From: Shinella sp. H4-D48
GTDB taxonomy: Bacteria; Pseudomonadota; Alphaproteobacteria; Rhizobiales; Rhizobiaceae
DNA: 64,000 nucleotides
Direction of reading: 5' to 3'
Assembly: GCF_022637395.1 (NCBI RefSeq)
Contig: NZ_CP093339.1
Location: 248,001-312,000, forward strand
The position numbers and the translations under genes were made by a program. The notes under the pieces are model-generated. The model ran no database searches. It was not told the origin of the DNA and worked only from the letters and a program-made list of their open reading frames with translations. Positions 1 to 64,000 of the stretch are shown here, piece by piece. Each line of letters begins with the position of its first letter. Within the stretch, counting starts at the first letter, position 1.

Positions 1-581
1 CAGGGACCGTCATCCTCAACAATGTGAAGGTGCCGAAGACCCATCTGGTGCCCGGCTACAAGGGCTATGAGGTGCCGACGGCCGATGGCGCGATCTTCCA
101 GATCATCCAGGTGGCGGTCGATACCGGCATCGCGCAGGCGGCGATCGATGAGACCGTCTCCTTCGTCCGTACCAAGAGCCGTGCCTGGATCGACAGCGGC
201 GTGGAACGTGCCTCGGACGATCCCTACACGATCCAGGCCGTCGGCGATCTGACACTGCGGCTCCATGCGGCGCAGGCGCTGCTCGAAAAGGCCGGAAAAG
301 CCATCGACCGGGCCATCGAGACCCCAAATGCCGAGACGGTCGCCGACGCGCAGATCGTCACTGCGGAGGCAAAGATCCTGTCGACGGAAATCGCGATTGC
401 TGCGACCAATAAGCTGTTTGAACTCGCGGGCACCCGCTCCACGCTTGCCGAGCATCACCTCGACCGCCATTGGCGCAACGCCCGTACCCATACCTTGCAT
501 GACCCCGTGCGCTGGAAATACGCCATCCTCGGCAATTATTTCCTGAACGGCGAGAAGCCCCCGCTCCACGCCTGGAGCTGA
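1..581 (+). CDS. SfnB-like acyl-CoA dehydrogenase family protein (5' end outside window)
   Basis: The frame is open from base 3 at the window edge, so only the C-terminal 192 residues are present; an internal GTG at 24 is not the true start. The sequence resembles the C-terminal helical domain of acyl-CoA-dehydrogenase-fold flavin monooxygenases of the SfnB/DszC type, which release sulfur from organosulfur compounds in the cytoplasm. Seen are a long alanine-rich helical stretch and the ending HDPVRWKYAILGNYFLNG, which is typical of this group. The stop at 579-581 is followed by a hairpin. The substrate cannot be stated and the catalytic N-terminal part is not visible. It could be another acyl-CoA dehydrogenase paralogue. 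Confidence 0.75.
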   Translation, partial: GTVILNNVKVPKTHLVPGYKGYEVPTADGAIFQIIQVAVDTGIAQAAIDETVSFVRTKSRAWIDSGVERASDDPYTIQAVGDLTLRLHAAQALLEKAGKAIDRAIETPNAETVADAQIVTAEAKILSTEIAIAATNKLFELAGTRSTLAEHHLDRHWRNARTHTLHDPVRWKYAILGNYFLNGEKPPLHAWS

Positions 582-586
582 GTTAT

Positions 587-820
587 CTAAAAAAACCGGG
601 GCGCCAGAGAGGCGCCCCGCTTCAATTGCGACGTGGGTTTCAATATCTTCAAGACAATGCGTCTGACACATCGGTCGCGGATCAGTGCAAGGTCCTGAAG
701 CAGCGCGTCCAGATCGATAATCTTCCTAGGCGTGTAGGACTTCAGTCCCTCTTCGACCACGATCCGGCTTACGAGGCCGAACGGTTCCTGATGCAGGAGT
801 GGCACAACGAAGGGGGGCAT
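587..820 (-). CDS. Possible small protein of 77 residues, unknown function
   Basis: Between the IclR gene and the minus-strand terminator lies a minus-strand frame from an ATG at 820 to a TAG at 587. Its codons look coding, with many third-position G/C and few rare codons. The product would be soluble and mostly helical, with a charged middle (KIIDLDALLQDLALIRDR) and a basic tail. No clear ribosome-binding site precedes the ATG. The stop lies inside the terminator region. The family is not recognised; it could be a decayed gene end. A competing plus-strand frame, 819-1016, would encode a 65-residue protein with two hydrophobic segments and is preceded by a G-rich stretch. The remaining bases up to 1012 show nothing else. 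Confidence 0.25.
   Translation of the reverse strand: MPPFVVPLLHQEPFGLVSRIVVEEGLKSYTPRKIIDLDALLQDLALIRDRCVRRIVLKILKPTSQLKRGASLAPRFF
590..618 (-). terminator. Rho-independent terminator reading on the minus strand
   Basis: GGGGCGCC (598-605) and GGCGCCCC (611-618) form a perfect 8-bp stem with a 5-nt loop. An A-run at 590-595 becomes a U-run after the stem only for transcripts coming from the right. It therefore ends minus-strand transcription, presumably that of the IclR gene at 1013-1795 plus the roughly 400 bases beyond it. The plus-strand flank (GCTTCAATT) is a poor U-tract, so the upstream flavoprotein gene may use it only as a weak stop. Confidence 0.7.
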
Positions 821-1012
821 GCAGGCGATATTGGGAGTGCTTCTCCCTGTTCTTGCCGCGATCGACAGCACCCTCTCGCTTCTCGGGCGAGCGCCGATTG
901 TCGGACACACCTTTTTCGGTGTCGTGCTGATTGCGTTTCTTCTCTCATGCCTGCCGGTTTGGTGCGGCAAACGCGAGGGAGGGGGCAGCCGATTTTGCAG
1001 GGCAAGGCGGTG

Positions 1013-1795
1013 CTAGTCTGCCCGGGAGCGATATCCCAGCTGGATCGAAAGAAGCTCGGCGTGTTTTATGACAAGCTGGGCAAGGTCCGGTATCCTGTCG
1101 TCCGTGAGCTTGCGCCGCGTGCTGCTCAGGCTCAGGCCCGCAATGACGCGGCCGGCGGCGTTTCGCACCGGCGCGCCGATGCACCGCTCATGGGCATCCA
1201 TTTCGCCATTGTTGATCGCATATCCGCGTTTGCGGGTCGTGGCCAGATCATCACGCAGTTTGATGGGGTCCGTAAGTGTATCGCGGGTATAGGGGTGGAG
1301 CCCCTGCTTTATGATGCGCTCGATCGTCTCCGTCGGCTGGAAAGCCAGCACGGCCTTGCCGACGCTCGTGCAGTAGCAGGGAGAGCTTTCCATTGTTGTG
1401 GTGGAGTTGAAGCGGCCGGCCCGGCCGCCGATCGTGCGCGTCACGAAAATCATCTGGTTGCCGTCGAAGACGCACAGGTGGCTTTTTTCGCCCGTGCTTC
1501 GGCTGAGTGCCTCCAGAACGTGACGGGCGTCGCGCGAAATGTCCATGTTGGCCAGCGCGCTGTTGCCGAGGTGGATGAGGCGCAGGCCGAGGCGGTACAC
1601 GTCGCCGGTATTGTCCTGATCGAGCAGGCCCGCATTGCGCAGGGTCGTGACCCAGCGGTGCGTGGTGGAGCGCGGCATGCCGGTCATGTCGGCGATATCG
1701 CCGACGGACAACTGCCCGCTGCTCAGGGTGAAGCAGTCGAGGATGCGGAGCATCTTCTCCGGTGCATTTCCCGATGTTTCTGCAATCGTGTTCAC
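1013..1795 (-). CDS. IclR family transcriptional regulator
   Basis: The 260-residue cytoplasmic regulator has an N-terminal winged helix-turn-helix (about residues 12-75, with LSVGDIADMTGMPRSTTHRW) and a C-terminal IclR effector-binding domain (CTSVGKAVLAF, then GLSLSSTRR near the end). The frame extends further upstream, but GTG at 1795 is chosen as start because GGGGAGGAGC lies about 5 bases before it and homology begins just after. It is divergent from the DapA-like gene at 2001 and shares a 205-base control region with it, so it probably controls that ABC-transport operon in response to the imported acid or its breakdown product. The effector is unknown. Confidence 0.9.
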   Translation of the reverse strand: MNTIAETSGNAPEKMLRILDCFTLSSGQLSVGDIADMTGMPRSTTHRWVTTLRNAGLLDQDNTGDVYRLGLRLIHLGNSALANMDISRDARHVLEALSRSTGEKSHLCVFDGNQMIFVTRTIGGRAGRFNSTTTMESSPCYCTSVGKAVLAFQPTETIERIIKQGLHPYTRDTLTDPIKLRDDLATTRKRGYAINNGEMDAHERCIGAPVRNAAGRVIAGLSLSSTRRKLTDDRIPDLAQLVIKHAELLSIQLGYRSRAD

Positions 1796-1868
1796 GTGTC
1801 GCTCCTCCCCTGCGGGCCGCCTTTGTGCAGCACGAGGATGCAGATTGCAAGAAAAGCTTGGAAAAAGA

Positions 1869-1887
1869 TGTCCCAAAAAATGAGACA
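1869..1887. promoter_or_regulatory. Candidate IclR operator in divergent control region
   Basis: TGTCCC (1869-1874) and GAGACA (1882-1887) form an inverted repeat with one mismatch around an A-rich centre. It lies between the IclR gene and the divergent DapA-like gene, which is the usual place for an IclR site. The match is short, so this is a suggestion only. Confidence 0.35.
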
Positions 1888-1938
1888 AATTCGCACTGCA
1901 CAAAAATCAAGTGTATGTTTTTAAAAGATAAACAAAAT

Positions 1939-1966
1939 TTGCGGCGTGTTTTTCGCAGCTTATAAT
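1939..1966 (+). promoter_or_regulatory. Sigma-70-type promoter of the DapA/ABC operon
   Basis: A perfect TATAAT -10 box lies at 1961-1966, with TTGCGG at 1939-1944 as a half-matching -35 after a 16-base spacer. Transcription would begin near 1973. The roughly 28-base leader would carry the strong GGAGAGGAG ribosome-binding site at 1982-1990. Confidence 0.55.
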
Positions 1967-2000
1967 TCAGGCATACACATTGGAGAGGAGATACTTCCAT

Positions 2001-2909
2001 ATGACTGTCGACCTGCACGGGATCATTCCAGCACTCGTGACCCCTTTCGATGCGGATGGCGAAATCAACGAACGGCTGTTTCGCGACCATGTGCGTTTTA
2101 TCCTGAACAAGAACGTGCACGGCGTTTGTCTGGCGGGCAGCACGGGCGAGGGCTTCACCTTCTCGCCGGCAGAACTGCGCCAGCTGACGGCTGCGACCGT
2201 GGAAGAAGTCAACGGCAAGGTTCCTGTCGTCGCCGGCATCATCGCCAACAGCACGCGTGAGGTCATCGAGCGCGCCAATGCGGTCAAGGATCTCGGCGTC
2301 GCCGCGCTCCAGGTCACCCCGACCTACTACGTCTTCAACTATGGCGAAGAAGCCATGTTCCAGTATTTTAAGCAGATCTGGGAAGAGACCGGTATTCCGC
2401 TTGTCATCTACAACGTGATTCCGTGGAACCTCCTCGGTGCCGATCTGGTCGTGCGGATGATGGAGGAGATTCCGGGCGTCATCGGCATCAAGCAGAGCCA
2501 GGGCAACATTTCCCGCGCTGCCGAACTCGTCATCCGCGCGCCGAAGGGAAAGTCCATCCTCGCGGCCATCGACGATCTTCTCTATCCCTGCTTCATGATG
2601 GGTGCGCAGGGCACGCTGGCCGCTTCGCCGACAGCGGCACCCGGTCCTTGCGTCGCGCTGTGGAACGCCGTAAAGGCCGGCGATCACGACCTGGCGCGCA
2701 AGATTCACGATCGTCTCGTCATTTTCTGGCACCTGATGGGACATGAGAACCTGCCGGCCCTGGTGAAATACTGCCTCGAGCTTCAGGGCTGCGAGGTGGG
2801 CATTCCGCGCCATCCGATGCCGCTGGCTTCCGCAGAGCAGAAGGCGAAGATCCGGCCCGCGCTCGAAGCGCTTCTCCAGTTCGACCCGCAACTCGCCAAG
2901 GCAGCGTGA
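2001..2909 (+). CDS. DapA superfamily lyase/aldolase (class I, Schiff base)
   Basis: The 302-residue TIM-barrel enzyme belongs to the dihydrodipicolinate synthase / N-acetylneuraminate lyase superfamily. Visible are the GSTGEG loop (residues 46-51), Tyr137 in VIYNV and the Schiff-base Lys164 in GIKQSQG. The motif after the Tyr reads YNVIPW, not the Arg-containing form of true lysine-pathway DapA, so a catabolic 2-oxo-acid aldolase or dehydratase is more likely. ATG 2001 is chosen over an in-frame codon at 1980 because GGAGAGGAG precedes it by 10 bases. It heads the ABC-importer operon, suggesting that it acts on the imported compound or its oxidised form. The exact substrate is not readable. 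Confidence 0.88.
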   Translation: MTVDLHGIIPALVTPFDADGEINERLFRDHVRFILNKNVHGVCLAGSTGEGFTFSPAELRQLTAATVEEVNGKVPVVAGIIANSTREVIERANAVKDLGVAALQVTPTYYVFNYGEEAMFQYFKQIWEETGIPLVIYNVIPWNLLGADLVVRMMEEIPGVIGIKQSQGNISRAAELVIRAPKGKSILAAIDDLLYPCFMMGAQGTLAASPTAAPGPCVALWNAVKAGDHDLARKIHDRLVIFWHLMGHENLPALVKYCLELQGCEVGIPRHPMPLASAEQKAKIRPALEALLQFDPQLAKAA

Positions 2910-2913
2910 GGCA

Positions 2914-2975
2914 AAGCCGCGCGGAGAAGGGTGCGGCTTGCTAGGCATGGTCCCGGGCACAGGCGTGGCCGGGAC
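2914..2975 (+). promoter_or_regulatory. Two intergenic hairpins before the binding-protein gene
   Basis: The gap between the lyase and the binding-protein gene holds two stems: AAGCCGC/GCGGCTT (2914-2920 / 2933-2939) and GTCCCGG/CCGGGAC (2950-2956 / 2969-2975). Neither has a T-tract. They are more likely to be mRNA stability or processing elements that set a higher level of binding protein than to be terminators. Confidence 0.5.
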
Positions 2976-3029
2976 AGGAGGAAAAGCCGCCGGGTGTATC
3001 CGGCATGTTGATATTCTGGGAGGAATTCT

Positions 3030-4412
3030 ATGAAACGTGATGACAGAACCGCTGCGGAAACCGCTGCATCCGCCGGCCTTTTCCGGCGCGATGTGCTGAA
3101 GTTCGCCCTTGCCGGCTCCGCCCTGGCGGCCGTCGGTCTGCGTGCGCCGGCCGTGCTCGCGAATGCAAAACCCTTCGAGGGTGTCACCCTGCGTGGCGCA
3201 TGCTTCCAGCACATCTTCCACACCTATATCCAGAAGCTGCTGCCCGAGTTCGAAGAACAGACGGGCATGAAGGTCGAGTTCGATCTGCAGGCTTTCCCGG
3301 TCTACAACCAGCGCATGGACCTCGAACTGTCCACGCATGGTTCGAGCTATGACTTCTGCAACATCACCCACTCGTTCTCCGGCCGCTGGATCAGCGCTGG
3401 CTGGCTGACACCGCTGAACGACTTCCTCAACGATCCCAACAAGACGGCCGCAGACTTCGATCCGGACGATTTCGTCAGCGGCACGCAGATCGCCTATATC
3501 GATGCGAACAAGCAGCTTCACGGCTTCGCCTGGGAAGCCGGCGCCATGCTGCTGGCCGCCTCGCGCTTCGATATTCTCGACAAGGAAGGCATCGCCATGC
3601 CGACCACGCTTGCCGGCATGATCGATGTCTGCAAGGCGATCCACAACAAGAACGGTGTCGCCGCCTTCGTGGCGGATCGCCTGCATCACTGGAACTTCCC
3701 GCCCTACCTGATGGGCTTCGGCGGCAAGGTCTTCCGCGATCCGCCGCGCGACCTGATGCCGGTGCTCGACACGCCCGAAGTGATTGAGGCGGCAACCTAC
3801 TATTCCGAGCTGCTTTCCAATTACTGCCCGCCGGGCGTGCTGTCCTACACGGACGACCAGGCGATGCGCAATCAGCTGGCGGGCCGGGCGAACATGCGCA
3901 TCAACGCCATGTCGTGGCTGCTGCCTCTGGCGAAATCAGACGATTCCCGCGTCAAGGACACGGTGCGTTTCGCGCTGATGCCGGAAGGCCCGGCCGGCGG
4001 CTTCCCTGCCTGCAACGCCAATGCCTACGGCATTCCGGCTGGCTCTAACCAGAAGGACGCCGCCTGGGCGTTCATCCAGTGGGCGACATCGAAAAAGACC
4101 TTCGAGCGCACCGCGCTGGAAATGGGCGGGCTTGCGACCCCGCGTCGTTCGATCATCGAGGATCCTCGCTACAAGGAGGCGCTGACGATCAACGGTCAGG
4201 ACATCGCCTCGATGTATCTCGACGTTCTCGAGCGCAGCGGCCGGGAAGGCTATATGGCCTATCGTACCGTGCCCATCTGGCCGCAGACCGGTGAGAAGAT
4301 CAACAAGGCGATCGAGCGCATCGCCAGCGGGCAGGCCGACGCGGCCACCTCAATGAAAGCCGCCCAGGCGGAAGCAGTCGAGGACATCAAGAAAGCGGGC
4401 GTCAAGTTGTGA
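3030..4412 (+). CDS. ABC importer solute-binding protein, family 1, Tat-exported
   Basis: The 460-residue protein starts with a twin-arginine signal (FRRDVLKFALAG, about residues 23-34) followed by a hydrophobic stretch and a cleavage region near APAVLANA. Folded export to the periplasm by Tat is therefore expected. The rest resembles family 1 extracellular binding proteins used for sugars, oligosaccharides and glycerol phosphates (LLPEFEEQTGMKVEFDLQAF near the start). GGGAGGAATTCT precedes the ATG. It overlaps the first permease gene by 4 bases (GTGA). The ligand is unknown; the neighbouring lyase suggests a sugar acid or related compound. Confidence 0.9.
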   Translation: MKRDDRTAAETAASAGLFRRDVLKFALAGSALAAVGLRAPAVLANAKPFEGVTLRGACFQHIFHTYIQKLLPEFEEQTGMKVEFDLQAFPVYNQRMDLELSTHGSSYDFCNITHSFSGRWISAGWLTPLNDFLNDPNKTAADFDPDDFVSGTQIAYIDANKQLHGFAWEAGAMLLAASRFDILDKEGIAMPTTLAGMIDVCKAIHNKNGVAAFVADRLHHWNFPPYLMGFGGKVFRDPPRDLMPVLDTPEVIEAATYYSELLSNYCPPGVLSYTDDQAMRNQLAGRANMRINAMSWLLPLAKSDDSRVKDTVRFALMPEGPAGGFPACNANAYGIPAGSNQKDAAWAFIQWATSKKTFERTALEMGGLATPRRSIIEDPRYKEALTINGQDIASMYLDVLERSGREGYMAYRTVPIWPQTGEKINKAIERIASGQADAATSMKAAQAEAVEDIKKAGVKL

Positions 4413-5380
4413 GCGCGGTCGATGTGGAAAACCGGCGCCGCGACGTCGCGGTCAATGCGGTAGGCCATGCAGCGAAGGCGGGGAAAACCCCCGCCTTCGA
4501 GCGCCAGCGCCAGCGTTTCTTTTGGCTGCTTCTGGCGCCGGTCCTTGCCATCCTTGCCGTCGTCACGCTGCTGCCGACACTTTATCTGCTGGTGACGAGC
4601 TTCACCCCGCTCAACCTCGCCAACCCGGCGACGGCGTGGGACTTTTCCGATCCGCTGGTCAACTATCGCACGCTTTTGACCGATGACCGGCTGCACAACA
4701 GCTTCTGGGTGCAGGCGAAGCTGTCGGTGGTGACGGTGGTGCTTCAGCTTCTGTTCGGTCTCGTCGTCGCATTGCTTCTCAACATGAGAACGCCGCTGAT
4801 GAACGCGCTTCGAACCTCGTTTCTCGTGCCGATGGTCTTGCCGCCCATCGTGGTGGCGATCATCTGGAAGGTGCTCTACTCGCCCGACATCAGCCCGGCC
4901 TGGTGGCTTTTCCAGCTTCTCGGCTGGAACGTGCAGACACCGATCACCGATGCCAGTTGGGCGCTGACAGCGATCATTGTGGCGGACACCTGGGAATGGT
5001 TTCCCTTCACCATGATCATCATCCTGGCGGCGCTTGCCATGATGCCGGAGGAGCAGCGCGAGGCGGCGGAAGTCGACGGTGCCAGCATCTGGCAGCTCAC
5101 ATGGTACATCACGCTGCCCTATCTCAAGGGCACGCTGCTGGTCGCGGGGCTTTTCCGGCTCATCGACAGCATCAAGACCTTCCCGCTCATCTACATTCTC
5201 ACCGATGGCGGACCCGGCTCGGTTACCGAAGTCTCGAACTACTACATCTTCGTCCAGTCCTTCAGCTTCAGCTATATCGGCTATTCCGCCGCCGTCACCA
5301 TGGTGCTGCTTGCCATGATCGTCGTTCTGAGCTGGGTCATCATCCGTGCGGTTTCGGGAGGCTCGAATGCCCAGGAGTAA
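4409..5380 (+). CDS. ABC importer inner-membrane permease, MalF type
   Basis: The 323-residue binding-protein-dependent permease starts at a GTG that overlaps the binding-protein stop. About six membrane segments are visible, the first at FWLLLAPVLAILAVVTLLP. The cytoplasmic EAA loop (EAAEVDGASIWQ, then the LP pair) contacts the ATPase. A 30-residue charged N-terminal tail precedes the first helix. It pairs with the next permease to form the translocation channel. Confidence 0.92.
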   Translation: MSAVDVENRRRDVAVNAVGHAAKAGKTPAFERQRQRFFWLLLAPVLAILAVVTLLPTLYLLVTSFTPLNLANPATAWDFSDPLVNYRTLLTDDRLHNSFWVQAKLSVVTVVLQLLFGLVVALLLNMRTPLMNALRTSFLVPMVLPPIVVAIIWKVLYSPDISPAWWLFQLLGWNVQTPITDASWALTAIIVADTWEWFPFTMIIILAALAMMPEEQREAAEVDGASIWQLTWYITLPYLKGTLLVAGLFRLIDSIKTFPLIYILTDGGPGSVTEVSNYYIFVQSFSFSYIGYSAAVTMVLLAMIVVLSWVIIRAVSGGSNAQE

Positions 5381-6206
5381 GCTCGACGCGGCCGCGCGCC
5401 GCAACCGTATCCTGGCGAACACGATCGTCATCGCACTTGCGATCATCACCCTGCTGCCGTTCCTCTGGTTCGTCGTGATGAGTTTCAAGCCGGCGGACGA
5501 CATCTTCGCGGGCATTGACGGCTTCTTCTTTACCCCGACGCTCGAAAACTACACGTCGCTGTGGAACGACCGGTTTGCGGGATCGATGCTCAACAGCTTC
5601 ATCACGAGTTCGGTATCGACGATCCTGGCGCTCGTCATCGGCACGCCGGGTGCCTATGCGCTCTCACGGGCGACGATGAAGCAGGAGCGGACCTTCTCGC
5701 TGCTCATTCTCGCCTCGCGCATGGCCCCGCCGGTCGCCTTCGCGATCCCGTATTTCCTCGTCTACCGCTACATGGGCCTGCTCGACACCCGCACTGGCCT
5801 TATCCTGGTCTATCTCACGTTCAACTTGGCGCTCGTCGTCTGGCTGATGCGCAACTTTTTCGATGCCACGCCGCGTGCGCTCGAAGAAGCGGCGTGGATC
5901 GACGGGGCGAGCCTGTGGAAGACGTTCATGGTCATCGTCCTGCCGATGTCGGGTCCGGCGCTCGTTACGACGGCGATCCTATGCTTCCTCTATTCGTGGA
6001 ACGACTTCTTCTTCGCGCTGACCCTGACGCGAAACAACGCCATGACCGCTCCGGTGGAGGTGGTCAACTTCATGAACTACGAGGGCTGGGAGTGGGGCAA
6101 GATAGCGGCCGGCGGCACGCTGATCATGGTGCCGGTTCTCGCCTTCTCGCTCCTGATGCGCAAATACCTCGTCGCGGGAATGACGGCGGGTGCGGTCAAG
6201 GGCTGA
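5367..6206 (+). CDS. ABC importer inner-membrane permease, MalG type
   Basis: The 279-residue protein is the second channel subunit, with about six membrane segments and an EAA loop reading [17 protein letters not shown] 5367 is chosen over an upstream in-frame GTG at 5346 because GGGAGG ends 5 bases before it. It overlaps the previous gene by 14 bases. The typical MalG opening ([20 protein letters not shown]) and the proline-rich FKPADDIF segment are present. Confidence 0.92.
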
Positions 6207-6232
6207 TCAGAAATCTTTGGGAGGAATACGCA

Positions 6233-7291
6233 ATGAACGGCGTTCGAATTGAAGGCGTTCGCAAGGCTTACGGCGCGCTGGATGTGCTGCACGGCATCGA
6301 CATCGATATCGAGGACGGCGAGTTCGTCACCCTGGTCGGCCCCTCGGGCTGCGGAAAATCAACGCTCCTGCGGATGATCGCGGGCCTGGAGACGATCAGT
6401 GACGGGACGATCAACATCGCCGGCCGCGTCGTCAACGAGGTGGCGCCGAAAGACCGCGACATCGCAATGGTCTTCCAGAACTATGCGCTGTATCCGCACA
6501 TGACGGTGGCGCAGAACATGGGCTTCTCGCTCAAGCTGCGCGGCGTCGATGCACTGAAGATCAAGTCTGCCGTCGAGGCGGCGGCCGAGATCCTCGACCT
6601 GTCGAAACTTCTGGAACGCTATCCCAAGCAGCTCTCCGGCGGTCAGCGCCAGCGTGTCGCCATGGGGCGCGCCATCGTGCGCGATCCGGAAGTCTTTCTC
6701 TTCGACGAGCCGTTGTCGAACCTCGACGCGAAGCTGCGCGTGCAGATGCGCTCGGAGATCAAGGGGCTGCATCAGCGCCTGAAGACCACCACCATCTACG
6801 TCACCCACGACCAGATCGAGGCGATGACGATGGCCGACAAGATCGTCGTCATGCGCGACGGGCGTGTCGAGCAGGTCGGCAAGCCGCTCGATCTTTATGA
6901 CCGACCGGCCAATCTCTTTGTGGCCGGCTTCATCGGCTCGCCCTCGATGAATTTCCTGCCGGCGACGATGAGCGCGGGCAGCGTGCGGATGGCTGACGGC
7001 ATCGCGCTGCCGGCCGGTGCGCGTGCTGATGCGGGCAATGCACCGCAACAGGTCATGTACGGCATTCGTCCCGAGCATATCGCGGTTGCAGCCGAAGGCA
7101 TTCCCGCCACGGTCTCGCTTGTCGAGCCGACCGGCGCCGAGACGGTCCTTTCTTTCGCGATCGGGAAGGAAACGCTGACTGCCGTCGTGCGCGACCGGTT
7201 GTCCGTTCAGCCGGGAGACCAGGTGTTTCTTCAATTCCAGCAAGGTGCCGAACACCTTTTCGATGCGGCGAGCGGTGCCCGTCTGGCCTGA
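6233..7291 (+). CDS. ABC importer ATPase, MalK/UgpC type
   Basis: The 352-residue ATPase energises the preceding importer. Visible are Walker [10 protein letters not shown] (residues 36-44), the Q-loop in [10 protein letters not shown], the signature [14 protein letters not shown], Walker [13 protein letters not shown], the switch His in VTHDQIEAM, and a C-terminal TOBE region with [14 protein letters not shown] lies 11 bases before the ATG. The frame is open for several hundred bases upstream, but that part overlaps the permease out of frame and is not coding. MalK-type ATPases can be shared among importers, so it may serve more than one system. Confidence 0.94.
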
Positions 7292-7340
7292 GGCGGAAAC
7301 CGAAATCGGAGGGAAAAGGCGATGCGGTCGGCGGGAGGAA

Positions 7341-7391
7341 TTGACAGTAAATTATATGTCCATTATTCAGACATCATGTCCGCATAATGGA
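7341..7391 (+). promoter_or_regulatory. Promoter with a 33-bp palindromic operator, copy 1
   Basis: TTGACA (7341-7346), a 17-base spacer and TATTCA (7364-7369) make a good sigma-70 promoter. A 33-bp palindrome at 7359-7391, centred on 7375, overlaps the -10 box and ribosome-binding site. Its outer arms are TCCATTAT and ATAATGGA and its core is GACATcATGTC; 14 of 16 base pairs match. The same element occurs at 15253-15285. Repression by an IclR protein made in this region is the simplest reading. Confidence 0.65.
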
Positions 7392-8308
7392 GAATATGAT
7401 GAGCGCAGGTCCGCAGTTCTTTGGCGTCATTCCGCCCACCACCACACCCTTTGACGCCGAAGGCAACATCCTTTTCGACGACTTCCGGGCCCAGGTCCGC
7501 TTCATGGTCGATTCCGGCGTGCATGGCCTGTGCGTCGGCGGTTCGTCCGCCGAGGGCCACACGCTGGAAATGGGCGAACTGCAGGCGCTCCTGGAAACGG
7601 CCGCCGAGACGCTCGACGGCAAGCTGCCGCTGATCGCCGGCGTCATCATCAACTCCACCCGCCAGGCGGTCGACCGCTGCAAGATGGCGGCGCGTGCCGG
7701 CTCCGTCGCCCTTCAGGTGACGCCGCCGCATTACGTGTTCCGTCCGTCCGACGATGCCATCGTCGATCACTTCCGGGCGATCGCCGAAGAGAGCGGCCTG
7801 CCGGTCCTCATCTATAACGTCGTTCCCTGGTGCTATCTCAATCCTGCGCTTCTCATCCGCATCATGCGCGAAATCCCCGGCGTCATCGGCGTCAAGCAGA
7901 GCAACGGCGACCTGAAGCTGCTGGCCGATCTTCTGCAGGAAATCCCCGAGGGCAAGCTGGTGTTCACGGCTGTCGATGCGCTGCTCTATTCGAGCTTTGC
8001 GCTGGGCGCGCACGGCACGATCGCCGCCAATCCGGCGGCTGCCCCCGTTGCCGTGGTCAAGCTGTGGGATCTCGTCCAGGCGGGTCGTCATGACGAGGCG
8101 CTTGCACTGCACCGCAAGCTCCTGACGTTCTGGAACGCGCTGATCTGCGACGATCTGCCGGCGTGCATCAAATATGCCCAGTCGCTGCAGGGCGTGCCGC
8201 TGGCCCTGCCGCGCGCGCCGATGCGCATGCCCGACGAGGCCCGCAAGCGCCGCATCGCCGATGCCTTCGCAGCCATCAACGGTGCGGAGCGCGCCGCGGC
8301 GTGAGTGA
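7355..8308 (+). repeat. 954-bp direct repeat, copy 1 (operator plus lyase gene)
   Basis: This stretch aligns without gaps to 15249-16202 at a constant offset of 7894 bases. Identity begins abruptly at TATGTCC upstream of the operator and ends just after the stop (GTGAGTGA). About 22 substitutions fall in the 906-bp gene and none was seen in the roughly 44 bases upstream of the start codon. No insertion-sequence ends or target-site duplications were seen at the borders. Confidence 0.9.
7399..8304 (+). CDS. DapA superfamily lyase/aldolase, duplicated copy 1
   Basis: The 301-residue class I aldolase-fold enzyme has Tyr139 in LIYNVVPW and Schiff-base Lys166 in GVKQSNG. The loop that reads GTTGE in true DapA is GSSAEG here, and the carboxylate-binding Arg is absent (VPW), so lysine synthesis is unlikely. 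Three ATGs cluster at 7387, 7396 and 7399; 7399 is 6 bases from GGAG and is preferred. It is the first gene of the TRAP/FAD-oxidase/DhaKL operon. The other copy at 15293 differs only at residues 28, 31 and 38 (Asp/Ala, Ala/Thr, Asp/Glu). Likely a 2-oxo-acid aldolase or dehydratase; the substrate is unknown. Confidence 0.88.
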   Translation: MSAGPQFFGVIPPTTTPFDAEGNILFDDFRAQVRFMVDSGVHGLCVGGSSAEGHTLEMGELQALLETAAETLDGKLPLIAGVIINSTRQAVDRCKMAARAGSVALQVTPPHYVFRPSDDAIVDHFRAIAEESGLPVLIYNVVPWCYLNPALLIRIMREIPGVIGVKQSNGDLKLLADLLQEIPEGKLVFTAVDALLYSSFALGAHGTIAANPAAAPVAVVKLWDLVQAGRHDEALALHRKLLTFWNALICDDLPACIKYAQSLQGVPLALPRAPMRMPDEARKRRIADAFAAINGAERAAA

Positions 8309-8313
8309 ATTCG

Positions 8314-8339
8314 GGAATGCGCGCTCCGGCGCGCATTCC
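8314..8339 (+). promoter_or_regulatory. Strong intergenic hairpin between lyase and TRAP binding-protein genes
   Basis: GGAATGCGCGC and GCGCGCATTCC form a perfect 11-bp stem with a TCCG tetraloop, beginning 10 bases after the lyase stop. No T-run follows, so read-through is expected. It probably protects or separates the two parts of the message. Confidence 0.6.
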
Positions 8340-8408
8340 AGCGCCCTGTGGAGGCAGGGGCCCGCTTCGGCGGTCATCCGATTTCAAATCGTTTCTGGGA
8401 GGGAAGCA

Positions 8409-9419
8409 ATGTTTCGCATCAACCGTTTCAAGGTCACGGCAGCCGCGGCTTTATTCTTTGCGGGTCTCGCTGCGTCGAGTGTCACCGCTGCCGATCTTCG
8501 CGCCGGCACCAGCATGGCCGCCAACCATCCGTCTGCGCAGGTGCTGACCAAGCTTTCCGAACTGGTCAAGGAAAGAAGCAACGGCAATCTCAACATCACG
8601 GTCTATACCGACGGCACGCTCGGCAATGACGGGCAGATGCAGCAGCAGGTGCAGTCCGGCACGCAGGATATTTCCACGGCCAACGCCGCAGGTCTGGCGG
8701 CTCAGGTCAAGGAAATGGCCGTGGTAGAGTTCCCGTTCATTTATCGCAATTCGGATGAATTCTACACTGTTCTCGGTGGCGAGATGGGCAAGGAGCTGGC
8801 CGACAAGCTCTACGAGAAGGGCTGGGTCGCGCTCGGCTTTTCGCATAACGGCTTTCGCCATGCCACCAACAGCAAGCATCCCATCGAGAAGTGGGAGGAT
8901 TTCGCAGGCTTGAAGATCCGCGTCATCCCCAATGCGATGTATATCGACATGTTCTCCGCGCTCGGCGCCAATCCGACGCCGATGCCGGTCTCCGAAGTCT
9001 ATGCCGCGCTCGAGACCGGTGCGGTGGACGCGCAGGAGGCGCCTTTCGCGCAGATCAACGCCATGCGCATCTTCGAAGTGCAGAAGTACATGAGCACGAC
9101 CGGCCATGCCGTGAACTCCGAAGTCATCATCCTGAGCCGCAAGACCTATGACGCGATGTCGCCGGAAGACCAAAAGCTCGTTGTCGAGGCGGGCAGGGAT
9201 GCCGTGGAATGGAAGCGCCAGCAGTTCCAGGAAATGGAGGCCGGGCTCGCAAAGGCCATCGAAGAGGGCGGCATGACGATCAACGCGGTCGAGCCCGCCG
9301 AACTCGCCCGCATGGCCGAGAAGATGCAGCCCGTCATCGAGAAGCATGCCGAACTTGCCGGCAAGGACTTCACCGAGCGTTACATCAAGGCCATCGAGGC
9401 CGGCCGCACCGGCAACTGA
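8409..9419 (+). CDS. TRAP transporter solute-binding protein, DctP family
   Basis: The 336-residue periplasmic receptor has a Sec signal peptide (hydrophobic residues about 10-26, cleavage near VTAAD). The DctP-family core is GLKIRVIPNAMYIDMFSALG, whose Arg typically holds the ligand carboxylate, followed by VYAALETGAVDAQEAPF. ATG 8409 follows GGGAGGGAAGC. The upstream open frame overlaps the hairpin region and is not coding. TRAP receptors usually bind carboxylates, consistent with an acid as substrate of this module. Confidence 0.93.
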   Translation: MFRINRFKVTAAAALFFAGLAASSVTAADLRAGTSMAANHPSAQVLTKLSELVKERSNGNLNITVYTDGTLGNDGQMQQQVQSGTQDISTANAAGLAAQVKEMAVVEFPFIYRNSDEFYTVLGGEMGKELADKLYEKGWVALGFSHNGFRHATNSKHPIEKWEDFAGLKIRVIPNAMYIDMFSALGANPTPMPVSEVYAALETGAVDAQEAPFAQINAMRIFEVQKYMSTTGHAVNSEVIILSRKTYDAMSPEDQKLVVEAGRDAVEWKRQQFQEMEAGLAKAIEEGGMTINAVEPAELARMAEKMQPVIEKHAELAGKDFTERYIKAIEAGRTGN

Positions 9420-9427
9420 CGGGAGAG

Positions 9428-9448
9428 GGGCGGGCTAGGCGCCCGCCC
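9428..9448 (+). promoter_or_regulatory. Hairpin between TRAP binding-protein and small-permease genes
   Basis: GGGCGGGC (9428-9435) and GCCCGCCC (9441-9448) make a perfect 8-bp stem with a 5-nt loop, 9 bases after the binding-protein stop. Only two T residues follow, so it is a weak terminator or 3' stabiliser that would favour the binding protein over the membrane subunits. Confidence 0.55.
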
Positions 9449-9468
9449 TTGATCCCCGGGGACAACGC

Positions 9469-10026
9469 ATGCGTATCGTCGACCTTCTGTTCCGCTTCTT
9501 CGAGTTCGTGCTCGTCGTGCTCCTGACCGCCATGGTGGTCATGGTGTTCGGCAATGTCGTTCTGCGGTACGCCTTTAATTCGGGCATAACCGTTTCCGAG
9601 GAACTGTCCCGCTTCGCCTTCATATGGCTGGCCTTTATCGGCGCGGTCGTGGGCGTGCGGGACCGCGCCCATCTGGGAGCCGATTTTGTCGTCAACGCGC
9701 TGCCGCCGGCGGCCCGCAAGGTCTGCTTTCTCCTGTGCTCCGGTCTGATCATCTGGAGTGCGTCGCTGATCTTCATCGGCACGTTCCGTGGCCATGCCAT
9801 CAATATGGAGAACTACTCTCCGGTGATGGGCATACCGATGGAGTATGTCTATGCCTCGGCCTACGTCCTTTCGATCGGCATTATCGCCCTGACCGTTGCG
9901 CGTCTCTACCAGTTCGCGACCGGGAAACTCAGCAACGCGGAACTGTTCGCAGCCGTTGATCCCGAAGAGGCGATGGCGCTCGAAACCAACGTTTCCGGCC
10001 AGAATTCCAGCGAGACAAAACGATGA
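9469..10026 (+). CDS. TRAP transporter small permease, DctQ family
   Basis: The 185-residue inner-membrane protein has four predicted helices. The first is FFEFVLVVLLTAMVVMVFGNVVLRY, ending in the conserved NVVLRY motif. EELSRFAFIWLAFIGAVVGVRD, typical of DctQ, follows. It ends in a hydrophilic tail. Its stop overlaps the DctM start (ATGA), so the two membrane subunits are translationally coupled. It forms the transporter with the large permease and DctP. Confidence 0.92.
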   Translation: MRIVDLLFRFFEFVLVVLLTAMVVMVFGNVVLRYAFNSGITVSEELSRFAFIWLAFIGAVVGVRDRAHLGADFVVNALPPAARKVCFLLCSGLIIWSASLIFIGTFRGHAINMENYSPVMGIPMEYVYASAYVLSIGIIALTVARLYQFATGKLSNAELFAAVDPEEAMALETNVSGQNSSETKR

Positions 10027-11300
10027 CCGTCGCCATATTCGTAGGTGCTCTCCTTGGCGCCATGGCGATCGGTCTGCCGATCGCATTCGCCCTGCTCGTT
10101 ACCGGCATCGCGCTGATGGTCTATCTCGGCACGTTCGACGCGCAGATCATTTCGCAGAACCTCTTCGCCGGCGCGGACAGTTTCCCGCTGATGGCCGTGC
10201 CCTTCTTCATGCTTGCCGGCGAACTGATGAATGCCGGCGGGCTTTCACGCCGCATCGTCGAAGCAGCAATGGCCTGGGTCGGCCATTGGCGAGGCGGGCT
10301 CGGCTATGTCGCGGTCATTGCCTCGGTGATCATGGCGTCGCTTTCCGGTTCTGCCGTTGCGGATACGGCGGCCATCGCCGCGCTGCTCATCCCCATGATG
10401 CGCAAGGCGAACTACAACGTACCGCGTGCGGCGGGCCTGATTTCGGCCGGCGGCGTCATCGCGCCCGTCATTCCGCCATCGATCGGCCTCGTCCTCTATG
10501 GCGTCTCAGGAAACGTTTCCATCCGCCAGCTCTTCCTCGCAGGTATCGTGCCGGGCATCCTCATGGGGCTGGCGCTGATGACCACCTGGTGGCTGGTCGC
10601 GCGCCGTGACAGCGTCGCCGTCAGCGAAAAGATGGGCTGGGACACGCGCATCAAGACGCTTGTCGATGGCTTCTGGGCGTTCCTCCTACCCATCGTCATC
10701 ATCGGCGGCCTGAAAATGGGTGTCTTCACGCCCACGGAAGCCGCCGTCGTCGCCGCCGTCTACGCCTTGTTCGTCGGGCTGTTCATCTATCGCGAACTCA
10801 AGATTTCCGATCTCTATCACGTCTTCCTGGCCGCCGCGAAAACGACTTCCGTCGTGATGTTCCTTGCCGCCACGGCCGTGGTGTCCGCCTGGCTGATCAC
10901 CATCGCCAACGTGCCGGCCGAAGTGACGCAACTGCTTGAACCCTTCATGGACAACAAGATCCTGCTGATGTTCGTGATCATGGTGCTCGTCGTCATCATC
11001 GGTACGGCGCTGGATTTCGTGCCCACCATCCTGATCCTCACGCCGGTTCTCGTGCCCGTCATCAAGACGGCGGGCATCGATCCGGTTTATTTCGGCGTAC
11101 TCTTCATCATGAACAATGCGATCGGGCTCATCACGCCGCCGGTCGGAAACGTTCTGAACGTTGCGGCCGGCGTCGCAAAAGTGCCGCTCGGTTCGGTCAT
11201 TCGCGGCGTCATGCCCTTCCTGGTGGCGGAAATCCTCGTCCTGTTCCTGCTGGTCCTCTTCCCGCAGCTTGTGACAGTTCCGCTTCAATACCTTCGTTGA
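10023..11300 (+). CDS. TRAP transporter large permease, DctM family
   Basis: The 425-residue protein has about twelve membrane helices and forms the sodium-driven translocation channel. Family signatures include LFAGADSFPLMAVPFFMLAG, ASLSGSAVADTAAI (a conserved Ser/Gly-rich loop), GGVIAPVIPPSIGLVLYG and GLITPPVGNVLNV. It completes the TRAP set and ends 9 bases before the FAD oxidase gene, implying one transcript. Confidence 0.94.
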   Translation: MTVAIFVGALLGAMAIGLPIAFALLVTGIALMVYLGTFDAQIISQNLFAGADSFPLMAVPFFMLAGELMNAGGLSRRIVEAAMAWVGHWRGGLGYVAVIASVIMASLSGSAVADTAAIAALLIPMMRKANYNVPRAAGLISAGGVIAPVIPPSIGLVLYGVSGNVSIRQLFLAGIVPGILMGLALMTTWWLVARRDSVAVSEKMGWDTRIKTLVDGFWAFLLPIVIIGGLKMGVFTPTEAAVVAAVYALFVGLFIYRELKISDLYHVFLAAAKTTSVVMFLAATAVVSAWLITIANVPAEVTQLLEPFMDNKILLMFVIMVLVVIIGTALDFVPTILILTPVLVPVIKTAGIDPVYFGVLFIMNNAIGLITPPVGNVLNVAAGVAKVPLGSVIRGVMPFLVAEILVLFLLVLFPQLVTVPLQYLR

Positions 11301-11309
11301 GATGAGATC

Positions 11310-12722
11310 ATGACGCCTTTATCCTCACAGACCCGTTTTGCAGCAGAGGTATTGCCGGAACTGTCCGCTCTTCTGGGCGACCGGATCGTGACCTCTCACG
11401 CCGTGCGCGAACAGCACAGCCATGGGGAGGGCATGCCGGACAGCGTTCTGCCCGATGCGGTTGCTTTTGCCCTCACCACCGAAGAGGTCTCGGCCATCGC
11501 CGCGATCTGCAATCGCACGTCGACCCCGCTCATTCCCTTCGGTGCCGGTTCCTCCCTGGAGGGTCACGTCGTTCCGCTTCGTGGCGGCGTGGCCCTCGAC
11601 TTGTCCGGCATGACGCGCATCGTGGAAATCAATGCCGACAGCATGGATTGCCGCGTGGAGGCGGGGGTCACGAAGGAACAGCTCAACGAGGAGCTGCGCG
11701 CGAGCGGCCTGTTCTTCCCCGTCGATCCGGGCGCGCACGCCACGCTCGGCGGCATGGCCGCCACGCGAGCGTCCGGAACGAATGCTGTGCGTTACGGCAC
11801 GATGCGCGATGTGACACTCGGCCTGACAGTCGTCACGCCGGACGGGCGGATCATCCGCACGGGTGGCCGGGCGCGCAAATCCTCCGCCGGCCTCGACCTC
11901 ACCCGGCTTTACGTCGGCAGCGAAGGCACGCTCGGCATCATAACCGAAGTCGCACTGCGGCTGAGCGGCATCCCTGAATCCATTGCCAGCGCGATCTGCC
12001 AGTTCCCAGATCTGGAAAGTGCCGTGGCAACAGTCATCGCGGCGCTCCAGATCGGCATCGACGTTGCGCGCATCGAGCTTGCGGACGATATGCAGATGCG
12101 CGCCTGCATCCGCTATTCAAAGCTGGAAGGCCTCGAAGAACTGCCGACCCTGTTCTTCGAATTTCATGGAACGCCGGCCGTGGTCGCCGAGCAAGTCGAG
12201 ATGATGCAGGCGCTTGCCGGCGAGAATGGCGGCGAAGGCTTCAAGTTCGCCAACAGGCCCGAGGAGCGCTCGCGTCTTTGGGCCGCCCGCCACAATGCCT
12301 ATTTCGCCAATATCGCGATGATGCCAGGTCACAAGCTCATCGGAACGGATGCCTGCGTGCCGATCTCGGAACTCGCCGCCTGCATCGAGGCCACCCAGCG
12401 CGATATCGCCGAGAGCGGACTTGTCGCGCCGCTGGTCGGGCATGTCGGTGACGGCAATTTCCATCTCGGCATCCTGTTCGATCCGGACACGCCAGCCCAG
12501 CGCCGGGCGGCCGAGGCGCTGGCGAGCCGGGTCAGCCTGCGCGCCATCGCGCATGGTGGAACCTGCACAGGCGAGCACGGCATCGGCGTCGGAAAGATAG
12601 GCTACATGGAGACCGAGCACGGCCCGGCTCTCGATGTCATGCGCGCAATCAAGGCGGCGCTCGACCCGAACGGAATCATGAACCCGGGCAAGATGCTGCC
12701 CGAAGCCAAAAGGGAACACTGA
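11310..12722 (+). CDS. FAD-linked 2-hydroxyacid oxidase/dehydrogenase, GlcD / D-lactate dehydrogenase type
   Basis: The 470-residue enzyme has a PCMH FAD-binding domain in its first half (PFGAGSSLEGHV, then VDPGAHATLGGMAATRASG) and a FAD-oxidase C-terminal domain (GHVGDGNFHLGIL and GEHGIGVGK with the catalytic His region). Members oxidise D-lactate, glycolate or related 2-hydroxy acids to 2-oxo acids, passing electrons to the respiratory chain or a partner protein. No GlcE or GlcF partner is adjacent. It lies in the TRAP operon, so oxidation of the imported hydroxy acid before cleavage by the DapA-like lyase is a reasonable guess. Confidence 0.88.
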   Translation: MTPLSSQTRFAAEVLPELSALLGDRIVTSHAVREQHSHGEGMPDSVLPDAVAFALTTEEVSAIAAICNRTSTPLIPFGAGSSLEGHVVPLRGGVALDLSGMTRIVEINADSMDCRVEAGVTKEQLNEELRASGLFFPVDPGAHATLGGMAATRASGTNAVRYGTMRDVTLGLTVVTPDGRIIRTGGRARKSSAGLDLTRLYVGSEGTLGIITEVALRLSGIPESIASAICQFPDLESAVATVIAALQIGIDVARIELADDMQMRACIRYSKLEGLEELPTLFFEFHGTPAVVAEQVEMMQALAGENGGEGFKFANRPEERSRLWAARHNAYFANIAMMPGHKLIGTDACVPISELAACIEATQRDIAESGLVAPLVGHVGDGNFHLGILFDPDTPAQRRAAEALASRVSLRAIAHGGTCTGEHGIGVGKIGYMETEHGPALDVMRAIKAALDPNGIMNPGKMLPEAKREH

Positions 12723-12723
12723 C

Positions 12724-13716
12724 ATGAAGAAACTGATGAATGCGCCGGGTGATTTCGTCGATCAGGCGCTCGACGGCTTGACGCTCGCCAACCCGTCCCT
12801 GGTGCGGGACGGCGAAAGCGGTCGTGTCATTCGCCGGGCCGAAGGCATTCGCAAGGGCAAGGTCGGCATCGCCTCGGGCGGCGGTTCCGGTCATTTGCCG
12901 CTGTTCACCGGCTATGTCGGCCGTGGTCTGCTGGATACCTGCTCCATCGGAAACGTGTTCGAGGGGCCGAATGTCGGCTCGTGCATGGATGCCATCCGCC
13001 TTGCCGATGGCGGCCGCGGGGTCCTGCGCCTCTACGGCAACTACGGCGGCGACCGCATGAATTTCGACATGGCGGGCGAAATGCTGGAGGATGAGATTCG
13101 CACGACGACGGTGCTCGGCAACGACGATATCGCGAGCGCCCCGCCGGAGGAGAGCGCAAAGCGGCGCGGCGTTGCGGGCATCATCTATGCCTACAAGATC
13201 GCCGGCGCGAATGCTGAAACCGGCGCCGACCTCGATGAAGTGACGGCAATCGCGGCGAAGGCCGTGGCCTCCACCCGCACCATCGGCGTCTCGCTTTCGC
13301 CATGCCAGGTGCCGGGCTCGGCAAAACCGACCTTCGAGATCGCCGATGACGAGATCGAAATGGGCATGGGCATCCACGGCGAACCCGGCATCTGGCGCAA
13401 CAAGCTGCGTCCGGCGGACGAGATCGCCGACGAGATGGTGCAGCGGCTGCTGGCCGAAGCGCCCGGCAATGCGGGCTCGGAGGTCTCCGTCCTCGTCAAC
13501 GGCCTCGGCGCGACGCCGCTGGAGGAACTCTTCATCCTTTATCGTCGTGTGGCGGAGAAGCTCGGCGAGAGCGGCTTGCGCATCGTCCAGCCGCTGGTCG
13601 GGAATTATGTCACCTCAATGGAAATGGCAGGAGCGTCCATCAGCCTCTGCTTCCTGGACGACGAAATGAAGGGCCTGCTGGCTGCGCCGGCCGAATGCCC
13701 ATTTTGGAGGGTATGA
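12724..13716 (+). CDS. dhaK: Dihydroxyacetone kinase-type substrate subunit, DhaK family
   Basis: The 330-residue protein contains the DhaK fold and catalytic His218 in MGMGIHGEPG, at the same number as in E. coli DhaK, where it binds dihydroxyacetone covalently as a hemiaminal. SGGGSGHLPLFTGYVGRG and NYGGDRMNFDMA match the family. Substrate-loop positions differ from E. coli (FEGPNVGSCMDAI), so another short-chain ketose such as erythrulose is possible. It starts 1 base after the oxidase stop and overlaps dhaL. No PTS-type dhaM is present, so with DhaL it is probably an ATP-dependent kinase. Confidence 0.88.
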   Translation: MKKLMNAPGDFVDQALDGLTLANPSLVRDGESGRVIRRAEGIRKGKVGIASGGGSGHLPLFTGYVGRGLLDTCSIGNVFEGPNVGSCMDAIRLADGGRGVLRLYGNYGGDRMNFDMAGEMLEDEIRTTTVLGNDDIASAPPEESAKRRGVAGIIYAYKIAGANAETGADLDEVTAIAAKAVASTRTIGVSLSPCQVPGSAKPTFEIADDEIEMGMGIHGEPGIWRNKLRPADEIADEMVQRLLAEAPGNAGSEVSVLVNGLGATPLEELFILYRRVAEKLGESGLRIVQPLVGNYVTSMEMAGASISLCFLDDEMKGLLAAPAECPFWRV

Positions 13717-14336
13717 TGAGCACTTTCGATATTCAGGATGTAAAACGCACTGTCGCGATGGCGGCCACGGCCATGACCGTCCTCGAACAGGAGCTGAATG
13801 CGGCCGACGCGAAGCTGGGCGACGGCGATACGGGCGGCATGCTGGCGCGCGTCATCGGGGCGCTCGATAACGCATCCCTGCCCGACGGTGGGGATGTCGG
13901 CGCGGGTTTCTCCGCCTATGCCAAGGCGGCCGCAATGGCGACGGGTTCGAGCCTCGGAACGCTTCTGGCGACGGCGCTGATGACGTTTGCCAGGGAAACG
14001 AAAGGGCGCGCCGAGGTGCCGGTCGCGGAACTCGGCGACCTGCTCGCCAAGGCGCGTGATGCGATGATGGCGCGCGGCGGCGCCAATCTCGGCGACAAGA
14101 CCATTCTCGATGCGCTCGATGCAGTCGCAAAGGCTATTTCCGGCATCGACAGTGCCCAAGAGGCGCGATCGAAAGCGGTGGCGGCCTCGGGCGAGGCGCT
14201 GGATCAGTTCCGCCAGAAACCGAACAAGGTCGGCAGGGCACGCATGTTCGCCGATGCCACCATCGGCATGGACGATCCGGGCATGCTGGCCTTCGCGCGG
14301 CTTTGCGCCGCGGTGGCCGGGCCTGGGGCGCAGTAA
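13716..14336 (+). CDS. dhaL: Dihydroxyacetone kinase-type nucleotide subunit, DhaL family
   Basis: The 206-residue all-helical protein binds Mg-nucleotide through DAKLGDGDTG (residues about 29-38); GSSLGTLLATALM and GGANLGDKTILDAL complete the DhaL pattern. In PTS-dependent systems it keeps bound ADP that is rephosphorylated by DhaM; without DhaM it is expected to exchange ATP. The frame could begin at ATG 13713 or 13716; 13716 is better spaced from GGAGGG. The start overlaps the DhaK stop, so the subunits are coupled. It phosphorylates the ketose held by DhaK. Confidence 0.88.
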   Translation: MSTFDIQDVKRTVAMAATAMTVLEQELNAADAKLGDGDTGGMLARVIGALDNASLPDGGDVGAGFSAYAKAAAMATGSSLGTLLATALMTFARETKGRAEVPVAELGDLLAKARDAMMARGGANLGDKTILDALDAVAKAISGIDSAQEARSKAVAASGEALDQFRQKPNKVGRARMFADATIGMDDPGMLAFARLCAAVAGPGAQ

Positions 14337-14418
14337 CGCGCCAAACATTCCAACGCCACCGGAAGCATGGTAACCCGGAGCTTTCAAAACCCTGAGGCGA
14401 CGAGGAGCCGACGTACCG

Positions 14419-15222
14419 ATGACTACCCAAAACCGGGAAAGGGATGCAGACCGCAATTCCAGCCAGATGCTTTCCTTCTCGAAAATGCTCTCCGTGCTGG
14501 ACTGTTTTTCGCGGGATGACCGTTCGCTGACGGTGCTGGAGATATCCAGGCGCACCAAGCTGCCGCGCACGACGGTTCACCGCATCGTCGCTTCCCTGAA
14601 GGCATTGGGCCTCATCGATCAGGACCGGGACCGGGAGAAATACCGGCTCGGTCTGAAGCTCTTCGAACTCGGCAATACGGTGCTGGCCAACATGGATGTG
14701 CAGCGCGAGGCCAGCGAAAGCATGGCGACCCTTGTCAACAAGACCGGCCAGTCGGTGCATCTCGGCGTGTTCGACGGGTTCGAAATCGTTATGGTCGAGC
14801 GGGCCGATTCAAAGGTCGGCCAGCTCAACCGTGTCGTAACGCTGGAGAGCGCGGCGGCCTATTGCAGCGCAACCGGCAAGGCCGCCCTGGCGTTCCAGCC
14901 GCAATCCGTCGTGGATCGCATCATCCAGCACGGTTTTACGGCACTGACGCCCAACACCATTACCAGCGGCAAGCAGCTGATGGATGAACTCGAATTGATC
15001 CGCACGCGCGGCTACTCGATCGATGACGCGGAATATGAGGAGTGGCGTCGCTGCGTCGCCGCACCCATCCGCAATGCGACCGGGCGCGTCTTCGCGGCAA
15101 TCAGTGTGACCGGCAAGAAGGAAGAGTTCACGGATGCGACCATCCGGCAATACGCATCGCTCGTCATCGCGCAGGCCGACCAGATTTCCCGTCGGCTTGG
15201 CTATGAGCGCGAGCAAGATTGA
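14419..15222 (+). CDS. IclR family transcriptional regulator
   Basis: The 267-residue regulator has a winged HTH (about residues 20-80, LTVLEISRRTKLPRTTVHRI) and an IclR effector domain (CSATGKAALAFQ, AAISVTGKK). It is a clear paralogue of the regulator at 1013-1795: both contain the RLGL(R/K)L-type linker followed by LGNxxLANMD. It sits at the end of the TRAP/DhaKL operon and directly before the second lyase copy, so it is the best candidate to bind the palindromes at 7359 and 15253. A modest GAGGAGCC lies about 11 bases before the ATG. Confidence 0.9.
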   Translation: MTTQNRERDADRNSSQMLSFSKMLSVLDCFSRDDRSLTVLEISRRTKLPRTTVHRIVASLKALGLIDQDRDREKYRLGLKLFELGNTVLANMDVQREASESMATLVNKTGQSVHLGVFDGFEIVMVERADSKVGQLNRVVTLESAAAYCSATGKAALAFQPQSVVDRIIQHGFTALTPNTITSGKQLMDELELIRTRGYSIDDAEYEEWRRCVAAPIRNATGRVFAAISVTGKKEEFTDATIRQYASLVIAQADQISRRLGYEREQD

Positions 15223-15234
15223 GGGTGAAAAGGC

Positions 15235-15285
15235 TTGACGCTCCACCGTATGTCCATTATTCAGACATCATGTCCGCATAATGGA
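15235..15285 (+). promoter_or_regulatory. Promoter with a 33-bp palindromic operator, copy 2
   Basis: TTGACG (15235-15240), a 17-base spacer and TATTCA (15258-15263) mirror the promoter at 7341. The 33-bp palindrome at 15253-15285 is base-for-base the same as the first copy. The spacer upstream of TATGTCC has diverged, but the -35 box is kept at the same distance. That argues for functional selection or recent copying of the operator. Confidence 0.65.
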
Positions 15286-16202
15286 GAATATGATGAGCGC
15301 AGGTCCGCAGTTCTTTGGCGTCATTCCGCCCACCACCACCCCCTTTGACGCCGAAGGCAACATCCTCTTCGACGCCTTCCGCACCCAGGTCCGCTTCATG
15401 GTCGAGTCCGGCGTGCATGGCCTGTGCGTCGGCGGTTCGTCGGCCGAGGGCCACACGCTGGAAATGGGCGAACTGCAGGCGCTCCTGGAAACGGCCGCCG
15501 AGACGCTCGACGGCAAGCTGCCGCTGATCGCCGGCGTCATCATCAACTCCACCCGCCAAGCGGTCGACCGATGCAAGATGGCGGCGCGTGCCGGCTCCGT
15601 CGCCCTTCAGGTGACGCCGCCGCATTACGTGTTCCGTCCCTCGGACGATGCCATCGTCGATCACTTCCGGGCGATCGCCGAAGAGAGCGGCCTGCCGGTC
15701 CTCATCTATAACGTCGTTCCCTGGTGCTATCTCAATCCTGCGCTTCTCATCCGCATCATGCGCGAAATCCCCGGCGTCATCGGCGTGAAGCAGAGCAATG
15801 GCGACCTGAAGCTGCTGGCCGATCTTCTGCAGGAGATCCCCGAGGGCAAGCTGGTGTTCACGGCTGTCGATGCGCTGCTCTATTCGAGCTTTGCGCTGGG
15901 CGCGCACGGCACGATCGCCGCCAATCCGGCGGCTGCCCCCGTTGCCGTGGTCAAGCTTTGGGATCTCGTCCAGGCGGGCCGCCACGACGAGGCGCTTGCG
16001 CTGCACCGCAAGCTCCTGACGTTCTGGAACGCGCTGATCTGCGACGATCTGCCGGCCTGCATCAAATATGCCCAGTCGCTGCAGGGCGTGCCGCTGGCCC
16101 TGCCGCGCGCGCCGATGCGCATGCCCGACGAGGCCCGCAAGCGCCGCATCGCCGATGCCTTCGCCGCCATCAACGGCGCGGAGCGCGCCGCGGCGTGAGT
16201 GA
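15249..16202 (+). repeat. 954-bp direct repeat, copy 2 (operator plus lyase gene)
   Basis: Second copy of the 7355-8308 segment, same orientation, 7894 bases downstream, with no gaps. Homologous recombination between the copies would remove the TRAP, oxidase, DhaKL and IclR genes as a circle and leave one lyase copy in front of the TTT importer. Confidence 0.9.
15293..16198 (+). CDS. DapA superfamily lyase/aldolase, duplicated copy 2
   Basis: The 301-residue near-duplicate of the enzyme at 7399 has the same Tyr139 and Schiff-base Lys166 and only three residue changes, all between residues 28 and 38 (Ala28, Thr31, Glu38 here). Start ATG 15293 is chosen by spacing from GGAG. It heads the TTT importer operon. 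Most nucleotide differences are silent third-position changes, so the copy is under protein-level selection and not decaying. Function as for copy 1: probably cleavage or dehydration of a 2-oxo acid, substrate unknown. Confidence 0.88.
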   Translation: MSAGPQFFGVIPPTTTPFDAEGNILFDAFRTQVRFMVESGVHGLCVGGSSAEGHTLEMGELQALLETAAETLDGKLPLIAGVIINSTRQAVDRCKMAARAGSVALQVTPPHYVFRPSDDAIVDHFRAIAEESGLPVLIYNVVPWCYLNPALLIRIMREIPGVIGVKQSNGDLKLLADLLQEIPEGKLVFTAVDALLYSSFALGAHGTIAANPAAAPVAVVKLWDLVQAGRHDEALALHRKLLTFWNALICDDLPACIKYAQSLQGVPLALPRAPMRMPDEARKRRIADAFAAINGAERAAA

Positions 16203-16209
16203 TATGAGG

Positions 16210-16235
16210 CCGCCGGCATCGGAGGTTGCCGGCGG
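16210..16235 (+). promoter_or_regulatory. Hairpin between lyase copy 2 and tctC-like gene
   Basis: CCGCCGGCA (16210-16218) and TGCCGGCGG (16227-16235) form a perfect 9-bp stem with an 8-nt loop. It occupies the same place as the hairpin after lyase copy 1 but is unrelated in sequence, suggesting an independently acquired element with the same job before a binding-protein gene. Confidence 0.5.
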
Positions 16236-16285
16236 TCTCCAAACATACCGGAGCATCCGCTTCACCACATCAAAGGGAGGATATC

Positions 16286-17266
16286 ATGACAGACCGTACT
16301 CGCACGTTTTCTCGCTATGCCGCAGGCTTCCTCATGGCGGGCAGCCTGCTTTCTGCGTCCGCTGCCATGGCCGAGTGGCCCGAGCGACCCGTGACGCTTG
16401 TCGTCGTGGCCGGTGCCGGCGGCGGCAGCGACTACACGATGCGTCTTCTCGGCGCTGAGCTGGAAGCAGCCCTCGGCAAGCCCTTCACCATCGTCAACCA
16501 GGCGCAGGCCTCGGGTATCGTCGGCTACACGACCTATACCAGCGCAGCGGCCGATGGTTATACACTCGGCCAGCTTTCCCCCATCGCGCAGTTCAAGCTG
16601 CTTGGGCAGGCGAACTTCACGCCGGACAATTTCACGGCTATTGCCCAGTTCAACGCCGACCCGTCCGCTATTCACGTCGCCAAGGATTCCGAGATCACGG
16701 ACATGAAGGCGCTCGTCGAGATCCTGAAGGCGGATCCGGGCAAGCTCAAGATTTCCTGCGGCGGTTCCTGCAATGCGAGCTGGGACATCCCCTTCGTTTC
16801 GATGCTGCTCGATCAGGGTGTCGATGTGACCAAGCTGAACCTCATCCCAGGACCGGGGTCTGCCGCAGCCCTGCAGGAACTGGCCGCAGGCGGCGTGGAC
16901 GTCGTTCTGTGCTCGATCCCCGAAACCACCGCTCTTGCCGAGGCCGGCATCGTGCGTAGCGTCGCGGTCATGAGCGAAGAACGTATTGCGATCGATGACA
17001 GCATTCCGACCGTCAAGGAGCAGCTCGGCAAGGCCTATGTCGGCGGTACCTGGCGCGGCATCGGCGGCCCGGCCAACATGGATCCGGCCCTTGTCACGAA
17101 AATCGAAGGCGCGATCAAGCAGGCTGTCGAGAGCGAAAAGTTCAAGACGGGCATGGAAGCGCGCGGCTTCGGCGTGGCGTGGCTTGACCATGCCGCCTTC
17201 ACCGCTTTCCTCGACAGCCATTTCGAGGAAACCACGAAGGTCATCAACGCTCTCAAGGGGCAGTAA
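16286..17266 (+). CDS. Tripartite tricarboxylate transporter binding protein, TctC/Bug family
   Basis: The 326-residue periplasmic receptor has a Sec signal (hydrophobic residues about 10-28, cleavage near AMAEW). The Bug-family opening WPERPVTLVVVAGAGGGSD and the loop VNQAQASGIVGYTTY are visible. Bug proteins bind carboxylates through main-chain atoms and water. ATG 16286 follows GGGAGGATATC. With the next two genes it forms a complete TTT system. Confidence 0.93.
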   Translation: MTDRTRTFSRYAAGFLMAGSLLSASAAMAEWPERPVTLVVVAGAGGGSDYTMRLLGAELEAALGKPFTIVNQAQASGIVGYTTYTSAAADGYTLGQLSPIAQFKLLGQANFTPDNFTAIAQFNADPSAIHVAKDSEITDMKALVEILKADPGKLKISCGGSCNASWDIPFVSMLLDQGVDVTKLNLIPGPGSAAALQELAAGGVDVVLCSIPETTALAEAGIVRSVAVMSEERIAIDDSIPTVKEQLGKAYVGGTWRGIGGPANMDPALVTKIEGAIKQAVESEKFKTGMEARGFGVAWLDHAAFTAFLDSHFEETTKVINALKGQ

Positions 17267-17285
17267 TCCCGAGGAGATCGCCGAT

Positions 17286-17771
17286 ATGGTGAAGTTTCAC
17301 GACCGGCATCTGGGCGTGGTGATGGTGGTGCTTGGCGCTGCCATCACCGGCCTCGCCATGGTCCTGCCGGGGCCGATTACCGGGGCACATATCGCCTATG
17401 GTCCCGGCTTCTTCCCATCGCTGCTCGGCGTGGCTACCATGCTGGCGGGGCTGGCGCTGGCCATTCGTGGCCCCCAGGCGGACACGGATAGCGATGCGTC
17501 CGATGCAGAAGCCAAGGGCAGGCCCCGGTTCGTCGCCCCGCTTCTCGTTCTCGGTTCGATGCTCGCCTATGTCTATCTGAGCGACACGGTCGGCTTTCTT
17601 CCGATAAGCCTGGTCATTCTCGTGGTGCTCCTGATGGTCGGCGGCATGCGGTTCGTCTCCGCGCTTCTGCTGTCGCTTGCCACGAGCATCACAATCTATC
17701 TCCTCTTTTCAAAGGTGCTGATGGTACCGCTTCCGCGCGGCCTGCTTCAGCCCTGGGCAATCTGGCTATGA
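17286..17771 (+). CDS. Tripartite tricarboxylate transporter small membrane subunit, TctB family
   Basis: The 161-residue inner-membrane protein has four predicted helices (VMVVLGAAITGLAMVLPG, SLLGVATMLAGLALAI, LLVLGSMLAYVYLSD and the C-terminal pair). It matches TctB in size and topology. ATG 17286 is preceded by GAGGAGATCGCC; the longer open frame upstream overlaps tctC out of frame. Its stop overlaps the TctA start (ATGA). Confidence 0.85.
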   Translation: MVKFHDRHLGVVMVVLGAAITGLAMVLPGPITGAHIAYGPGFFPSLLGVATMLAGLALAIRGPQADTDSDASDAEAKGRPRFVAPLLVLGSMLAYVYLSDTVGFLPISLVILVVLLMVGGMRFVSALLLSLATSITIYLLFSKVLMVPLPRGLLQPWAIWL

Positions 17772-19264
17772 TGGTACATATCCTGTCGGCGGCGTCCGAA
17801 CTGTTTTCGCCCTATGTGATGGCGGTCATTTTCGGTAGCGCCGTCTTTGGCCTGTTCATCGGCGCCATTCCCGGCCTTACCGCCACCATGGCGACGGCTC
17901 TGCTCGTGCCCATCACGTTCTATATGGACCCGGTGCCGGCCGTTGCCGCCATGGTCACCGCGTCGGCTATGGCAATGTTTGCCGGCGATATTCCCTCCGC
18001 GCTGCTTCGCATGCCGGGCACGCCGGCTTCCGCCGCCTATACCGACGATGCCTTCGCCTTGACGAAAAAGGGCATGGCACATGTTTCCCTCGGCATCTGC
18101 CTGCTGACCTCGGCCATCGGCGGGATCTTCGGTGCCCTCGTTCTCTCCGCGTTCGCGCCGCCGCTGGCATCGCTCGCGCTGAAATTCAGCAGTTTCGAAT
18201 ATTTCTGGCTGTGCCTGCTGGGCCTGACGACATCCGCCTTCATCATGCAGGGCTCGCCGATCAAGGGCATCATCTCACTCTCCCTCGGCCTTTTCGTCTC
18301 GACCATCGGCATCGATCCTGTAAGCGGCGTGCCGCGTTTTACCTTCGGCGCGCCCTCGCTCATCGGCGGCGTCTCGCTCGTGCCGGTCATGATCGGGGTT
18401 TTCGCGGTGGCCGAAATCTTGCGCTTCTACGCGCATCGCAATCCCAAACTGGCGCTGGAACAGGTCGAACTGAAGGGCGTGTTTACGGGGCAGGGGCGTA
18501 TCCTGTGGCGCGAGCGCAAGGCGATCGCGCAGGGCAATGTGCTTGGAACGCTCATCGGCATCGTGCCGGGCGCGGGCGCCGATATCGCCGCCTGGATCTC
18601 CTATTCGGTGGCCAAGAAGTTTTCGCGCAAGCCGGAAGAATACGGCCGCGGCTCTGAAGAAGGCCTTGCGGCGGCGGGCGCCGCCAACAATGCAGCCGTC
18701 AGTGGCGCCTATATCCCCGCGCTTGTCTTCGGCATTCCCGGCGATGCCATCACGGCCATTGTAATCGGCGTGCTCTTCATGAAGGGCGTCAATCCGGGAC
18801 CGACGATCTTCCTCAACAATCCGTCCACGGTCTACGGCATCTTCATGGCGTTCCTTGTCGCCAACCTCTTGATGATTCCGCTCGGATGGGTGGCGATCCG
18901 CTGTGGCCGCGTAATCCTGAAGGCGCGGCTCTCCATCCTCATGCCGATCATTCTCGTTTTTTGCATGGTCGGGTCGTTTGCCGTCGACAACACGGTAGCG
19001 GCCGTCGGTGTGGCGCTCGCTTTCGGCGTCATCGGCTACTTTATGGAAGAGGCCGGCATTCCCATCGCCCCCTTCGTTCTCGGCATCGTACTGGGCCCTC
19101 TGGTCGAGCAGAACTTCCTGACGTCGATGATGAAATCGGGTGGGTCTTTCGTTGCCTTCTTCGACCGGCCGATTGCGGCGGGGTTGGCGCTTGTGACAAT
19201 CATGATCTGGTTGTCGCCGCTGCTCGCGTTCTGGCGGCGCCGCAAACTGGTAGACCAAGCGTGA
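17768..19264 (+). CDS. Tripartite tricarboxylate transporter large membrane subunit, TctA family
   Basis: The 498-residue channel subunit has about eleven or twelve helices. Characteristic stretches are AIPGLTATMATALLVP, the first half of a duplicated motif, and IGIVPGAGADIAAWISYSVA, the second half. It is coupled to TctB and ends the operon; nothing of the same operon follows before the diguanylate-type gene at 19473. Confidence 0.94.
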   Translation: MMVHILSAASELFSPYVMAVIFGSAVFGLFIGAIPGLTATMATALLVPITFYMDPVPAVAAMVTASAMAMFAGDIPSALLRMPGTPASAAYTDDAFALTKKGMAHVSLGICLLTSAIGGIFGALVLSAFAPPLASLALKFSSFEYFWLCLLGLTTSAFIMQGSPIKGIISLSLGLFVSTIGIDPVSGVPRFTFGAPSLIGGVSLVPVMIGVFAVAEILRFYAHRNPKLALEQVELKGVFTGQGRILWRERKAIAQGNVLGTLIGIVPGAGADIAAWISYSVAKKFSRKPEEYGRGSEEGLAAAGAANNAAVSGAYIPALVFGIPGDAITAIVIGVLFMKGVNPGPTIFLNNPSTVYGIFMAFLVANLLMIPLGWVAIRCGRVILKARLSILMPIILVFCMVGSFAVDNTVAAVGVALAFGVIGYFMEEAGIPIAPFVLGIVLGPLVEQNFLTSMMKSGGSFVAFFDRPIAAGLALVTIMIWLSPLLAFWRRRKLVDQA

Positions 19265-19329
19265 GAATGCGGGCGTACCAGCCAGTCTGTATTGCTTCTC
19301 GAAAGAGTTCAGGCCGTTATTCCATTCGG

Positions 19330-19345
19330 CGCCGACCGGTCGGCG
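19330..19345. promoter_or_regulatory. Perfect 16-bp palindrome in the gap after tctA
   Basis: CGCCGACCGGTCGGCG is self-complementary. It lies in the 208-base gap between tctA and the GGDEF-EAL gene, with a T-run further on (about 19411-19416). It could be a regulator site or the stem of a weak terminator. Nothing else is evident in this gap. Confidence 0.3.
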
Positions 19346-19472
19346 TCGTGTGAACCTGTCGATCTTCGGTTCGCCACCGCGGCTGCATATCTTCACCGTT
19401 CTTTAACCGGGTTTTTTGCCATCGGCTTAAGTCCAATTGCTCTAATATCCCAGGCATAATCAGGACCTGGCG

Positions 19473-21653
19473 ATGACCCGAAAGCTCCAGTCTTCATCTC
19501 TTTTGAAATGGATCTTGCCGGCAAGTACTTCGCTCGCGATCTGCGGCCTCCTGTTCCTGACGCTCATCTGGGCGGCGGGAAAGGCGGACGAGGTGGCGTC
19601 ATCGCATCAGCGGGGTTTTATCACGCTTGCGATGATGAAGCTGCAATCCGCGATCGCCCATGATCAGGAGAGTGTCACGGTTTGGGACGACGCCGTTGTC
19701 GAAAGCCAACGCGGCGACACGGCTTGGATAGAGGCCAATCTCGGGTCGTGGATGCACACCTATTTCAGCCATGATGCATCCCTCCTGCTGTCGCCCGATT
19801 CGTCGCTCGTTTATCAGTTCATTGCCGATCCGAAAGGCTCGCCTGATGCGCAGCAATTCCGCGACGCCTATTTGCCACTGGTAACGAAACTGCGGACGCG
19901 CCTGTCGCGCGGCGATACGCAAGGCACAAGTGCGCAGGTCCTTTCAATCGGGGAGGTGGACGTGTCGCGTATCGGGAACCGATCCGCGATCGTCAGCATC
20001 AAGCCGCTCATGTCGCATACGGGAAATGTCGTGCAGGCGCCCGGCACGGAATTCCTTCACGTCGCCGTCCGATTTCTCGATGGTGATCTTCCCGCGGAGA
20101 TCGGGCACGAATACGCGTTTAGCGACCTTCGGTTCACGCGCGATCAGCCGAGCGAGACGGGGGCGGCCTTTATCCCGCTGACCTCTCGTGACGGAACGCC
20201 TGCCGGGTTCTTTCGCTGGGCTCCATTTCAGCCTGGAAATGACGTTCTTCGCGCTACCGTTCCGGTCCTGCTGGTGACGTTCGGTACATTGTTTGCAGGC
20301 TCAAGCCTTGCCGGCCACGCTCTGTTCCGCCGCTCTGAACGGCTCGCCGCAAGCCGCAAAGAACTCGAACATCAGGCGTCACACGATGCCCTGACGGGTC
20401 TGGCAAACAGAAACTTCTTCGCAATTGAACTGGCATCCACGCTGGCAAATGCCGCCGCAGATCAGCGTCACTGCATTCTCTTTGTCGATCTCGATCGGTT
20501 CAAGACCGTCAATGACACCTTTGGCCATCCCGTTGGCGACAAGCTGATCATGAAGGCGGCTGCCCGCATGCGCGACCTGCTGCCGAATTCCCTGATCGCC
20601 CGTGTCGGCGGCGATGAGTTCAACATACTCCTCAGCAATGCCGATGCGCAGAATGTGGAAGAGATTGCCAAGAACATCGTGACCGCACTCAGGGCGCCGT
20701 TTGAAATCGACACCGTCCACATCGCAATAGGCGCCAGCATCGGCGCCGCCGTGACAACGGGACCTTGCGATCCGATCGAGTTGACCCGCAAGGCCGACAT
20801 TGCATTGTATCACGCCAAGGCGGCAGGCAGAAATACGCATGCCATCTTCGGGAGCCACATGGATGAACTACTGAGCGACCGAAGGGCGCTGGAAGCAGAC
20901 CTGCGCCTCGCCCTCAAGACGCATTCCCAGCTGGAAACATTCTATCAACCCGTCTTCGCGGCCGACACCGGCGCGCTGAGTTCCCTAGAAGCGCTGGCAC
21001 GCTGGAAGCATCCGACATTGGGTTATGTCAGCCCTGACCAATTCATCCCGCTCGCCGAGGAAACCGGCCTTATCCACGAGATCAGTGTGCTGGTCCTCGA
21101 AGACGCCTGCCGGACACTTGCCGAACTTCCCGATATTCACATCGCAGTCAATGCGTCGGCTCTCGAGCTTGCCTCACCAGGCTATGCGCTGCGCGTTCTT
21201 GGCATCCTCGCTAAGCGGCAGGTCCAACCCAACAGGCTCGAAATAGAGTTGACGGAAAGTGCCATGACGCCGGAGAAGAGCGAAGTGGAAACCACGATAT
21301 CGACCCTGCGATCAGCCGGCGTCCGCTTTGCGATCGACGATTTCGGAACCGGTTACTCGACGTTCTCGCGAATTCAACGCATCGAGGTCGACCGGATAAA
21401 GATCGATAAATCCTTCATCGGCGAGATGCATCAAGGTGCAAGCAAAGCCGTTGTTTCTGCGATGATCAGCATGGCGAAAGCCAAGGGGTTACTCGTGACC
21501 GCCGAAGGCGTTGAAACGGACGAGCAGCGAAGCGCATTGCAGGATTTCGGCTGTGACCATCTGCAGGGCTTCCTGTTGTCTAAGCCTTTGCCACGCTCGA
21601 CGGCCATTACTCTTGCCACAGCGGATCAAAGGGTAACCGGCATCCGCGCCTGA
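19473..21653 (+). CDS. CHASE4-GGDEF-EAL membrane protein (cyclic-di-GMP turnover)
   Basis: The 726-residue protein has TM1 (about 13-35), a periplasmic CHASE4-like sensor (about 40-260, with ESVTVWDDAV), TM2 (about 262-285), a GGDEF domain (motif VGGDEF at 378-383) and an EAL domain (EAL at 506-508, DDFGTG at 622-627, QGFLLSKPL near the end). Both active-site motifs look intact, so it may make and/or degrade cyclic-di-GMP at the membrane. The RxxD inhibitory site expected just before GGDEF is absent (LPNS there), which would remove product inhibition. It stands alone between two catabolic regions. Confidence 0.93.
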   Translation: MTRKLQSSSLLKWILPASTSLAICGLLFLTLIWAAGKADEVASSHQRGFITLAMMKLQSAIAHDQESVTVWDDAVVESQRGDTAWIEANLGSWMHTYFSHDASLLLSPDSSLVYQFIADPKGSPDAQQFRDAYLPLVTKLRTRLSRGDTQGTSAQVLSIGEVDVSRIGNRSAIVSIKPLMSHTGNVVQAPGTEFLHVAVRFLDGDLPAEIGHEYAFSDLRFTRDQPSETGAAFIPLTSRDGTPAGFFRWAPFQPGNDVLRATVPVLLVTFGTLFAGSSLAGHALFRRSERLAASRKELEHQASHDALTGLANRNFFAIELASTLANAAADQRHCILFVDLDRFKTVNDTFGHPVGDKLIMKAAARMRDLLPNSLIARVGGDEFNILLSNADAQNVEEIAKNIVTALRAPFEIDTVHIAIGASIGAAVTTGPCDPIELTRKADIALYHAKAAGRNTHAIFGSHMDELLSDRRALEADLRLALKTHSQLETFYQPVFAADTGALSSLEALARWKHPTLGYVSPDQFIPLAEETGLIHEISVLVLEDACRTLAELPDIHIAVNASALELASPGYALRVLGILAKRQVQPNRLEIELTESAMTPEKSEVETTISTLRSAGVRFAIDDFGTGYSTFSRIQRIEVDRIKIDKSFIGEMHQGASKAVVSAMISMAKAKGLLVTAEGVETDEQRSALQDFGCDHLQGFLLSKPLPRSTAITLATADQRVTGIRA

Positions 21654-21709
21654 CCTTGTGGAGGCGAGAAAACAAATATCACGGCACGCAGCTTGCCGGG
21701 CCCGCGCCG

Positions 21710-22216
21710 TCACTTCCATTCATAGGCTTTTGGTGTGTGATATGGTCGTGCACAGACGAAGGCTTCTGGATCGTTTGCGGAAGCGGCATAATCCGATGCG
21801 TCCTTATCGTCATTGAACCCGACGAACACCATCAGCATCGCGCGTTCGGCGGGATGACCTCTCTTGCGGTAGGAAAAATTGATGGCGCAGTGCGGATACT
21901 GCATTTCGAGCGGCTGCCGTGTGGTCCCTGTCAAAGCGATGAACTGACCAAGCGAGAAGAAGTGATTGATCGCGGCAGCCGCGGTTTCACGCGAAATCTG
22001 TCGGTTGGATGTGGTCTGGGCCGGGCGGCCATAGAACAGATTGTCGGTCTGGCCTTTTCGCCGCTTCGTTTCATAGACGACAAGGCTTCCAGCGGCGACC
22101 AGTTCGATATGCACATGGAATGTCTGGAAGAGGCCGCTGTCGTCGTTCAATTCCGCAAACAGGGTGCGCAACTTGGCAATGTAGTCGGCGTAGAACGAAA
22201 CGGTCATGGCAATCAT
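21710..22216 (-). CDS. Hypothetical protein of about 168 residues
   Basis: The family is not recognised. The product is a soluble protein without signal peptide or membrane helices, with an amphipathic N-terminus (VSFYADYIAKLRTLFAEL) and aromatic-rich middle segments (LEMQYPHCAINFSYRKRG). Codon use fits the neighbours. ATGs at 22207, 22216 and 22246 are possible starts and none has a strong ribosome-binding site; 22216 is used. It lies between the cyclic-di-GMP gene (convergent) and the DUF1275 gene on the same strand, 73 bases downstream of the latter. Confidence 0.55.
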   Translation of the reverse strand: MIAMTVSFYADYIAKLRTLFAELNDDSGLFQTFHVHIELVAAGSLVVYETKRRKGQTDNLFYGRPAQTTSNRQISRETAAAAINHFFSLGQFIALTGTTRQPLEMQYPHCAINFSYRKRGHPAERAMLMVFVGFNDDKDASDYAASANDPEAFVCARPYHTPKAYEWK

Positions 22217-22288
22217 CCGGCTGGCTTCAAGGTGCGGCCTGCCTACCATGGCCTTCGCGCGTGGCAAACGTCTTTGTGAGCGCTTCGT

Positions 22289-22993
22289 TCAGTCGGTCTT
22301 GCCGATGCCGCTGGAGTAGATCGCACACAAGGCGAACAGCATCGCAGCAAGTAGGCACAGCGCGAGCCCCTGAAAGCTGGTATACATCAGCGCGCCGACG
22401 ATCCCGCCTACGGCAAAGGCCAGGATTGTCACGGCGTGAAGGCGAAGGCGCGTGGCAATTTCCTCTCGCTGGACGTCTCCCCGTGCACCCCACAGCAGCG
22501 CGAGGCCGACCCCGATATCAGTGGCGAGCCCTGACACATGCGTCGTCCGCACCCTGGCGCCCGATATGCGCGTCGAGGCCGCGTTCTGGATGCCCATGGA
22601 CAGCGCAAGCAGGCTGACAATGACGAAGCCGTTCACGGCATCGGGTACTGCCGAGACACAGATGCCGACGAGCATCAGGATGACGCCTTCGACACCCAGT
22701 GTGAGGGCATAAACCGTCTTAAGCCGGTGTCGCTTGCCCATCTGAATGAACAATGAGGCCAGAAAGGCGCCCGTGATGAACATCAGGACGATGGTGAAAA
22801 ATGCAGCAGCCGCGCGTAGCTGCCAGTAGGACAGAAGTTCCGACACCAGGGAGACATTGCCTGTCATGTTCGCAGAAAAGTAGCCGTAAGCCAGAAAACC
22901 GACGCTGTTTACGCCTCCTGCAACGAAGGCGAGAATGGTCGCCAGCAGAAGATCCACGGCCGGTGTCCGGGTGTCGCCTTCATGAATGAGCAT
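22289..22993 (-). CDS. DUF1275 (YoaK-type) inner-membrane protein
   Basis: The 234-residue protein has six or seven hydrophobic segments. The family hallmark is the N-terminal AFVAGGVNSVGFLAYGYFSA followed by NMTGNVS; SMGIQNAA and RVRTTHVSGLATDIG follow. DUF1275 members are membrane proteins of unsettled function, often proposed as transporters. The bases between its start and the HAD gene end (22994-23186) contain a short inverted repeat, GTCTGG/CCAGAC at 23104-23122, and no clear gene. Confidence 0.85.
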   Translation of the reverse strand: MLIHEGDTRTPAVDLLLATILAFVAGGVNSVGFLAYGYFSANMTGNVSLVSELLSYWQLRAAAAFFTIVLMFITGAFLASLFIQMGKRHRLKTVYALTLGVEGVILMLVGICVSAVPDAVNGFVIVSLLALSMGIQNAASTRISGARVRTTHVSGLATDIGVGLALLWGARGDVQREEIATRLRLHAVTILAFAVGGIVGALMYTSFQGLALCLLAAMLFALCAIYSSGIGKTD

Positions 22994-23186
22994 CGCAATT
23001 CGCGTTCCTGTATGGCCCGATGTGATGGCAGGATAACAGGACGTGCGTAGCGCTCAAGCAGCCTTGCTGCAAGCGGAAGGGTGCTGCGGAGATGTGCAAA
23101 TCAGTCTGGGTTCTGACCAGACCCCAATGTAGCCGGACTTTTCGGATTTAGGCTCGTCTTGCGGTTCGAAACGTTGCTGAAATCGC

Positions 23187-24029
23187 TCAGACTGTGAAGC
23201 GCTCCATCAGGAAATCGGGGCGGGCGCCATGCGTTTCGCAGACCGGGGCGAGGGCGCTTTCGGGCGTGGCCGCGAGGATCCCTGTCCGTACGAGGCACGA
23301 CGCCAGGCCCGCACCGGCGGCGCCGGCGATATCGTGCTCGATGCTGTCGCCGATGCAGACGATGCGGTCGGCGGCTATAGTCCCAAGCAGCGATTGCGCC
23401 TGCTTGTATATTGCGGGGTGCGGCTTGCCGAACCAGCGGACCGGGCCGCCGAGCGCCTCGTAGGCCAAGGCGATGCTTCCGGCACCGGGCGCGGTTCCGC
23501 CACCTTTTACAAGTTTGTGCCGGTCCGGGTTGGTGCAGTAGCAGGGAATGCCACGCTCCGCCGCAGGCCTTAGTCGGTCACGATAGGTCGACAGCGGAAT
23601 GCGCTCCGCTTCGCTTCCCGAGATGATCACGATGTCCGCGAGCGCTGCGTCCCCCACGCTCTCGAAGCCCAGCCGTTCGGCGAGATTGCGGTCGCCGCCG
23701 CTCGAAATCGTCAGGCACCGCGTTATGCCGGATTTCTCGCCCGTTTCCTGTGCCAGAATGTGATGGGCGACGTCGCCGGAGGTCAGGAAGTGGTCGAAGC
23801 CGGAACGGTCGAAGCCGAGCTTGACCAGGCGGTCACCGTTATACTCGCCGCTGCGGCCCGAATTCGACAGGATGACGACGGTTTTGCCCAGAGACTTCAG
23901 GCGAAGCAGGGCGGCGTTGGCGCCCGGATAGGCGCCGTCGTCGTCGCGCAAGACGCCAAACTGGTCGATGAAGAAGGCATCATAGCGATCCGCCAGGGCG
24001 GCGAGCGTGGTATGCGGTGCAATGCTCAA
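23187..24029 (-). CDS. HAD superfamily class IIA hydrolase-like protein
   Basis: The 280-residue protein has the HAD nucleophile in FFIDQFGVLRDD (Asp22), the second motif VILSNSGRS, a class IIA cap and the metal-binding end motif IVCIGDSIEHDIAGA. Position +2 after the nucleophile is Phe, where most HAD phosphatases have the acid/base Asp; a related subgroup carries DVWGVL there. Its phosphatase activity is therefore uncertain. It starts inside the stop of the FGGY kinase (ATGA) and ends the minus-strand operon aldolase-kinase-HAD. It may act on a phosphorylated intermediate. Confidence 0.82.
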   Translation of the reverse strand: MSIAPHTTLAALADRYDAFFIDQFGVLRDDDGAYPGANAALLRLKSLGKTVVILSNSGRSGEYNGDRLVKLGFDRSGFDHFLTSGDVAHHILAQETGEKSGITRCLTISSGGDRNLAERLGFESVGDAALADIVIISGSEAERIPLSTYRDRLRPAAERGIPCYCTNPDRHKLVKGGGTAPGAGSIALAYEALGGPVRWFGKPHPAIYKQAQSLLGTIAADRIVCIGDSIEHDIAGAAGAGLASCLVRTGILAATPESALAPVCETHGARPDFLMERFTV

Positions 24030-25303
24030 GGCCAGCGATCCTTTCCTGCAAGCACAAGCGAGGCGGTGCCGACGGACGCTTCCGCCGAGCGCGCCGCAAG
24101 AAAAGGTACGCCGAGCGCCTTTTCGCGCATCCGCGTCCAGGCTTCGTTGACCGCGCCCCCGCCGACCGTGCGCACGGATAGCACCGTGGGGCCGCCCAGT
24201 TCAGCCAGCCTGTCATAACCCGACTTTTCGATTGCGGTAATGCCCTCGAGGATTGCCTGGAAGAAGATGACGTCATCGGCCGGGCGGGGGGCAAGTCGCG
24301 GGGGGTAGGCGGGATCGTTGACGGGAAAGCGCTCGCCGGGCGCCGGTAGCGGATAATAGGAGAGGCCGGTCGGCGCGTCCGGCCGCAATTTCGGGGTCAT
24401 CGCTTTCAACTGTTCGCCGTCGAAGAACTTGCGGATGACCGTGCCACCAGAATTCGACGCACCGCCCGCAAGCCAGAAATCAAGGATGCGGTGGGAGTAG
24501 ATTCCATAATTGGCCGCACTGATCGGCTGTGCGCAGGCGAGTTTCACGACCAGCGTCGAGCCGAGCGCCGTCACCCCATTCCCGATGGCCGAGGCGCCCG
24601 TCGCCAGGAACGAGGCGCAGCCATCGGTCGTGCCCGCATGGTAGCGGCACTGCGGCGGCAGGCCGAGTGCGCGCCCGCTCGCCGTGACTTCCGAGAGCGG
24701 CGCGCCGGCCCTCGCGACTGATGGCAACAGGGTTACGTCCATGCCGCATGCTTCCAGCCAGTCGGGCCAGCGCTCGGCGTCGAGATCATAGCCCGTCTTC
24801 AGCGCATTGTTTTCATCGCTGGTTGGAGCGGCAAGGCCAAGCTGCATCAGGATCCAGTCGGCCTGGTGCAGGATGGCATGCACGCCCGGCCTGCGTGAAA
24901 GGTAAATGGCGCGTGCCAGCGCCGATGTCGCACCACGCGCCGGGCTGTCCGGAGGTGCCACCGCACCGATGCGGTCGACGATCGCGCGATCGGGGCAGGG
25001 GTCGTTGTACATCAGAACCTCGCTCACGGGCACGCCGGCGGCGTCCACGGCAAGCACGGTTCCTGAGGTCCCATCGACGGCGACGCCTTCAAGTGACGAG
25101 AAGGTGCTACGTGAGGCGAGTTCTGCAAGGCACGACATGACGCCGTTCCACCAGGTCGATGGCAGGCGCGCGGACGCGGCATCCGGGAAGGGGCATGCCG
25201 CGATATCCACCGGCACGCCATCCTTCGAAAGAAGGGCGGCGCGCACGCCCGATGTGCCGAGGTCGATGCCGAGCGCGACGGCGGGCTCCGTGCCGGTATT
25301 CAT
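24026..25303 (-). CDS. FGGY family carbohydrate kinase
   Basis: The 425-residue cytoplasmic kinase of the xylulokinase/glycerol kinase fold has LGIDLGTSGVRAALLSKDG at the N-terminus, the substrate-Asp region AGTTDGCASFLATG in the middle and an ATP-side glycine cluster (GGASNSGG, RTVGGGAVN). ATG 25303 overlaps the aldolase stop (ATGA); a longer frame upstream overlaps the aldolase gene and is rejected. Its product is presumably cleaved by the upstream aldolase. It is only distantly related to the second kinase of the same locus at 27355. The sugar substrate is not assignable. Confidence 0.88.
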   Translation of the reverse strand: MNTGTEPAVALGIDLGTSGVRAALLSKDGVPVDIAACPFPDAASARLPSTWWNGVMSCLAELASRSTFSSLEGVAVDGTSGTVLAVDAAGVPVSEVLMYNDPCPDRAIVDRIGAVAPPDSPARGATSALARAIYLSRRPGVHAILHQADWILMQLGLAAPTSDENNALKTGYDLDAERWPDWLEACGMDVTLLPSVARAGAPLSEVTASGRALGLPPQCRYHAGTTDGCASFLATGASAIGNGVTALGSTLVVKLACAQPISAANYGIYSHRILDFWLAGGASNSGGTVIRKFFDGEQLKAMTPKLRPDAPTGLSYYPLPAPGERFPVNDPAYPPRLAPRPADDVIFFQAILEGITAIEKSGYDRLAELGGPTVLSVRTVGGGAVNEAWTRMREKALGVPFLAARSAEASVGTASLVLAGKDRWP

Positions 25304-26382
25304 GCCTGCCGGCTCGCCTTGCGGTCGAGCGCCTGACGATATTGCTCGGCCTCCCAATGGGTCAGTTCATATTCCTCATCGGCGTTGAGATAGGCCACCG
25401 ATGCACCGTCCGGTATGCGGGAGACGACTTCGGCAAGGCAGCGGGCCATCACGCGGCCGCCGGCGGTGAGTTCATTGGCGAGCAGCACGCCGAGTCCCGG
25501 CGCAAGCAGCATCTTCGGGATGGAAAGGTCGTGCGCGCGGCGCGTATCGGCATAGGCATTCACCGTTTCGCCACCGGCGAGAACGCCAATTTCCGTGCCC
25601 AGGAAGATGACATGATCCGGGTAGAGCGAACCGCCCGCCGCAAACGAGACATTGGCCGGGCTGAGCGCCGTCTTGTGGCTCTCGGCATCTTCCGCAACAT
25701 GAAAGTCCGAGCCTTCCGTCAGTGCCGTCAAGGCAGCGCTATCGGCTGTCGCCTCTGCGCGCACAGCGACCGAGAGTGCTTCGGTGACACGTTCGATGCG
25801 CTCGCGCACCTCTTCGACGGTCTCGCCGGTGACGATGATGCCATGATTGTAGAGGATCAGCACATCCGGCCGCGTCTCGGCAACGCGGTCGATTTCAAGC
25901 GCGAGCGGCGTGCCGGGTCGGCGGTAGGGTATGGTCGCCCAGCGCAGGTCGGGGAGTTTCGCCATGTGTCCGGCAATGACGGCGTCGCGGTCGTTGAGAA
26001 CCGAGAGCGCGATGGCGTTGACGCAGTGATAGTGCGCCACGACAGCCTGCGGCAGCGCGGCGTGAAAGCTTGTCTCGATCGACGGGCGAAGACCGGACGC
26101 GTTCAGCGCCGTGACGATAAAGTCGGTCGATTTCTCCGCACTCGGATCGCCAGCCCGCAGTGCGGCCACCAGCGGTGCCACCGTCACCGGCACCATGATG
26201 TCGCGTTCGCCGGCATGGGCAAGCCATGTCCCCGATGCCTTGACCCACATCACGCCGTCGCATTTGAACGAAGTGTTGCCGCCGGCGCCCTGGGTTTTCA
26301 GCACGTCGCTGCCGATATCCCTTGAAAGCTCGAGAAACGCGTTGAAGGCCGGATCATTGCCCGACCGATTGCCCGAAGCCAT
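25300..26382 (-). CDS. Class II aldolase/adducin family sugar-phosphate aldolase
   Basis: The 360-residue enzyme has the zinc-binding His pair in VVAHYHCVNAIAL and the third ligand region in LYNHGIIVTG; GAGGNTSFK is the phosphate-binding loop. It resembles the aldolase half of the bifunctional RhaD encoded at 34658, but without the dehydrogenase half. Such enzymes split ketose-1-phosphates into dihydroxyacetone phosphate and an aldehyde. AGGAGG (26390-26395) lies before the ATG. It is the first gene of the minus-strand operon and diverges from the DeoR gene. Confidence 0.87.
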   Translation of the reverse strand: MASGNRSGNDPAFNAFLELSRDIGSDVLKTQGAGGNTSFKCDGVMWVKASGTWLAHAGERDIMVPVTVAPLVAALRAGDPSAEKSTDFIVTALNASGLRPSIETSFHAALPQAVVAHYHCVNAIALSVLNDRDAVIAGHMAKLPDLRWATIPYRRPGTPLALEIDRVAETRPDVLILYNHGIIVTGETVEEVRERIERVTEALSVAVRAEATADSAALTALTEGSDFHVAEDAESHKTALSPANVSFAAGGSLYPDHVIFLGTEIGVLAGGETVNAYADTRRAHDLSIPKMLLAPGLGVLLANELTAGGRVMARCLAEVVSRIPDGASVAYLNADEEYELTHWEAEQYRQALDRKASRQA

Positions 26383-26406
26383 GCCAGCCTCCTCCTCTAG
26401 ATCACC

Positions 26407-26482
26407 TGATCACCGCCGGCCGCATATCACGACAGACGGTGATCAAACTTTTCGTCAGATGGTATTGATATGATCGCATATC
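26407..26482. promoter_or_regulatory. Candidate DeoR operators in the aldolase/DeoR divergent region
   Basis: Two inverted repeats lie in the 196-base divergent gap. TGATCACC (26407-26414) pairs perfectly with GGTGATCA (26438-26445). GATATG-ATCG-CATATC occupies 26467-26482. GATATGAT also occurs twice in the rhamnose operator region (36866-36895). DeoR repressors commonly bind several such sites, so these probably serve the DeoR protein encoded at 26579. Confidence 0.45.
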
Positions 26483-26578
26483 GTCAACTGTGAAGAAAAT
26501 ACGTCATGATGCTTGATCGATTTGGATTGTTGTGATTATCTTCATTCATCGGCGATGGAGACGCCGGGAGGAGCATCC

Positions 26579-27358
26579 GTGAACGACACGCAACGCCACA
26601 AGGCTATCATCGAGCTCTTGCGCGAGACGCCGTTTGCTTCGGTGCGCGATCTTCAAGAGCGCCTCGGCGCCTCTCCCGCCACCATCCGCCGTGATATCGA
26701 CAAGCTTCATGAACTGGGTCGGGCCCGGAAGGTCTATGGCGGGATCTCTGCCAGCGAGGCCGGCGACAGTGGCCGCCTTTCCGCCAGACCCTATGACGAG
26801 AACCGCGACATCGCAGTCGAGGCAAAGCGGGCGATTGCCGCAGCCGCAGCAGGCCTCGTACGTGACGGCGATTCCCTCATCATCCATGCCGGCTCGACCT
26901 GCTACCAGCTTGGCACGCTGCTCGCGCGCCGCAATCTGCGCGTCTGGACGAACTCGATGCCGCTTGCTGCTCATCTTGGCGAGCACGGCACATGCCAGCT
27001 CTCCATTGCGGGCGGCGAACTCTATCGCGAGCCCGGCATCATCCACGATCCGTCGGGGGGCTCGCCAAGCTTTTTCGCCTCGCGTTTCTTCGTCGGTACG
27101 CAGGGCATCAGCAGCAAGGGGCTGCTTGAATCCCATCCGCTGCTCGTGAAGGTGATTGGCGAATTGGCGGCCTGTGCGGACGAAATCGTGCTGCTCGCCG
27201 ACAGCCGCAAATTTTCGATCCAGCCGCGCAATGTGGCCCTGCCTTTGTCGCGTATCGGCACGATCATCACAGATGACGGCCTGACCGACGCGGCGGCCAA
27301 GATGCTGGAAGATGCAGGCGTCACGATCATGATCGCGACGACGGGAGGCGTAAATTGA
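26579..27358 (+). CDS. DeoR family transcriptional regulator
   Basis: The 259-residue regulator has an N-terminal DeoR winged HTH (ASVRDLQERLGASPATIRRD) and a sugar-phosphate-sensing C-terminal domain (HAGSTCYQLG, GTQGISSKGLLE, LADSRKF). The GTG at 26579 is chosen because GGGAGGAGC ends about 5 bases before it; the frame extends upstream without support. Its stop overlaps the next kinase start (TTGA). It diverges from the aldolase operon and probably represses both arms until a phosphorylated sugar is made. Confidence 0.9.
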   Translation: MNDTQRHKAIIELLRETPFASVRDLQERLGASPATIRRDIDKLHELGRARKVYGGISASEAGDSGRLSARPYDENRDIAVEAKRAIAAAAAGLVRDGDSLIIHAGSTCYQLGTLLARRNLRVWTNSMPLAAHLGEHGTCQLSIAGGELYREPGIIHDPSGGSPSFFASRFFVGTQGISSKGLLESHPLLVKVIGELAACADEIVLLADSRKFSIQPRNVALPLSRIGTIITDDGLTDAAAKMLEDAGVTIMIATTGGVN

Positions 27359-28758
27359 GCCGGTTCCCCATTGCGGTCTTCGATCTCGGCAAGACCAATT
27401 CCAAGCTATTCGTGGTGTCGCCCGAGGGGCGGGTGATCGACGAGGCGCGAACGCGGCCCGTCTGGCGTAACGAAGGGGATCTGCGCGTACTGGATGATGT
27501 CGCGCTCTTCGGCTGGATGGAAGCTGAACTGGCTCGAGCCGTTGCGGCGCATGGTGTCGACCGCATGACGTTTTCCGGCCACGGCTGCACCTTCGCGCTG
27601 GTTTCCGGCGGGGCGCTTGTTCATCCCATTCTGGACTATGAGCAGGAGCCACCCGCGGACATCGCCGGCCGCATCGACGCGATGGCGCCGGATTTTCAGG
27701 AGACGTTTTCGCCGCCGCTGCCGCTGGGCTTCAACTATGGACGCCATCTTCTCTGGCTGAACGAACGCGATGGAAGCCTGATCGGCAAGGCGGAAGCCAT
27801 TCTCGCCTATCCGCAGTTCTGGACCTGGAAATTCTCTGGCCGTTCGATCTCGGAAGTCTCCTATCTCGGCTGCCATTCCAACCTGTGGGCGCCGCTGCAG
27901 GACGATTTCAGCAGTCTCGTCGACCGCATGGGCTGGCGCAGCCGGATGCCGCAATTCGCAAGAGCGGGTGAGGTCGTTGGCAACCATGCCATGACACTCG
28001 ACGATGGACGCAGCGTGGACGTCGCGGTCCATAACGGCGTGCACGACAGCAATGCGGCGCTCTATTTCTACCGCTCGCTCGGCTTTACGGATTTCACCCT
28101 GGTCTCGACGGGAACCTGGGTGATCATCTTCAATCCGGCAAGTCCGCTGGAACGGCTCGATGCTGACAGGGACATGCTGGCCAATGTCACGGTCGATCAT
28201 CAGCCGGTCGCGACCATCCGCTTCATGGGCGGCCGGGAGTATGATGTCGCCAGCGGGGGCTGGACGAAACCTGTCTCGGCCGAAGCGGTGGCCAGGGTCA
28301 TCGCCGCAAAGGCGTTCGCTTTGCCGTCCTTCGCGCCGGGCGGGCCGATGCCGGGACACGAGGGCCGCTTTGTCGGTCCGGCTGTCGAGGGCGAGGAGCG
28401 CGCGGCCGTCGCGATGCTTTATGTCGCCCTGATGACCGATCTCTCGCTCGACATCATCGGCTCTGAAAACGCGATCGTCATCGACGGCGGCCTGGTGAAG
28501 ACGGGGCTATATGCCTCCGTGCTTGCCGCCCTTCGGCCTGGGCAAACGGTGCACACCAGCGCCAACCCGGAAGGCAGCGCCTTCGGCGCGGCGGCGCTCG
28601 TCTTCGATGCCATTGGCGACAATCCCTTCGTCAATGACTGCGCGGTGGCCGAGCCGGCATCCATTTCCGGCCTTGATGAATACCGGCGGCAATGGCGGCA
28701 CCATGTCGATGCCATGGCATCAGCTGACGAGGTTTCGCGAAAGGAGAAGCGCGCATGA
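27355..28758 (+). CDS. FGGY family carbohydrate kinase, RhaK-like
   Basis: The 467-residue kinase starts at TTG, inside the DeoR stop, with GGGAGGCG 6 bases upstream. Motifs are [15 protein letters not shown] (N-terminus), [13 protein letters not shown] with the catalytic Asp, STGTWVIIF and [11 protein letters not shown]. The same motifs occur in RhaK at 42702 ([26 protein letters not shown]), so the two are paralogues. It probably phosphorylates a ketose delivered by the next importer. The presence of two kinases in the locus suggests two sugars or two steps. Confidence 0.88.
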
Positions 28759-30278
28759 CGGCCCACGAACAGCGACCGCTTCTGGAGATGCGCGATATCA
28801 GCAAGACCTTCGGTGCGTCGAAGGCGCTGTCGCAGGTCAGCCTGACGGTTCATGCCGGTGAAGTGCATGCGCTGATGGGCGAGAACGGTGCGGGAAAATC
28901 GACGCTGATGAAGATCCTGTCGGGCGCTTATACCGCCGATCCCGGCGGTTCGGTACTGATCGATGGCGCTGCGGCGACGCTCGGCGACCCGCTGAAAGCC
29001 AAGGCCTACGGTATCGCCGTCATCTACCAGGAGCTTTCGCTCGCGCCGAACCTGACGGTCGCGCAGAACATGTTTCTCGGCAACGAGCCGTCGCGCTTCG
29101 GTCTTGCCGACCGTGCGGAGATGCGTCGTCGCGCCGACCCCATCCTCAAGCAGCTCGGTATCGATTTCGATGCTTCCCGCCGCGTCGCGGAATTGTCGCT
29201 CGGCGAGCGGCAGATGGTGGAGATCGCACGGGCGCTGACGACCAATGCCCGCATCATCGTCATGGACGAGCCGACCACTTCGCTGACCAGCCGCGAAACG
29301 GAAAAGCTCTTCGACGTCATCGCCCGGCTGAAGGCCGACGGCATCGCCATCATCTATATCAGCCACCGTATGGAAGAGATCTACCAGCTCTCCGACCGGG
29401 TGAGCGTGCTGCGCGACGGCGCCTATGTCGGAACGCTCGACCGCGCGGATCTTTCCGCCAGCAAGCTGGTCTCAATGATGGTCGGCCGCGATCTTTCGTC
29501 CTTCTACAAGAAGGAACATCGTCAGGTCACGGACGAACGCGCGGCCGTGCTTTCCGTCAGGAATATCGGCGACGGCATCAAGGTGCATGATTGCTCGTTC
29601 GAGGTGCGCGCGGGCGAAGTGCTCGGCATTGCCGGCCTTGTCGGCTCTGGGCGCACGGAGCTGGCGCGCCTTGTCTATGGTGCCGACCACCGTACCTCCG
29701 GCGAGGTGATGCTGAACGGCAAGCCGCTTTCCATTGCGTCGCCGCGCGACGCGTTGGACGCGGGCATCGCCTATCTCACCGAGGACCGCAAGGCGCTCGG
29801 CCTGTTCCTCGACATGTCGATCAGCGACAACATCAATATGGGCGTCATCGCGGCTGATGCGAAAGTGGGCGGCGCGCTGGATTTCAAGCGGGCGAGGGAG
29901 CGTGCTGCGCAAGCGGTAAAGGCGCTTTCGATCCGCACCGCCGGCACGCAGATCAATGTCGGCGCGCTTTCGGGCGGCAACCAGCAGAAGGCGCTGCTTG
30001 CCCGCCTGCTCGAAACCAGGCCGAAGGCGCTCATCCTCGACGAGCCGACGCGCGGCGTGGATGTCGGCGCGAAGTCCGAGATCTACCGCATCATCGACGA
30101 ACTCGCCCAGAACGGCATCGCTATCGTCGTCATCTCCAGCGACCTGCCGGAGATCCTTGGCATTGCCGACCGTGTGCTTGTCATGCGGGAGGGGCGCATT
30201 GCCGGCGAGGTGAACCAGCCGATCGAGCAGGAAGCGATCATGGCGTTTGCCACCGGCACGACCGGCAACGCGGCCTGA
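28755..30278 (+). CDS. Sugar ABC importer ATPase, RbsA family (double ATPase)
   Basis: The 507-residue protein carries two fused ABC domains. The first has Walker [10 protein letters not shown], signature [15 protein letters not shown] and Walker [12 protein letters not shown]. The second has the degenerate Walker [10 protein letters not shown], signature [15 protein letters not shown] and [12 protein letters not shown]. That arrangement is typical of CUT2 importers for monosaccharides. It overlaps the kinase stop by 4 bases. It drives the permease encoded next. Confidence 0.94.
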
Positions 30279-30315
30279 AGCAGAAAACAGACAGACGAAG
30301 ACGGGAACGGACATC

Positions 30316-31299
30316 ATGACTGCAGGCGAAACCGAACAGATCCGGATGGACAAGCTGAAGCTGCGCTCGACGCTGACGGCGCTCGGCATGCTGCCGGTGC
30401 TGGTACTGCTGGCCATCGGCTTCCATGTGCTGAGCGGACGGTTCCTCTCCGTCAACAACCTGTCGATCGTCATGCAGCAGGCATCGATCAACACGGTGCT
30501 GGCCGCAGGCATGACCTTCGTCATCCTGACAGGCGGCATCGACCTTTCGGTCGGGTCCATCCTGGCGGCATCGGCCATGATCGCCGTCATCGTCTCGCTG
30601 GTGCCTGACCTCGGCATGCTTGGCGTTCCCGCGGCCATCGCCGCTGGCCTTGCCTGCGGTTTCCTCAACGGCGCCATCATCGCCTGGCTGAAGCTGCCGC
30701 CCTTCATCGTGACGCTCGGCTCCCTCACCGCCATCCGTGGCGTGGCGCGTCTGCTCGGCAGCGATACGACCGTATTCAACCCGGACCTGCCGTTCGATTT
30801 CATCGGTAACGGCTCGCTGTTTGGGGTTCCGTGGCTCGCCATCATCGCTATCGCCACGATCATCGTGTCCTGGTTCATCCTCAAGCGCACAGTGCTGGGC
30901 ACCTGGATCTATGCCGTCGGCGGCAATTCCGAAGCCGCGCGTCTGACCGGCATCAAGGTGCCGCTGGTGTTGCTCTTCGTCTATTCCATGTCCGGCCTGC
31001 TTTCTGGCCTCGGCGGCGCCATGTCGGCCGCACGCCTCTATGCGGCCAACGGCCTGCAGCTCGGCCAGGCCTATGAACTCGATGCCATCGCGGCCGTCAT
31101 TCTCGGCGGCACCAGCTTCGTCGGCGGTGTCGGCTCGATCTGGGGCACGCTGATCGGCGCGCTCATCATCGCTGTGCTCTCCAACGGCCTCATCCTCGTG
31201 GGGGTCTCGGACATCTGGCAATACATCATCAAGGGCCTCGTCATCATCGTCGCCGTTGGCCTCGATCGCTACAGGCTCAAAGGGCTTAGCCGGACGTGA
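30316..31299 (+). CDS. Sugar ABC importer permease, RbsC family
   Basis: The 327-residue inner-membrane protein has 8-10 helices and the CUT2 motif FVILTGGIDLSVGSILA. AVGGNSEAARLTGIKV and LGGTSFVGGVGSIWGTLIGA also match the family. ATG 30316 is the first start after the ATPase; the weak AACGG upstream is the only visible ribosome-binding site. The stop lies in the loop of a hairpin (31288-31308). Confidence 0.93.
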   Translation: MTAGETEQIRMDKLKLRSTLTALGMLPVLVLLAIGFHVLSGRFLSVNNLSIVMQQASINTVLAAGMTFVILTGGIDLSVGSILAASAMIAVIVSLVPDLGMLGVPAAIAAGLACGFLNGAIIAWLKLPPFIVTLGSLTAIRGVARLLGSDTTVFNPDLPFDFIGNGSLFGVPWLAIIAIATIIVSWFILKRTVLGTWIYAVGGNSEAARLTGIKVPLVLLFVYSMSGLLSGLGGAMSAARLYAANGLQLGQAYELDAIAAVILGGTSFVGGVGSIWGTLIGALIIAVLSNGLILVGVSDIWQYIIKGLVIIVAVGLDRYRLKGLSRT

Positions 31300-31308
31300 G
31301 GTCCGGCT
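31288..31308 (+). promoter_or_regulatory. Hairpin at the permease stop, before the sugar-binding-protein gene
   Basis: AGCCGGAC and GTCCGGCT form a perfect 8-bp stem, and the loop contains the permease stop codon. It is placed to separate the membrane-protein message from the highly needed binding-protein message. Confidence 0.5.
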
Positions 31309-31367
31309 GAAAGAACCGGTCACAACCGGAGACAACGGCGCGACAAGCGTCACCAAAGGAGGAAAAA

Positions 31368-32306
31368 ATGCGTCTTATGTCCAAATTGCTCGTCGGCACC
31401 GCTATGGTCGCCGCACTCGCCATGCCCGCCGCCGCCAAGGACCTCAACAAGATCGGTATCTCGGTCGGCCTGCTCGGCAACCCGTTCTTCGTCGCCACGA
31501 TCAAGGGCATCGAGGACCGCGCAAAGGAAATCAACCCGAATGTCGAAGTCACCTCGGTTTCGGCCGACTATGACCTCAACAAGCAGGTTTCGCAGATCGA
31601 CAGCTTCATCGCTGCCGGCGTCGACATCATCATGCTGAACGCCGTCGACGCGAAGGCGATCGCGCCCGCCGTCAAGAAGGCCCAGGCTGCCGGCGTCGTC
31701 GTCGCGGCGTTCGACGTTTCGGCTCCCGGCGCCGACGTCACCGTCATGACCAACAACGTCAAGGCCGGCGAAGAGGCCTGCAACTACATCGCCGAGAAGC
31801 TTGGCAACAAGGGCGACGTGGTCATCATCAACGGTCCGGCATCATCGTCGATCCTCGAGCGCGTGCAGGGCTGCAAGGAAGCGCTCGGCAAACACGCCGA
31901 TATCAAGATCCTCTCTGACGACCAGAACGGCCAGGGATCGCGCGATGGCGGCCTTGCCGTGATGCAGGGCCTGCTCACGCGCTTCGACAAGATCGATGCC
32001 GTCTTCGCGATCAACGACCCGACCGCGATCGGCGCCGAGCTTGCCGCCAAGCAGCTGAACCGCAGCGAATTCTTCTTCACCGCGGTTGATGGCGCGCCGG
32101 ATATCGAAAAGGCACTTGCCAGCGGCAATTCGATGATCAAGGCCTCCGCCTCGCAGGATCCTTACGTCATGGCCGGCGAAGCGCTGAAGCTCGGCGTAGA
32201 GGTTCTGAACGGCAACAAGCCGGCCGAACCGGTTGTGCTGCTCGATCCGCAGCTCATCACGGCTGACAACGTCAAGGATTACAAGGGCTGGACCGCAGCC
32301 CGCTAA
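31368..32306 (+). CDS. Sugar ABC importer binding protein, RbsB family
   Basis: The 312-residue periplasmic protein has a clear Sec signal (MSKLLVGTAMVAALAMPAAA, then KD). The type I periplasmic-binding fold is shown by IGISVGLLGNPFFVATIKG, IIMLNAVDAKAI and DAVFAINDPTAIGA. AAAGGAGGAAAAA precedes the ATG. Its position after ATPase and permease is less common than the binding-protein-first order, but the flanking hairpins would lift its yield. Confidence 0.93.
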   Translation: MRLMSKLLVGTAMVAALAMPAAAKDLNKIGISVGLLGNPFFVATIKGIEDRAKEINPNVEVTSVSADYDLNKQVSQIDSFIAAGVDIIMLNAVDAKAIAPAVKKAQAAGVVVAAFDVSAPGADVTVMTNNVKAGEEACNYIAEKLGNKGDVVIINGPASSSILERVQGCKEALGKHADIKILSDDQNGQGSRDGGLAVMQGLLTRFDKIDAVFAINDPTAIGAELAAKQLNRSEFFFTAVDGAPDIEKALASGNSMIKASASQDPYVMAGEALKLGVEVLNGNKPAEPVVLLDPQLITADNVKDYKGWTAAR

Positions 32307-32320
32307 ACCTTCCTCCCGAT

Positions 32321-32355
32321 GGCCGGGCACGCTTGCGAAAGCGGTGTGCCCGGCC
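32321..32355 (+). promoter_or_regulatory. Long hairpin after the sugar-binding-protein gene
   Basis: GGCCGGGCAC (32321-32330) and GTGCCCGGCC (32346-32355) form a perfect 10-bp stem; the 15-nt loop contains a small inner GCTT/AAGC pairing. Only scattered T residues follow. It may end most transcripts or protect the 3' end of the binding-protein message, leaving the isomerase gene weakly expressed. Confidence 0.6.
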
Positions 32356-32397
32356 GACCGTGTTTCAATTCCTTCCTTTCAGAAAGCAGCCGGGATC

Positions 32398-33294
32398 ATG
32401 TCGAAAATCGGTGTTCATTCCTTCGTCTGGAGCGCAGGCTCCTCGCGTGACGAGCTCGAAAAGGCGCTCGAGAACACGCACAGGCTCGGCTACAAGCTCA
32501 TCGAGTTTTCCTATCTCGACCCCAAGCAGGTCGATGTGAAATGGCTCGCCGGCCGGCTGCGGGAGCTCGAACTCGATGTGGCGATCAGCATGGGCCTGCC
32601 GCCGGAAGGCGACATTTCCAGCGATGACGCCTCTGTCGTCGCCAACGGCACGGATATTCTCGACAGGGCGGTGGCGCTGGTGCGCGACCTCGGCGGCACG
32701 AAGCTCGCCGGCATCCTGAGTTCCGCCCATGGCAAGCAGGAACACGCGCTGACCCGCAAGAGCTGGGATACCAGCGTGTCGGCGCTGACCAAGGTCGCAG
32801 AGCGTTCCAAGGCGGCAGGCGTCACCCTCAATCTGGAGATCGTCAACCGCTTCGAGAGCAACATGCTCAACACCGCAGCGCAGGGCATGGCTTATATCCG
32901 CGATACCGGCGCATCGAACGTGCTGCTGCACCTCGATACGTTCCACATGAACATCGAAGAGGCGGATGTCGGCCTCGCGATCCGGCACGCCGCCGACAAG
33001 ATCGGCTACATCCATATCGGTGAAAGCCATCGTGGCTATCTCGGAACAGGCACGATCGATTTCGCCGCGATCTTCGATGCGCTGGTGGCCATCGGCTGGG
33101 ATGACTACGTGACGTTCGAATCCTTCTCGACCACCATCGTCGACAAGGACCTGTCGCTGAAGACCGCGATCTGGCGCAACCTGTGGGACGATAATGTCGC
33201 GCTTGCCCGCCACGCCCATCGCTTCATCGAACTGGGCCTCGAGACGGCCCGGCTCAAGGACGCGCTGGTCCGCCAGGCGCACCTTCCGGCCTGA
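32398..33294 (+). CDS. Sugar (phosphate) isomerase/epimerase, tagatose/allulose 3-epimerase-like TIM barrel
   Basis: The 298-residue TIM barrel retains the metal and catalytic residues of ketose 3-epimerases: Glu in TLNLEIVNRFESN, Asp in LLHLDTFHMNIEE, His in YIHIGESHRGYLGTG and Glu in VTFESFS. It would interconvert ketoses, or an aldose and a ketose, before phosphorylation. ATG 32398 is used although no strong ribosome-binding site is visible; the long upstream frame overlaps the binding-protein gene. It is the last plus-strand gene of the locus and faces rhaI tail to tail. Confidence 0.85.
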   Translation: MSKIGVHSFVWSAGSSRDELEKALENTHRLGYKLIEFSYLDPKQVDVKWLAGRLRELELDVAISMGLPPEGDISSDDASVVANGTDILDRAVALVRDLGGTKLAGILSSAHGKQEHALTRKSWDTSVSALTKVAERSKAAGVTLNLEIVNRFESNMLNTAAQGMAYIRDTGASNVLLHLDTFHMNIEEADVGLAIRHAADKIGYIHIGESHRGYLGTGTIDFAAIFDALVAIGWDDYVTFESFSTTIVDKDLSLKTAIWRNLWDDNVALARHAHRFIELGLETARLKDALVRQAHLPA

Positions 33295-33308
33295 CGGAGC
33301 AGAAACTG

Positions 33309-33336
33309 CCGGTGGCTTGCGCGTGCAGGCCGCCGG
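33309..33336. terminator. Possible terminator hairpin between convergent isomerase genes
   Basis: CCGGTGGC (33309-33316) pairs with GCCGCCGG (33329-33336) with one G-U pair. It lies in the 51-base gap between the convergent epimerase-like gene and rhaI. There is no clear T-tract on either side. Confidence 0.35.
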
Positions 33337-33345
33337 TGCCTTGCA

Positions 33346-34632
<1,287 letters not shown>

Positions 34633-34657
34633 CATCATCCTCCCCGAACAGTCGGTG

Positions 34658-36760
34658 TCAGCGCGTGAACGCCTGGACGTTGCCGGCGTCCACGTTGATG
34701 ATGTTACCGGTCGACTTCGAGGAGGCCTCCGAGGCGAAGAAGTAGGTCGCTTCCGCAACGTCCTCCGGCAGCACGGAACGCTTCAGCATGGAGCGCTGGC
34801 GATACATTTCCTCCAGTCCCTGCTTGTCCGTCTTGTAGGTCGAGGCGCGCTGGTCGAGCCATTCGCCGGACCAGATCTTGGAGCCGCGCAGCACGGCGTC
34901 CGGATTGACCACGTTGACGCGAATGCCCGCATCCGCGCCCTCCAGCGCAAGGCAGCGCGCGAGGTGGATTTCGGATGCCTTTGCCGTGCAATAGGCCGAT
35001 GCGTTGGGGGAGGCGGCAAGGCCGTTCTTGGAGCCGATGAAAATCACCGAGCCGCCGATCGCCTGCTGGCGCAGCACCTTGAATGCCTCGCGCGCGACGA
35101 GGAAGTAGCCGGTGGAAAGAATGGCGAGGTTTCGGTTCCAGAGTTCCAGCGACGTTTCCTCGACCGGGGCGGACGACGCGATCCCCGCATTGGAAACGAC
35201 GATATCGACGCCGCCGAATTCGACCGCGATCTCCGTATAGGCAGCAATCACGGCGACCTCGTCGGTCACGTTCATCCTCACGGTGTGAACGACATCCTTG
35301 CCATGGCGGCCTGCAAGGTTTTCGGCGGTCGAGGCAAGGGCGGCCTCGTCGATATCGGCGAGCACGACGCAGGCGCCCTCGGAAAGCAGCCGGGCGGCCG
35401 TGGCAGAGCCGATGCCGCCGGCGCCGCCGGTGACGATTGCGATCTGGCCGGCAAGCGACTTCGGCTTCGGCATGCGCTGGAGCTTGGCTTCCTCAAGCAG
35501 CCAGTATTCGATGTCGAAGGCCTCCTGTTCGGGCAGGCCGACATAGGTCGAGACAGTCGAGGCGCCGCGCATGACATTGATAGCGTTCGTATAGAACTCG
35601 CCGGAAATGCGCGCCGTCGCCTTGTCCTTGGCGAAGGTGATCATCCCGACGCCCGGCACGAGGTAGACGATGGCGTTGGGATCGCGCAACGCCGGACTGT
35701 CGGCATGCCGGCAGCGCTCGTAATAGGCGGCATAGTCCTTGCGGTAGGCCTCCACAGCCGGCTTGAGGCTTTCCAGCGTTGCCGCGATATCGGGCTTTGC
35801 AGGATCAAAATCGACGACCAGCGGACGGATTTTCGTGCGCAGGAAATGGTCGGGGCAGGAGGTGCCGAGCGCTGCGAGCGCTTCCATGTCCTTCGCGCAG
35901 ACGAATTGCAGCACGGCGTTGCTATCATCGAAATGGCCGACCATATGGGCCTCTTGCGAGATCATGCCTCGGATGGCGGGCATCAGGCGTGCAGCAACGG
36001 CGCGGCGTTCCATGTGGGCAAGCGCGTTGTGTTTCTCACCGCCGAAAATCGCCTTGCCGGCGGTTTCCGTCTCGAACCAGGCGATCGCCCGGTTGATGAT
36101 GTCGATGGTGAGGCCGTAGCAGGCCTCAGCGTCGTCTGCCCAGGTAAAGAGACCGTGGCTTTCGAGAACCACGCCTTTCGCATCGGGGTTTTCGTGGCAG
36201 AATGTCTCCAGCCAGAGGCCGAGTTCAAAGCCCGGGCGCTTCCACGGCAACCAGCCGATCTCGCCGCCGAAAATCTGCCGGGTCAGCGCCTTGGAATTGG
36301 CGGACGCCGCAATGGCGATGATGGCGTCGGGATGCATGTGATCGACATGCCTTTTCGGCACATAGGCATGCAGCGGCGTATCGATGGAGGCGGCGCGGGC
36401 GTTGAGGTTGAATGTGCAGTGCGGCAGGTAGCCGACCATTTCGTCTTCGAATTCCACGCCGCGATAGATGCGCTTCAGCGCGCGCAGCTTGTCCATGTAG
36501 AGCGTGGCGAAGCCGTCTAACTTTATCGTACCGACATCGCCACCGGAGCCCTTGACCCAGAGGACCTCGACTGTCTCGCCGGTGAGCGGGTCTTTCTGCA
36601 TCACCTTCGCGGAGGTGTTGCCGCCGCCGTAATTGGTGACACGCTTGTCTGATCCGAGGAGGTTGGAGCGGTAGAGAAGCTGCTCCGGCTCGCTCATGCC
36701 GGCCGCACGGGCCTTATCCCACAGGTTCGTCAGCCGTGACCCGGCTTCTTGTGTCGACAT
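34658..36760 (-). CDS. rhaD: Bifunctional rhamnulose-1-phosphate aldolase / short-chain dehydrogenase
   Basis: The 700-residue fusion has an N-terminal class II aldolase half (phosphate loop NYGGGNTSAK, zinc region HVDHMHPDAIIAIA) that splits L-rhamnulose-1-phosphate to dihydroxyacetone phosphate and L-lactaldehyde. The C-terminal SDR half (about 430-700) has the nucleotide motif VTGGAGGIGSATA and the active-site Tyr-x3-Lys in SAYCTAKASE; it probably oxidises lactaldehyde. The fusion is standard in rhizobia. It is divergent from rhaR, from which it is separated by the operator at 36829-36895. Confidence 0.95.
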   Translation of the reverse strand: MSTQEAGSRLTNLWDKARAAGMSEPEQLLYRSNLLGSDKRVTNYGGGNTSAKVMQKDPLTGETVEVLWVKGSGGDVGTIKLDGFATLYMDKLRALKRIYRGVEFEDEMVGYLPHCTFNLNARAASIDTPLHAYVPKRHVDHMHPDAIIAIAASANSKALTRQIFGGEIGWLPWKRPGFELGLWLETFCHENPDAKGVVLESHGLFTWADDAEACYGLTIDIINRAIAWFETETAGKAIFGGEKHNALAHMERRAVAARLMPAIRGMISQEAHMVGHFDDSNAVLQFVCAKDMEALAALGTSCPDHFLRTKIRPLVVDFDPAKPDIAATLESLKPAVEAYRKDYAAYYERCRHADSPALRDPNAIVYLVPGVGMITFAKDKATARISGEFYTNAINVMRGASTVSTYVGLPEQEAFDIEYWLLEEAKLQRMPKPKSLAGQIAIVTGGAGGIGSATAARLLSEGACVVLADIDEAALASTAENLAGRHGKDVVHTVRMNVTDEVAVIAAYTEIAVEFGGVDIVVSNAGIASSAPVEETSLELWNRNLAILSTGYFLVAREAFKVLRQQAIGGSVIFIGSKNGLAASPNASAYCTAKASEIHLARCLALEGADAGIRVNVVNPDAVLRGSKIWSGEWLDQRASTYKTDKQGLEEMYRQRSMLKRSVLPEDVAEATYFFASEASSKSTGNIINVDAGNVQAFTR

Positions 36761-36828
36761 CTCTTCCTCCCGACGCGATGCGCATATTCGGCTTTTGCGC
36801 TATCGATGCGGCAGAATTGTCGGCAAGT

Positions 36829-36895
36829 CAATCGTATTCAATCAAAAACGATCATGTTGCGCTGCGATATGATTATTTATGATTGGATATGATTG
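36829..36895. promoter_or_regulatory. Large inverted repeat in the rhaD-rhaR control region (candidate RhaR operator)
   Basis: Two 27-bp arms, 36829-36855 and 36869-36895, face each other around a 13-bp centre; the reverse complement of the first matches the second at 22 of 27 positions. Within each arm, short ATGAT/TGATTG units recur about every 10-11 bp, so the sites lie on one helix face. This fits DeoR-type cooperative binding by RhaR controlling both directions. Confidence 0.65.
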
Positions 36896-36939
36896 ACAAG
36901 TTCCGTGATCAGTGGAAAGTTCAGGAAAGGGAGGACTTC

Positions 36940-37743
36940 ATGCACGAGAAAGAGCGCCATCGCATCATTTTGTCCGCGGTCCAGGAAAAGCCTGTCGTGA
37001 CCGTCGGCGAAATGGTTGAACTGACGGAATCGTCGGAAGCGACGATCCGCCGGGACATTGCGACGCTGCATGTGCAGAAGAAGCTGCGCCGCGTTCGCGG
37101 CGGCGCGGAGGCAATCAATCCGCCGCAATTCCCAGGACTTGCCGGCCGGCCGTTCTCCGTCAACGAAACGATCAACATCGCTCAGAAGCGCGCGATCGCG
37201 CTGAAGGCGGTGGAATTGTGCGCCGATGGTGATCCGATCATCATCAACGGCGGCACGACGACCTTTCAGATGGTCCATCTCTTGGCCGCGCGCCGGATGC
37301 AGATCTTCACCAATTCCTTTCCGATCGCCGAGCACCTGCTGAAGAATTCCAAGAACACGATCATGCTGTCGGGTGGCGTCATATACCGCGAGCAGAACAT
37401 CATCCTCAGCCCTTTCGAGAACGATGTGACGCGCAATTTCTACGCCAGGCGCATGTTCATGGGCGCGCAGGGTCTCGGCAAGCTCGGTCTCATGGAGGCC
37501 GATCCGCTGCTGATCCAGGCCGAGCAGAAGCTCATGGGCCAGGCCGACGAACTTGTCGTGCTGGCCGATTCCTCGAAATTCGGCAAGCGATCCAGTCTGG
37601 TGCTCTGCCCGCTGGAACGGGTGACCACTGTCATCACCGATGACGGAATTCGTGACGAGGACCGACAGATGCTGGAGGAGGCAGGCGTCGGGCTCATCAT
37701 CGCGGATAAAACAGCAAGGGAACAAGCCCCGATCGTTGCGTAA
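36940..37743 (+). CDS. rhaR: DeoR family regulator of rhamnose genes
   Basis: The 267-residue regulator has the DeoR HTH (VTVGEMVELTESSEATIRRD) and a C-terminal sensor domain (NGGTTTFQMVHLL, GAQGLGKLGLME, LADSSKFG). ATG 36940 is chosen for GGGAGGAC just upstream; a codon at 36883 would place the start inside the operator. It is a paralogue of the DeoR protein at 26579. It is expected to respond to a rhamnose-derived phosphate. It is first in the rhaRSTPQUK operon. Confidence 0.9.
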   Translation: MHEKERHRIILSAVQEKPVVTVGEMVELTESSEATIRRDIATLHVQKKLRRVRGGAEAINPPQFPGLAGRPFSVNETINIAQKRAIALKAVELCADGDPIIINGGTTTFQMVHLLAARRMQIFTNSFPIAEHLLKNSKNTIMLSGGVIYREQNIILSPFENDVTRNFYARRMFMGAQGLGKLGLMEADPLLIQAEQKLMGQADELVVLADSSKFGKRSSLVLCPLERVTTVITDDGIRDEDRQMLEEAGVGLIIADKTAREQAPIVA

Positions 37744-37778
37744 GCGCGGCCGGAAGAACTTCAACGGGAGGAACCACC

Positions 37779-38768
37779 ATGAAATTTCTGCACAAGCTTG
37801 CAATCTCGACGGCGATTGCCGCCGCGCTGATGGCCGGGCCGGCGTCTGCCGCCGAGCGCATCGCTCTGGTCGTCAAGTCCCTCGGCAACGGCTTCTTTGA
37901 TGCCGCAGCCAAGGGGGCCGAGGAGGCCGCCAAGGAAATCGGCGACATCGAGGTCATCTATACCGGCCCGACCTCGGCAACCGCAGAAGGCCAGATCGAG
38001 ATCATCAATTCGCTGATCGCCCAGCAGGTCGATGCGATCGCCATCTCGGCCAACGATCCCGATGCGCTCGTTCCGGTCCTAAAGAAGGCCATGGACCGCG
38101 GCATCAAGGTGATCTCCTGGGATTCCGGTGTCGCCAAGGATGGCCGCATGCTGCATCTCAACCCGTCCGATACGAACCTGATCGGCGAAACCATCATCAA
38201 GCTTGCCGCCGATCACCTGCCCGATGGTGGCGAAGTCGCGATCCTGTCGGCGTCGTCTACCGCGACAAACCAGAACGCCTGGATCGAGGCCGCCAAGGAA
38301 GTGCTGCCGACCAAGTTCCCGAAGATCAAGCTTGCAGCCGTCGTCTATGGTGACGATGACTCGGTGAAATCCACCAACGAAGCCAAGGGCCTGATTTCGT
38401 CCTATCCTGATCTCAAGGCCATCATTGCACCAACCACCGTCGGCGTCGTGGCAGCCGCACAGGTCGTCACCGACCAGAAGCTGATCGGCAAGATCAACGT
38501 GACCGGGCTGGCGCTGCCCTCCGAGTTCAAGAAGTTCATCGATAACGGTGCGTCGGAAGGCGTCGCGCTGTGGAACCCCATCGACCTCGGCTACTCAGCC
38601 GTCTTCCTCTCCGACCAACTCGTCAAGGGCAAGAAGGCGGAGCCGGGCGCGACCTTCTCCATCGGCAAGGTCGGTTCGATCACGCTCGATGATACCAATG
38701 CCGCGGCCATGGCCGCGCCCTACCAGTTCGACAAGTCCAATATCGAGAAGTTCTCGAAGATCTACTGA
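37779..38768 (+). CDS. rhaS: Rhamnose ABC importer binding protein
   Basis: The 329-residue periplasmic type I binding protein has a Sec signal (LHKLAISTAIAAALMAGPASA). The fold is shown by IALVVKSLGNGFFDAAAKGA, VDAIAISANDPDAL and YPDLKAIIAPTTVGV. AACGGGAGGAACC precedes the ATG. Its place between rhaR and rhaT matches the rhizobial rhamnose locus, so rhamnose is the expected ligand. It is followed by a strong hairpin. Confidence 0.93.
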   Translation: MKFLHKLAISTAIAAALMAGPASAAERIALVVKSLGNGFFDAAAKGAEEAAKEIGDIEVIYTGPTSATAEGQIEIINSLIAQQVDAIAISANDPDALVPVLKKAMDRGIKVISWDSGVAKDGRMLHLNPSDTNLIGETIIKLAADHLPDGGEVAILSASSTATNQNAWIEAAKEVLPTKFPKIKLAAVVYGDDDSVKSTNEAKGLISSYPDLKAIIAPTTVGVVAAAQVVTDQKLIGKINVTGLALPSEFKKFIDNGASEGVALWNPIDLGYSAVFLSDQLVKGKKAEPGATFSIGKVGSITLDDTNAAAMAAPYQFDKSNIEKFSKIY

Positions 38769-38784
38769 GCCTTGAGAGGCAAAA

Positions 38785-38809
38785 GCGGCGGAGCGAAGGT
38801 CTCCGCCGC
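38785..38809 (+). promoter_or_regulatory. Hairpin between rhaS and rhaT
   Basis: GCGGCGGAG (38785-38793) and CTCCGCCGC (38801-38809) form a perfect 9-bp stem with a 7-nt loop, 17 bases after the rhaS stop. The flank ATCCTTCCTGC is pyrimidine-rich but not a T-run, so partial termination or 3' protection of rhaS mRNA is likely. Confidence 0.6.
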
Positions 38810-38889
38810 ATCCTTCCTGCGCGCTGGAGCCGGTTTCCGGTTGCCTTCTCGCGCACTCATTCTCGAAGACAGGTCGGGTCCTGAAGCCG

Positions 38890-40400
<1,511 letters not shown>

Positions 40401-40404
<4 letters not shown>

Positions 40405-41381
40405 GCGCCATCGTCAAAATGCGGGAATTCTGGCTGGCGGTACTCATCGCAGCGCTGGTCTTTGCCGCTAACCTGCGCGCGCCGGGCTTCGCGTCGCCGT
40501 CCCGCCTTGCCGGCATCGTCGAGGATTCGTCCATCCTGATGATCCTTGCGCTTGGCCAGATGGTGGTGATCCTCACCCGGTCCATCGACCTCTCTATGGC
40601 TTCCAACCTTGCCCTCTCGGGCATGATCGTGGCGCTGATCAACCAGGCCGCTCCCGGCATTCCAGTTCCGATGCTGATGGCGGTGGCGGCTTTCAGCGGC
40701 TTGCTGCTTGGCGCGCTCAACGGTGTATTTATCTGGGGGCTCGGCATTCCGGCCATCGTCGTGACGCTCGGCTCGCTCACCATCTATCGCGGCGTCATCT
40801 TCCTGATCGCCGGCGGACAATGGGTCAATGCGGATGCGTTTTCGCCCTCGTTCATCGCCTTCACGCGCATCGAGGTTTTGGGGCTGCCGCTGCTCGTCTG
40901 GTATGCGGTCGTCATTGTCGTGGCCTTCGTCGTCCTGATGTCGCGCACGGCACTCGGCCGCTCGTTCTACGCGGTCGGCGTCAATCCGACGGCGGCGGTC
41001 TATGCCGGCATCAATGTCGGGCGCACAATGTTCCTGGCCTTCTGCATCTCCGGCCTTCTGTCCGGCTTCTGTGGGTATCTGTGGGTTTCGCGCTATGTCA
41101 TCGGCTCGGTCGAGGTGGCGCGCGGCTACGAGCTGACTGTGGTGGCGGCCTGCGTCATCGGCGGTATCTCGATTTCCGGCGGCGTGGGTACTGTCGCGGG
41201 CGCCGTGCTCGGCGCGTTGTTCCTCGGCGTCATCAATGGTGCGCTGCCGGTCATCAACATCTCACCCTTCTGGCAGATGGCGATTTCGGGCGCTGCCATC
41301 ATCCTTGCCGTCGTTCTCAACGGACGCGGCGCCAAGCGCAGCCAGCGTCTCATTCTCAGGACAGCGGAGGCGTCGGCATGA
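40401..41381 (+). CDS. rhaP: Rhamnose ABC importer permease 1
   Basis: The 326-residue CUT2 permease has 8-10 helices and the family motif VVILTRSIDLSMASNLALSG; AVGVNPTAAVYAGINVGRT and VIGGISISGGVGTVAGAVLG follow. It is translationally coupled to rhaT upstream and rhaQ downstream (ATGA overlaps). Two different permeases in one importer suggest a heterodimeric channel. Confidence 0.93.
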
Positions 41382-42379
41382 GTGTGCAATCCACCGAAAC
41401 CCGCCGCATTCCCGACCGGCTCGGCACGCCGCTAAGCGCGGCGGTCTTCTCGTGGCCGAGCCTGCTGCTGGTGGTCGGCCTCGTGCTTTTTGTCGTCAAT
41501 TCGCTCGCCTCGCCCTATTTCCTGTCGCCGTGGGCGCTGTCGGATGCGACCTTCAACTTCACGGAAAAAGCGCTGATCGCGCTCGCCATGGCGCTGCTGA
41601 TCATCTCGGGCGAGATCGATCTTTCGGTGGCCTCGATCATCGCGCTCGCCTCGACCATGATGGGCCTGGCGCTGCAATACGGCGCGGGAACGTCCGAGCT
41701 TGTGCTGATCGGGATCATGTCCGGCCTCGTCTGTGGCGCGTTCAATGGCTTTCTCGTTACCGGCCTCGGCCTGCCGTCCATCGTCGTGACGATCGGCACG
41801 ATGAGCTTCTTTCGCGGCATTTCCTATATCGTGCTCGGCGACCAGGCGTTCAAAGGCTATCCGGCCAGCTTCGCCTATTTCGGCCAGGGCTATGTCTTCT
41901 GGGTCTTCTCCTTCGAATTCACGCTCTTCGTCCTTTTCGCGCTCCTCTATTACGTGCTCCTGCACCGCACGAATTTCGGCCGGCAGGTCTTCGCCATCGG
42001 CAACAACGACGTGGCTGCGCGCTTCTCCGGCATTCGCGTCGAGCGGGTGAAGTTCATCCTCTTCCTGCTGACGGGCCTCATGTCGGGCATCGCCGCGGTG
42101 CTGCTGACCTCCCGACTCGATTCCACGCGCCCCTCCATCGCCGCAGGCTGGGAGCTTGAGGCGGTGACCATGGTCGTGCTGGGCGGTGTCTCCATTCTCG
42201 GCGGTGCGGGAACGATCCAGGGCGTGGTGCTGGCCGCACTGATCATGGGCCTCGTCACCTTCGGCCTTGGTCTTCTCAACGTGCCGGGTATCGTGATGTC
42301 GATCTTCATCGGTCTGTTGCTCATCTTCGTCATCGCCCTGCCGATCGTCTTCCGCAAGATCAGGAACCGCCGCCGATGA
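41378..42379 (+). CDS. rhaQ: Rhamnose ABC importer permease 2
   Basis: The 333-residue second permease has the motif [20 protein letters not shown], then [19 protein letters not shown] and [20 protein letters not shown]. The start ATG overlaps the rhaP stop. A much longer open frame upstream lies over rhaP in another frame and is not coding. Its stop overlaps rhaU. Confidence 0.92.
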
Positions 42380-42705
42380 GCCATGCCGGTCTCGAGAAAC
42401 ACGCCTTCAAGATGGCGCTTAATCCTGGCATGAAGGCGGAGTACAGGCGCCGGCACGATGCGATATGGCCTGAGCTGGTGGATCTTCTGCACGCCGCCGG
42501 CGTCTCCGATTATTCGATCTTCCTCGATGAGGAGACGAATGTGCTGTTCGGCGTCCTGTGGCGGCGCAAGGATCACACGATGGCCGCGCTGCCGCAGACG
42601 GCGCTCATGCAGAAATGGTGGGCGCATATGGCCGACATCATGGCGACGAACGACCGGAACGAACCGATCGCCATCGATCTCACGCCCGTCTTCCACATGG
42701 AATGA
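42376..42705 (+). CDS. rhaU: L-rhamnose mutarotase
   Basis: The 109-residue small dimeric enzyme interconverts alpha and beta anomers of L-rhamnose, feeding the form used by the isomerase. The conserved His is in [27 protein letters not shown] and the Trp pair in [10 protein letters not shown] match the RhaM/RhaU family. It overlaps rhaQ by 4 bases, and rhaK starts within its stop. The gene is called rhaM in enteric bacteria. Confidence 0.93.
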
Positions 42706-44075
42706 GCGGGAAGGCCGCCATGCGCCACATCGCCGTCATCGACATCGGAAAGACCAATGCGAAGGTCGCGCTGGTCGAGCGGGAGAGCCTGACGGAAATC
42801 GCCGTCGCACGCAGGCCGAACGCGGTGGTGAAGGGCTCGCCCTATCCGCATTATGACATTGAGGGCCTGTGGGATTTCATTCTGGATGGGCTGAAGCGTC
42901 TTCAGGCTGAGTTCGGTATCGACGCCATTTCGATCACCACCCATGGCGCCTCGGCTGTGCTTCTCGATGCTGAGGGCAAGCTCGCCACACCGGCGCTGGA
43001 TTATGAATTTGACGGGCCCGACAGCCTTGCCGCGGAATATGATGCTGTTCGTCCGCCCTTTGCCGAGACGGGTTCGCCACGCCTGCCACTGGGCCTGAAC
43101 CTCGGCGCGCAGCTTTTCTGGCTGTTCAGGGCATTTCCGGGATTGCAGGAGCGGACGCGCACGATCCTCACCTATCCGCAATACTGGGCTTTTCGCCTGA
43201 GCGGCGTGGCGGTCAATGAGGTGACGTCGCTCGGTTGCCATACCGATCTCTGGATGCCGCAGGCGGGCCGTTATTCCGCGCTGGTCGAGCGCGAAGGCTG
43301 GACGGCGCTGATGGCGCCGGTTGCGCGCGTCGCCGACCGGCTGGGGCCTGTCCTGCCTGAGATCGCCGCGGCGACAGGGCTTGGGCCCGACACACCCGTT
43401 GTCTGCGGTATTCACGATTCCAACGCCTCGCTTTATGCCCATCTTGTTGCCCGCGAAGCGCCCTTTTCCGTCGTCTCTACCGGAACATGGGTCATCTCCA
43501 TGGCCGTGGGAGGCGCCAAGATCATGCTCGACCCGGCGCGCGATACACTGGTCAATGTCAACGCGCATGGCGACCCCGTTCCTTCCGCCCGCTTCATGGG
43601 GGGGCGGGAATTCGAGCGCCTGATCGGCGATGGCCCAAAGACCTATATGCGTGCCGATGTCGACGCCGTGCTCGCGCGGGGCGCCATGCTCCTGCCGGCG
43701 GTCGAGAACCAGTCCGGCCCGTTCCAGGGGCGCAAGGCGGAATGGACGGTGGAGGAGGCAACGCTGACGCCTGCCGAGCGGTTCGTCGCCGTTTCCTTCT
43801 ATCTCGCCCTGATGACGGCGATGGGGCTCGAGATCGTTGGGGCGCAGGGCCTGGTTCTGGTCGAAGGCCCGTTTGCCGAAAATGCGGCCTATCTCGACAT
43901 GCTCGCCGCCGCGACCGGGCGTCCGGTGGAGGCGGTTGCCGGTACCGGCACTAGTCTCGGCGCCGCCTTGCTGTATGCCGGCCCTCGCCCCGCCATCGCC
44001 AGGGAAGCAAATCCGCGCCCCTTGCGGGAAGGTGCCATGCGTCGGTATGCCAGCGCGTGGCAGGCACGGCTCTAG
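42702..44075 (+). CDS. rhaK: L-rhamnulokinase-type FGGY kinase
   Basis: The 457-residue kinase phosphorylates L-rhamnulose and, in rhizobia, is also linked to rhamnose uptake. Motifs are [31 protein letters not shown] (catalytic Asp), [13 protein letters not shown] and [17 protein letters not shown] 42702 overlaps the rhaU stop (ATGA), following the coupling pattern of the operon; ATG 42720 behind GGGAAGG is an alternative. It is the last gene of the operon and ends 2 bases from the convergent HTH gene. Confidence 0.92.
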
Positions 44076-44077
44076 GC

Positions 44078-44905
44078 TCAGAGGTTGGCGATCAGCGTGC
44101 GAAACTGCGCCATGATTTCTGCGCTGGCGGGGTTGTAGACCATCATGTTGAGGTCGGGCCGGCCTTCGACCGCAAAGCTCGAGAACTCCAGCTCTATAGC
44201 CCCAAGATAGGGGTGATGGAGGCGCTTGATGCCTTCCCGCGCGGCCGCAATCTCGTTGTCGTCCCACATTGCCTTGAACTCCGGGCTGCTGGCAGAGAGT
44301 TCATCGACCAGCTGCCGGATTTCCATTCCTGCGCCGGCACGCGCGGCGTCCGCGCGGAATGCCCCGACGACATAACGGGCGACATTGCGCCAGTCATCCT
44401 GGGCGGCGCGCACCCGCTCATCAGAAAAGATCATGCGCAGGATGTTGCGCCGGTCCCGGGGCAGCCTGGCATAATCCGTCAGGATGAAGGTGGCCGCCTT
44501 GTTCCATGCCACCACATCCCAAGTTGCGGTGCGGATGATGGCGGGGCTGAAAGGCATGGCGTCGAGGACCCGCTGCAGCCGGGGCGTGATGCTTTCGTGC
44601 TGGCGATAGTGCGGCTCGGGCGGGTGGCCGAATGCGAGGACATGAAGGTGATCGCGCTCCGGCTCGGTCAGCATCAATCCCACGGCGATGCGATCGAGCA
44701 CATGGGCGGATGGAGCCCCGCCGCGTCCCTGCTCCAGCCAAGTATACCATGTCGGGCTGATATTGGCGCGCTGGGCGACTTCCTCGCGGCGCAGGCCCGG
44801 CGTGCGCCGGCGGCCAGGCTGAAAGCCGAACGTGGCCGGATCGAGCCGCATGCGCCGGTCGCGCAGGAAGATGCCCAGAGCATTGTCGTTGGCGGTTTCG
44901 GTCAT
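44078..44905 (-). CDS. XRE-type HTH regulator with MmyB-like ligand-binding domain
   Basis: The 275-residue regulator has an N-terminal XRE HTH (about residues 35-95, with GLRREEVAQRANISPTWYTW and LEQGRG) and a C-terminal PAS-like MmyB domain (ITPRLQRVLDAM, VAWNKAA, LHHPYLG). Such proteins commonly control a divergent dehydrogenase gene, which fits the SDR gene at 45001. A 16-bp palindrome lies between them. The effector is unknown, possibly a fatty acid as in other MmyB domains. Confidence 0.9.
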   Translation of the reverse strand: MTETANDNALGIFLRDRRMRLDPATFGFQPGRRRTPGLRREEVAQRANISPTWYTWLEQGRGGAPSAHVLDRIAVGLMLTEPERDHLHVLAFGHPPEPHYRQHESITPRLQRVLDAMPFSPAIIRTATWDVVAWNKAATFILTDYARLPRDRRNILRMIFSDERVRAAQDDWRNVARYVVGAFRADAARAGAGMEIRQLVDELSASSPEFKAMWDDNEIAAAREGIKRLHHPYLGAIELEFSSFAVEGRPDLNMMVYNPASAEIMAQFRTLIANL

Positions 44906-44932
44906 GCGATCCTGTTGCTAATTATACTAGGA

Positions 44933-44948
44933 TAAAGTCACTACTTTA
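44933..44948. promoter_or_regulatory. Palindrome in the HTH/SDR divergent region
   Basis: TAAAGT-CACT-ACTTTA is a perfect inverted repeat in the 95-base gap between the HTH regulator and the SDR gene. A longer-range pair, CCTGTT (44911-44916) and AACAGG (44948-44953), surrounds it. It is the obvious candidate operator for the adjacent regulator. Confidence 0.5.
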
Positions 44949-45000
44949 ACAGGACAATTTTTCATGAGATCCCGATGCGCGTCAATGCAGGAGATATTTC

Positions 45001-45900
45001 ATGCGTGTTTTTCTGACAGGTGCCACCGGGTTCATTGGTTCCCGTATCCTCGGCGAATTGCTGGCCGATGGTCATGAGGTGATCGGCCTCACGCGCTCCG
45101 ATGCCGGAGCGCAAGAGCTGGCGAGCGCTGGCGCTTTAGCCCATATCGCAACGCTGGACGATCCGGCGAGCCTCGCGAAAGGAGCCGAGCATGCCGACGC
45201 CGTCATCCACACGGCGTTCGATCACGACTTTGCGAATTTCGTGGCCAATTGCGAAAAGGATCGGCGGGTCATCGCCGCGCTGGGAGCTGTGCTCAAGGGA
45301 TCGGACCGGCCGTTGCTTATTACGTCGGGCGTCGGCCTGGGCAATCCCGGTAACGGAGAGCCGGCGCGCGAGGACGTGTTCGATACGCACCATCGCAATC
45401 CCCGCATCGCCTCGGAACTGGCGGGCCAGGAGCAGCTGGAGGCGGGCGTCAATGTCGGCGTCGTTCGGCTTCCGCAGGTGCACGACACGGTCAAGCAGGG
45501 CCTCATCTCGCCCTATATCGCGATGGCACGCCAAAAGGGTGTCGTCGCCTATATCGGGCAGGGCGCCAACCGGTGGTCGGCAGCACATGTAAGCGATGTG
45601 GCGAAGCTCTATGCTCTGGCACTTGCGCGTGCCGAGCGCGGTGCCCGCTACAATGCCGTCGCGGAAGAGGGCATTGCCATTCGCGATATCGTCAGCGTGA
45701 TTGCCGGCGGCCTCGGACTTCCCGCCGTGTCGCTGCCGCAGGAAGAGACCGACCGCCATTTCGGATGGTTGGCCCTCTTCGCCGCAGCCGACATGGCGGC
45801 TTCGAGCACGTTGACGCGGCAAAAACTCGGCTGGACGCCGACAGGGCCGGGTCTGCTGGATGATCTCCGAAACATGAATTATGCCGCGCTCCCGGCGTGA
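45001..45900 (+). CDS. NAD-dependent epimerase/dehydratase-like extended SDR
   Basis: The 299-residue Rossmann-fold protein starts MRVFLTGATGFIGSRI (GxxGxxG at residues 7-13). HAD-free and without membrane segments, it acts in the cytoplasm on NAD(P)-linked substrates. The region GVGLGNPGNGEPA and the lack of a clear Tyr-x3-Lys place it among atypical extended SDRs often found next to XRE/MmyB or TetR regulators. It diverges from such a regulator here, so it is probably its main target. The substrate is unknown. Confidence 0.85.
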   Translation: MRVFLTGATGFIGSRILGELLADGHEVIGLTRSDAGAQELASAGALAHIATLDDPASLAKGAEHADAVIHTAFDHDFANFVANCEKDRRVIAALGAVLKGSDRPLLITSGVGLGNPGNGEPAREDVFDTHHRNPRIASELAGQEQLEAGVNVGVVRLPQVHDTVKQGLISPYIAMARQKGVVAYIGQGANRWSAAHVSDVAKLYALALARAERGARYNAVAEEGIAIRDIVSVIAGGLGLPAVSLPQEETDRHFGWLALFAAADMAASSTLTRQKLGWTPTGPGLLDDLRNMNYAALPA

Positions 45901-45962
45901 ATTCATGGGCGCGAACAGCCTCGTCTCGGTGGAACTTCCCATCGAGGCGATGCCATCGCCGG

Positions 45963-48944
45963 CTAGAAATTCACGAGGAGGTTTGCCTGGGCGGTGTGGG
46001 AGTGCAAGCCTTTGGCGAACTCGCCAGAATAGGCGAGCGTGAGCCTTGCCGATTTCGAGAGCCTGGCGGTGACGCCAGCTTTCACGACGGTGGCGTCGCG
46101 GGGTAGCGTAACGCCTTTCAGGATGAAGGGTGAGCCGCCCGCGAAGGCGAGCGTTGCCGATGGAGACAGATCGCCGGCCGCATGCCGCCAGCCAAGCGTT
46201 CCTGACAAGGTGACGGGGATGTCGTATGCTGGCAGATCCGCTGAGAAGCGCGCGCCGATGGTGGAAATGACCAGATCGCTTGAACCGCTGCCCGCCGTCA
46301 GTGCCGCAGCCCCGCCCGTCTCACCGAAGACGTCAGTATCGAGATTGACATAGGCGAGGTTGGCGAAGGGCTGGAGCCTGATACCCGACAGGTCGATATT
46401 CGATGATATCTCGGCAAAAGCCTGCAGGCTATCGCTGGCATAATCGGCTTTGACGCGGTCTTCGAAGTTGCCGAAGGCGATGGTGCGCCGGGTCGATATC
46501 TCGTTGCGGCTATAGGTAGCCCCGCCCGTGAGGTTCACGGCACCGACCGAGCCGGTAGCATAAAGGCCGACGTGATAGGTGTCGGCATCGGCCTGCTGCT
46601 GCACGGAAAGATGGCTGTAGCCGACGAGGCCGCCCAGCCGCCAGTCGTCGGCGACAGCCACATCACCTGCAAAAAGGCCGCCCGTGAACCGGCTGTCGAT
46701 GCCCCTTGCATTGCCATCGGCCGAAAAACGGTTTGTGGCAAACGCGCCAGATGTCCAGAAGGCAACGCCATTATCAGGCGTGGGACGATCGTCGGCCGAC
46801 AGGCCTGCACGATCGAGCACGGCTTCGCGGGGAAAACGGCTTTCCCAAAGCAGCTGGCTTTGCAGGGAGACGTGCACCTCGCCGTTCAACTGCGCGAAGG
46901 CGTCTGCCGCTTCGGTGACATCGAGCGGCAACACGGCGAGGAAAACCGGGTTCGAAGCCCCCAGCGCTTCGACGGCCGTTGCCGTGGTGCGGTCGTTTCC
47001 GGTTTCCGCAACGTCGGAGAAGCGCACATCGTTACGATCGAGATCGAGGTCTACCTGCTTTGCGCCGTAGACGAGAGTGGGTGAAAGAAAGGCGAAGTCG
47101 CTCGCAACGGCGTCGAAACGGCCCGTGACGCTGTCCGCCGTCAGGATCGTGTAGTGGTTCGTCAGGCCATAGGTGCCGCCGGCATTGTTCAGTCGCACCG
47201 TACCGCCGTCGATGGAAAGGGCATTGGCGGCGTCCACCCTGTCGGCACTGCCCATGCCGTTGATGTCGACATCGTAGAACGAGCCTTCGCGAAACCGCAG
47301 GTCGCCGTTCACGGTCAGCGAGGCCAGTCCCGGTCCTGGCGAAAGCACGCCGCCGGCGTTCACGGTTATGCCGCCCGCGATGCCGGTGCCGGAAAGCAGG
47401 CCGCCGTCGAAGATATCGATCGTGCCATCCACCGTGCCATGATTGACGAGCACGCCGCCGGTTATTTTGGCCGCTCCGGCGATTTCGCCGGTATTGGTGA
47501 AGGTGCCGCCACTGTTGTCGAGCCCGGCAACGACACCGTCATTAGAGGCGACGCCTGCATTGGCGACCGCACCGGTCCTGCCGCTGTTGTTGTTGGTAAA
47601 GACACCCGCGGCGGCGATATTGACGTCCGCCAGCGTCGCATTGTTGATGACCGTGCCGCCGTTGACAGATGTCGTGCCTGTCACTTCCCCGCCGCTGTTG
47701 TTGGTGAACGTGCCCGCGTCATTGCGGATGGAGGCGATCGTTCCGGCATTCGAGACGGTGCCGGAATTCCTGATGGCGCCGGCCTGCGCATTTGTGTTGT
47801 TGATGAAGGCTGCGGCTGCGGCGACATCGGCATCGGTGATGATGAAGTTGTTGGTCACCGTTCCGCCGGTGACGCTGGTCTGTCCCGTGATCCTGCCATC
47901 TGTATTGTTGGTGAAGCTTCCGGCCGTGTTGGTCAGGGAGGCGATGGTGCCGGCGTTGGACGCATTGCCGGCATTGGTGACCGCGCCCGCCGTTGCATTG
48001 CTGGAATTGGTGAAGATGCCGGCCGACCCCACGACGACCGCGTGGAGCGCTCCGTTGTTCGTTACGACGCCCCCGGCGACGGTGGTTCTGTCCGTGACCT
48101 CGCCGTCGTTATTGTTTGTAAAGGAACCGCCATCGTTTCGGATCGATGCAATGGTGCCTGCATTCGACGCGGTGCCGGCATTTCTGACATTTTCGGCGAC
48201 GCCATCGGAGTTATTGATGAAGATGGCCGCTGCGGCGACATCGGCGTCGGTGATCACGAAATTGTTGGTCACTGTTCCGCCGGTGACCTTGGACTGTCCG
48301 GTAATCCTGCCATCATTGGTGAACGTGCCGGCCGTGTTGTTCAATGCATCGAGTGTGCCGGCATTGCTGGCGGTGCCCGCATTGGTCAGCGTGCCGCCAG
48401 ATGCGCCGTTGTTGTTGGTGAAGGTGCCGCCAGAGGACACGGTAACGTCGCCGACCGTGCCATTATTGGTGAGCGCCGTCGTGTCTCTCACGGCGGCGCT
48501 GCCGAGCGCGCCGTTTACCGAGACGTTGCCCTTGTTGAGTGTCAGCTTTCCATTGAGAGTGCCGTCGATGAACAGGCTGCCGTCATTGAGTTCGACATTC
48601 GAATTCATCACGCCGTCGGCATTGATACCGAGGCTGCCGGACTGGATGGTCGTGCCGTTCCTGACGGTAAGGTTGCCGGTATCGCTGATGGTGACATCGC
48701 CGCCGTTGATATCGAGCTTTCCCACAGTGGCGTCGTTGGTAACCTGCGGTGAGCCGGTATTGACCTCGGCCGTATCGTTCTCTCCCGGCGCGGAAGGATT
48801 CCAGTTCGTCCCGGTGCTGAACTCGTTGTTCGTGTTGCCGGACCAGACCGACTGGGCGAGGGAAGGCGTGACCAGGGTGACGGATGCCAGGGCCGTGAAC
48901 AAGCCGATACGTCGGGAATAGGCCGAGAGCGGTTGATGTTTCAT
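45963..48944 (-). CDS. Autotransporter with repeat-rich passenger and C-terminal beta-barrel
   Basis: The 993-residue protein has a signal peptide (basic RRI, hydrophobic to about residue 30, cleavage after SLA). The Asn/Gly/Thr-rich passenger (about 35-650) is predicted to form a beta-helix and contains four to five units of about 69 residues. The linker reads LSGTGIAGGITVNAGGVLSPGPG (about 535-560), typical of autotransporter passengers. The last 270 or so residues form the translocator barrel, ending in Phe (LLVNF). The passenger would be displayed on or shed from the cell surface, perhaps in adhesion. ATG 48944 is chosen because the signal peptide begins there. Confidence 0.9.
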   Translation of the reverse strand: MKHQPLSAYSRRIGLFTALASVTLVTPSLAQSVWSGNTNNEFSTGTNWNPSAPGENDTAEVNTGSPQVTNDATVGKLDINGGDVTISDTGNLTVRNGTTIQSGSLGINADGVMNSNVELNDGSLFIDGTLNGKLTLNKGNVSVNGALGSAAVRDTTALTNNGTVGDVTVSSGGTFTNNNGASGGTLTNAGTASNAGTLDALNNTAGTFTNDGRITGQSKVTGGTVTNNFVITDADVAAAAIFINNSDGVAENVRNAGTASNAGTIASIRNDGGSFTNNNDGEVTDRTTVAGGVVTNNGALHAVVVGSAGIFTNSSNATAGAVTNAGNASNAGTIASLTNTAGSFTNNTDGRITGQTSVTGGTVTNNFIITDADVAAAAAFINNTNAQAGAIRNSGTVSNAGTIASIRNDAGTFTNNSGGEVTGTTSVNGGTVINNATLADVNIAAAGVFTNNNSGRTGAVANAGVASNDGVVAGLDNSGGTFTNTGEIAGAAKITGGVLVNHGTVDGTIDIFDGGLLSGTGIAGGITVNAGGVLSPGPGLASLTVNGDLRFREGSFYDVDINGMGSADRVDAANALSIDGGTVRLNNAGGTYGLTNHYTILTADSVTGRFDAVASDFAFLSPTLVYGAKQVDLDLDRNDVRFSDVAETGNDRTTATAVEALGASNPVFLAVLPLDVTEAADAFAQLNGEVHVSLQSQLLWESRFPREAVLDRAGLSADDRPTPDNGVAFWTSGAFATNRFSADGNARGIDSRFTGGLFAGDVAVADDWRLGGLVGYSHLSVQQQADADTYHVGLYATGSVGAVNLTGGATYSRNEISTRRTIAFGNFEDRVKADYASDSLQAFAEISSNIDLSGIRLQPFANLAYVNLDTDVFGETGGAAALTAGSGSSDLVISTIGARFSADLPAYDIPVTLSGTLGWRHAAGDLSPSATLAFAGGSPFILKGVTLPRDATVVKAGVTARLSKSARLTLAYSGEFAKGLHSHTAQANLLVNF
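47565..48386 (-). repeat. Four tandem 67-69-residue repeats in the autotransporter passenger
   Basis: Units start at residues 187, 254, 323 and 392, and a decayed fifth starts at 461. Each opens with NAG-x2-SNAGT and continues with FTNN and GG-x-VTNN segments. Units 1 and 3 share an ITDADVAAAA stretch, and units 2 and 4 share SIRND and an EVT segment. The present array therefore looks like duplication of a two-unit block of about 136 residues. Confidence 0.8.
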
Positions 48945-49105
48945 GGGGCCGCCGATGCTTATAACCCCGCCATCCATCGGCGGGCAGATAACAATCCCTA
49001 AGCAATCATGGTTAACGAGCCGTAAAATTCATGGGCGGGAGGGGCCAACGGACATGCCTATCCTTTGCCTCAGGACGTGTGCGAAAGCACCCTTTCGATG
49101 GTTTC

Positions 49106-49849
49106 GCAGATCGACAGGAGATCGTTGTCGCCATTACGCGCGGCATGCTCTTGGGCGGCTTCCCGCGCGAGGCCAACTCACGGGTGGATATTGGTGGCGT
49201 CGCAACATTTTTCCGCATGCCGGATGTGATTGCGGTGGCGCTCGGCGGTGGTACGGTAATCGATCCCGAGACGCGAAAGATCGGGCCCACCAGCGTCGGT
49301 TACCGCATTTCCGAAAAGGCGCGCGTGCGGGGCGGCGATACGCTGACCCTCACGGACATCGCCGTGCGCATGAAACGCATGGAATTCGGCAATCCGGCCC
49401 TGGTCGCAGATGTGCCCGACGACCTTGCCGGGCATGTCGAAGCGTGGATCCAGAGCCGCCTCGCCGATCTCGTCGACCGCATGAAGACGAGCGCGGCCGA
49501 TATTCCCGTCATCGCCGTCGGCGGGGGTGCCGCGCTGGTGCCGGACAGCCTGCCGGGCGTCAATCGGATCATCAAGGTCGAGCACGCTGGCGTGGCCAAT
49601 GCCATCGGTGCCGCGATGGCGCAGGTGAGCGGCGAGTGCGATCAGGTGTTCTACGGGGTGTCCCGCGAGGAGGCCATCAACGAGGCCCGTGTAATCGCGG
49701 ACGCCCGTGCCGCGACGGCGGGCGCCAATCCTGAAAGCATCGAGCTGCTCGATGTCGAGGATGTGCCGTTGTCCTATATTCCGGGCAATCCGCTGCGGGT
49801 CCGCGTGAAGGTTGTCGGCGATCTGGCTCTATCCGGTTCGCGCGCCTGA
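49106..49849 (+). pseudogene. Truncated hydantoinase/oxoprolinase family gene (C-terminal part only)
   Basis: About 245 residues match the C-terminal half of HyuA-like hydantoinase/oxoprolinase proteins: GGFPREANSRVDIGGVATFF, MPDVIAVALGGGTVID and VIAVGGGAALVPDSLPGV. Intact relatives run to 500 residues or more, and the preceding DIGGTTTD nucleotide-binding motif is missing; in its place stands EIVVAITRGML. No signal peptide, ribosome-binding site or N-terminal half lies upstream. The frame is open to the stop, so the loss is recent or the remnant is still translated from an internal start (a GTG or ATG near 49031-49145). Confidence 0.75.
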
Positions 49850-49925
49850 GGGCGACGATAGTGGCTGTTGCGTGCGGGCGGATCGATGTAGATATGGCCC
49901 GATTCCCACGTAGTTCCGCAGGTCC

Positions 49926-50606
49926 ATGGAAACGTCGCTTTATCTGCCGGTCAAAGGCTTTCTTGAAAAGGCAGGTTATACCGTCAAAGGTGAGATCGGG
50001 GGATGCGATCTCGTTGGCCTGAGCGAGAGCGATCCGCCGGTGGTCGTGATCTGCGAGCTGAAGCTGAGTTTCAATCTGGAGCTCATCCTCCAGGCCGTCG
50101 ATCGCGCGGCCGCGGCGGACGAGGTCTGGATCGCGGCGCGGGTCTCGGCCAAGGGCAGGGGCCGCGAGGCGGACAAGCGTTACCGTGATCTCTGCCGCAG
50201 GTTGGGCATCGGTATGCTCGGCCTTTCCGACACCGGTGAGGTCAGCATCATCGTCGGCTCCGTGTCGCCGATGCCGCGAACCAATCCGAAGCGTCGCTCC
50301 AGGCTCATGCGCGAACACCAGAAGCGGCGCGGCGATCCGGTCCTGGGCGGAAGCACACGCACGCCGCTGATGACGGCTTACCGGCAGCAGGCCCTCGATT
50401 GCGCTACGGCCCTGGCATCAGGCCCGATGCGGGTGCGCGACGTCAGGGTGAGCACGCCGGATGCCGGAAAGATCCTGCTTTCGAACGTTTATGGCTGGTT
50501 CGAACGGCTGGACCGCGGCGTTTACGGCCTCACGGATGCGGGCCGGGAGGCCCTGCAGCGGTGGCCGCGGGACGGCATGTCTGCAACGACCGACATTCTC
50601 ACCTGA
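49926..50606 (+). CDS. DUF2161 family PD-(D/E)XK nuclease-fold protein
   Basis: The 226-residue protein opens METSLYLPVKGFLEKAGYTV and carries a PD-(D/E)XK-like core: Asp in GGCDLVGL and Glu-x-Lys in VVVICELKLSFN. A winged-helix-like C-terminal part follows (SNVYGWFERLDRGVYGLTDAG). DUF2161 is annotated as a putative phosphodiesterase; its biological role is not known. It has its own start 76 bases after the hydantoinase remnant and no obvious partner. Confidence 0.85.
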   Translation: METSLYLPVKGFLEKAGYTVKGEIGGCDLVGLSESDPPVVVICELKLSFNLELILQAVDRAAAADEVWIAARVSAKGRGREADKRYRDLCRRLGIGMLGLSDTGEVSIIVGSVSPMPRTNPKRRSRLMREHQKRRGDPVLGGSTRTPLMTAYRQQALDCATALASGPMRVRDVRVSTPDAGKILLSNVYGWFERLDRGVYGLTDAGREALQRWPRDGMSATTDILT

Positions 50607-50627
50607 TCTGCTGGAGAGCGCCCCGCG

Positions 50628-51539
50628 CTAGGACGCATTGAGCGAACCGAGGCCGAGAAGCCAGTCGCGCACGCCCGCGGCCTTCGGCGTCAGGGGGCGT
50701 CCCTTGCGGTAGACGAGGAAAAAATCGTTTGTGGTGGTCTGGGCTTCCTTCAGCGGGCGCACCAGAGCGCCGCTGGCGACAAGGTCGCCGACGGAATGCT
50801 GCCAGCCGAGACCGATCCCCGCTCCCGACAGCACGGCATGAACCACCAGGATATAGTTGTTGAATGTCGAGACGCCGCCGGGCAGCGTGTAGCTCAGGCC
50901 GTAATGGGCAAGGAAATCCCGCCACGTCGCGCCTTCGTGATAGTGACTGTCGAGATGCAGGAGATTATGGGCCGGCAGATCCGCAAGGGATGACAGCGGC
51001 CCGTGCTTCTCGAGATAGCCGGGACTGCAGACCGGAAACATCGTTTCCGCCGTAAAGGGCAGGACCTCGTAGCCCTGCCAATCCACCCGTCCGTTGGTGA
51101 TCGCCATCGACACGCCATCTGCCGGAAGATCGAGTTTCTTGTCGGAATTGTAGAGCTGCATCTCGATGCGCGCATCGTGGCTGGGATAGGTCGATATCCG
51201 CGGCAGCAGCCAGTAGGTGCCCACGGTGATCGAGGCATAGACCTTGATATCGGATGCCGCCGTCGAATGGATCTCGATCGCCGTGCGCTCGATCTGGTCG
51301 AGCCCGCTTTCCACCGAGCGAAAGAGTTTTTCACCGTCGTCCGTCAGCTGCAACTGGCGATGTTTGCGGTGAAAGAGCGACGCTCCCAGTCCCGTTTCGA
51401 GTTGCCGTATCGCATGGCTGATGGCCGCCGGCGTGACGTTCAGTTCCTCGGAGGCCTTCGTGAAACTTTGCAGCCGAGCGGCCGCGTCGAACACGTAGAG
51501 CAGGTTCCCCGAAGGGATGAAGCGACGCATGTCTCGCAT
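50628..51539 (-). CDS. LysR family transcriptional regulator, GcvA-like
   Basis: The 303-residue regulator has an N-terminal winged HTH (LLYVFDAAARLQSFTKASEE, then LNVTPAAISHAIRQLE) and a C-terminal periplasmic-binding-like effector domain; LPAHNLLHLDSHYHEGATW is typical of GcvA-type members. It diverges from the ABC-importer operon at 51661 and very probably activates it in the presence of the imported compound. An inverted repeat lies between them. Confidence 0.92.
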   Translation of the reverse strand: MRDMRRFIPSGNLLYVFDAAARLQSFTKASEELNVTPAAISHAIRQLETGLGASLFHRKHRQLQLTDDGEKLFRSVESGLDQIERTAIEIHSTAASDIKVYASITVGTYWLLPRISTYPSHDARIEMQLYNSDKKLDLPADGVSMAITNGRVDWQGYEVLPFTAETMFPVCSPGYLEKHGPLSSLADLPAHNLLHLDSHYHEGATWRDFLAHYGLSYTLPGGVSTFNNYILVVHAVLSGAGIGLGWQHSVGDLVASGALVRPLKEAQTTTNDFFLVYRKGRPLTPKAAGVRDWLLGLGSLNAS

Positions 51540-51570
51540 GAGCTGTATTCATCCAAATGTGAGTTTTTTT

Positions 51571-51601
51571 GCTAGTCACAGCCGGTCTTCTTTGAACTAG
51601 C
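51571..51601. promoter_or_regulatory. Candidate LysR binding site
   Basis: GCTAGT (51571-51576) and ACTAGC (51596-51601) are perfect inverted arms 19 bases apart in the 121-base divergent gap. Arms of this kind resemble the dyads bound by LysR tetramers. It lies 60-90 bases before the ATPase start, a suitable place for activation. Confidence 0.4.
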
Positions 51602-51660
51602 TCTATTCGACAGTCAAATCCTGTTTGCAGGATGCCCAGCTGGCCGGGAGAGGTTTGAGG

Positions 51661-52422
51661 ATGGAGATGCTTCACGCGGACGGCATTCGCAAGACTTTCG
51701 GCAATCTCGAAGTCCTGCGCGGCGTCAGCCTGACAGCCAACAAGGGCGATGTGATTTCGCTGATCGGCGGAAGCGGGTCGGGCAAGTCGACCTTCCTTCG
51801 CTGTCTAAACTGTCTGGAGCATCCGACCGGTGGCGAGATCCGGGTCCAGGGCGAGGCGATCGCCTTCAAGCCCGACGGCCACGGCAACAGGGAGCCGGCG
51901 TCAAAGGCGCAGATGCGCCGTATCCGCGCGCGGCTGGCCATGGTCTTCCAGAGCTTCAACCTGTGGAGCCACATGACCCTCCTCGAAAACGTCATCGAGG
52001 CGCCCGTTCACGTGCTGGGTGTGGATCGAAAGCAGGCAATTGATGAGGGATTGCGGCTGCTCGAACGCGTCGGCCTCTACGACAAGCGCGATGTCTATCC
52101 GGCCTTTCTCTCGGGCGGCCAGCAGCAGCGCGGCGCCATCGCCCGCGCGCTGGCGGTGCAGCCGCTCGCCATGCTGTTCGACGAGCCGACCTCGGCGCTC
52201 GATCCTGAACTCGTCGGCGAGGTTCTGAAGGTCATCCGCGCGCTTGCCGAGGAAGGCAGGACGATGATCCTCGTCACCCATGAGATGTCCTTCGCGCGCG
52301 ACGTTTCCAACCAGGTCCTGTTCCTGCACGGCGGCCTCGTCGAGGAAACCGGAGCGCCGGCAGAGGTCTTCGGCAATCCAAAATCCGAGCGCCTTGCGCG
52401 GTTTCTGGGAAGCTTTCACTAA
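51661..52422 (+). CDS. Polar amino acid-type ABC importer ATPase, HisP/GlnQ family
   Basis: The 253-residue ATPase has Walker A GGSGSGKST (about residues 37-45), Q-loop AMVFQSFNLWSHMT, signature LSGGQQQRGAIARAL, Walker B AMLFDEPTSALD and the switch His in VTHEMSFARD. The residues between Walker A and the Q-loop contain the extended loop typical of HisP. ATG 51661 follows GAGAGGTTTGAGG. It is the first gene of the LysR-linked operon. Confidence 0.93.
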   Translation: MEMLHADGIRKTFGNLEVLRGVSLTANKGDVISLIGGSGSGKSTFLRCLNCLEHPTGGEIRVQGEAIAFKPDGHGNREPASKAQMRRIRARLAMVFQSFNLWSHMTLLENVIEAPVHVLGVDRKQAIDEGLRLLERVGLYDKRDVYPAFLSGGQQQRGAIARALAVQPLAMLFDEPTSALDPELVGEVLKVIRALAEEGRTMILVTHEMSFARDVSNQVLFLHGGLVEETGAPAEVFGNPKSERLARFLGSFH

Positions 52423-52442
52423 AAATCCAAAAGGGGAATGAC

Positions 52443-53222
52443 ATGAAAAAATACATGCTTGGAATGATGGCCGGCGCCCTGCTCGCCATGGGTGGTACGG
52501 CGCACGCCGAAAAGACGCGCGTCGGCTTTGCGCCGGAAGCCTATCCGCCCTTCTGGGTGGCGGATGCGAACGGTAACTGGACGGGCTGGGAAGTCGAGAT
52601 CATCGATGCCGTCTGTGCCGAGGCCAAGCTCGATTGCGAGCGCGTACCGGTCGCCTGGGAGGGCATCATTCCCGCGCTGCTGGGCGGCAAGATCGACATG
52701 ATCATGAACTCGATGCGCATCAACGACGAGCGCCGCAAGGTCATCGATTTCTCCAACAAGTACTACGAGGTCCCGACCGTCGTTGTCGCGGCCAAGTCCG
52801 CCACCGTCGACACGACGCCCGAGAGCATGGACGGCAAGATCATCGGTGTGCAGGTCTCGACGGGCCAGCAGGCCTACGCCGAAAAGAACTTTGCGGCGAA
52901 CGCGTCCGAAATCCGTGGCTACAATACGCAGGACGAGGTCTATCAGGACCTCGCCGCCGGCCGCATCGATGTTGCGATCGACGGCGTGGTCGCCATGAAC
53001 GAGTTCCTCAAGTCGGCGTCCGGTACCGAGTGCTGCGAATCCAAGGGTGTGCTCAAGCGCGATCCCTCGACGCTCGGAGAGGGTTATGGCGTCGGCCTGC
53101 GCAAAGGCGACGATGCGCTGAAGGCGAAGATCAACGACGCCATCGCCGCCATTCGCAAGAACGGCACCTATGATGCCATCACCAATAAATACTTCGACTT
53201 CGACATCTACGGCGGCGACTGA
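52443..53222 (+). CDS. Polar amino acid-type ABC importer binding protein, HisJ/ArgT family
   Basis: The 259-residue periplasmic protein has a signal peptide (YMLGMMAGALLAMGGTAHA). Family landmarks are RVGFAPEAYPPFW at the start, CERVPVAWEGIIPALLGGKI and MNSMRINDERRKVIDFSNKY. The Arg-Lys-Val sequence belongs to the ligand alpha-carboxylate region. The ligand may be an amino acid, opine or hydroxy amino acid; the oxidases and aldolase downstream favour a compound that yields hydroxy- or oxo-acids. Confidence 0.93.
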   Translation: MKKYMLGMMAGALLAMGGTAHAEKTRVGFAPEAYPPFWVADANGNWTGWEVEIIDAVCAEAKLDCERVPVAWEGIIPALLGGKIDMIMNSMRINDERRKVIDFSNKYYEVPTVVVAAKSATVDTTPESMDGKIIGVQVSTGQQAYAEKNFAANASEIRGYNTQDEVYQDLAAGRIDVAIDGVVAMNEFLKSASGTECCESKGVLKRDPSTLGEGYGVGLRKGDDALKAKINDAIAAIRKNGTYDAITNKYFDFDIYGGD

Positions 53223-53287
53223 GGCTCAGGCCAGGTTTGCGTTTGCACTGAAGATGCTGGAGAACGACGATTAAAGAACTGTTCGAC

Positions 53288-54007
53288 ATGATCTGGTCTC
53301 CCGCCGCCGGCAGCATCGCGCTGTTGACGACGGGAGGGTGGGGAAGCGCCATGCTCGTCGGCCTGGCGCGCTCCCTCACCATCGCGCTTGGCGCCTTTGG
53401 CCTCGGGCTGGTGATCGGCGTGGCCGGTGCGCTGGGCAAGCTTTCCGGCGGCGCCGTGATGCGCCAGGCCCTCGACCTCTACACGACGATCGTCCGCTCT
53501 GTGCCCGAACTGGTGCTGATCCTCATCGTCTATTTCGCCGGGGCCGATCTCATCAACGGCATCCTCACGGCCCTCGGCCAGGCGAAGATCGACTTCAACG
53601 GCGCGATTGCCGGCATTGTCGTGCTGGGCGTTGTCCAGGGCGCCTATTCCACCGAGGTTATCCGCGGCGCCATACTTTCGGTTCCGCGCGGCCAGATCGA
53701 GGCTGCGCAGGCCTATGGCATGTCGTCCTGGCTGACGCTTCGCCGTATCACGCTTCCCGCCATGCTGCCCTTCGCGCTGCCGGGACTTTCCAACCTCTGG
53801 CTGATCGCGATGAAGGACACGGCGCTGCTCGCCGTGCTCGGCTTTGGCGAACTGACGCAGGCAACCCGTCAGGCGGCGGGCACCACCAAGGCCTATTTCA
53901 CGTTCTTCTTCGCGGCCGGGTGCATGTATCTGCTCGCCACAATGATCTCCAATCTGCTCTCACGTCGGCTCGAAGCCCGCGCGTCCAGGGGAATGGCCCA
54001 TGTCTAG
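53288..54007 (+). CDS. Polar amino acid-type ABC importer permease, HisQ type
   Basis: The 239-residue inner-membrane permease has five or six helices and the motif GAILSVPRGQIEAAQAYGMS (EAA loop). The first ATG (53288) lacks a ribosome-binding site. GGAG at 53259-53262 is ideally spaced for an in-frame ATT at 53270, which would add IKELFD, a sequence of the kind that often begins such permeases. The last 8 bases overlap the next permease gene. Confidence 0.9.
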   Translation: MIWSPAAGSIALLTTGGWGSAMLVGLARSLTIALGAFGLGLVIGVAGALGKLSGGAVMRQALDLYTTIVRSVPELVLILIVYFAGADLINGILTALGQAKIDFNGAIAGIVVLGVVQGAYSTEVIRGAILSVPRGQIEAAQAYGMSSWLTLRRITLPAMLPFALPGLSNLWLIAMKDTALLAVLGFGELTQATRQAAGTTKAYFTFFFAAGCMYLLATMISNLLSRRLEARASRGMAHV

Positions 54008-54830
54008 CCCGCCGGATGCGATCGTCCGTGAAGCGACGGCACGCGGCGGGCGACGGTGGCTGGATGCCGGGACGCTGACGCCCGTCATCGCCGCCCTTCT
54101 CTTCGGCGCCTATGCTGCGCTTCAGATGCGCTGGGACTGGCTCGGTACCTATTATCCGCTGCTGCTGCGCGGTCTGGGCATGACGGTGCTTCTGGTGGTC
54201 GTCACCAGTTCGCTCGGCATGCTGCTGGCGATCCCCATCGGTCTGGTCCAGGTCGTCGGCCCTAAATGGCTTGCACTGCCGGCGCGCGCCTTCTGCACCG
54301 TCATTCGCGGAACGCCGCTGCTGCTTCAGCTCTGGCTGCTCTATTACGGTCTCGGTTCGCTGTTTCCGCAGTTTCCCTGGATCCGTGATTCCGTGCTTTG
54401 GCCCATTCTGCGGCAGGCGTGGCCCTACGCGTTCCTCGGTCTCACCCTGTCCTATGCCGCCTATGAGGGCGAAGTCTTCCGCGGCGCCTTCAAGGGCGTG
54501 CCGAAAGGCCAGCTCGATGCGGCCAGGGCTTATGGCATGTCCGGTTTCCTGATGTTTCGGCGCATCTGGTTGCCGCAGGCCTTCAAGCGGGCGATGCCGA
54601 CGCTTGCCGGTGAAACGATCCTCCAACTCAAGGCGACCCCGCTGGTGGCGACGATCACGGTCATCGACGTCTATTCGGTGGCAGCCCAGGTGCGCCAGCA
54701 GACATACCTGACCTACGAGCCTCTTCTTCTCATTTCCGCCATCTACATTCTCATGGCGGTGGTGATCACCAAAGTCTTTGCCCGCCTTTCCGGGCAGGGC
54801 CACGACGACACCGCCTTCCGCAAATCCTGA
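54000..54830 (+). CDS. Polar amino acid-type ABC importer permease, HisM type
   Basis: The 276-residue second permease has an N-terminal hydrophilic stretch of about 25 residues, then helices beginning at LTPVIAALLFGAYAALQM. The EAA-like loop reads GAFKGVPKGQLDAARAYGMS. RGTPLLLQLWLLYYGLG is the conserved HisM/HisQ segment. It is coupled to the first permease by an 8-base overlap and completes the importer. Confidence 0.92.
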   Translation: MSSPPDAIVREATARGGRRWLDAGTLTPVIAALLFGAYAALQMRWDWLGTYYPLLLRGLGMTVLLVVVTSSLGMLLAIPIGLVQVVGPKWLALPARAFCTVIRGTPLLLQLWLLYYGLGSLFPQFPWIRDSVLWPILRQAWPYAFLGLTLSYAAYEGEVFRGAFKGVPKGQLDAARAYGMSGFLMFRRIWLPQAFKRAMPTLAGETILQLKATPLVATITVIDVYSVAAQVRQQTYLTYEPLLLISAIYILMAVVITKVFARLSGQGHDDTAFRKS

Positions 54831-54846
54831 TTTCAAAGAGCATCCG

Positions 54847-55635
54847 ATGCCACTCACTCTGGCCAAGAGCCTGAAAGCGCGACTTCGCAGCGACCGACCC
54901 GTATTCGGCGCATGGGTCGGCATTCCCCATCCCACCGTCATCGAGCTGATGGCGCGGTCGCAGTTCGACTTTCTGCTGCTCGATGGCGAGCATTCGCCCA
55001 TCGGCGTGCAGGATCTGGCAAGTCTTCTGCCCTCAGCCGAACTGCATGGGACGCCCACCATCTTCCGGCCGCGGTCGAAGTCGGCAGCCGATATCAAGGC
55101 TGCGCTGGATGCAGGCGTATCGGGGCTTATGGTGCCGATGATCGAGACGGCCGAGGAAGCCCGCGCCATCGTCGCCGCCAGCAAATACGCGCCGGCCGGC
55201 ATTCGCGGGATCGGCCCGTGGCGGGCATCCGGCTACTACGAGGGTTTCGAGACCTATCTTGCCGAGGCAAACGACGCGACGACCCTGATCCTGCAGCTGG
55301 AGAGCGCCAAGGGCCTCGCCAATGTGGACGACATTCTGGCCGTGGAAGGGTTCGACGTGCTGTATGTCGGGCCGGCCGACCTTGCCTCGTCGCTTGGCCT
55401 GCCGATCGGCCGGTTCGACGGCGAGATGCGCGATGTGCTGCAGCGCACTGCTGATGCCGCAAGACGCGCGGGAAAGCTGGCCGCCATTGACGTGTCCGCC
55501 GTTTCGGCCATTTCTGAACTGATCGAGATGGGCTATTGCCTCTTCACCATCGGCTCGGACATGGGGTTCATCCAGGCTTCGGGCCGCGGGCTGGTCAGGG
55601 ATTTGGCAGCGCTTTCGACAGGGCAGGGCACATGA
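54847..55635 (+). CDS. HpcH/HpaI family class II aldolase
   Basis: The 262-residue enzyme is of the 2-keto-3-deoxy-sugar-acid / 4-hydroxy-2-oxo-acid aldolase group (pyruvate-dependent, divalent metal). Visible are the catalytic His in LLLDGEHSPIGVQ, the metal Glu in LILQLESAKGLANVDD and Asp in VLYVGPADLASSLG. It splits 4-hydroxy-2-oxo acids into pyruvate (or oxaloacetate) and an aldehyde. ATG 54847 is the first after the permease. It overlaps the FAD oxidase (ATGA). Confidence 0.9.
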   Translation: MPLTLAKSLKARLRSDRPVFGAWVGIPHPTVIELMARSQFDFLLLDGEHSPIGVQDLASLLPSAELHGTPTIFRPRSKSAADIKAALDAGVSGLMVPMIETAEEARAIVAASKYAPAGIRGIGPWRASGYYEGFETYLAEANDATTLILQLESAKGLANVDDILAVEGFDVLYVGPADLASSLGLPIGRFDGEMRDVLQRTADAARRAGKLAAIDVSAVSAISELIEMGYCLFTIGSDMGFIQASGRGLVRDLAALSTGQGT

Positions 55636-57005
55636 TCGATCTTGAGGACGCACGGCAAATCGTGGGCGCGCGCAATGTCATCGACGCGACGGCACTGCGC
55701 GACCGGCCGCAGGATTTCTGGATCAATACCCCCACCCGGGCGCTCGGCCTCGTAAAGCCCGCCGACACGGTCGAGCTTTCCGCGCTTCTGACGCTCTGCC
55801 ACGAGCATTCGCAGGCGGTCATCTTCGAGGGCGGGCGCACCAACCTTGTCGGCGCGACGCAATCCGATGACGAGACCCTGCTGATCTCGCTCGAGCGCTT
55901 CAACCACATCGGCGCGCCGGACCGGAAGGGCATGACAATCGAAGTCGGTGCCGGCGCGATCGTCGAGGCCGTCCAGCAGCTTTGCACGGCCGAGGGGCTG
56001 CGTTTCGGTCTCGATTTCGGGGCGCGGGGAAGCGCGATGATCGGGGGCGCGCTTGCCACCAATGCCGGCGGGTTTCAAGCCCTGCGGTATGGCGTGGCGC
56101 GCGATCAGGTGCTCGGGATCGAATGCGTGCTTGCCGACGGAACGGTACTGAGCCACCTGACGCCTTACACGAAGGACAATACCGGCTACGACCTGAAACA
56201 CCTCTTCATCGGGTCGGAAGGCACGCTCGGCGTCATCACGCGGGCCGTGCTGAAGCTGCATCCCGCGCCACGCTCGGTCAACACCGCGCTACTTGCTTTC
56301 GAGAGCTTCGACGCGGTTGCAGAAACGCTCGGGCTGATGCGCCGCGATCTGCACGGCACGCTGTCGTCGTTCGAGATCATGTGGGCCGAATTCTTTCATT
56401 TCAATGTTGATGCGCTTCTCGGCGGCCGCTCGCCGATCGAAGGCCGGTTCCCGTATTACATCCTGTGCGAGTCCGAAGGCTTCGACCCCGAGGAGGATGC
56501 CGGGCTTTTCGAGCGGGTGGTCGGCCAGGCGCTGGAAGCCGGTCTCATCGCCGATGCGGTGATCGCGACTTCGTCGCGCCAGCGCTCGGAGCTCTGGAAA
56601 ATCCGCGAAGACTTCGAAGCCGAGATGCAGCTCTTCAAGACGATGGTCGATTTCGACGTCTCTCTTCCCGTTGCCAGCATGGAGGCCTTCGTCAACGACG
56701 TGCAGCGCCGCTTGGACGAAGAGGTGCCCGATAATCTCGGTCTGCATGTGCTCGGTCATCTGGGCGATGGCAACCTGCATGTCACGACAGGCCTGCCGAC
56801 CCCGGAGGGCAAGGGTCAGGTTCGCGCGCTCGTCTACGCGCTCATCGCCGGTTATGGCGGGTCGATTTCCGCCGAGCACGGCGTCGGCGTTGCCAAGCGC
56901 GATTACCTGCATTACTCGCGCACGCCGGCCGAAATCGCCACCATGCGCCTCCTGAAAGCCGCGCTCGACCCGAAGGGCATCCTCAACCCTGGCAAGGTCA
57001 TCTGA
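55632..57005 (+). CDS. FAD-linked 2-hydroxyacid oxidase/dehydrogenase, GlcD / D-lactate dehydrogenase type
   Basis: The 457-residue enzyme has a PCMH FAD domain (IFEGGRTNLVGATQ, DFGARGSAMIGGALATNAGG) and a C-terminal oxidase domain (HVLGHLGDGNLHVTTGL, SAEHGVGVAKRD). It is related to the oxidase at 11310 but clearly distinct in sequence. It probably oxidises a 2-hydroxy acid to the 2-oxo acid that the coupled aldolase cleaves. The start overlaps the aldolase stop (ATGA). Confidence 0.88.
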   Translation: MIDLEDARQIVGARNVIDATALRDRPQDFWINTPTRALGLVKPADTVELSALLTLCHEHSQAVIFEGGRTNLVGATQSDDETLLISLERFNHIGAPDRKGMTIEVGAGAIVEAVQQLCTAEGLRFGLDFGARGSAMIGGALATNAGGFQALRYGVARDQVLGIECVLADGTVLSHLTPYTKDNTGYDLKHLFIGSEGTLGVITRAVLKLHPAPRSVNTALLAFESFDAVAETLGLMRRDLHGTLSSFEIMWAEFFHFNVDALLGGRSPIEGRFPYYILCESEGFDPEEDAGLFERVVGQALEAGLIADAVIATSSRQRSELWKIREDFEAEMQLFKTMVDFDVSLPVASMEAFVNDVQRRLDEEVPDNLGLHVLGHLGDGNLHVTTGLPTPEGKGQVRALVYALIAGYGGSISAEHGVGVAKRDYLHYSRTPAEIATMRLLKAALDPKGILNPGKVI

Positions 57006-57070
57006 CGTTTCAAGGCGCGGGATAACGCCATGAAGGGCAAACCGCCCGAAGCCGAACCGCAGGAAGAACA

Positions 57071-58249
57071 ATGGTCAAATCGTCGCTCGACAGGATCGTA
57101 AACACCGATGATCTGGAGCAGGCGGCGCGGCGCTATCTGCCCCGCATGCTTTACGACTGGATTGCCGGCGGCGCGGGAGACGAGCGCGGTCTTTCAGAGA
57201 ACCGGTCCGCGTTCGACCGGTTCCGTTTCATGCCGCGCTATCTGCGCGATGTCGCGACGTGCTCGATTTCGAAGACTATGCTGGGACGAAGTTTTGCAGG
57301 GCCGCTTGGTATTGCGCCAATGGGCTATTCGGGACTGTTCCGTCCGCAGGCAGAGCTTTTCTTCGCGCAGACCGCGAAGCGTTTCGACGTTCCCTACATC
57401 ATGTCCGGCGTCAGCGTCTCCTCGATGGAAGCGGCAGCGCAGATCGCCGGCGAAAACCTGTGGTATCAGATCTACACAACCGCTGATGACGCCATCAACC
57501 GCGACATGATCCGCCGCGCGGAGGATTGTGGATGCGGCGCGCTTGTCATGACCGTCGACATTCCGGTCGCGGCCAAACGGGAACGTGATATCCGCAACGA
57601 TATCGACATTCCTCCGAAATTCACGCCCAAGGCGATCCTTGATGGTTTGATGCATCCCGCCTGGACCCTGCGTTATCTGCTCACAGGCGGCCTGCCCGTG
57701 ATGGAGAACTGGGCGCCCTATCTTCCCAAGGGCGCTTCAGGGCTCGATGTGGCGAAATTTTCCATCGAACACGGCTACGCCTTGCAAACATGGGAACATC
57801 TGCGTCAGTTCCGCCAGCTTTGGCCGCGCGCACTCGTCATCAAGGGCATCCTGCATCCCGAAGACGCGCGCATGGCGCGCGAAGCGGGTGCGGATGCCAT
57901 CATCGTTTCCAATCATGGTGGACGACAGTTCGACCGCGCCGTCGGCTCCATCGATTGCCTTCCCGCCATTCGCGAGGGGGTCGGGCCGGATTTCCCCGTC
58001 ATGTTCGACGGCGGTGTGCGCCGCGGGTCGGATGTGCTCGCTCTCATGTGCTGCGGCGTTGACTACGTCTTCGCCGGCCGGCCGTTCCTCTATGGCGCGG
58101 CAGGCTTCGGTCAGGGCGGCGTGCACCGGGCGATGGAAATCTTCAACGACGAGCTTGCCGGCCTGATGCGGCAACTCGGATGCCTCGACCTCGAGCGTGA
58201 CGATCTCGACACTTTCATGTTGGACGAGCTGGGCCGGACGAAACGCTAA
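57071..58249 (+). CDS. FMN-dependent alpha-hydroxyacid oxidase/dehydrogenase, LldD family
   Basis: The 392-residue TIM-barrel flavoprotein is of the L-lactate dehydrogenase / glycolate oxidase family. Active-site stretches are LGIAPMGYSGLFRPQAE (FMN), WYQIYTTADDAI, LVIKGILHPEDA (Lys), IVSNHGGRQFDRA (catalytic His and substrate Arg) and MFDGGVRRGSDVLA (FMN phosphate). AGGAAG precedes the ATG. With the D-specific-type FAD oxidase just upstream, the operon would handle both enantiomers, or two successive hydroxy acids. Confidence 0.9.
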   Translation: MVKSSLDRIVNTDDLEQAARRYLPRMLYDWIAGGAGDERGLSENRSAFDRFRFMPRYLRDVATCSISKTMLGRSFAGPLGIAPMGYSGLFRPQAELFFAQTAKRFDVPYIMSGVSVSSMEAAAQIAGENLWYQIYTTADDAINRDMIRRAEDCGCGALVMTVDIPVAAKRERDIRNDIDIPPKFTPKAILDGLMHPAWTLRYLLTGGLPVMENWAPYLPKGASGLDVAKFSIEHGYALQTWEHLRQFRQLWPRALVIKGILHPEDARMAREAGADAIIVSNHGGRQFDRAVGSIDCLPAIREGVGPDFPVMFDGGVRRGSDVLALMCCGVDYVFAGRPFLYGAAGFGQGGVHRAMEIFNDELAGLMRQLGCLDLERDDLDTFMLDELGRTKR

Positions 58250-58386
58250 CCGCGTTGAGAACGACAGGTGTGTCATTTTGCGGGTAGACATCACATCCTC
58301 AAGGGGTGAAAAACCTTGCCGACCATTGTGTGCCGCATTTTGCGGCCCATTTGCTGACCAGGCTTAAAGCTCTTTACGGAGGTTTC

Positions 58387-59439
58387 ATGTTCGATAGTCC
58401 GCAAGCTGCCGGTGAGGCCCTGCTCGCGTGGTTCGACAGGCCACGGATCGAGATCATCGTGGAGGCGCTGGTGCCGGCAATCGTGCTGCATCCCTCTGCG
58501 GGACACATCGTCATCGGCGCAAGTCAGCTTGGCGGCACGCCGCATGCATCGGCCGATTTCAAATGGCCGCGCCCGCAAAAACCTGATGATCCCGAGGAGA
58601 TTGCAAAGCGCGGCAATGCGGACGCGGCGCAGGAAATGCGGGAGCATATGGCGCAGGGCCTGCCCTATGCGTTCATGGCGCAGATCGATCTCGCCGAAGC
58701 CGCAAGGCTCGGTCCGGTCGCGGCTTCGCTGCCTGCCGAGGGCCGCCTGCTGTTCTTCTACGACATTGCCATCGGCCCGTGGGAAACCGGTATGCGGCCG
58801 GCAAAGGTCATCTGGGATCGCACGCCGATCGATCGGCTCGCCGTGCTGTCCGTTCCGGATGACCTTGCTTCCGCTCAGGTAAAGGCGCGGGAAGAGGCGG
58901 CGGCTCTGGAGGCTGAATTCGGAACGCCGGGCGAAGCATCGTCCAGGCAGCAGGGCACGAACTATGGTGCACCGGCACGCGCCGTTTCAATGGAAGCGAC
59001 CTATCGGCTGCCCAATCCCGCTGCGCTCGAATTCGACCGGCTTGGCGATTTCGCCCGCGCGCAGCCGGCCAGCAAGGAGAGTGAGGATGCGCTTGCCGCC
59101 TATGAGGAGGCGCTTCAAGCCAGCCACGACCAGTATCCGCAGGAAGGCTGGCGGCGCCAGCAATTGCTTGGCAGCCCCATGCCGGAACAGGACGATCCGC
59201 GCTTCGACGCTGTGGTGGTGAGCGAATTCGGCAAGCAGCATCTGTCGCGGGAGGAGTGGGGCAAGCACCGCGCAGCCATATTCGAGAAGGCGCGGGATTG
59301 GACCCTTCTCCTACAGGTCGATCTCGCCGATTGGATGCAGGCGCCGTATGTGGAGGGAACGGTCTTCTTCGTGATCCGGCGCGACGACCTCGACAATCGC
59401 TACTTCGACAAGGTTATTGCCGTCTATCAGCAGACATAG
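58387..59439 (+). CDS. DUF1963 family protein (YwqG-like)
   Basis: The 350-residue cytoplasmic protein resembles the DUF1963/YwqG group. Diagnostic parts are SQLGGTPHASADFKWPR near the start, YAFMAQIDLAEAARL, LLFFYDI and the end WTLLLQVDLADW followed by GTVFFVIRRDDL. The biochemical role of the family is unknown. ATG 58387 follows ACGGAGGTTTC; an earlier in-frame codon at 58306 lacks support. It is convergent with the CHAT gene, 18 bases away. Confidence 0.85.
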   Translation: MFDSPQAAGEALLAWFDRPRIEIIVEALVPAIVLHPSAGHIVIGASQLGGTPHASADFKWPRPQKPDDPEEIAKRGNADAAQEMREHMAQGLPYAFMAQIDLAEAARLGPVAASLPAEGRLLFFYDIAIGPWETGMRPAKVIWDRTPIDRLAVLSVPDDLASAQVKAREEAAALEAEFGTPGEASSRQQGTNYGAPARAVSMEATYRLPNPAALEFDRLGDFARAQPASKESEDALAAYEEALQASHDQYPQEGWRRQQLLGSPMPEQDDPRFDAVVVSEFGKQHLSREEWGKHRAAIFEKARDWTLLLQVDLADWMQAPYVEGTVFFVIRRDDLDNRYFDKVIAVYQQT

Positions 59440-59457
59440 CGGCGCGCGCTCGCGCTG

Positions 59458-62400
59458 TCAGTTCTCGAAGAGAACGAAGGCGGCCCACACGAGCGGGTCC
59501 TTCGCTGTCGGGATCTTTCCAGCGATGGCATCGCGCCGGGTGTTGCGCAGCGCTTCGGCGTAGGTCTGCCCACCCTTCAGGTATTCATAGTAGCGCACCA
59601 TGAAATCGGCGGTCCCGTCGTCGGCGACCGGCCAGAGCGTCAGGAGGGCGCGTTTGGCGCCGGCAAGGCTTGCGGCCGTCGGCAGGCCGCGAACACCGCC
59701 CACGAAGGCCTCGTCGCCGAGCGCTGTCTCGCAAGCAGAGAGCACGAGCAGATCGAGGCCGGACAGGTCCCAGGCCATCAACTCGAACGCATAGAGCCGC
59801 CCGTCCTTCTCGTCGCGGCGCATGTTGCGCGTGTCGCCAGAGCGCGCGAGAATGACTTCGCTCTGCCAGAGCGTATCCACATTGCTGGTGCCGCCGTTCT
59901 TCGGGCTGCCATAGGCGCCGTGGGTCGCCAGATGTGCGATCTTTGCTCCGGTCATGCGCTCGCGCAACGCTGTCTCGCTGGCCGCAGACCCCGTGAGCAT
60001 CTCGACCTTCATGTCTGGTTCGTCCAGGATACGGCCGATGGCCTCCACTTCGCGTAGCGTGCCGGGCAGGGGCGTGGCGCCCGCCTCGTCGTCCTTTTCA
60101 TAGTCGATGCCGCCGGCGAGGACCGCGCGTCCGTCTTTCGGCATGCGGGCATCCTCGACGGCGCGATAAAGCGCCTCCGGCTCGGTGAGAAGCCGCAGGG
60201 TGAAGCGCTCCTCCAGCAATTTGCCATCGCGGTCTTCCAGCAGGGAGAAGGGCAGGGCGAACAGACGCCCGTCCGGCACGATGAAGAGCGTCTTGGCACC
60301 GGCCAGGTCCTTTTCGATCGGCCCGATCAGCCGGTCGTGCAGCCGCGCGAATGCACGCTGATGGGCCTCGATGAGCAAGCCCCTGTTTTCCTCGCGGCCA
60401 CTGCGGCTCTGGAGTGCGGCAACCGCGTCGCGGTCATTTCCCAGCACCTCGCGGGGATCGCCGAGCGCACGCATCAAGGGCGCGTTGTTGCCGCGCCAGA
60501 CGATGGCATAGAGCTGCGTGTCCTCGATCGGGTCGGCTGCGTCGCGATCGGCGCGCCACTTGCGCGTCGTGAAATATTGCACGAAAGCCCGGCCCTTGCC
60601 GACGAGTTCTCCGGGTGTCGGCAGCGGCTGGTTCAGGATCGCCTGGCGGTCGATACGGTAGCGCTTGACGAGCCGCTGGTGGAGTTCGCCCTCCATCGCC
60701 TTGGTGTCCGTCAGATAGGCGTAGGCGAGGTCCTGCTCGACATCGGCGGCGAAGATTTCGCGGGCGATGCGCGAAAGGCGCGAGATACGGTCGAGCAGGC
60801 GGGCGGTTTCGGTATCCCACGTGTCTATCATGCGCGTGAGCTTCAGAGCATTGTCGGCATCGGGCGTGGCCAGCGATGGCCACCGCCGGGCGGCATCCGC
60901 AAAGGCCGGCACGGCCGAAGGGTTGCGCTCGGCAAAACGCGCATAGTGGTAGAGCATATCGTCCGCCATGGCGCGCACCGTCTCGCCGACGTCACGTCCG
61001 CCGGCGACCGAGACCTGCAGATGGACCCAGCGCAGCATGTCCTGATCGATGCCGGCGAATTCCTGTGCGGCCGTCGCCGGATCCGTCTCGGCCTTGGCGT
61101 TGGCAATGGCGATGCGCCCCGCAAAGGCCAGCGGATGGCCGTTGCTCATTTCGCCTGCGGCAATGCTGTAGGCCTGTTGCAGGTGCTTGATCTGCCGCGC
61201 ATGGTCGCCCTTCGCGGCGAAATGATCCGCCAGCAGATTGGCCGCCTTTATGCTCAGGATGCCGGGATAGTTGGAATCGGTGACGAGCGCATCCATGCGG
61301 CTGACCGCCGCGGTGTCCATCGGCGCTGCGCCGGACAGGAGGTCCGTATAGGCGATCCATGCCTCCATGCCGGCGATATTGCCGGTATCGCCGAGCGCTT
61401 TGGAAATATCCAGGCACAGCGCGAAATAATGGCGCGCCCTCGCGTAATCGCCGAGATCGAGATAGTTCTGCGCGGTGTTGTTTGCGCTCACCAGCGTGTT
61501 GAAATGGTTCTGGCCGTAATGGCGCGTGCGGTTTTCCAGAACCTTGAGATCGTATTCGAGCGCGCGGGAGGGTGAACCCAGCCCACGCAGCATGTCGGCC
61601 AGATTGTTGGCGATACGCCATGTGATGGTATTGTCTGCACCCAGCGACTTCTCCGCGATCTCGTAATTGCCCTTTTCGAGGTCGATCGCCGTGCCGTACT
61701 GGCCGACGCCCGATAGCGCGCTCGCGAGCTTGTCGTTCGCATGGATCAGCTGCTCGGATTCGGTGCCGTAGAAACGGGCGTACAGATTGGTCGCCATAGA
61801 ATAGAGCGGCACGAAATGCTGCTGGCTGTCCGGCACAGCCGTTCGGAACTCCGCATAGGCGAGATAGAAGTCCGCCAGTTCCTTCACCTCCGCCTGCATG
61901 GCGGCGGTGCCCTCGGCCTCGCGAAAGAACGCGGCGGCATCCTCGTTGAGGCCGCTCGCATGAAAGCTGCGCGCAGCCTGGGTATAATGTCGCAATGTCA
62001 CGGCATGAAGCTTGGTTTTTGCCGAGGCCGCGAGGGCCGCGCGCAGGTGCTTGCGTCCATCGTCCAGACGGCCGCTTTCGAGCAGGCTATAGGCCGCGCG
62101 CACCCGTGCATCGATGTCCTGCTCGCTGTTTGCGCCATGCGCCGTGCGGAGGCGCTTTTCATAGAACTTGACCAGCTCGTCCTGCCCGGCGCGATCCGAA
62201 AGCCGGCCCTTGGCGTCCATCAGCAGCTCGATCAGGAGGTTGGCGCGGGTCTCCTCCACGGGATCGAGTGTCGCGAGCAATTCGCGCATGCGCGGATAGT
62301 ATTCGGCGTTCACCCGCGCGGCGTCGCCCATGCGCATGGCGTAGTCGGCGGCCGATACCATGTAGCTTGCCGAAAGCCATGCCTCACCTTCGGCCTTGAA

Positions 62401-62598
62401 GTGCGCGCTCGCCTCTTCCGCGATACGGCGCGCGCCTTCGTGGTCCCCTCGGGCGGACCGCGCCTTCATTTCCGGGGCAATCTGGTCGGATCGCTTGATC
62501 GCTTCCTGTGTCGGTGCCTGCGCGAAACCGGGCGCGGCAGAAAGCGTGACGATGAGGGCGGTAGCGACGATGCGGAGGATCTTGATAGAGAGCAGCAT
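59458..62598 (-). CDS. Exported TPR-CHAT protein (caspase-like fold)
   Basis: The 1046-residue protein begins with a signal peptide (LRIVATALIVTLSAAPGFAQA, about residues 8-28), followed by some 600 residues of helical TPR-like repeats (for example NLADMLRGLGSPSRALEYD and NTAQNYLDLGDYARARHYF) and a C-terminal CHAT domain from about 740. The caspase-like dyad is visible: His893 in HLATHGAYG and Cys956 in LVLSACETALGD; GVRGLPTAASLAGAKRAL is the usual end motif. Protease activity is plausible but unproven. An ATG at 62676 is rejected because it would bury the signal peptide. It diverges from a TetR gene. Confidence 0.9.
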   Translation of the reverse strand: MLLSIKILRIVATALIVTLSAAPGFAQAPTQEAIKRSDQIAPEMKARSARGDHEGARRIAEEASAHFKAEGEAWLSASYMVSAADYAMRMGDAARVNAEYYPRMRELLATLDPVEETRANLLIELLMDAKGRLSDRAGQDELVKFYEKRLRTAHGANSEQDIDARVRAAYSLLESGRLDDGRKHLRAALAASAKTKLHAVTLRHYTQAARSFHASGLNEDAAAFFREAEGTAAMQAEVKELADFYLAYAEFRTAVPDSQQHFVPLYSMATNLYARFYGTESEQLIHANDKLASALSGVGQYGTAIDLEKGNYEIAEKSLGADNTITWRIANNLADMLRGLGSPSRALEYDLKVLENRTRHYGQNHFNTLVSANNTAQNYLDLGDYARARHYFALCLDISKALGDTGNIAGMEAWIAYTDLLSGAAPMDTAAVSRMDALVTDSNYPGILSIKAANLLADHFAAKGDHARQIKHLQQAYSIAAGEMSNGHPLAFAGRIAIANAKAETDPATAAQEFAGIDQDMLRWVHLQVSVAGGRDVGETVRAMADDMLYHYARFAERNPSAVPAFADAARRWPSLATPDADNALKLTRMIDTWDTETARLLDRISRLSRIAREIFAADVEQDLAYAYLTDTKAMEGELHQRLVKRYRIDRQAILNQPLPTPGELVGKGRAFVQYFTTRKWRADRDAADPIEDTQLYAIVWRGNNAPLMRALGDPREVLGNDRDAVAALQSRSGREENRGLLIEAHQRAFARLHDRLIGPIEKDLAGAKTLFIVPDGRLFALPFSLLEDRDGKLLEERFTLRLLTEPEALYRAVEDARMPKDGRAVLAGGIDYEKDDEAGATPLPGTLREVEAIGRILDEPDMKVEMLTGSAASETALRERMTGAKIAHLATHGAYGSPKNGGTSNVDTLWQSEVILARSGDTRNMRRDEKDGRLYAFELMAWDLSGLDLLVLSACETALGDEAFVGGVRGLPTAASLAGAKRALLTLWPVADDGTADFMVRYYEYLKGGQTYAEALRNTRRDAIAGKIPTAKDPLVWAAFVLFEN

Positions 62599-62824
62599 GA
62601 ACCCACGATCTGGTATTGATATCGGATGGCGTGCGGCGTGGCTGAAGGCCCCTGCCATATCAAAGACGGTCAACATAAAGGCTTTATTTCAAATTCAAGG
62701 CGGAACATGCTTGCCCTTAGCTCTAGCCGGCCCCTGCGCGTGATCTTTTCTGCCCTGCGGTTGACCCGCCGGCGGATGTGACGATATCCATCCGTTCGCT
62801 TCATCAGCAACGAGGATACAGGCA

Positions 62825-63466
62825 TTGGCTTCGGCCCAGCTCCGCCCTTCGCGAAAAAACGACCCGGACGCAACCCGCGAAAATATCCTGGAGGTTGCGA
62901 CGCGGGAATTCGTCGATGCCGGCTTTTCCGGCGCGCGGGTGGATGCGATCGCGGAGAAGACGCGCACCTCCAAGCGCATGCTGTATTACTATTTCGGCAG
63001 CAAGGAAGGGCTCTATCTCGCCGTTCTCGAACGGGCCTATATCAAGATCCGCTCGCGCGAGAACGGGCTGAATTTGAACCATCTCGCGCCCGATCTGGCC
63101 ATGCGCAGCCTGATTACCAATACATTCGACCATGATGACGCCAATCCGGATTTCGTTCAGCTCGTGAGTATAGAAAACATCCATCGCGCCGAGCATCTCA
63201 AGAGTTCGGATGTGCTGCGCGTGGCGAATTCCGGGGTCATCGGTCTCATCTCTGATATCCTGAAGCGCGGCGAGCAGGACGGGACCTTCAGACGGAAGGT
63301 CGACCCGGTCGACCTGCACCAGATGATCAGCGCCCAGTGCTTCTTCCGCGTCTCGAACCGCCACACGTTCGGCGCGATCTTCGGCCGCGACCTGATGGAC
63401 GACGAGATCAAGGCGCGGCATCGGGAGATGGTCGCGGACATGATTCTCGCCTATCTGCAATCCTGA
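62825..63466 (+). CDS. TetR family transcriptional regulator
   Basis: The 213-residue regulator has a TetR HTH (about residues 18-64: TRENILEVATREFVDAGFSG, TSKRMLYYYFGSKEGLY) and a helical C-terminal ligand domain (RVSNRHTFGAIFGRDL). The start is a TTG with GAGG about 9 bases upstream. It is followed after about 200 bases by a shikimate-dehydrogenase family gene on the same strand, which it probably regulates. The 226-base gap to the CHAT gene on the other side shows no clear operator. Confidence 0.88.
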   Translation: MASAQLRPSRKNDPDATRENILEVATREFVDAGFSGARVDAIAEKTRTSKRMLYYYFGSKEGLYLAVLERAYIKIRSRENGLNLNHLAPDLAMRSLITNTFDHDDANPDFVQLVSIENIHRAEHLKSSDVLRVANSGVIGLISDILKRGEQDGTFRRKVDPVDLHQMISAQCFFRVSNRHTFGAIFGRDLMDDEIKARHREMVADMILAYLQS

Positions 63467-63575
63467 CTGAACATGCCTGCCTGCAACACGATGCAGGCGT
63501 GCAGGCCCCGGAAACGCGGCATTCCTTCATCTCGAATTTTCTCTATGTTCGCGTCCGGAAAGCAGAATCTGCCAA

Positions 63576-63641
63576 TTGACTTCACTAACCAGTTCGTACA
63601 TTTCATGGGTCAGTGAGGTGGCGGGCATGACGGCATGCCCG
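63576..63641 (+). promoter_or_regulatory. Candidate promoter, operator and leader hairpin of the aroE-like gene
   Basis: TTGACT (63576-63581) could be a -35 box, though no good -10 follows. ACTAACCAGTTCGT (63584-63597) is an imperfect palindrome, identical to its own complement at 10 of 14 positions, lying where a TetR repressor would block the promoter. CGGGCATG/CATGCCCG (63622-63629 / 63634-63641) is a perfect 8-bp hairpin in the presumed leader, 22 bases before the TTG start. Confidence 0.4.
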
Positions 63642-63663
63642 TGAAATGGCATAGGGGCGGAGA

Positions 63664-64000
63664 TTGGTTTCACTTACGCAAACGGCCGTCCGGACGGTGC
63701 ATGCCGGCCTGATCGGAAGCGGAATCCAGCGGTCGCGCACCCCTGCCATGCATGTCGAGGAAGCTCGCTGCAACGGCATCGCGTGCCGATACGATCTCAT
63801 CGATCTCGATGTGCTGGGCGTGGGCGCGGATGCGCTGCCCGTGCTCATTCAGCGCGCGCAGGAAGACGGTTTCGCCGGACTGAACATCACCCATCCCTGC
63901 AAGCAGGCCGCGACCCACGAAGTCGACGAACTGTCGGAGCATGCCGAGGCGTTGGGCGCGATCAATACGATCGTGTTCCGCAATGGTCGCCGCATCGGCC
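63664..64000 (+). CDS. Shikimate dehydrogenase family protein (3' end outside window)
   Basis: The open frame runs from a TTG at 63664 (a GTG at 63697 is an alternative start) to the window edge, giving 112 residues. The N-terminal substrate domain of AroE/quinate dehydrogenases is recognisable: GLIGSGIQRSRTPAMH (with the Ser-x-Thr/Ser substrate motif), GLNITHPCKQAA with the catalytic Lys, and ALGAINTIVF. Reaction: NAD(P)-linked interconversion of shikimate and 3-dehydroshikimate, or of quinate. Its place beside a TetR regulator suggests a catabolic paralogue and not the housekeeping enzyme. Confidence 0.85.
   Translation, partial: MVSLTQTAVRTVHAGLIGSGIQRSRTPAMHVEEARCNGIACRYDLIDLDVLGVGADALPVLIQRAQEDGFAGLNITHPCKQAATHEVDELSEHAEALGAINTIVFRNGRRIG

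What the first reader, a model, noticed from the sequence alone, without database searches (positions are those of the whole stretch)
2001..19264. Three lyase-plus-importer modules, each with a different transporter class
Three DapA-superfamily lyase genes each head an operon with a different uptake system: ABC (3030-7291), TRAP (8409-11300) and TTT (16286-19264). Two IclR paralogues, a FAD oxidase and DhaKL kinase subunits are mixed in. Seen directly: gene order and families. Inference: one regulon collects a group of related carboxylates or sugar acids through three energetically different importers and channels them through interchangeable lyases. I do not know of a described pathway with this exact set.
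Basis: partly seen in the sequence, partly recalled or inferred. Interest (0 to 1): 0.7.

Follow-up and report, generated by a model that had tools for sequence, protein, structure and literature searches.

The report
Sugar-acid lyase cluster with duplicated lyase
A soil bacterium carries neighbouring gene sets that probably import related hydroxy acids and split them into pyruvate plus a three-carbon sugar, and the splitting enzyme in front of two different importers is almost the same gene twice, kept alike together with its control switch.

Summary
The gene order is real: three PF00701 lyase genes, three importer types (MalK-type ABC, TRAP, TTT), two IclR regulators, an FAD dehydrogenase, DhaK and DhaL. 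Two points change the picture. (1) Lyases 2 and 3 are one enzyme twice (22 of 918 bases differ). The copied block is operator plus lyase gene; in 4 of 5 genomes with this layout the pair is more alike within than between genomes: concerted evolution. (2) TRAP and TTT operons share a double operator seen at only these two places in the genome, so they look like one regulon; the ABC module has its own IclR and lacks it. In relatives, three lyase subfamilies are linked to DhaK kinases while importers and the oxidising step vary; Shinella oryzae has all three side by side. Most likely working (inferred): an LDHD-like enzyme oxidises D-2-hydroxy acids to 4-hydroxy-2-oxo acids; the lyase gives pyruvate plus dihydroxyacetone or glyceraldehyde; DhaKL phosphorylates the triose. 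The substrate is unknown. I found no description of this gene set in the open-licence library.

The parts
1013..1903 (-). IclR1 regulator (ORF; probable GTG start at 1795)
   Evidence: PF01614 127.6 bits and PF09339 55.8 bits; 43% identical to IclR2
1870..1886 (+). candidate IclR1 operator GTCCCAAAAAATGAGAC (weak evidence)
   Evidence: seen by eye in three Shinella loci; one exact match in the genome; not above chance at 3 mismatches in the window
2001..2909 (+). Dap1, DapA-superfamily lyase, heads the ABC operon
   Evidence: PF00701 191 bits; tree subfamily I
3030..4412 (+). ABC solute-binding protein (SBP_bac_1)
   Evidence: 96.4 bits, cut-off 26
4409..5380 (+). ABC permease 1 (best match UgpA, below its cut-off)
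5367..6206 (+). ABC permease 2 (best matches GlcU/MalG, below their cut-offs)
6233..7291 (+). ABC ATPase (UgpC/MalK type)
   Evidence: NF008653 497 bits, cut-off 432
7355..7393 (+). double IclR2-type operator over promoter 1: TGTCCATTATTCAGACA at 7357-7373 and an inverted second site at 7377-7393, 20 bp apart; TTGACA box at 7341-7346
7387..8304 (+). Dap2 lyase, heads the TRAP operon; duplicated block is 7355-8308
8409..9419 (+). DctP, TRAP solute-binding protein
   Evidence: TIGR00787 238.8 bits, cut-off 175; nearest solved chain 4p47
9469..10026 (+). DctQ, TRAP small permease
   Evidence: YiaM-like, 98 bits, below cut-off 260
10023..11300 (+). DctM, TRAP large permease
   Evidence: TIGR00786 479 bits, cut-off 268; YiaN-like
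11310..12722 (+). FAD-linked dehydrogenase, LDHD-like (D-2-hydroxyacid type)
   Evidence: 475 bits to mouse LDHD chain 8jdc; site residues
12724..13716 (+). DhaK, dihydroxyacetone-kinase-type substrate-binding subunit, GSGHLP/GNVFEGP subtype
13713..14336 (+). DhaL, ATP-binding subunit
   Evidence: below curated cut-offs
14419..15222 (+). IclR2 regulator (BhcR/KdgR-like, below curated cut-offs)
15249..15287 (+). second copy of the double IclR2-type operator
15281..16198 (+). Dap3 lyase, 302 of 305 aa identical to Dap2, heads the TTT operon; duplicated block is 15249-16202
16286..17266 (+). TctC, TTT solute-binding protein
   Evidence: 110.9 bits, cut-off 27
17286..17771 (+). TctB
   Evidence: 74.6 bits, cut-off 29.1
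17768..19264 (+). TctA
   Evidence: 437 bits, cut-off 28.9

Best explanation
A multi-entry catabolic funnel for polyhydroxy 2-hydroxy/2-oxo acids. Shown from sequence: three lyase-headed gene runs; two of them carry the same lyase and the same exclusive double operator. Inferred: TRAP and TTT bring in related hydroxy or oxo acids; the LDHD-like flavoenzyme oxidises the D-2-hydroxy form to a 4-hydroxy-2-oxo acid; the class I lyase (Schiff-base Lys, no DHDPS Arg) splits it into pyruvate plus dihydroxyacetone or glyceraldehyde; DhaKL phosphorylates the triose for glycolysis; IclR2 switches both operons together. The ABC module feeds a second lyase of the same linked group under its own regulator, IclR1. 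The operator-plus-lyase block was copied so that a second importer came under the same control, and gene conversion keeps the copies alike.
For: In the window the duplicate block is bounded by operator and stop codon; concerted evolution, with all upstream copies held together rejected at p-AU 6e-7. Operator: 4 of the 6 genome hits at up to 3 mismatches lie at these two promoters, two each. DhaK within 11 kb of the lyase in 6 of 7, 14 of 14 and 8 of 9 rows of three subfamilies, and 0 of 59 in the sister group. Two unlike DhaK types occur with the lyases. A PLP aminotransferase sits beside the lyase in S. oryzae, S. meliloti and Shinella PSBB067. FAD enzyme: 5 of 5 catalytic-subsite residues kept in the window protein and its 4 orthologues, hydrophobic subsite changed V101L, W351Y, S365G, I407G/A. 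A 52%-identical FAD enzyme lies directly before a lyase in L022 too. DhaK motifs GSGH, NYGGD and GIHGEPG kept.
Against: No substrate, product, binding or expression was measured. DhaK type varies (FEGP against FTSP), so the kinase substrate may differ between clusters. DctP has Ala where its nearest solved relatives have Asn in the (Q/A)EN motif, so sugar-acid binding is uncertain. Mouse LDHD rejects hydrophilic side chains. L022 has FAD enzyme plus lyase without DhaK, with Ile and Met instead of Gly and Gly in subsite B, so lyase and kinase are not always paired. The ABC module is not seen in the fetched stretches of three of the five genomes with the TRAP/TTT pair and lacks the shared operator. 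Only 10 of the 79 lyase loci have DhaK in the stretch; the link is confined to the three subfamilies and L052. L101 and L104 came from a DhaK search alone and are not independent evidence for the link. The promoter scan did not list the lyase promoters.
Confidence: 0.5

Rival explanations
1. Modules 2 and 3 form one pathway, but module 1 (IclR1, Dap1, ABC) is an unrelated pathway that happens to lie next to them on a replicon rich in sugar-catabolism genes.
For: Own IclR and no IclR2 operator; the TRAP/TTT cluster occurs without it in the fetched stretches of L015, L095 and L096.
Against: In Shinella PSBB067 a Dap1 (85%) with IclR1 (75%) lies beside an aminotransferase, a fused DhaKL and another lyase; Dap1 is in a DhaK-linked subfamily (branch support 94, unstarred); same order in S. 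oryzae.
Confidence: 0.3
2. The lyase-family proteins are not aldolases here but dehydratases or deaminases of a 3-deoxy-2-oxo acid, and DhaKL phosphorylates an imported keto-sugar independently.
For: PF00701 includes such enzymes (KdgD model listed; others recalled); DhaK relatives of the wider subfamily occur without any lyase; L022 has FAD enzyme and lyase but no DhaK.
Against: DhaK linkage holds across three lyase subfamilies with two kinase types; a ThDP enzyme of the acetolactate-synthase type stands in the place of the lyase in 4 of 16 loci with the same DhaK subtype.
Confidence: 0.2
3. The twin lyase is a plain recent duplication or assembly artefact without functional meaning.
For: 97.6% identical at DNA level.
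Against: 22 differences, 20 at third codon positions; the same layout in four other genomes, three of them outside Shinella; different flanks on each side.
Confidence: 0.03

Closest known systems
DapA/NAL superfamily pyruvate lyases (PF00701: DHDPS, N-acetylneuraminate lyase, KDG aldolase)
   Same: Family score, Schiff-base Lys in a KQS motif, Tyr in YNV, GS(T/S)xEG motif (roles of the residues recalled)
   Different: Scores below the curated DapA and NanA cut-offs; the Arg of DHDPS (YNIPGR in the own DapA) is absent, PW stands there; shared YNVxPW signature
Sialic acid catabolic operons (TRAP or ABC importer + NanA lyase + kinase; recalled)
   Same: Logic: importer, pyruvate lyase, kinase for the second product
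   Different: DhaKL-type kinase, LDHD-like oxidation step, duplicated operator-lyase block, several importers
Azospirillum and S. meliloti pSymA lyase-DhaK-IclR clusters (public records; generic gene names only)
   Same: Lyase + DhaK(L) + IclR
   Different: Importers by the Dap2-like lyase are TTT (Azospirillum) or amino-acid ABC (pSymA); pSymA has an aminotransferase beside the lyase and no FAD enzyme in the stretch
Mouse LDHD, D-2-hydroxyacid dehydrogenase (PMC10589216, passages read)
   Same: 5 of 5 catalytic-subsite residues
   Different: Hydrophobic side-chain subsite differs at 4 of 4 positions, one conservatively (Val to Leu)

Membership tests
DHDPS (biosynthetic DapA) | NCBIfam TIGR00674 cut-off 206.15 bits | tested here: not met
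   160.5, 149.1 and 152.5 bits
DHDPS (biosynthetic DapA) | Arg after YNxP (Arg138 in E. coli, recalled) | tested here: not met
   Own chromosomal DapA has YNIPGR; Dap1-3 have YNVxPW
N-acetylneuraminate lyase | NCBIfam TIGR00683 cut-off 382 bits and NF003164 cut-off 281 | tested here: not met
   106-131 bits
PF00701 class I lyases | Family score and catalytic Lys/Tyr | tested here: met
   180-191 bits, cut-off 22.1; residues
Dihydroxyacetone kinase (DhaK) | Motifs GSGH, NYxGD, GIHGEPG (roles recalled) | tested here: met
Dihydroxyacetone kinase (DhaK) | NCBIfam TIGR02363 cut-off 406.25 bits | tested here: not met
   364.4 bits
Dihydroxyacetone kinase (DhaK) | Phosphorylates dihydroxyacetone | not testable with these tools
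   needs an enzyme assay
LDHD-type D-2-hydroxyacid dehydrogenase | Arg347, His398, His405, Glu442, His443 | tested here: met
LDHD-type D-2-hydroxyacid dehydrogenase | Hydrophobic subsite Val101, Trp351, Ser365, Ile407 | tested here: not met
   Leu, Tyr, Gly, Gly
GlcD glycolate oxidase | TIGR00387 cut-off 567.9 bits | tested here: not met
   308.9 bits
TRAP transporter | DctP, DctQ and DctM together | tested here: met
   (DctQ only by a model below its cut-off, and by position)
TTT transporter | TctA, TctB and TctC together | tested here: met
Hexuronate-binding TRAP SBP | Two Arg and one Asn coordinating the acid (PMC7660916, passages read) | tested here: not met
   Arg in GFRH and KIRV present; Asn of the EN motif is Ala (the mapping of these residues to the paper's is my inference)

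The most novel reading that the evidence does not exclude
An undescribed convergent pathway in Alphaproteobacteria in which amino, hydroxy and oxo forms of a branched or 3-deoxy polyhydroxy acid enter through up to four importer classes, meet at one 4-hydroxy-2-oxo acid, and are split to pyruvate and dihydroxyacetone for a dedicated DhaKL subtype; its regulon grows by copying a small operator-plus-lyase block in front of new importers and holding the copies together by gene conversion.
Probability: 0.3. Interest if true: 0.65.

Novelty: new variant of a known kind. Interest (0 to 1): 0.5.

Why it matters
If right, it gives a function to a DapA-family branch (YNVxPW) and a DhaK branch (GNVFEGP) that carry generic names, predicts a new carbon source for rhizosphere bacteria, and offers a natural case of gene conversion preserving an operator together with an enzyme gene, which would be a simple route by which a regulon takes over a second importer.

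Tried and rejected
Neighbourhoods of the roughly 47-55%-identical lyases without DhaK were examined for pathway genes; the nine recurrent neighbours tested by Pfam were PhyH, MFS, alpha/beta hydrolase, epimerase, EamA, TPR, DNA polymerase III beta, RecF-like and HemY, not a shared pathway, and 0 of the 59 sister-group rows has DhaK, so they served as a contrast only (several sit on short contigs). L022 is an exception of interest: FAD enzyme plus lyase.

Hydroxyproline-type deamination was considered for the lyase; none of the neighbours tested by family search supported it. Uronate as ligand was weakened by the Asn-to-Ala change in DctP. The sigma-70 scan did not list the lyase promoters; the TTGAC box is read. 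The IclR1 operator is only suggestive. Literature: searches listed no paper on this gene set (two returned nothing); two searches looked for binding-protein and LDHD papers. This is limited to the open-licence library. Only PMC7660916 and PMC10589216 were opened (passages); the others were seen as search listings. Structure prediction was not used.
Full report
WHAT IS THERE. The window is a stretch of contig 3 (G000:C3:248001-312000) of a 4.77-Mb genome. Three of the genome's six PF00701 genes lie within 14.2 kb. Each is the first gene of a run: Dap1-SBP-permease-permease-ATPase; Dap2-DctP-DctQ-DctM-FAD-DhaK-DhaL-IclR2; Dap3-TctC-TctB-TctA. IclR1 is divergent from Dap1.

TWO LYASES ARE ONE. 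Dap2 and Dap3 differ at 22 of 918 bases, 20 of them at third codon positions, and at 3 of 305 residues. The repeat runs 7355-8308 and 15249-16202: it starts at the operator and ends 4 bases after the stop codon. Four other genomes have the order Dap-TRAP-FAD-DhaK-DhaL-IclR-Dap-TTT: S. oryzae, Neorhizobium galegae, Rhizobium sp. SSA_523, and R. subbaraonis (where the fetched stretch ends in TctB). Within-genome identity of the pair is 97.6 (window), 96.7, 99.2, 98.8 and 84.7%, in that order; between the two Shinella and the other three genomes it is 81.5-83.4%. A DNA tree of 13 rows (10 copies plus 3 outgroups) pairs the two copies of the same genome in 4 of 5 genomes (bootstrap/SH-aLRT 95/93, 92/92, 98/97, 80/81), and holding the five upstream copies together is rejected (p-AU 6e-7). 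In R. subbaraonis the two copies group with different genomes. Gene conversion is the simplest reading; repeated duplication into the same place is less likely. Upstream of the operator the identity falls to 22-50% in all five genomes; downstream of the gene it falls at once in three (window, S. oryzae, R. subbaraonis), while in N. galegae it runs on for about 100 bases and in SSA_523 for about 40.

REGULATION. Both promoters carry TGTCCATTATTCAGACA and, 20 bp on, an inverted second copy with 3 mismatches. In the whole genome, at up to 3 mismatches, there are 6 hits: these four and two others with 3 mismatches each; the reversed-pattern control gives 2. In the window 4 hits are seen against 0.03 expected. 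The double site is present in all 10 promoters of the five genomes (first site 0-1, second site 3-5 mismatches, spacing 20). In single-copy relatives the first site is present before the lyase in 4 of 4 with 0-1 mismatches (L016, L017, L018; L101, after correcting a start that one search had misplaced); a second site is at best weak there (6 mismatches at the same spacing in L018, 7-8 and elsewhere in L016 and L017; not scanned for on the other strand in L101). A related site lies before DhaK with 2, 4, 3 and 5 mismatches (L016, L017, L018, L101). More distant clusters carry ATCCC-N7-GGGAT palindromes before the lyase or transporter (L053, L073, L097, L134). So TRAP and TTT are one regulon by operator evidence; that IclR2 is the protein that binds is inferred from its place. 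The ABC module has no such site; GTCCCAAAAAATGAGAC upstream of IclR1 is a weak candidate.

COMPARATIVE EVIDENCE FOR A PATHWAY. Of 61 genomes examined (own and relatives), 5 have a Dap2-like gene at E <= 1e-40, 2 of 21 in the genus: an accessory trait. Of the 79 lyase loci, 10 have DhaK in the stretch. In a tree of 101 lyase rows (quick method) DhaK lies within 11 kb in 6 of 7 rows of subfamily I (with Dap1; support 94; the seventh, L008, is a short stretch of the same place as L134), 14 of 14 of subfamily II (Dap2/3; support 100), 8 of 9 of subfamily III (S. meliloti pSymA, Devosia, Martelella and others; support 100; the ninth is S. oryzae, whose DhaK is 14 kb off), 1 of 12 other rows (L052), and 0 of 59 of the large, mostly marine sister group. 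Biases: L094-L099 are 6 of 18 plasmid hits opened; L101 and L104 come from a search for DhaK alone; several loci are truncated; L008/L134 and L011/L135 are the same places counted twice. S. oryzae holds subfamilies I, II and III in one 25-kb stretch: amino-acid ABC importer + lyase + aminotransferase, then IclR1-Dap1-ABC, TRAP and TTT modules. In S. meliloti and Shinella PSBB067 a PLP aminotransferase lies by the lyase (the PSBB067 protein scores 485 bits against the 422 cut-off of PRK06108) and the kinase is a fused DhaKL. That it does the job of the FAD enzyme is inference.

CHEMISTRY. The flavoenzyme's best solved relative is mouse LDHD (475 bits). PMC10589216 (passages read) gives subsite A Arg347, His398, His405, Glu442, His443 and hydrophobic subsite B Val101, Trp351, Ser365, Ile407. 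In the window protein and 4 orthologues A is intact (5 of 5 residues) and B reads Leu, Tyr, Gly, Gly/Ala: the D-2-hydroxyacid machinery is kept and the side-chain pocket is changed, possibly roomier. A further relative, 52% identical and directly before a lyase in L022 but with no DhaK in that stretch, also keeps A and reads Leu, Tyr, Ile, Met in B; so the two small residues go with the DhaK-bearing clusters in this small set. LDHD itself rejects hydrophilic side chains, so this is a lead, not proof. The lyases keep Lys and Tyr but lack the DHDPS Arg. DhaK keeps GSGH, NYGGD and GIHGEPG. Its subtype, GNVFEGP, occurs in 16 of 51 rows: 12 with a lyase, 4 with a ThDP-dependent enzyme annotated as acetolactate-synthase-like (the family search was done on the L103 protein, the others by clustering); 10 of the other 35 rows also have a lyase, 9 of them with the FTSP type (one, L133, repeats L099). 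DctP is nearest to the TRAP proteins 4p47, 7bbr and 4n8y (that some of these bind uronates is recalled), but the Asn of the EN motif, present in all 5 alignments shown, is Ala in the window protein and its 4 orthologues, against a standard uronate site (PMC7660916, passages read).

CONCLUSION. Shown: layout, twin lyase, shared exclusive operator, recurrent lyase-DhaK association. Inferred: aldol cleavage to pyruvate plus triose, the kinase step, the regulator-operator match, and a common substrate family. Unknown: the substrate.

Noticed in passing
window 50628-58249: Another lyase/oxidase/importer set with class II chemistry: LysR, amino-acid-type ABC importer, HpcH/HpaI aldolase (54778-55635), FAD oxidase (ORF 55536-57005, 29% identical to the one at 11310), FMN dehydrogenase.
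   Followed up: partly
L022 8406-10870: In a Granulosicoccaceae MAG an LDHD-like FAD enzyme (52%) sits directly before a lyase (50%) with no DhaK in the stretch: a DhaK-free version of the same pair.
   Followed up: partly
window 34658-44935: Rhamnose-type catabolic locus: class II aldolase/SDR fusion, DeoR, sugar-binding protein, ABC genes, FGGY kinase.
   Followed up: no
window 24026-33294: Second DeoR/FGGY/ABC/xylose-isomerase-like sugar locus.
   Followed up: no
G000:C3:325647-329493: Two adjacent DhaK genes about 14 kb beyond the window end, with ribose-type ABC genes.
   Followed up: no
L108-L112: A DhaK subtype (GxVFASP) beside RhaS/Lsr-like ABC genes in all five loci and, in L108, L109, L111 and L112, pyruvate/acetoin-dehydrogenase-type E1 genes; function unclear.
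   Followed up: partly
L100, L102, L103, L106, L113: DhaK/DhaL operons with a ThDP enzyme (PRK06112, 930 bits in L103) and a CoA-transferase-like gene (tested in L113, below cut-off): another unexplained DhaK pathway.
   Followed up: partly
L095 480-4515: A weakly PotD-like ABC importer lies about 3.4 kb upstream of the lyase-TRAP operon in N. galegae.
   Followed up: no
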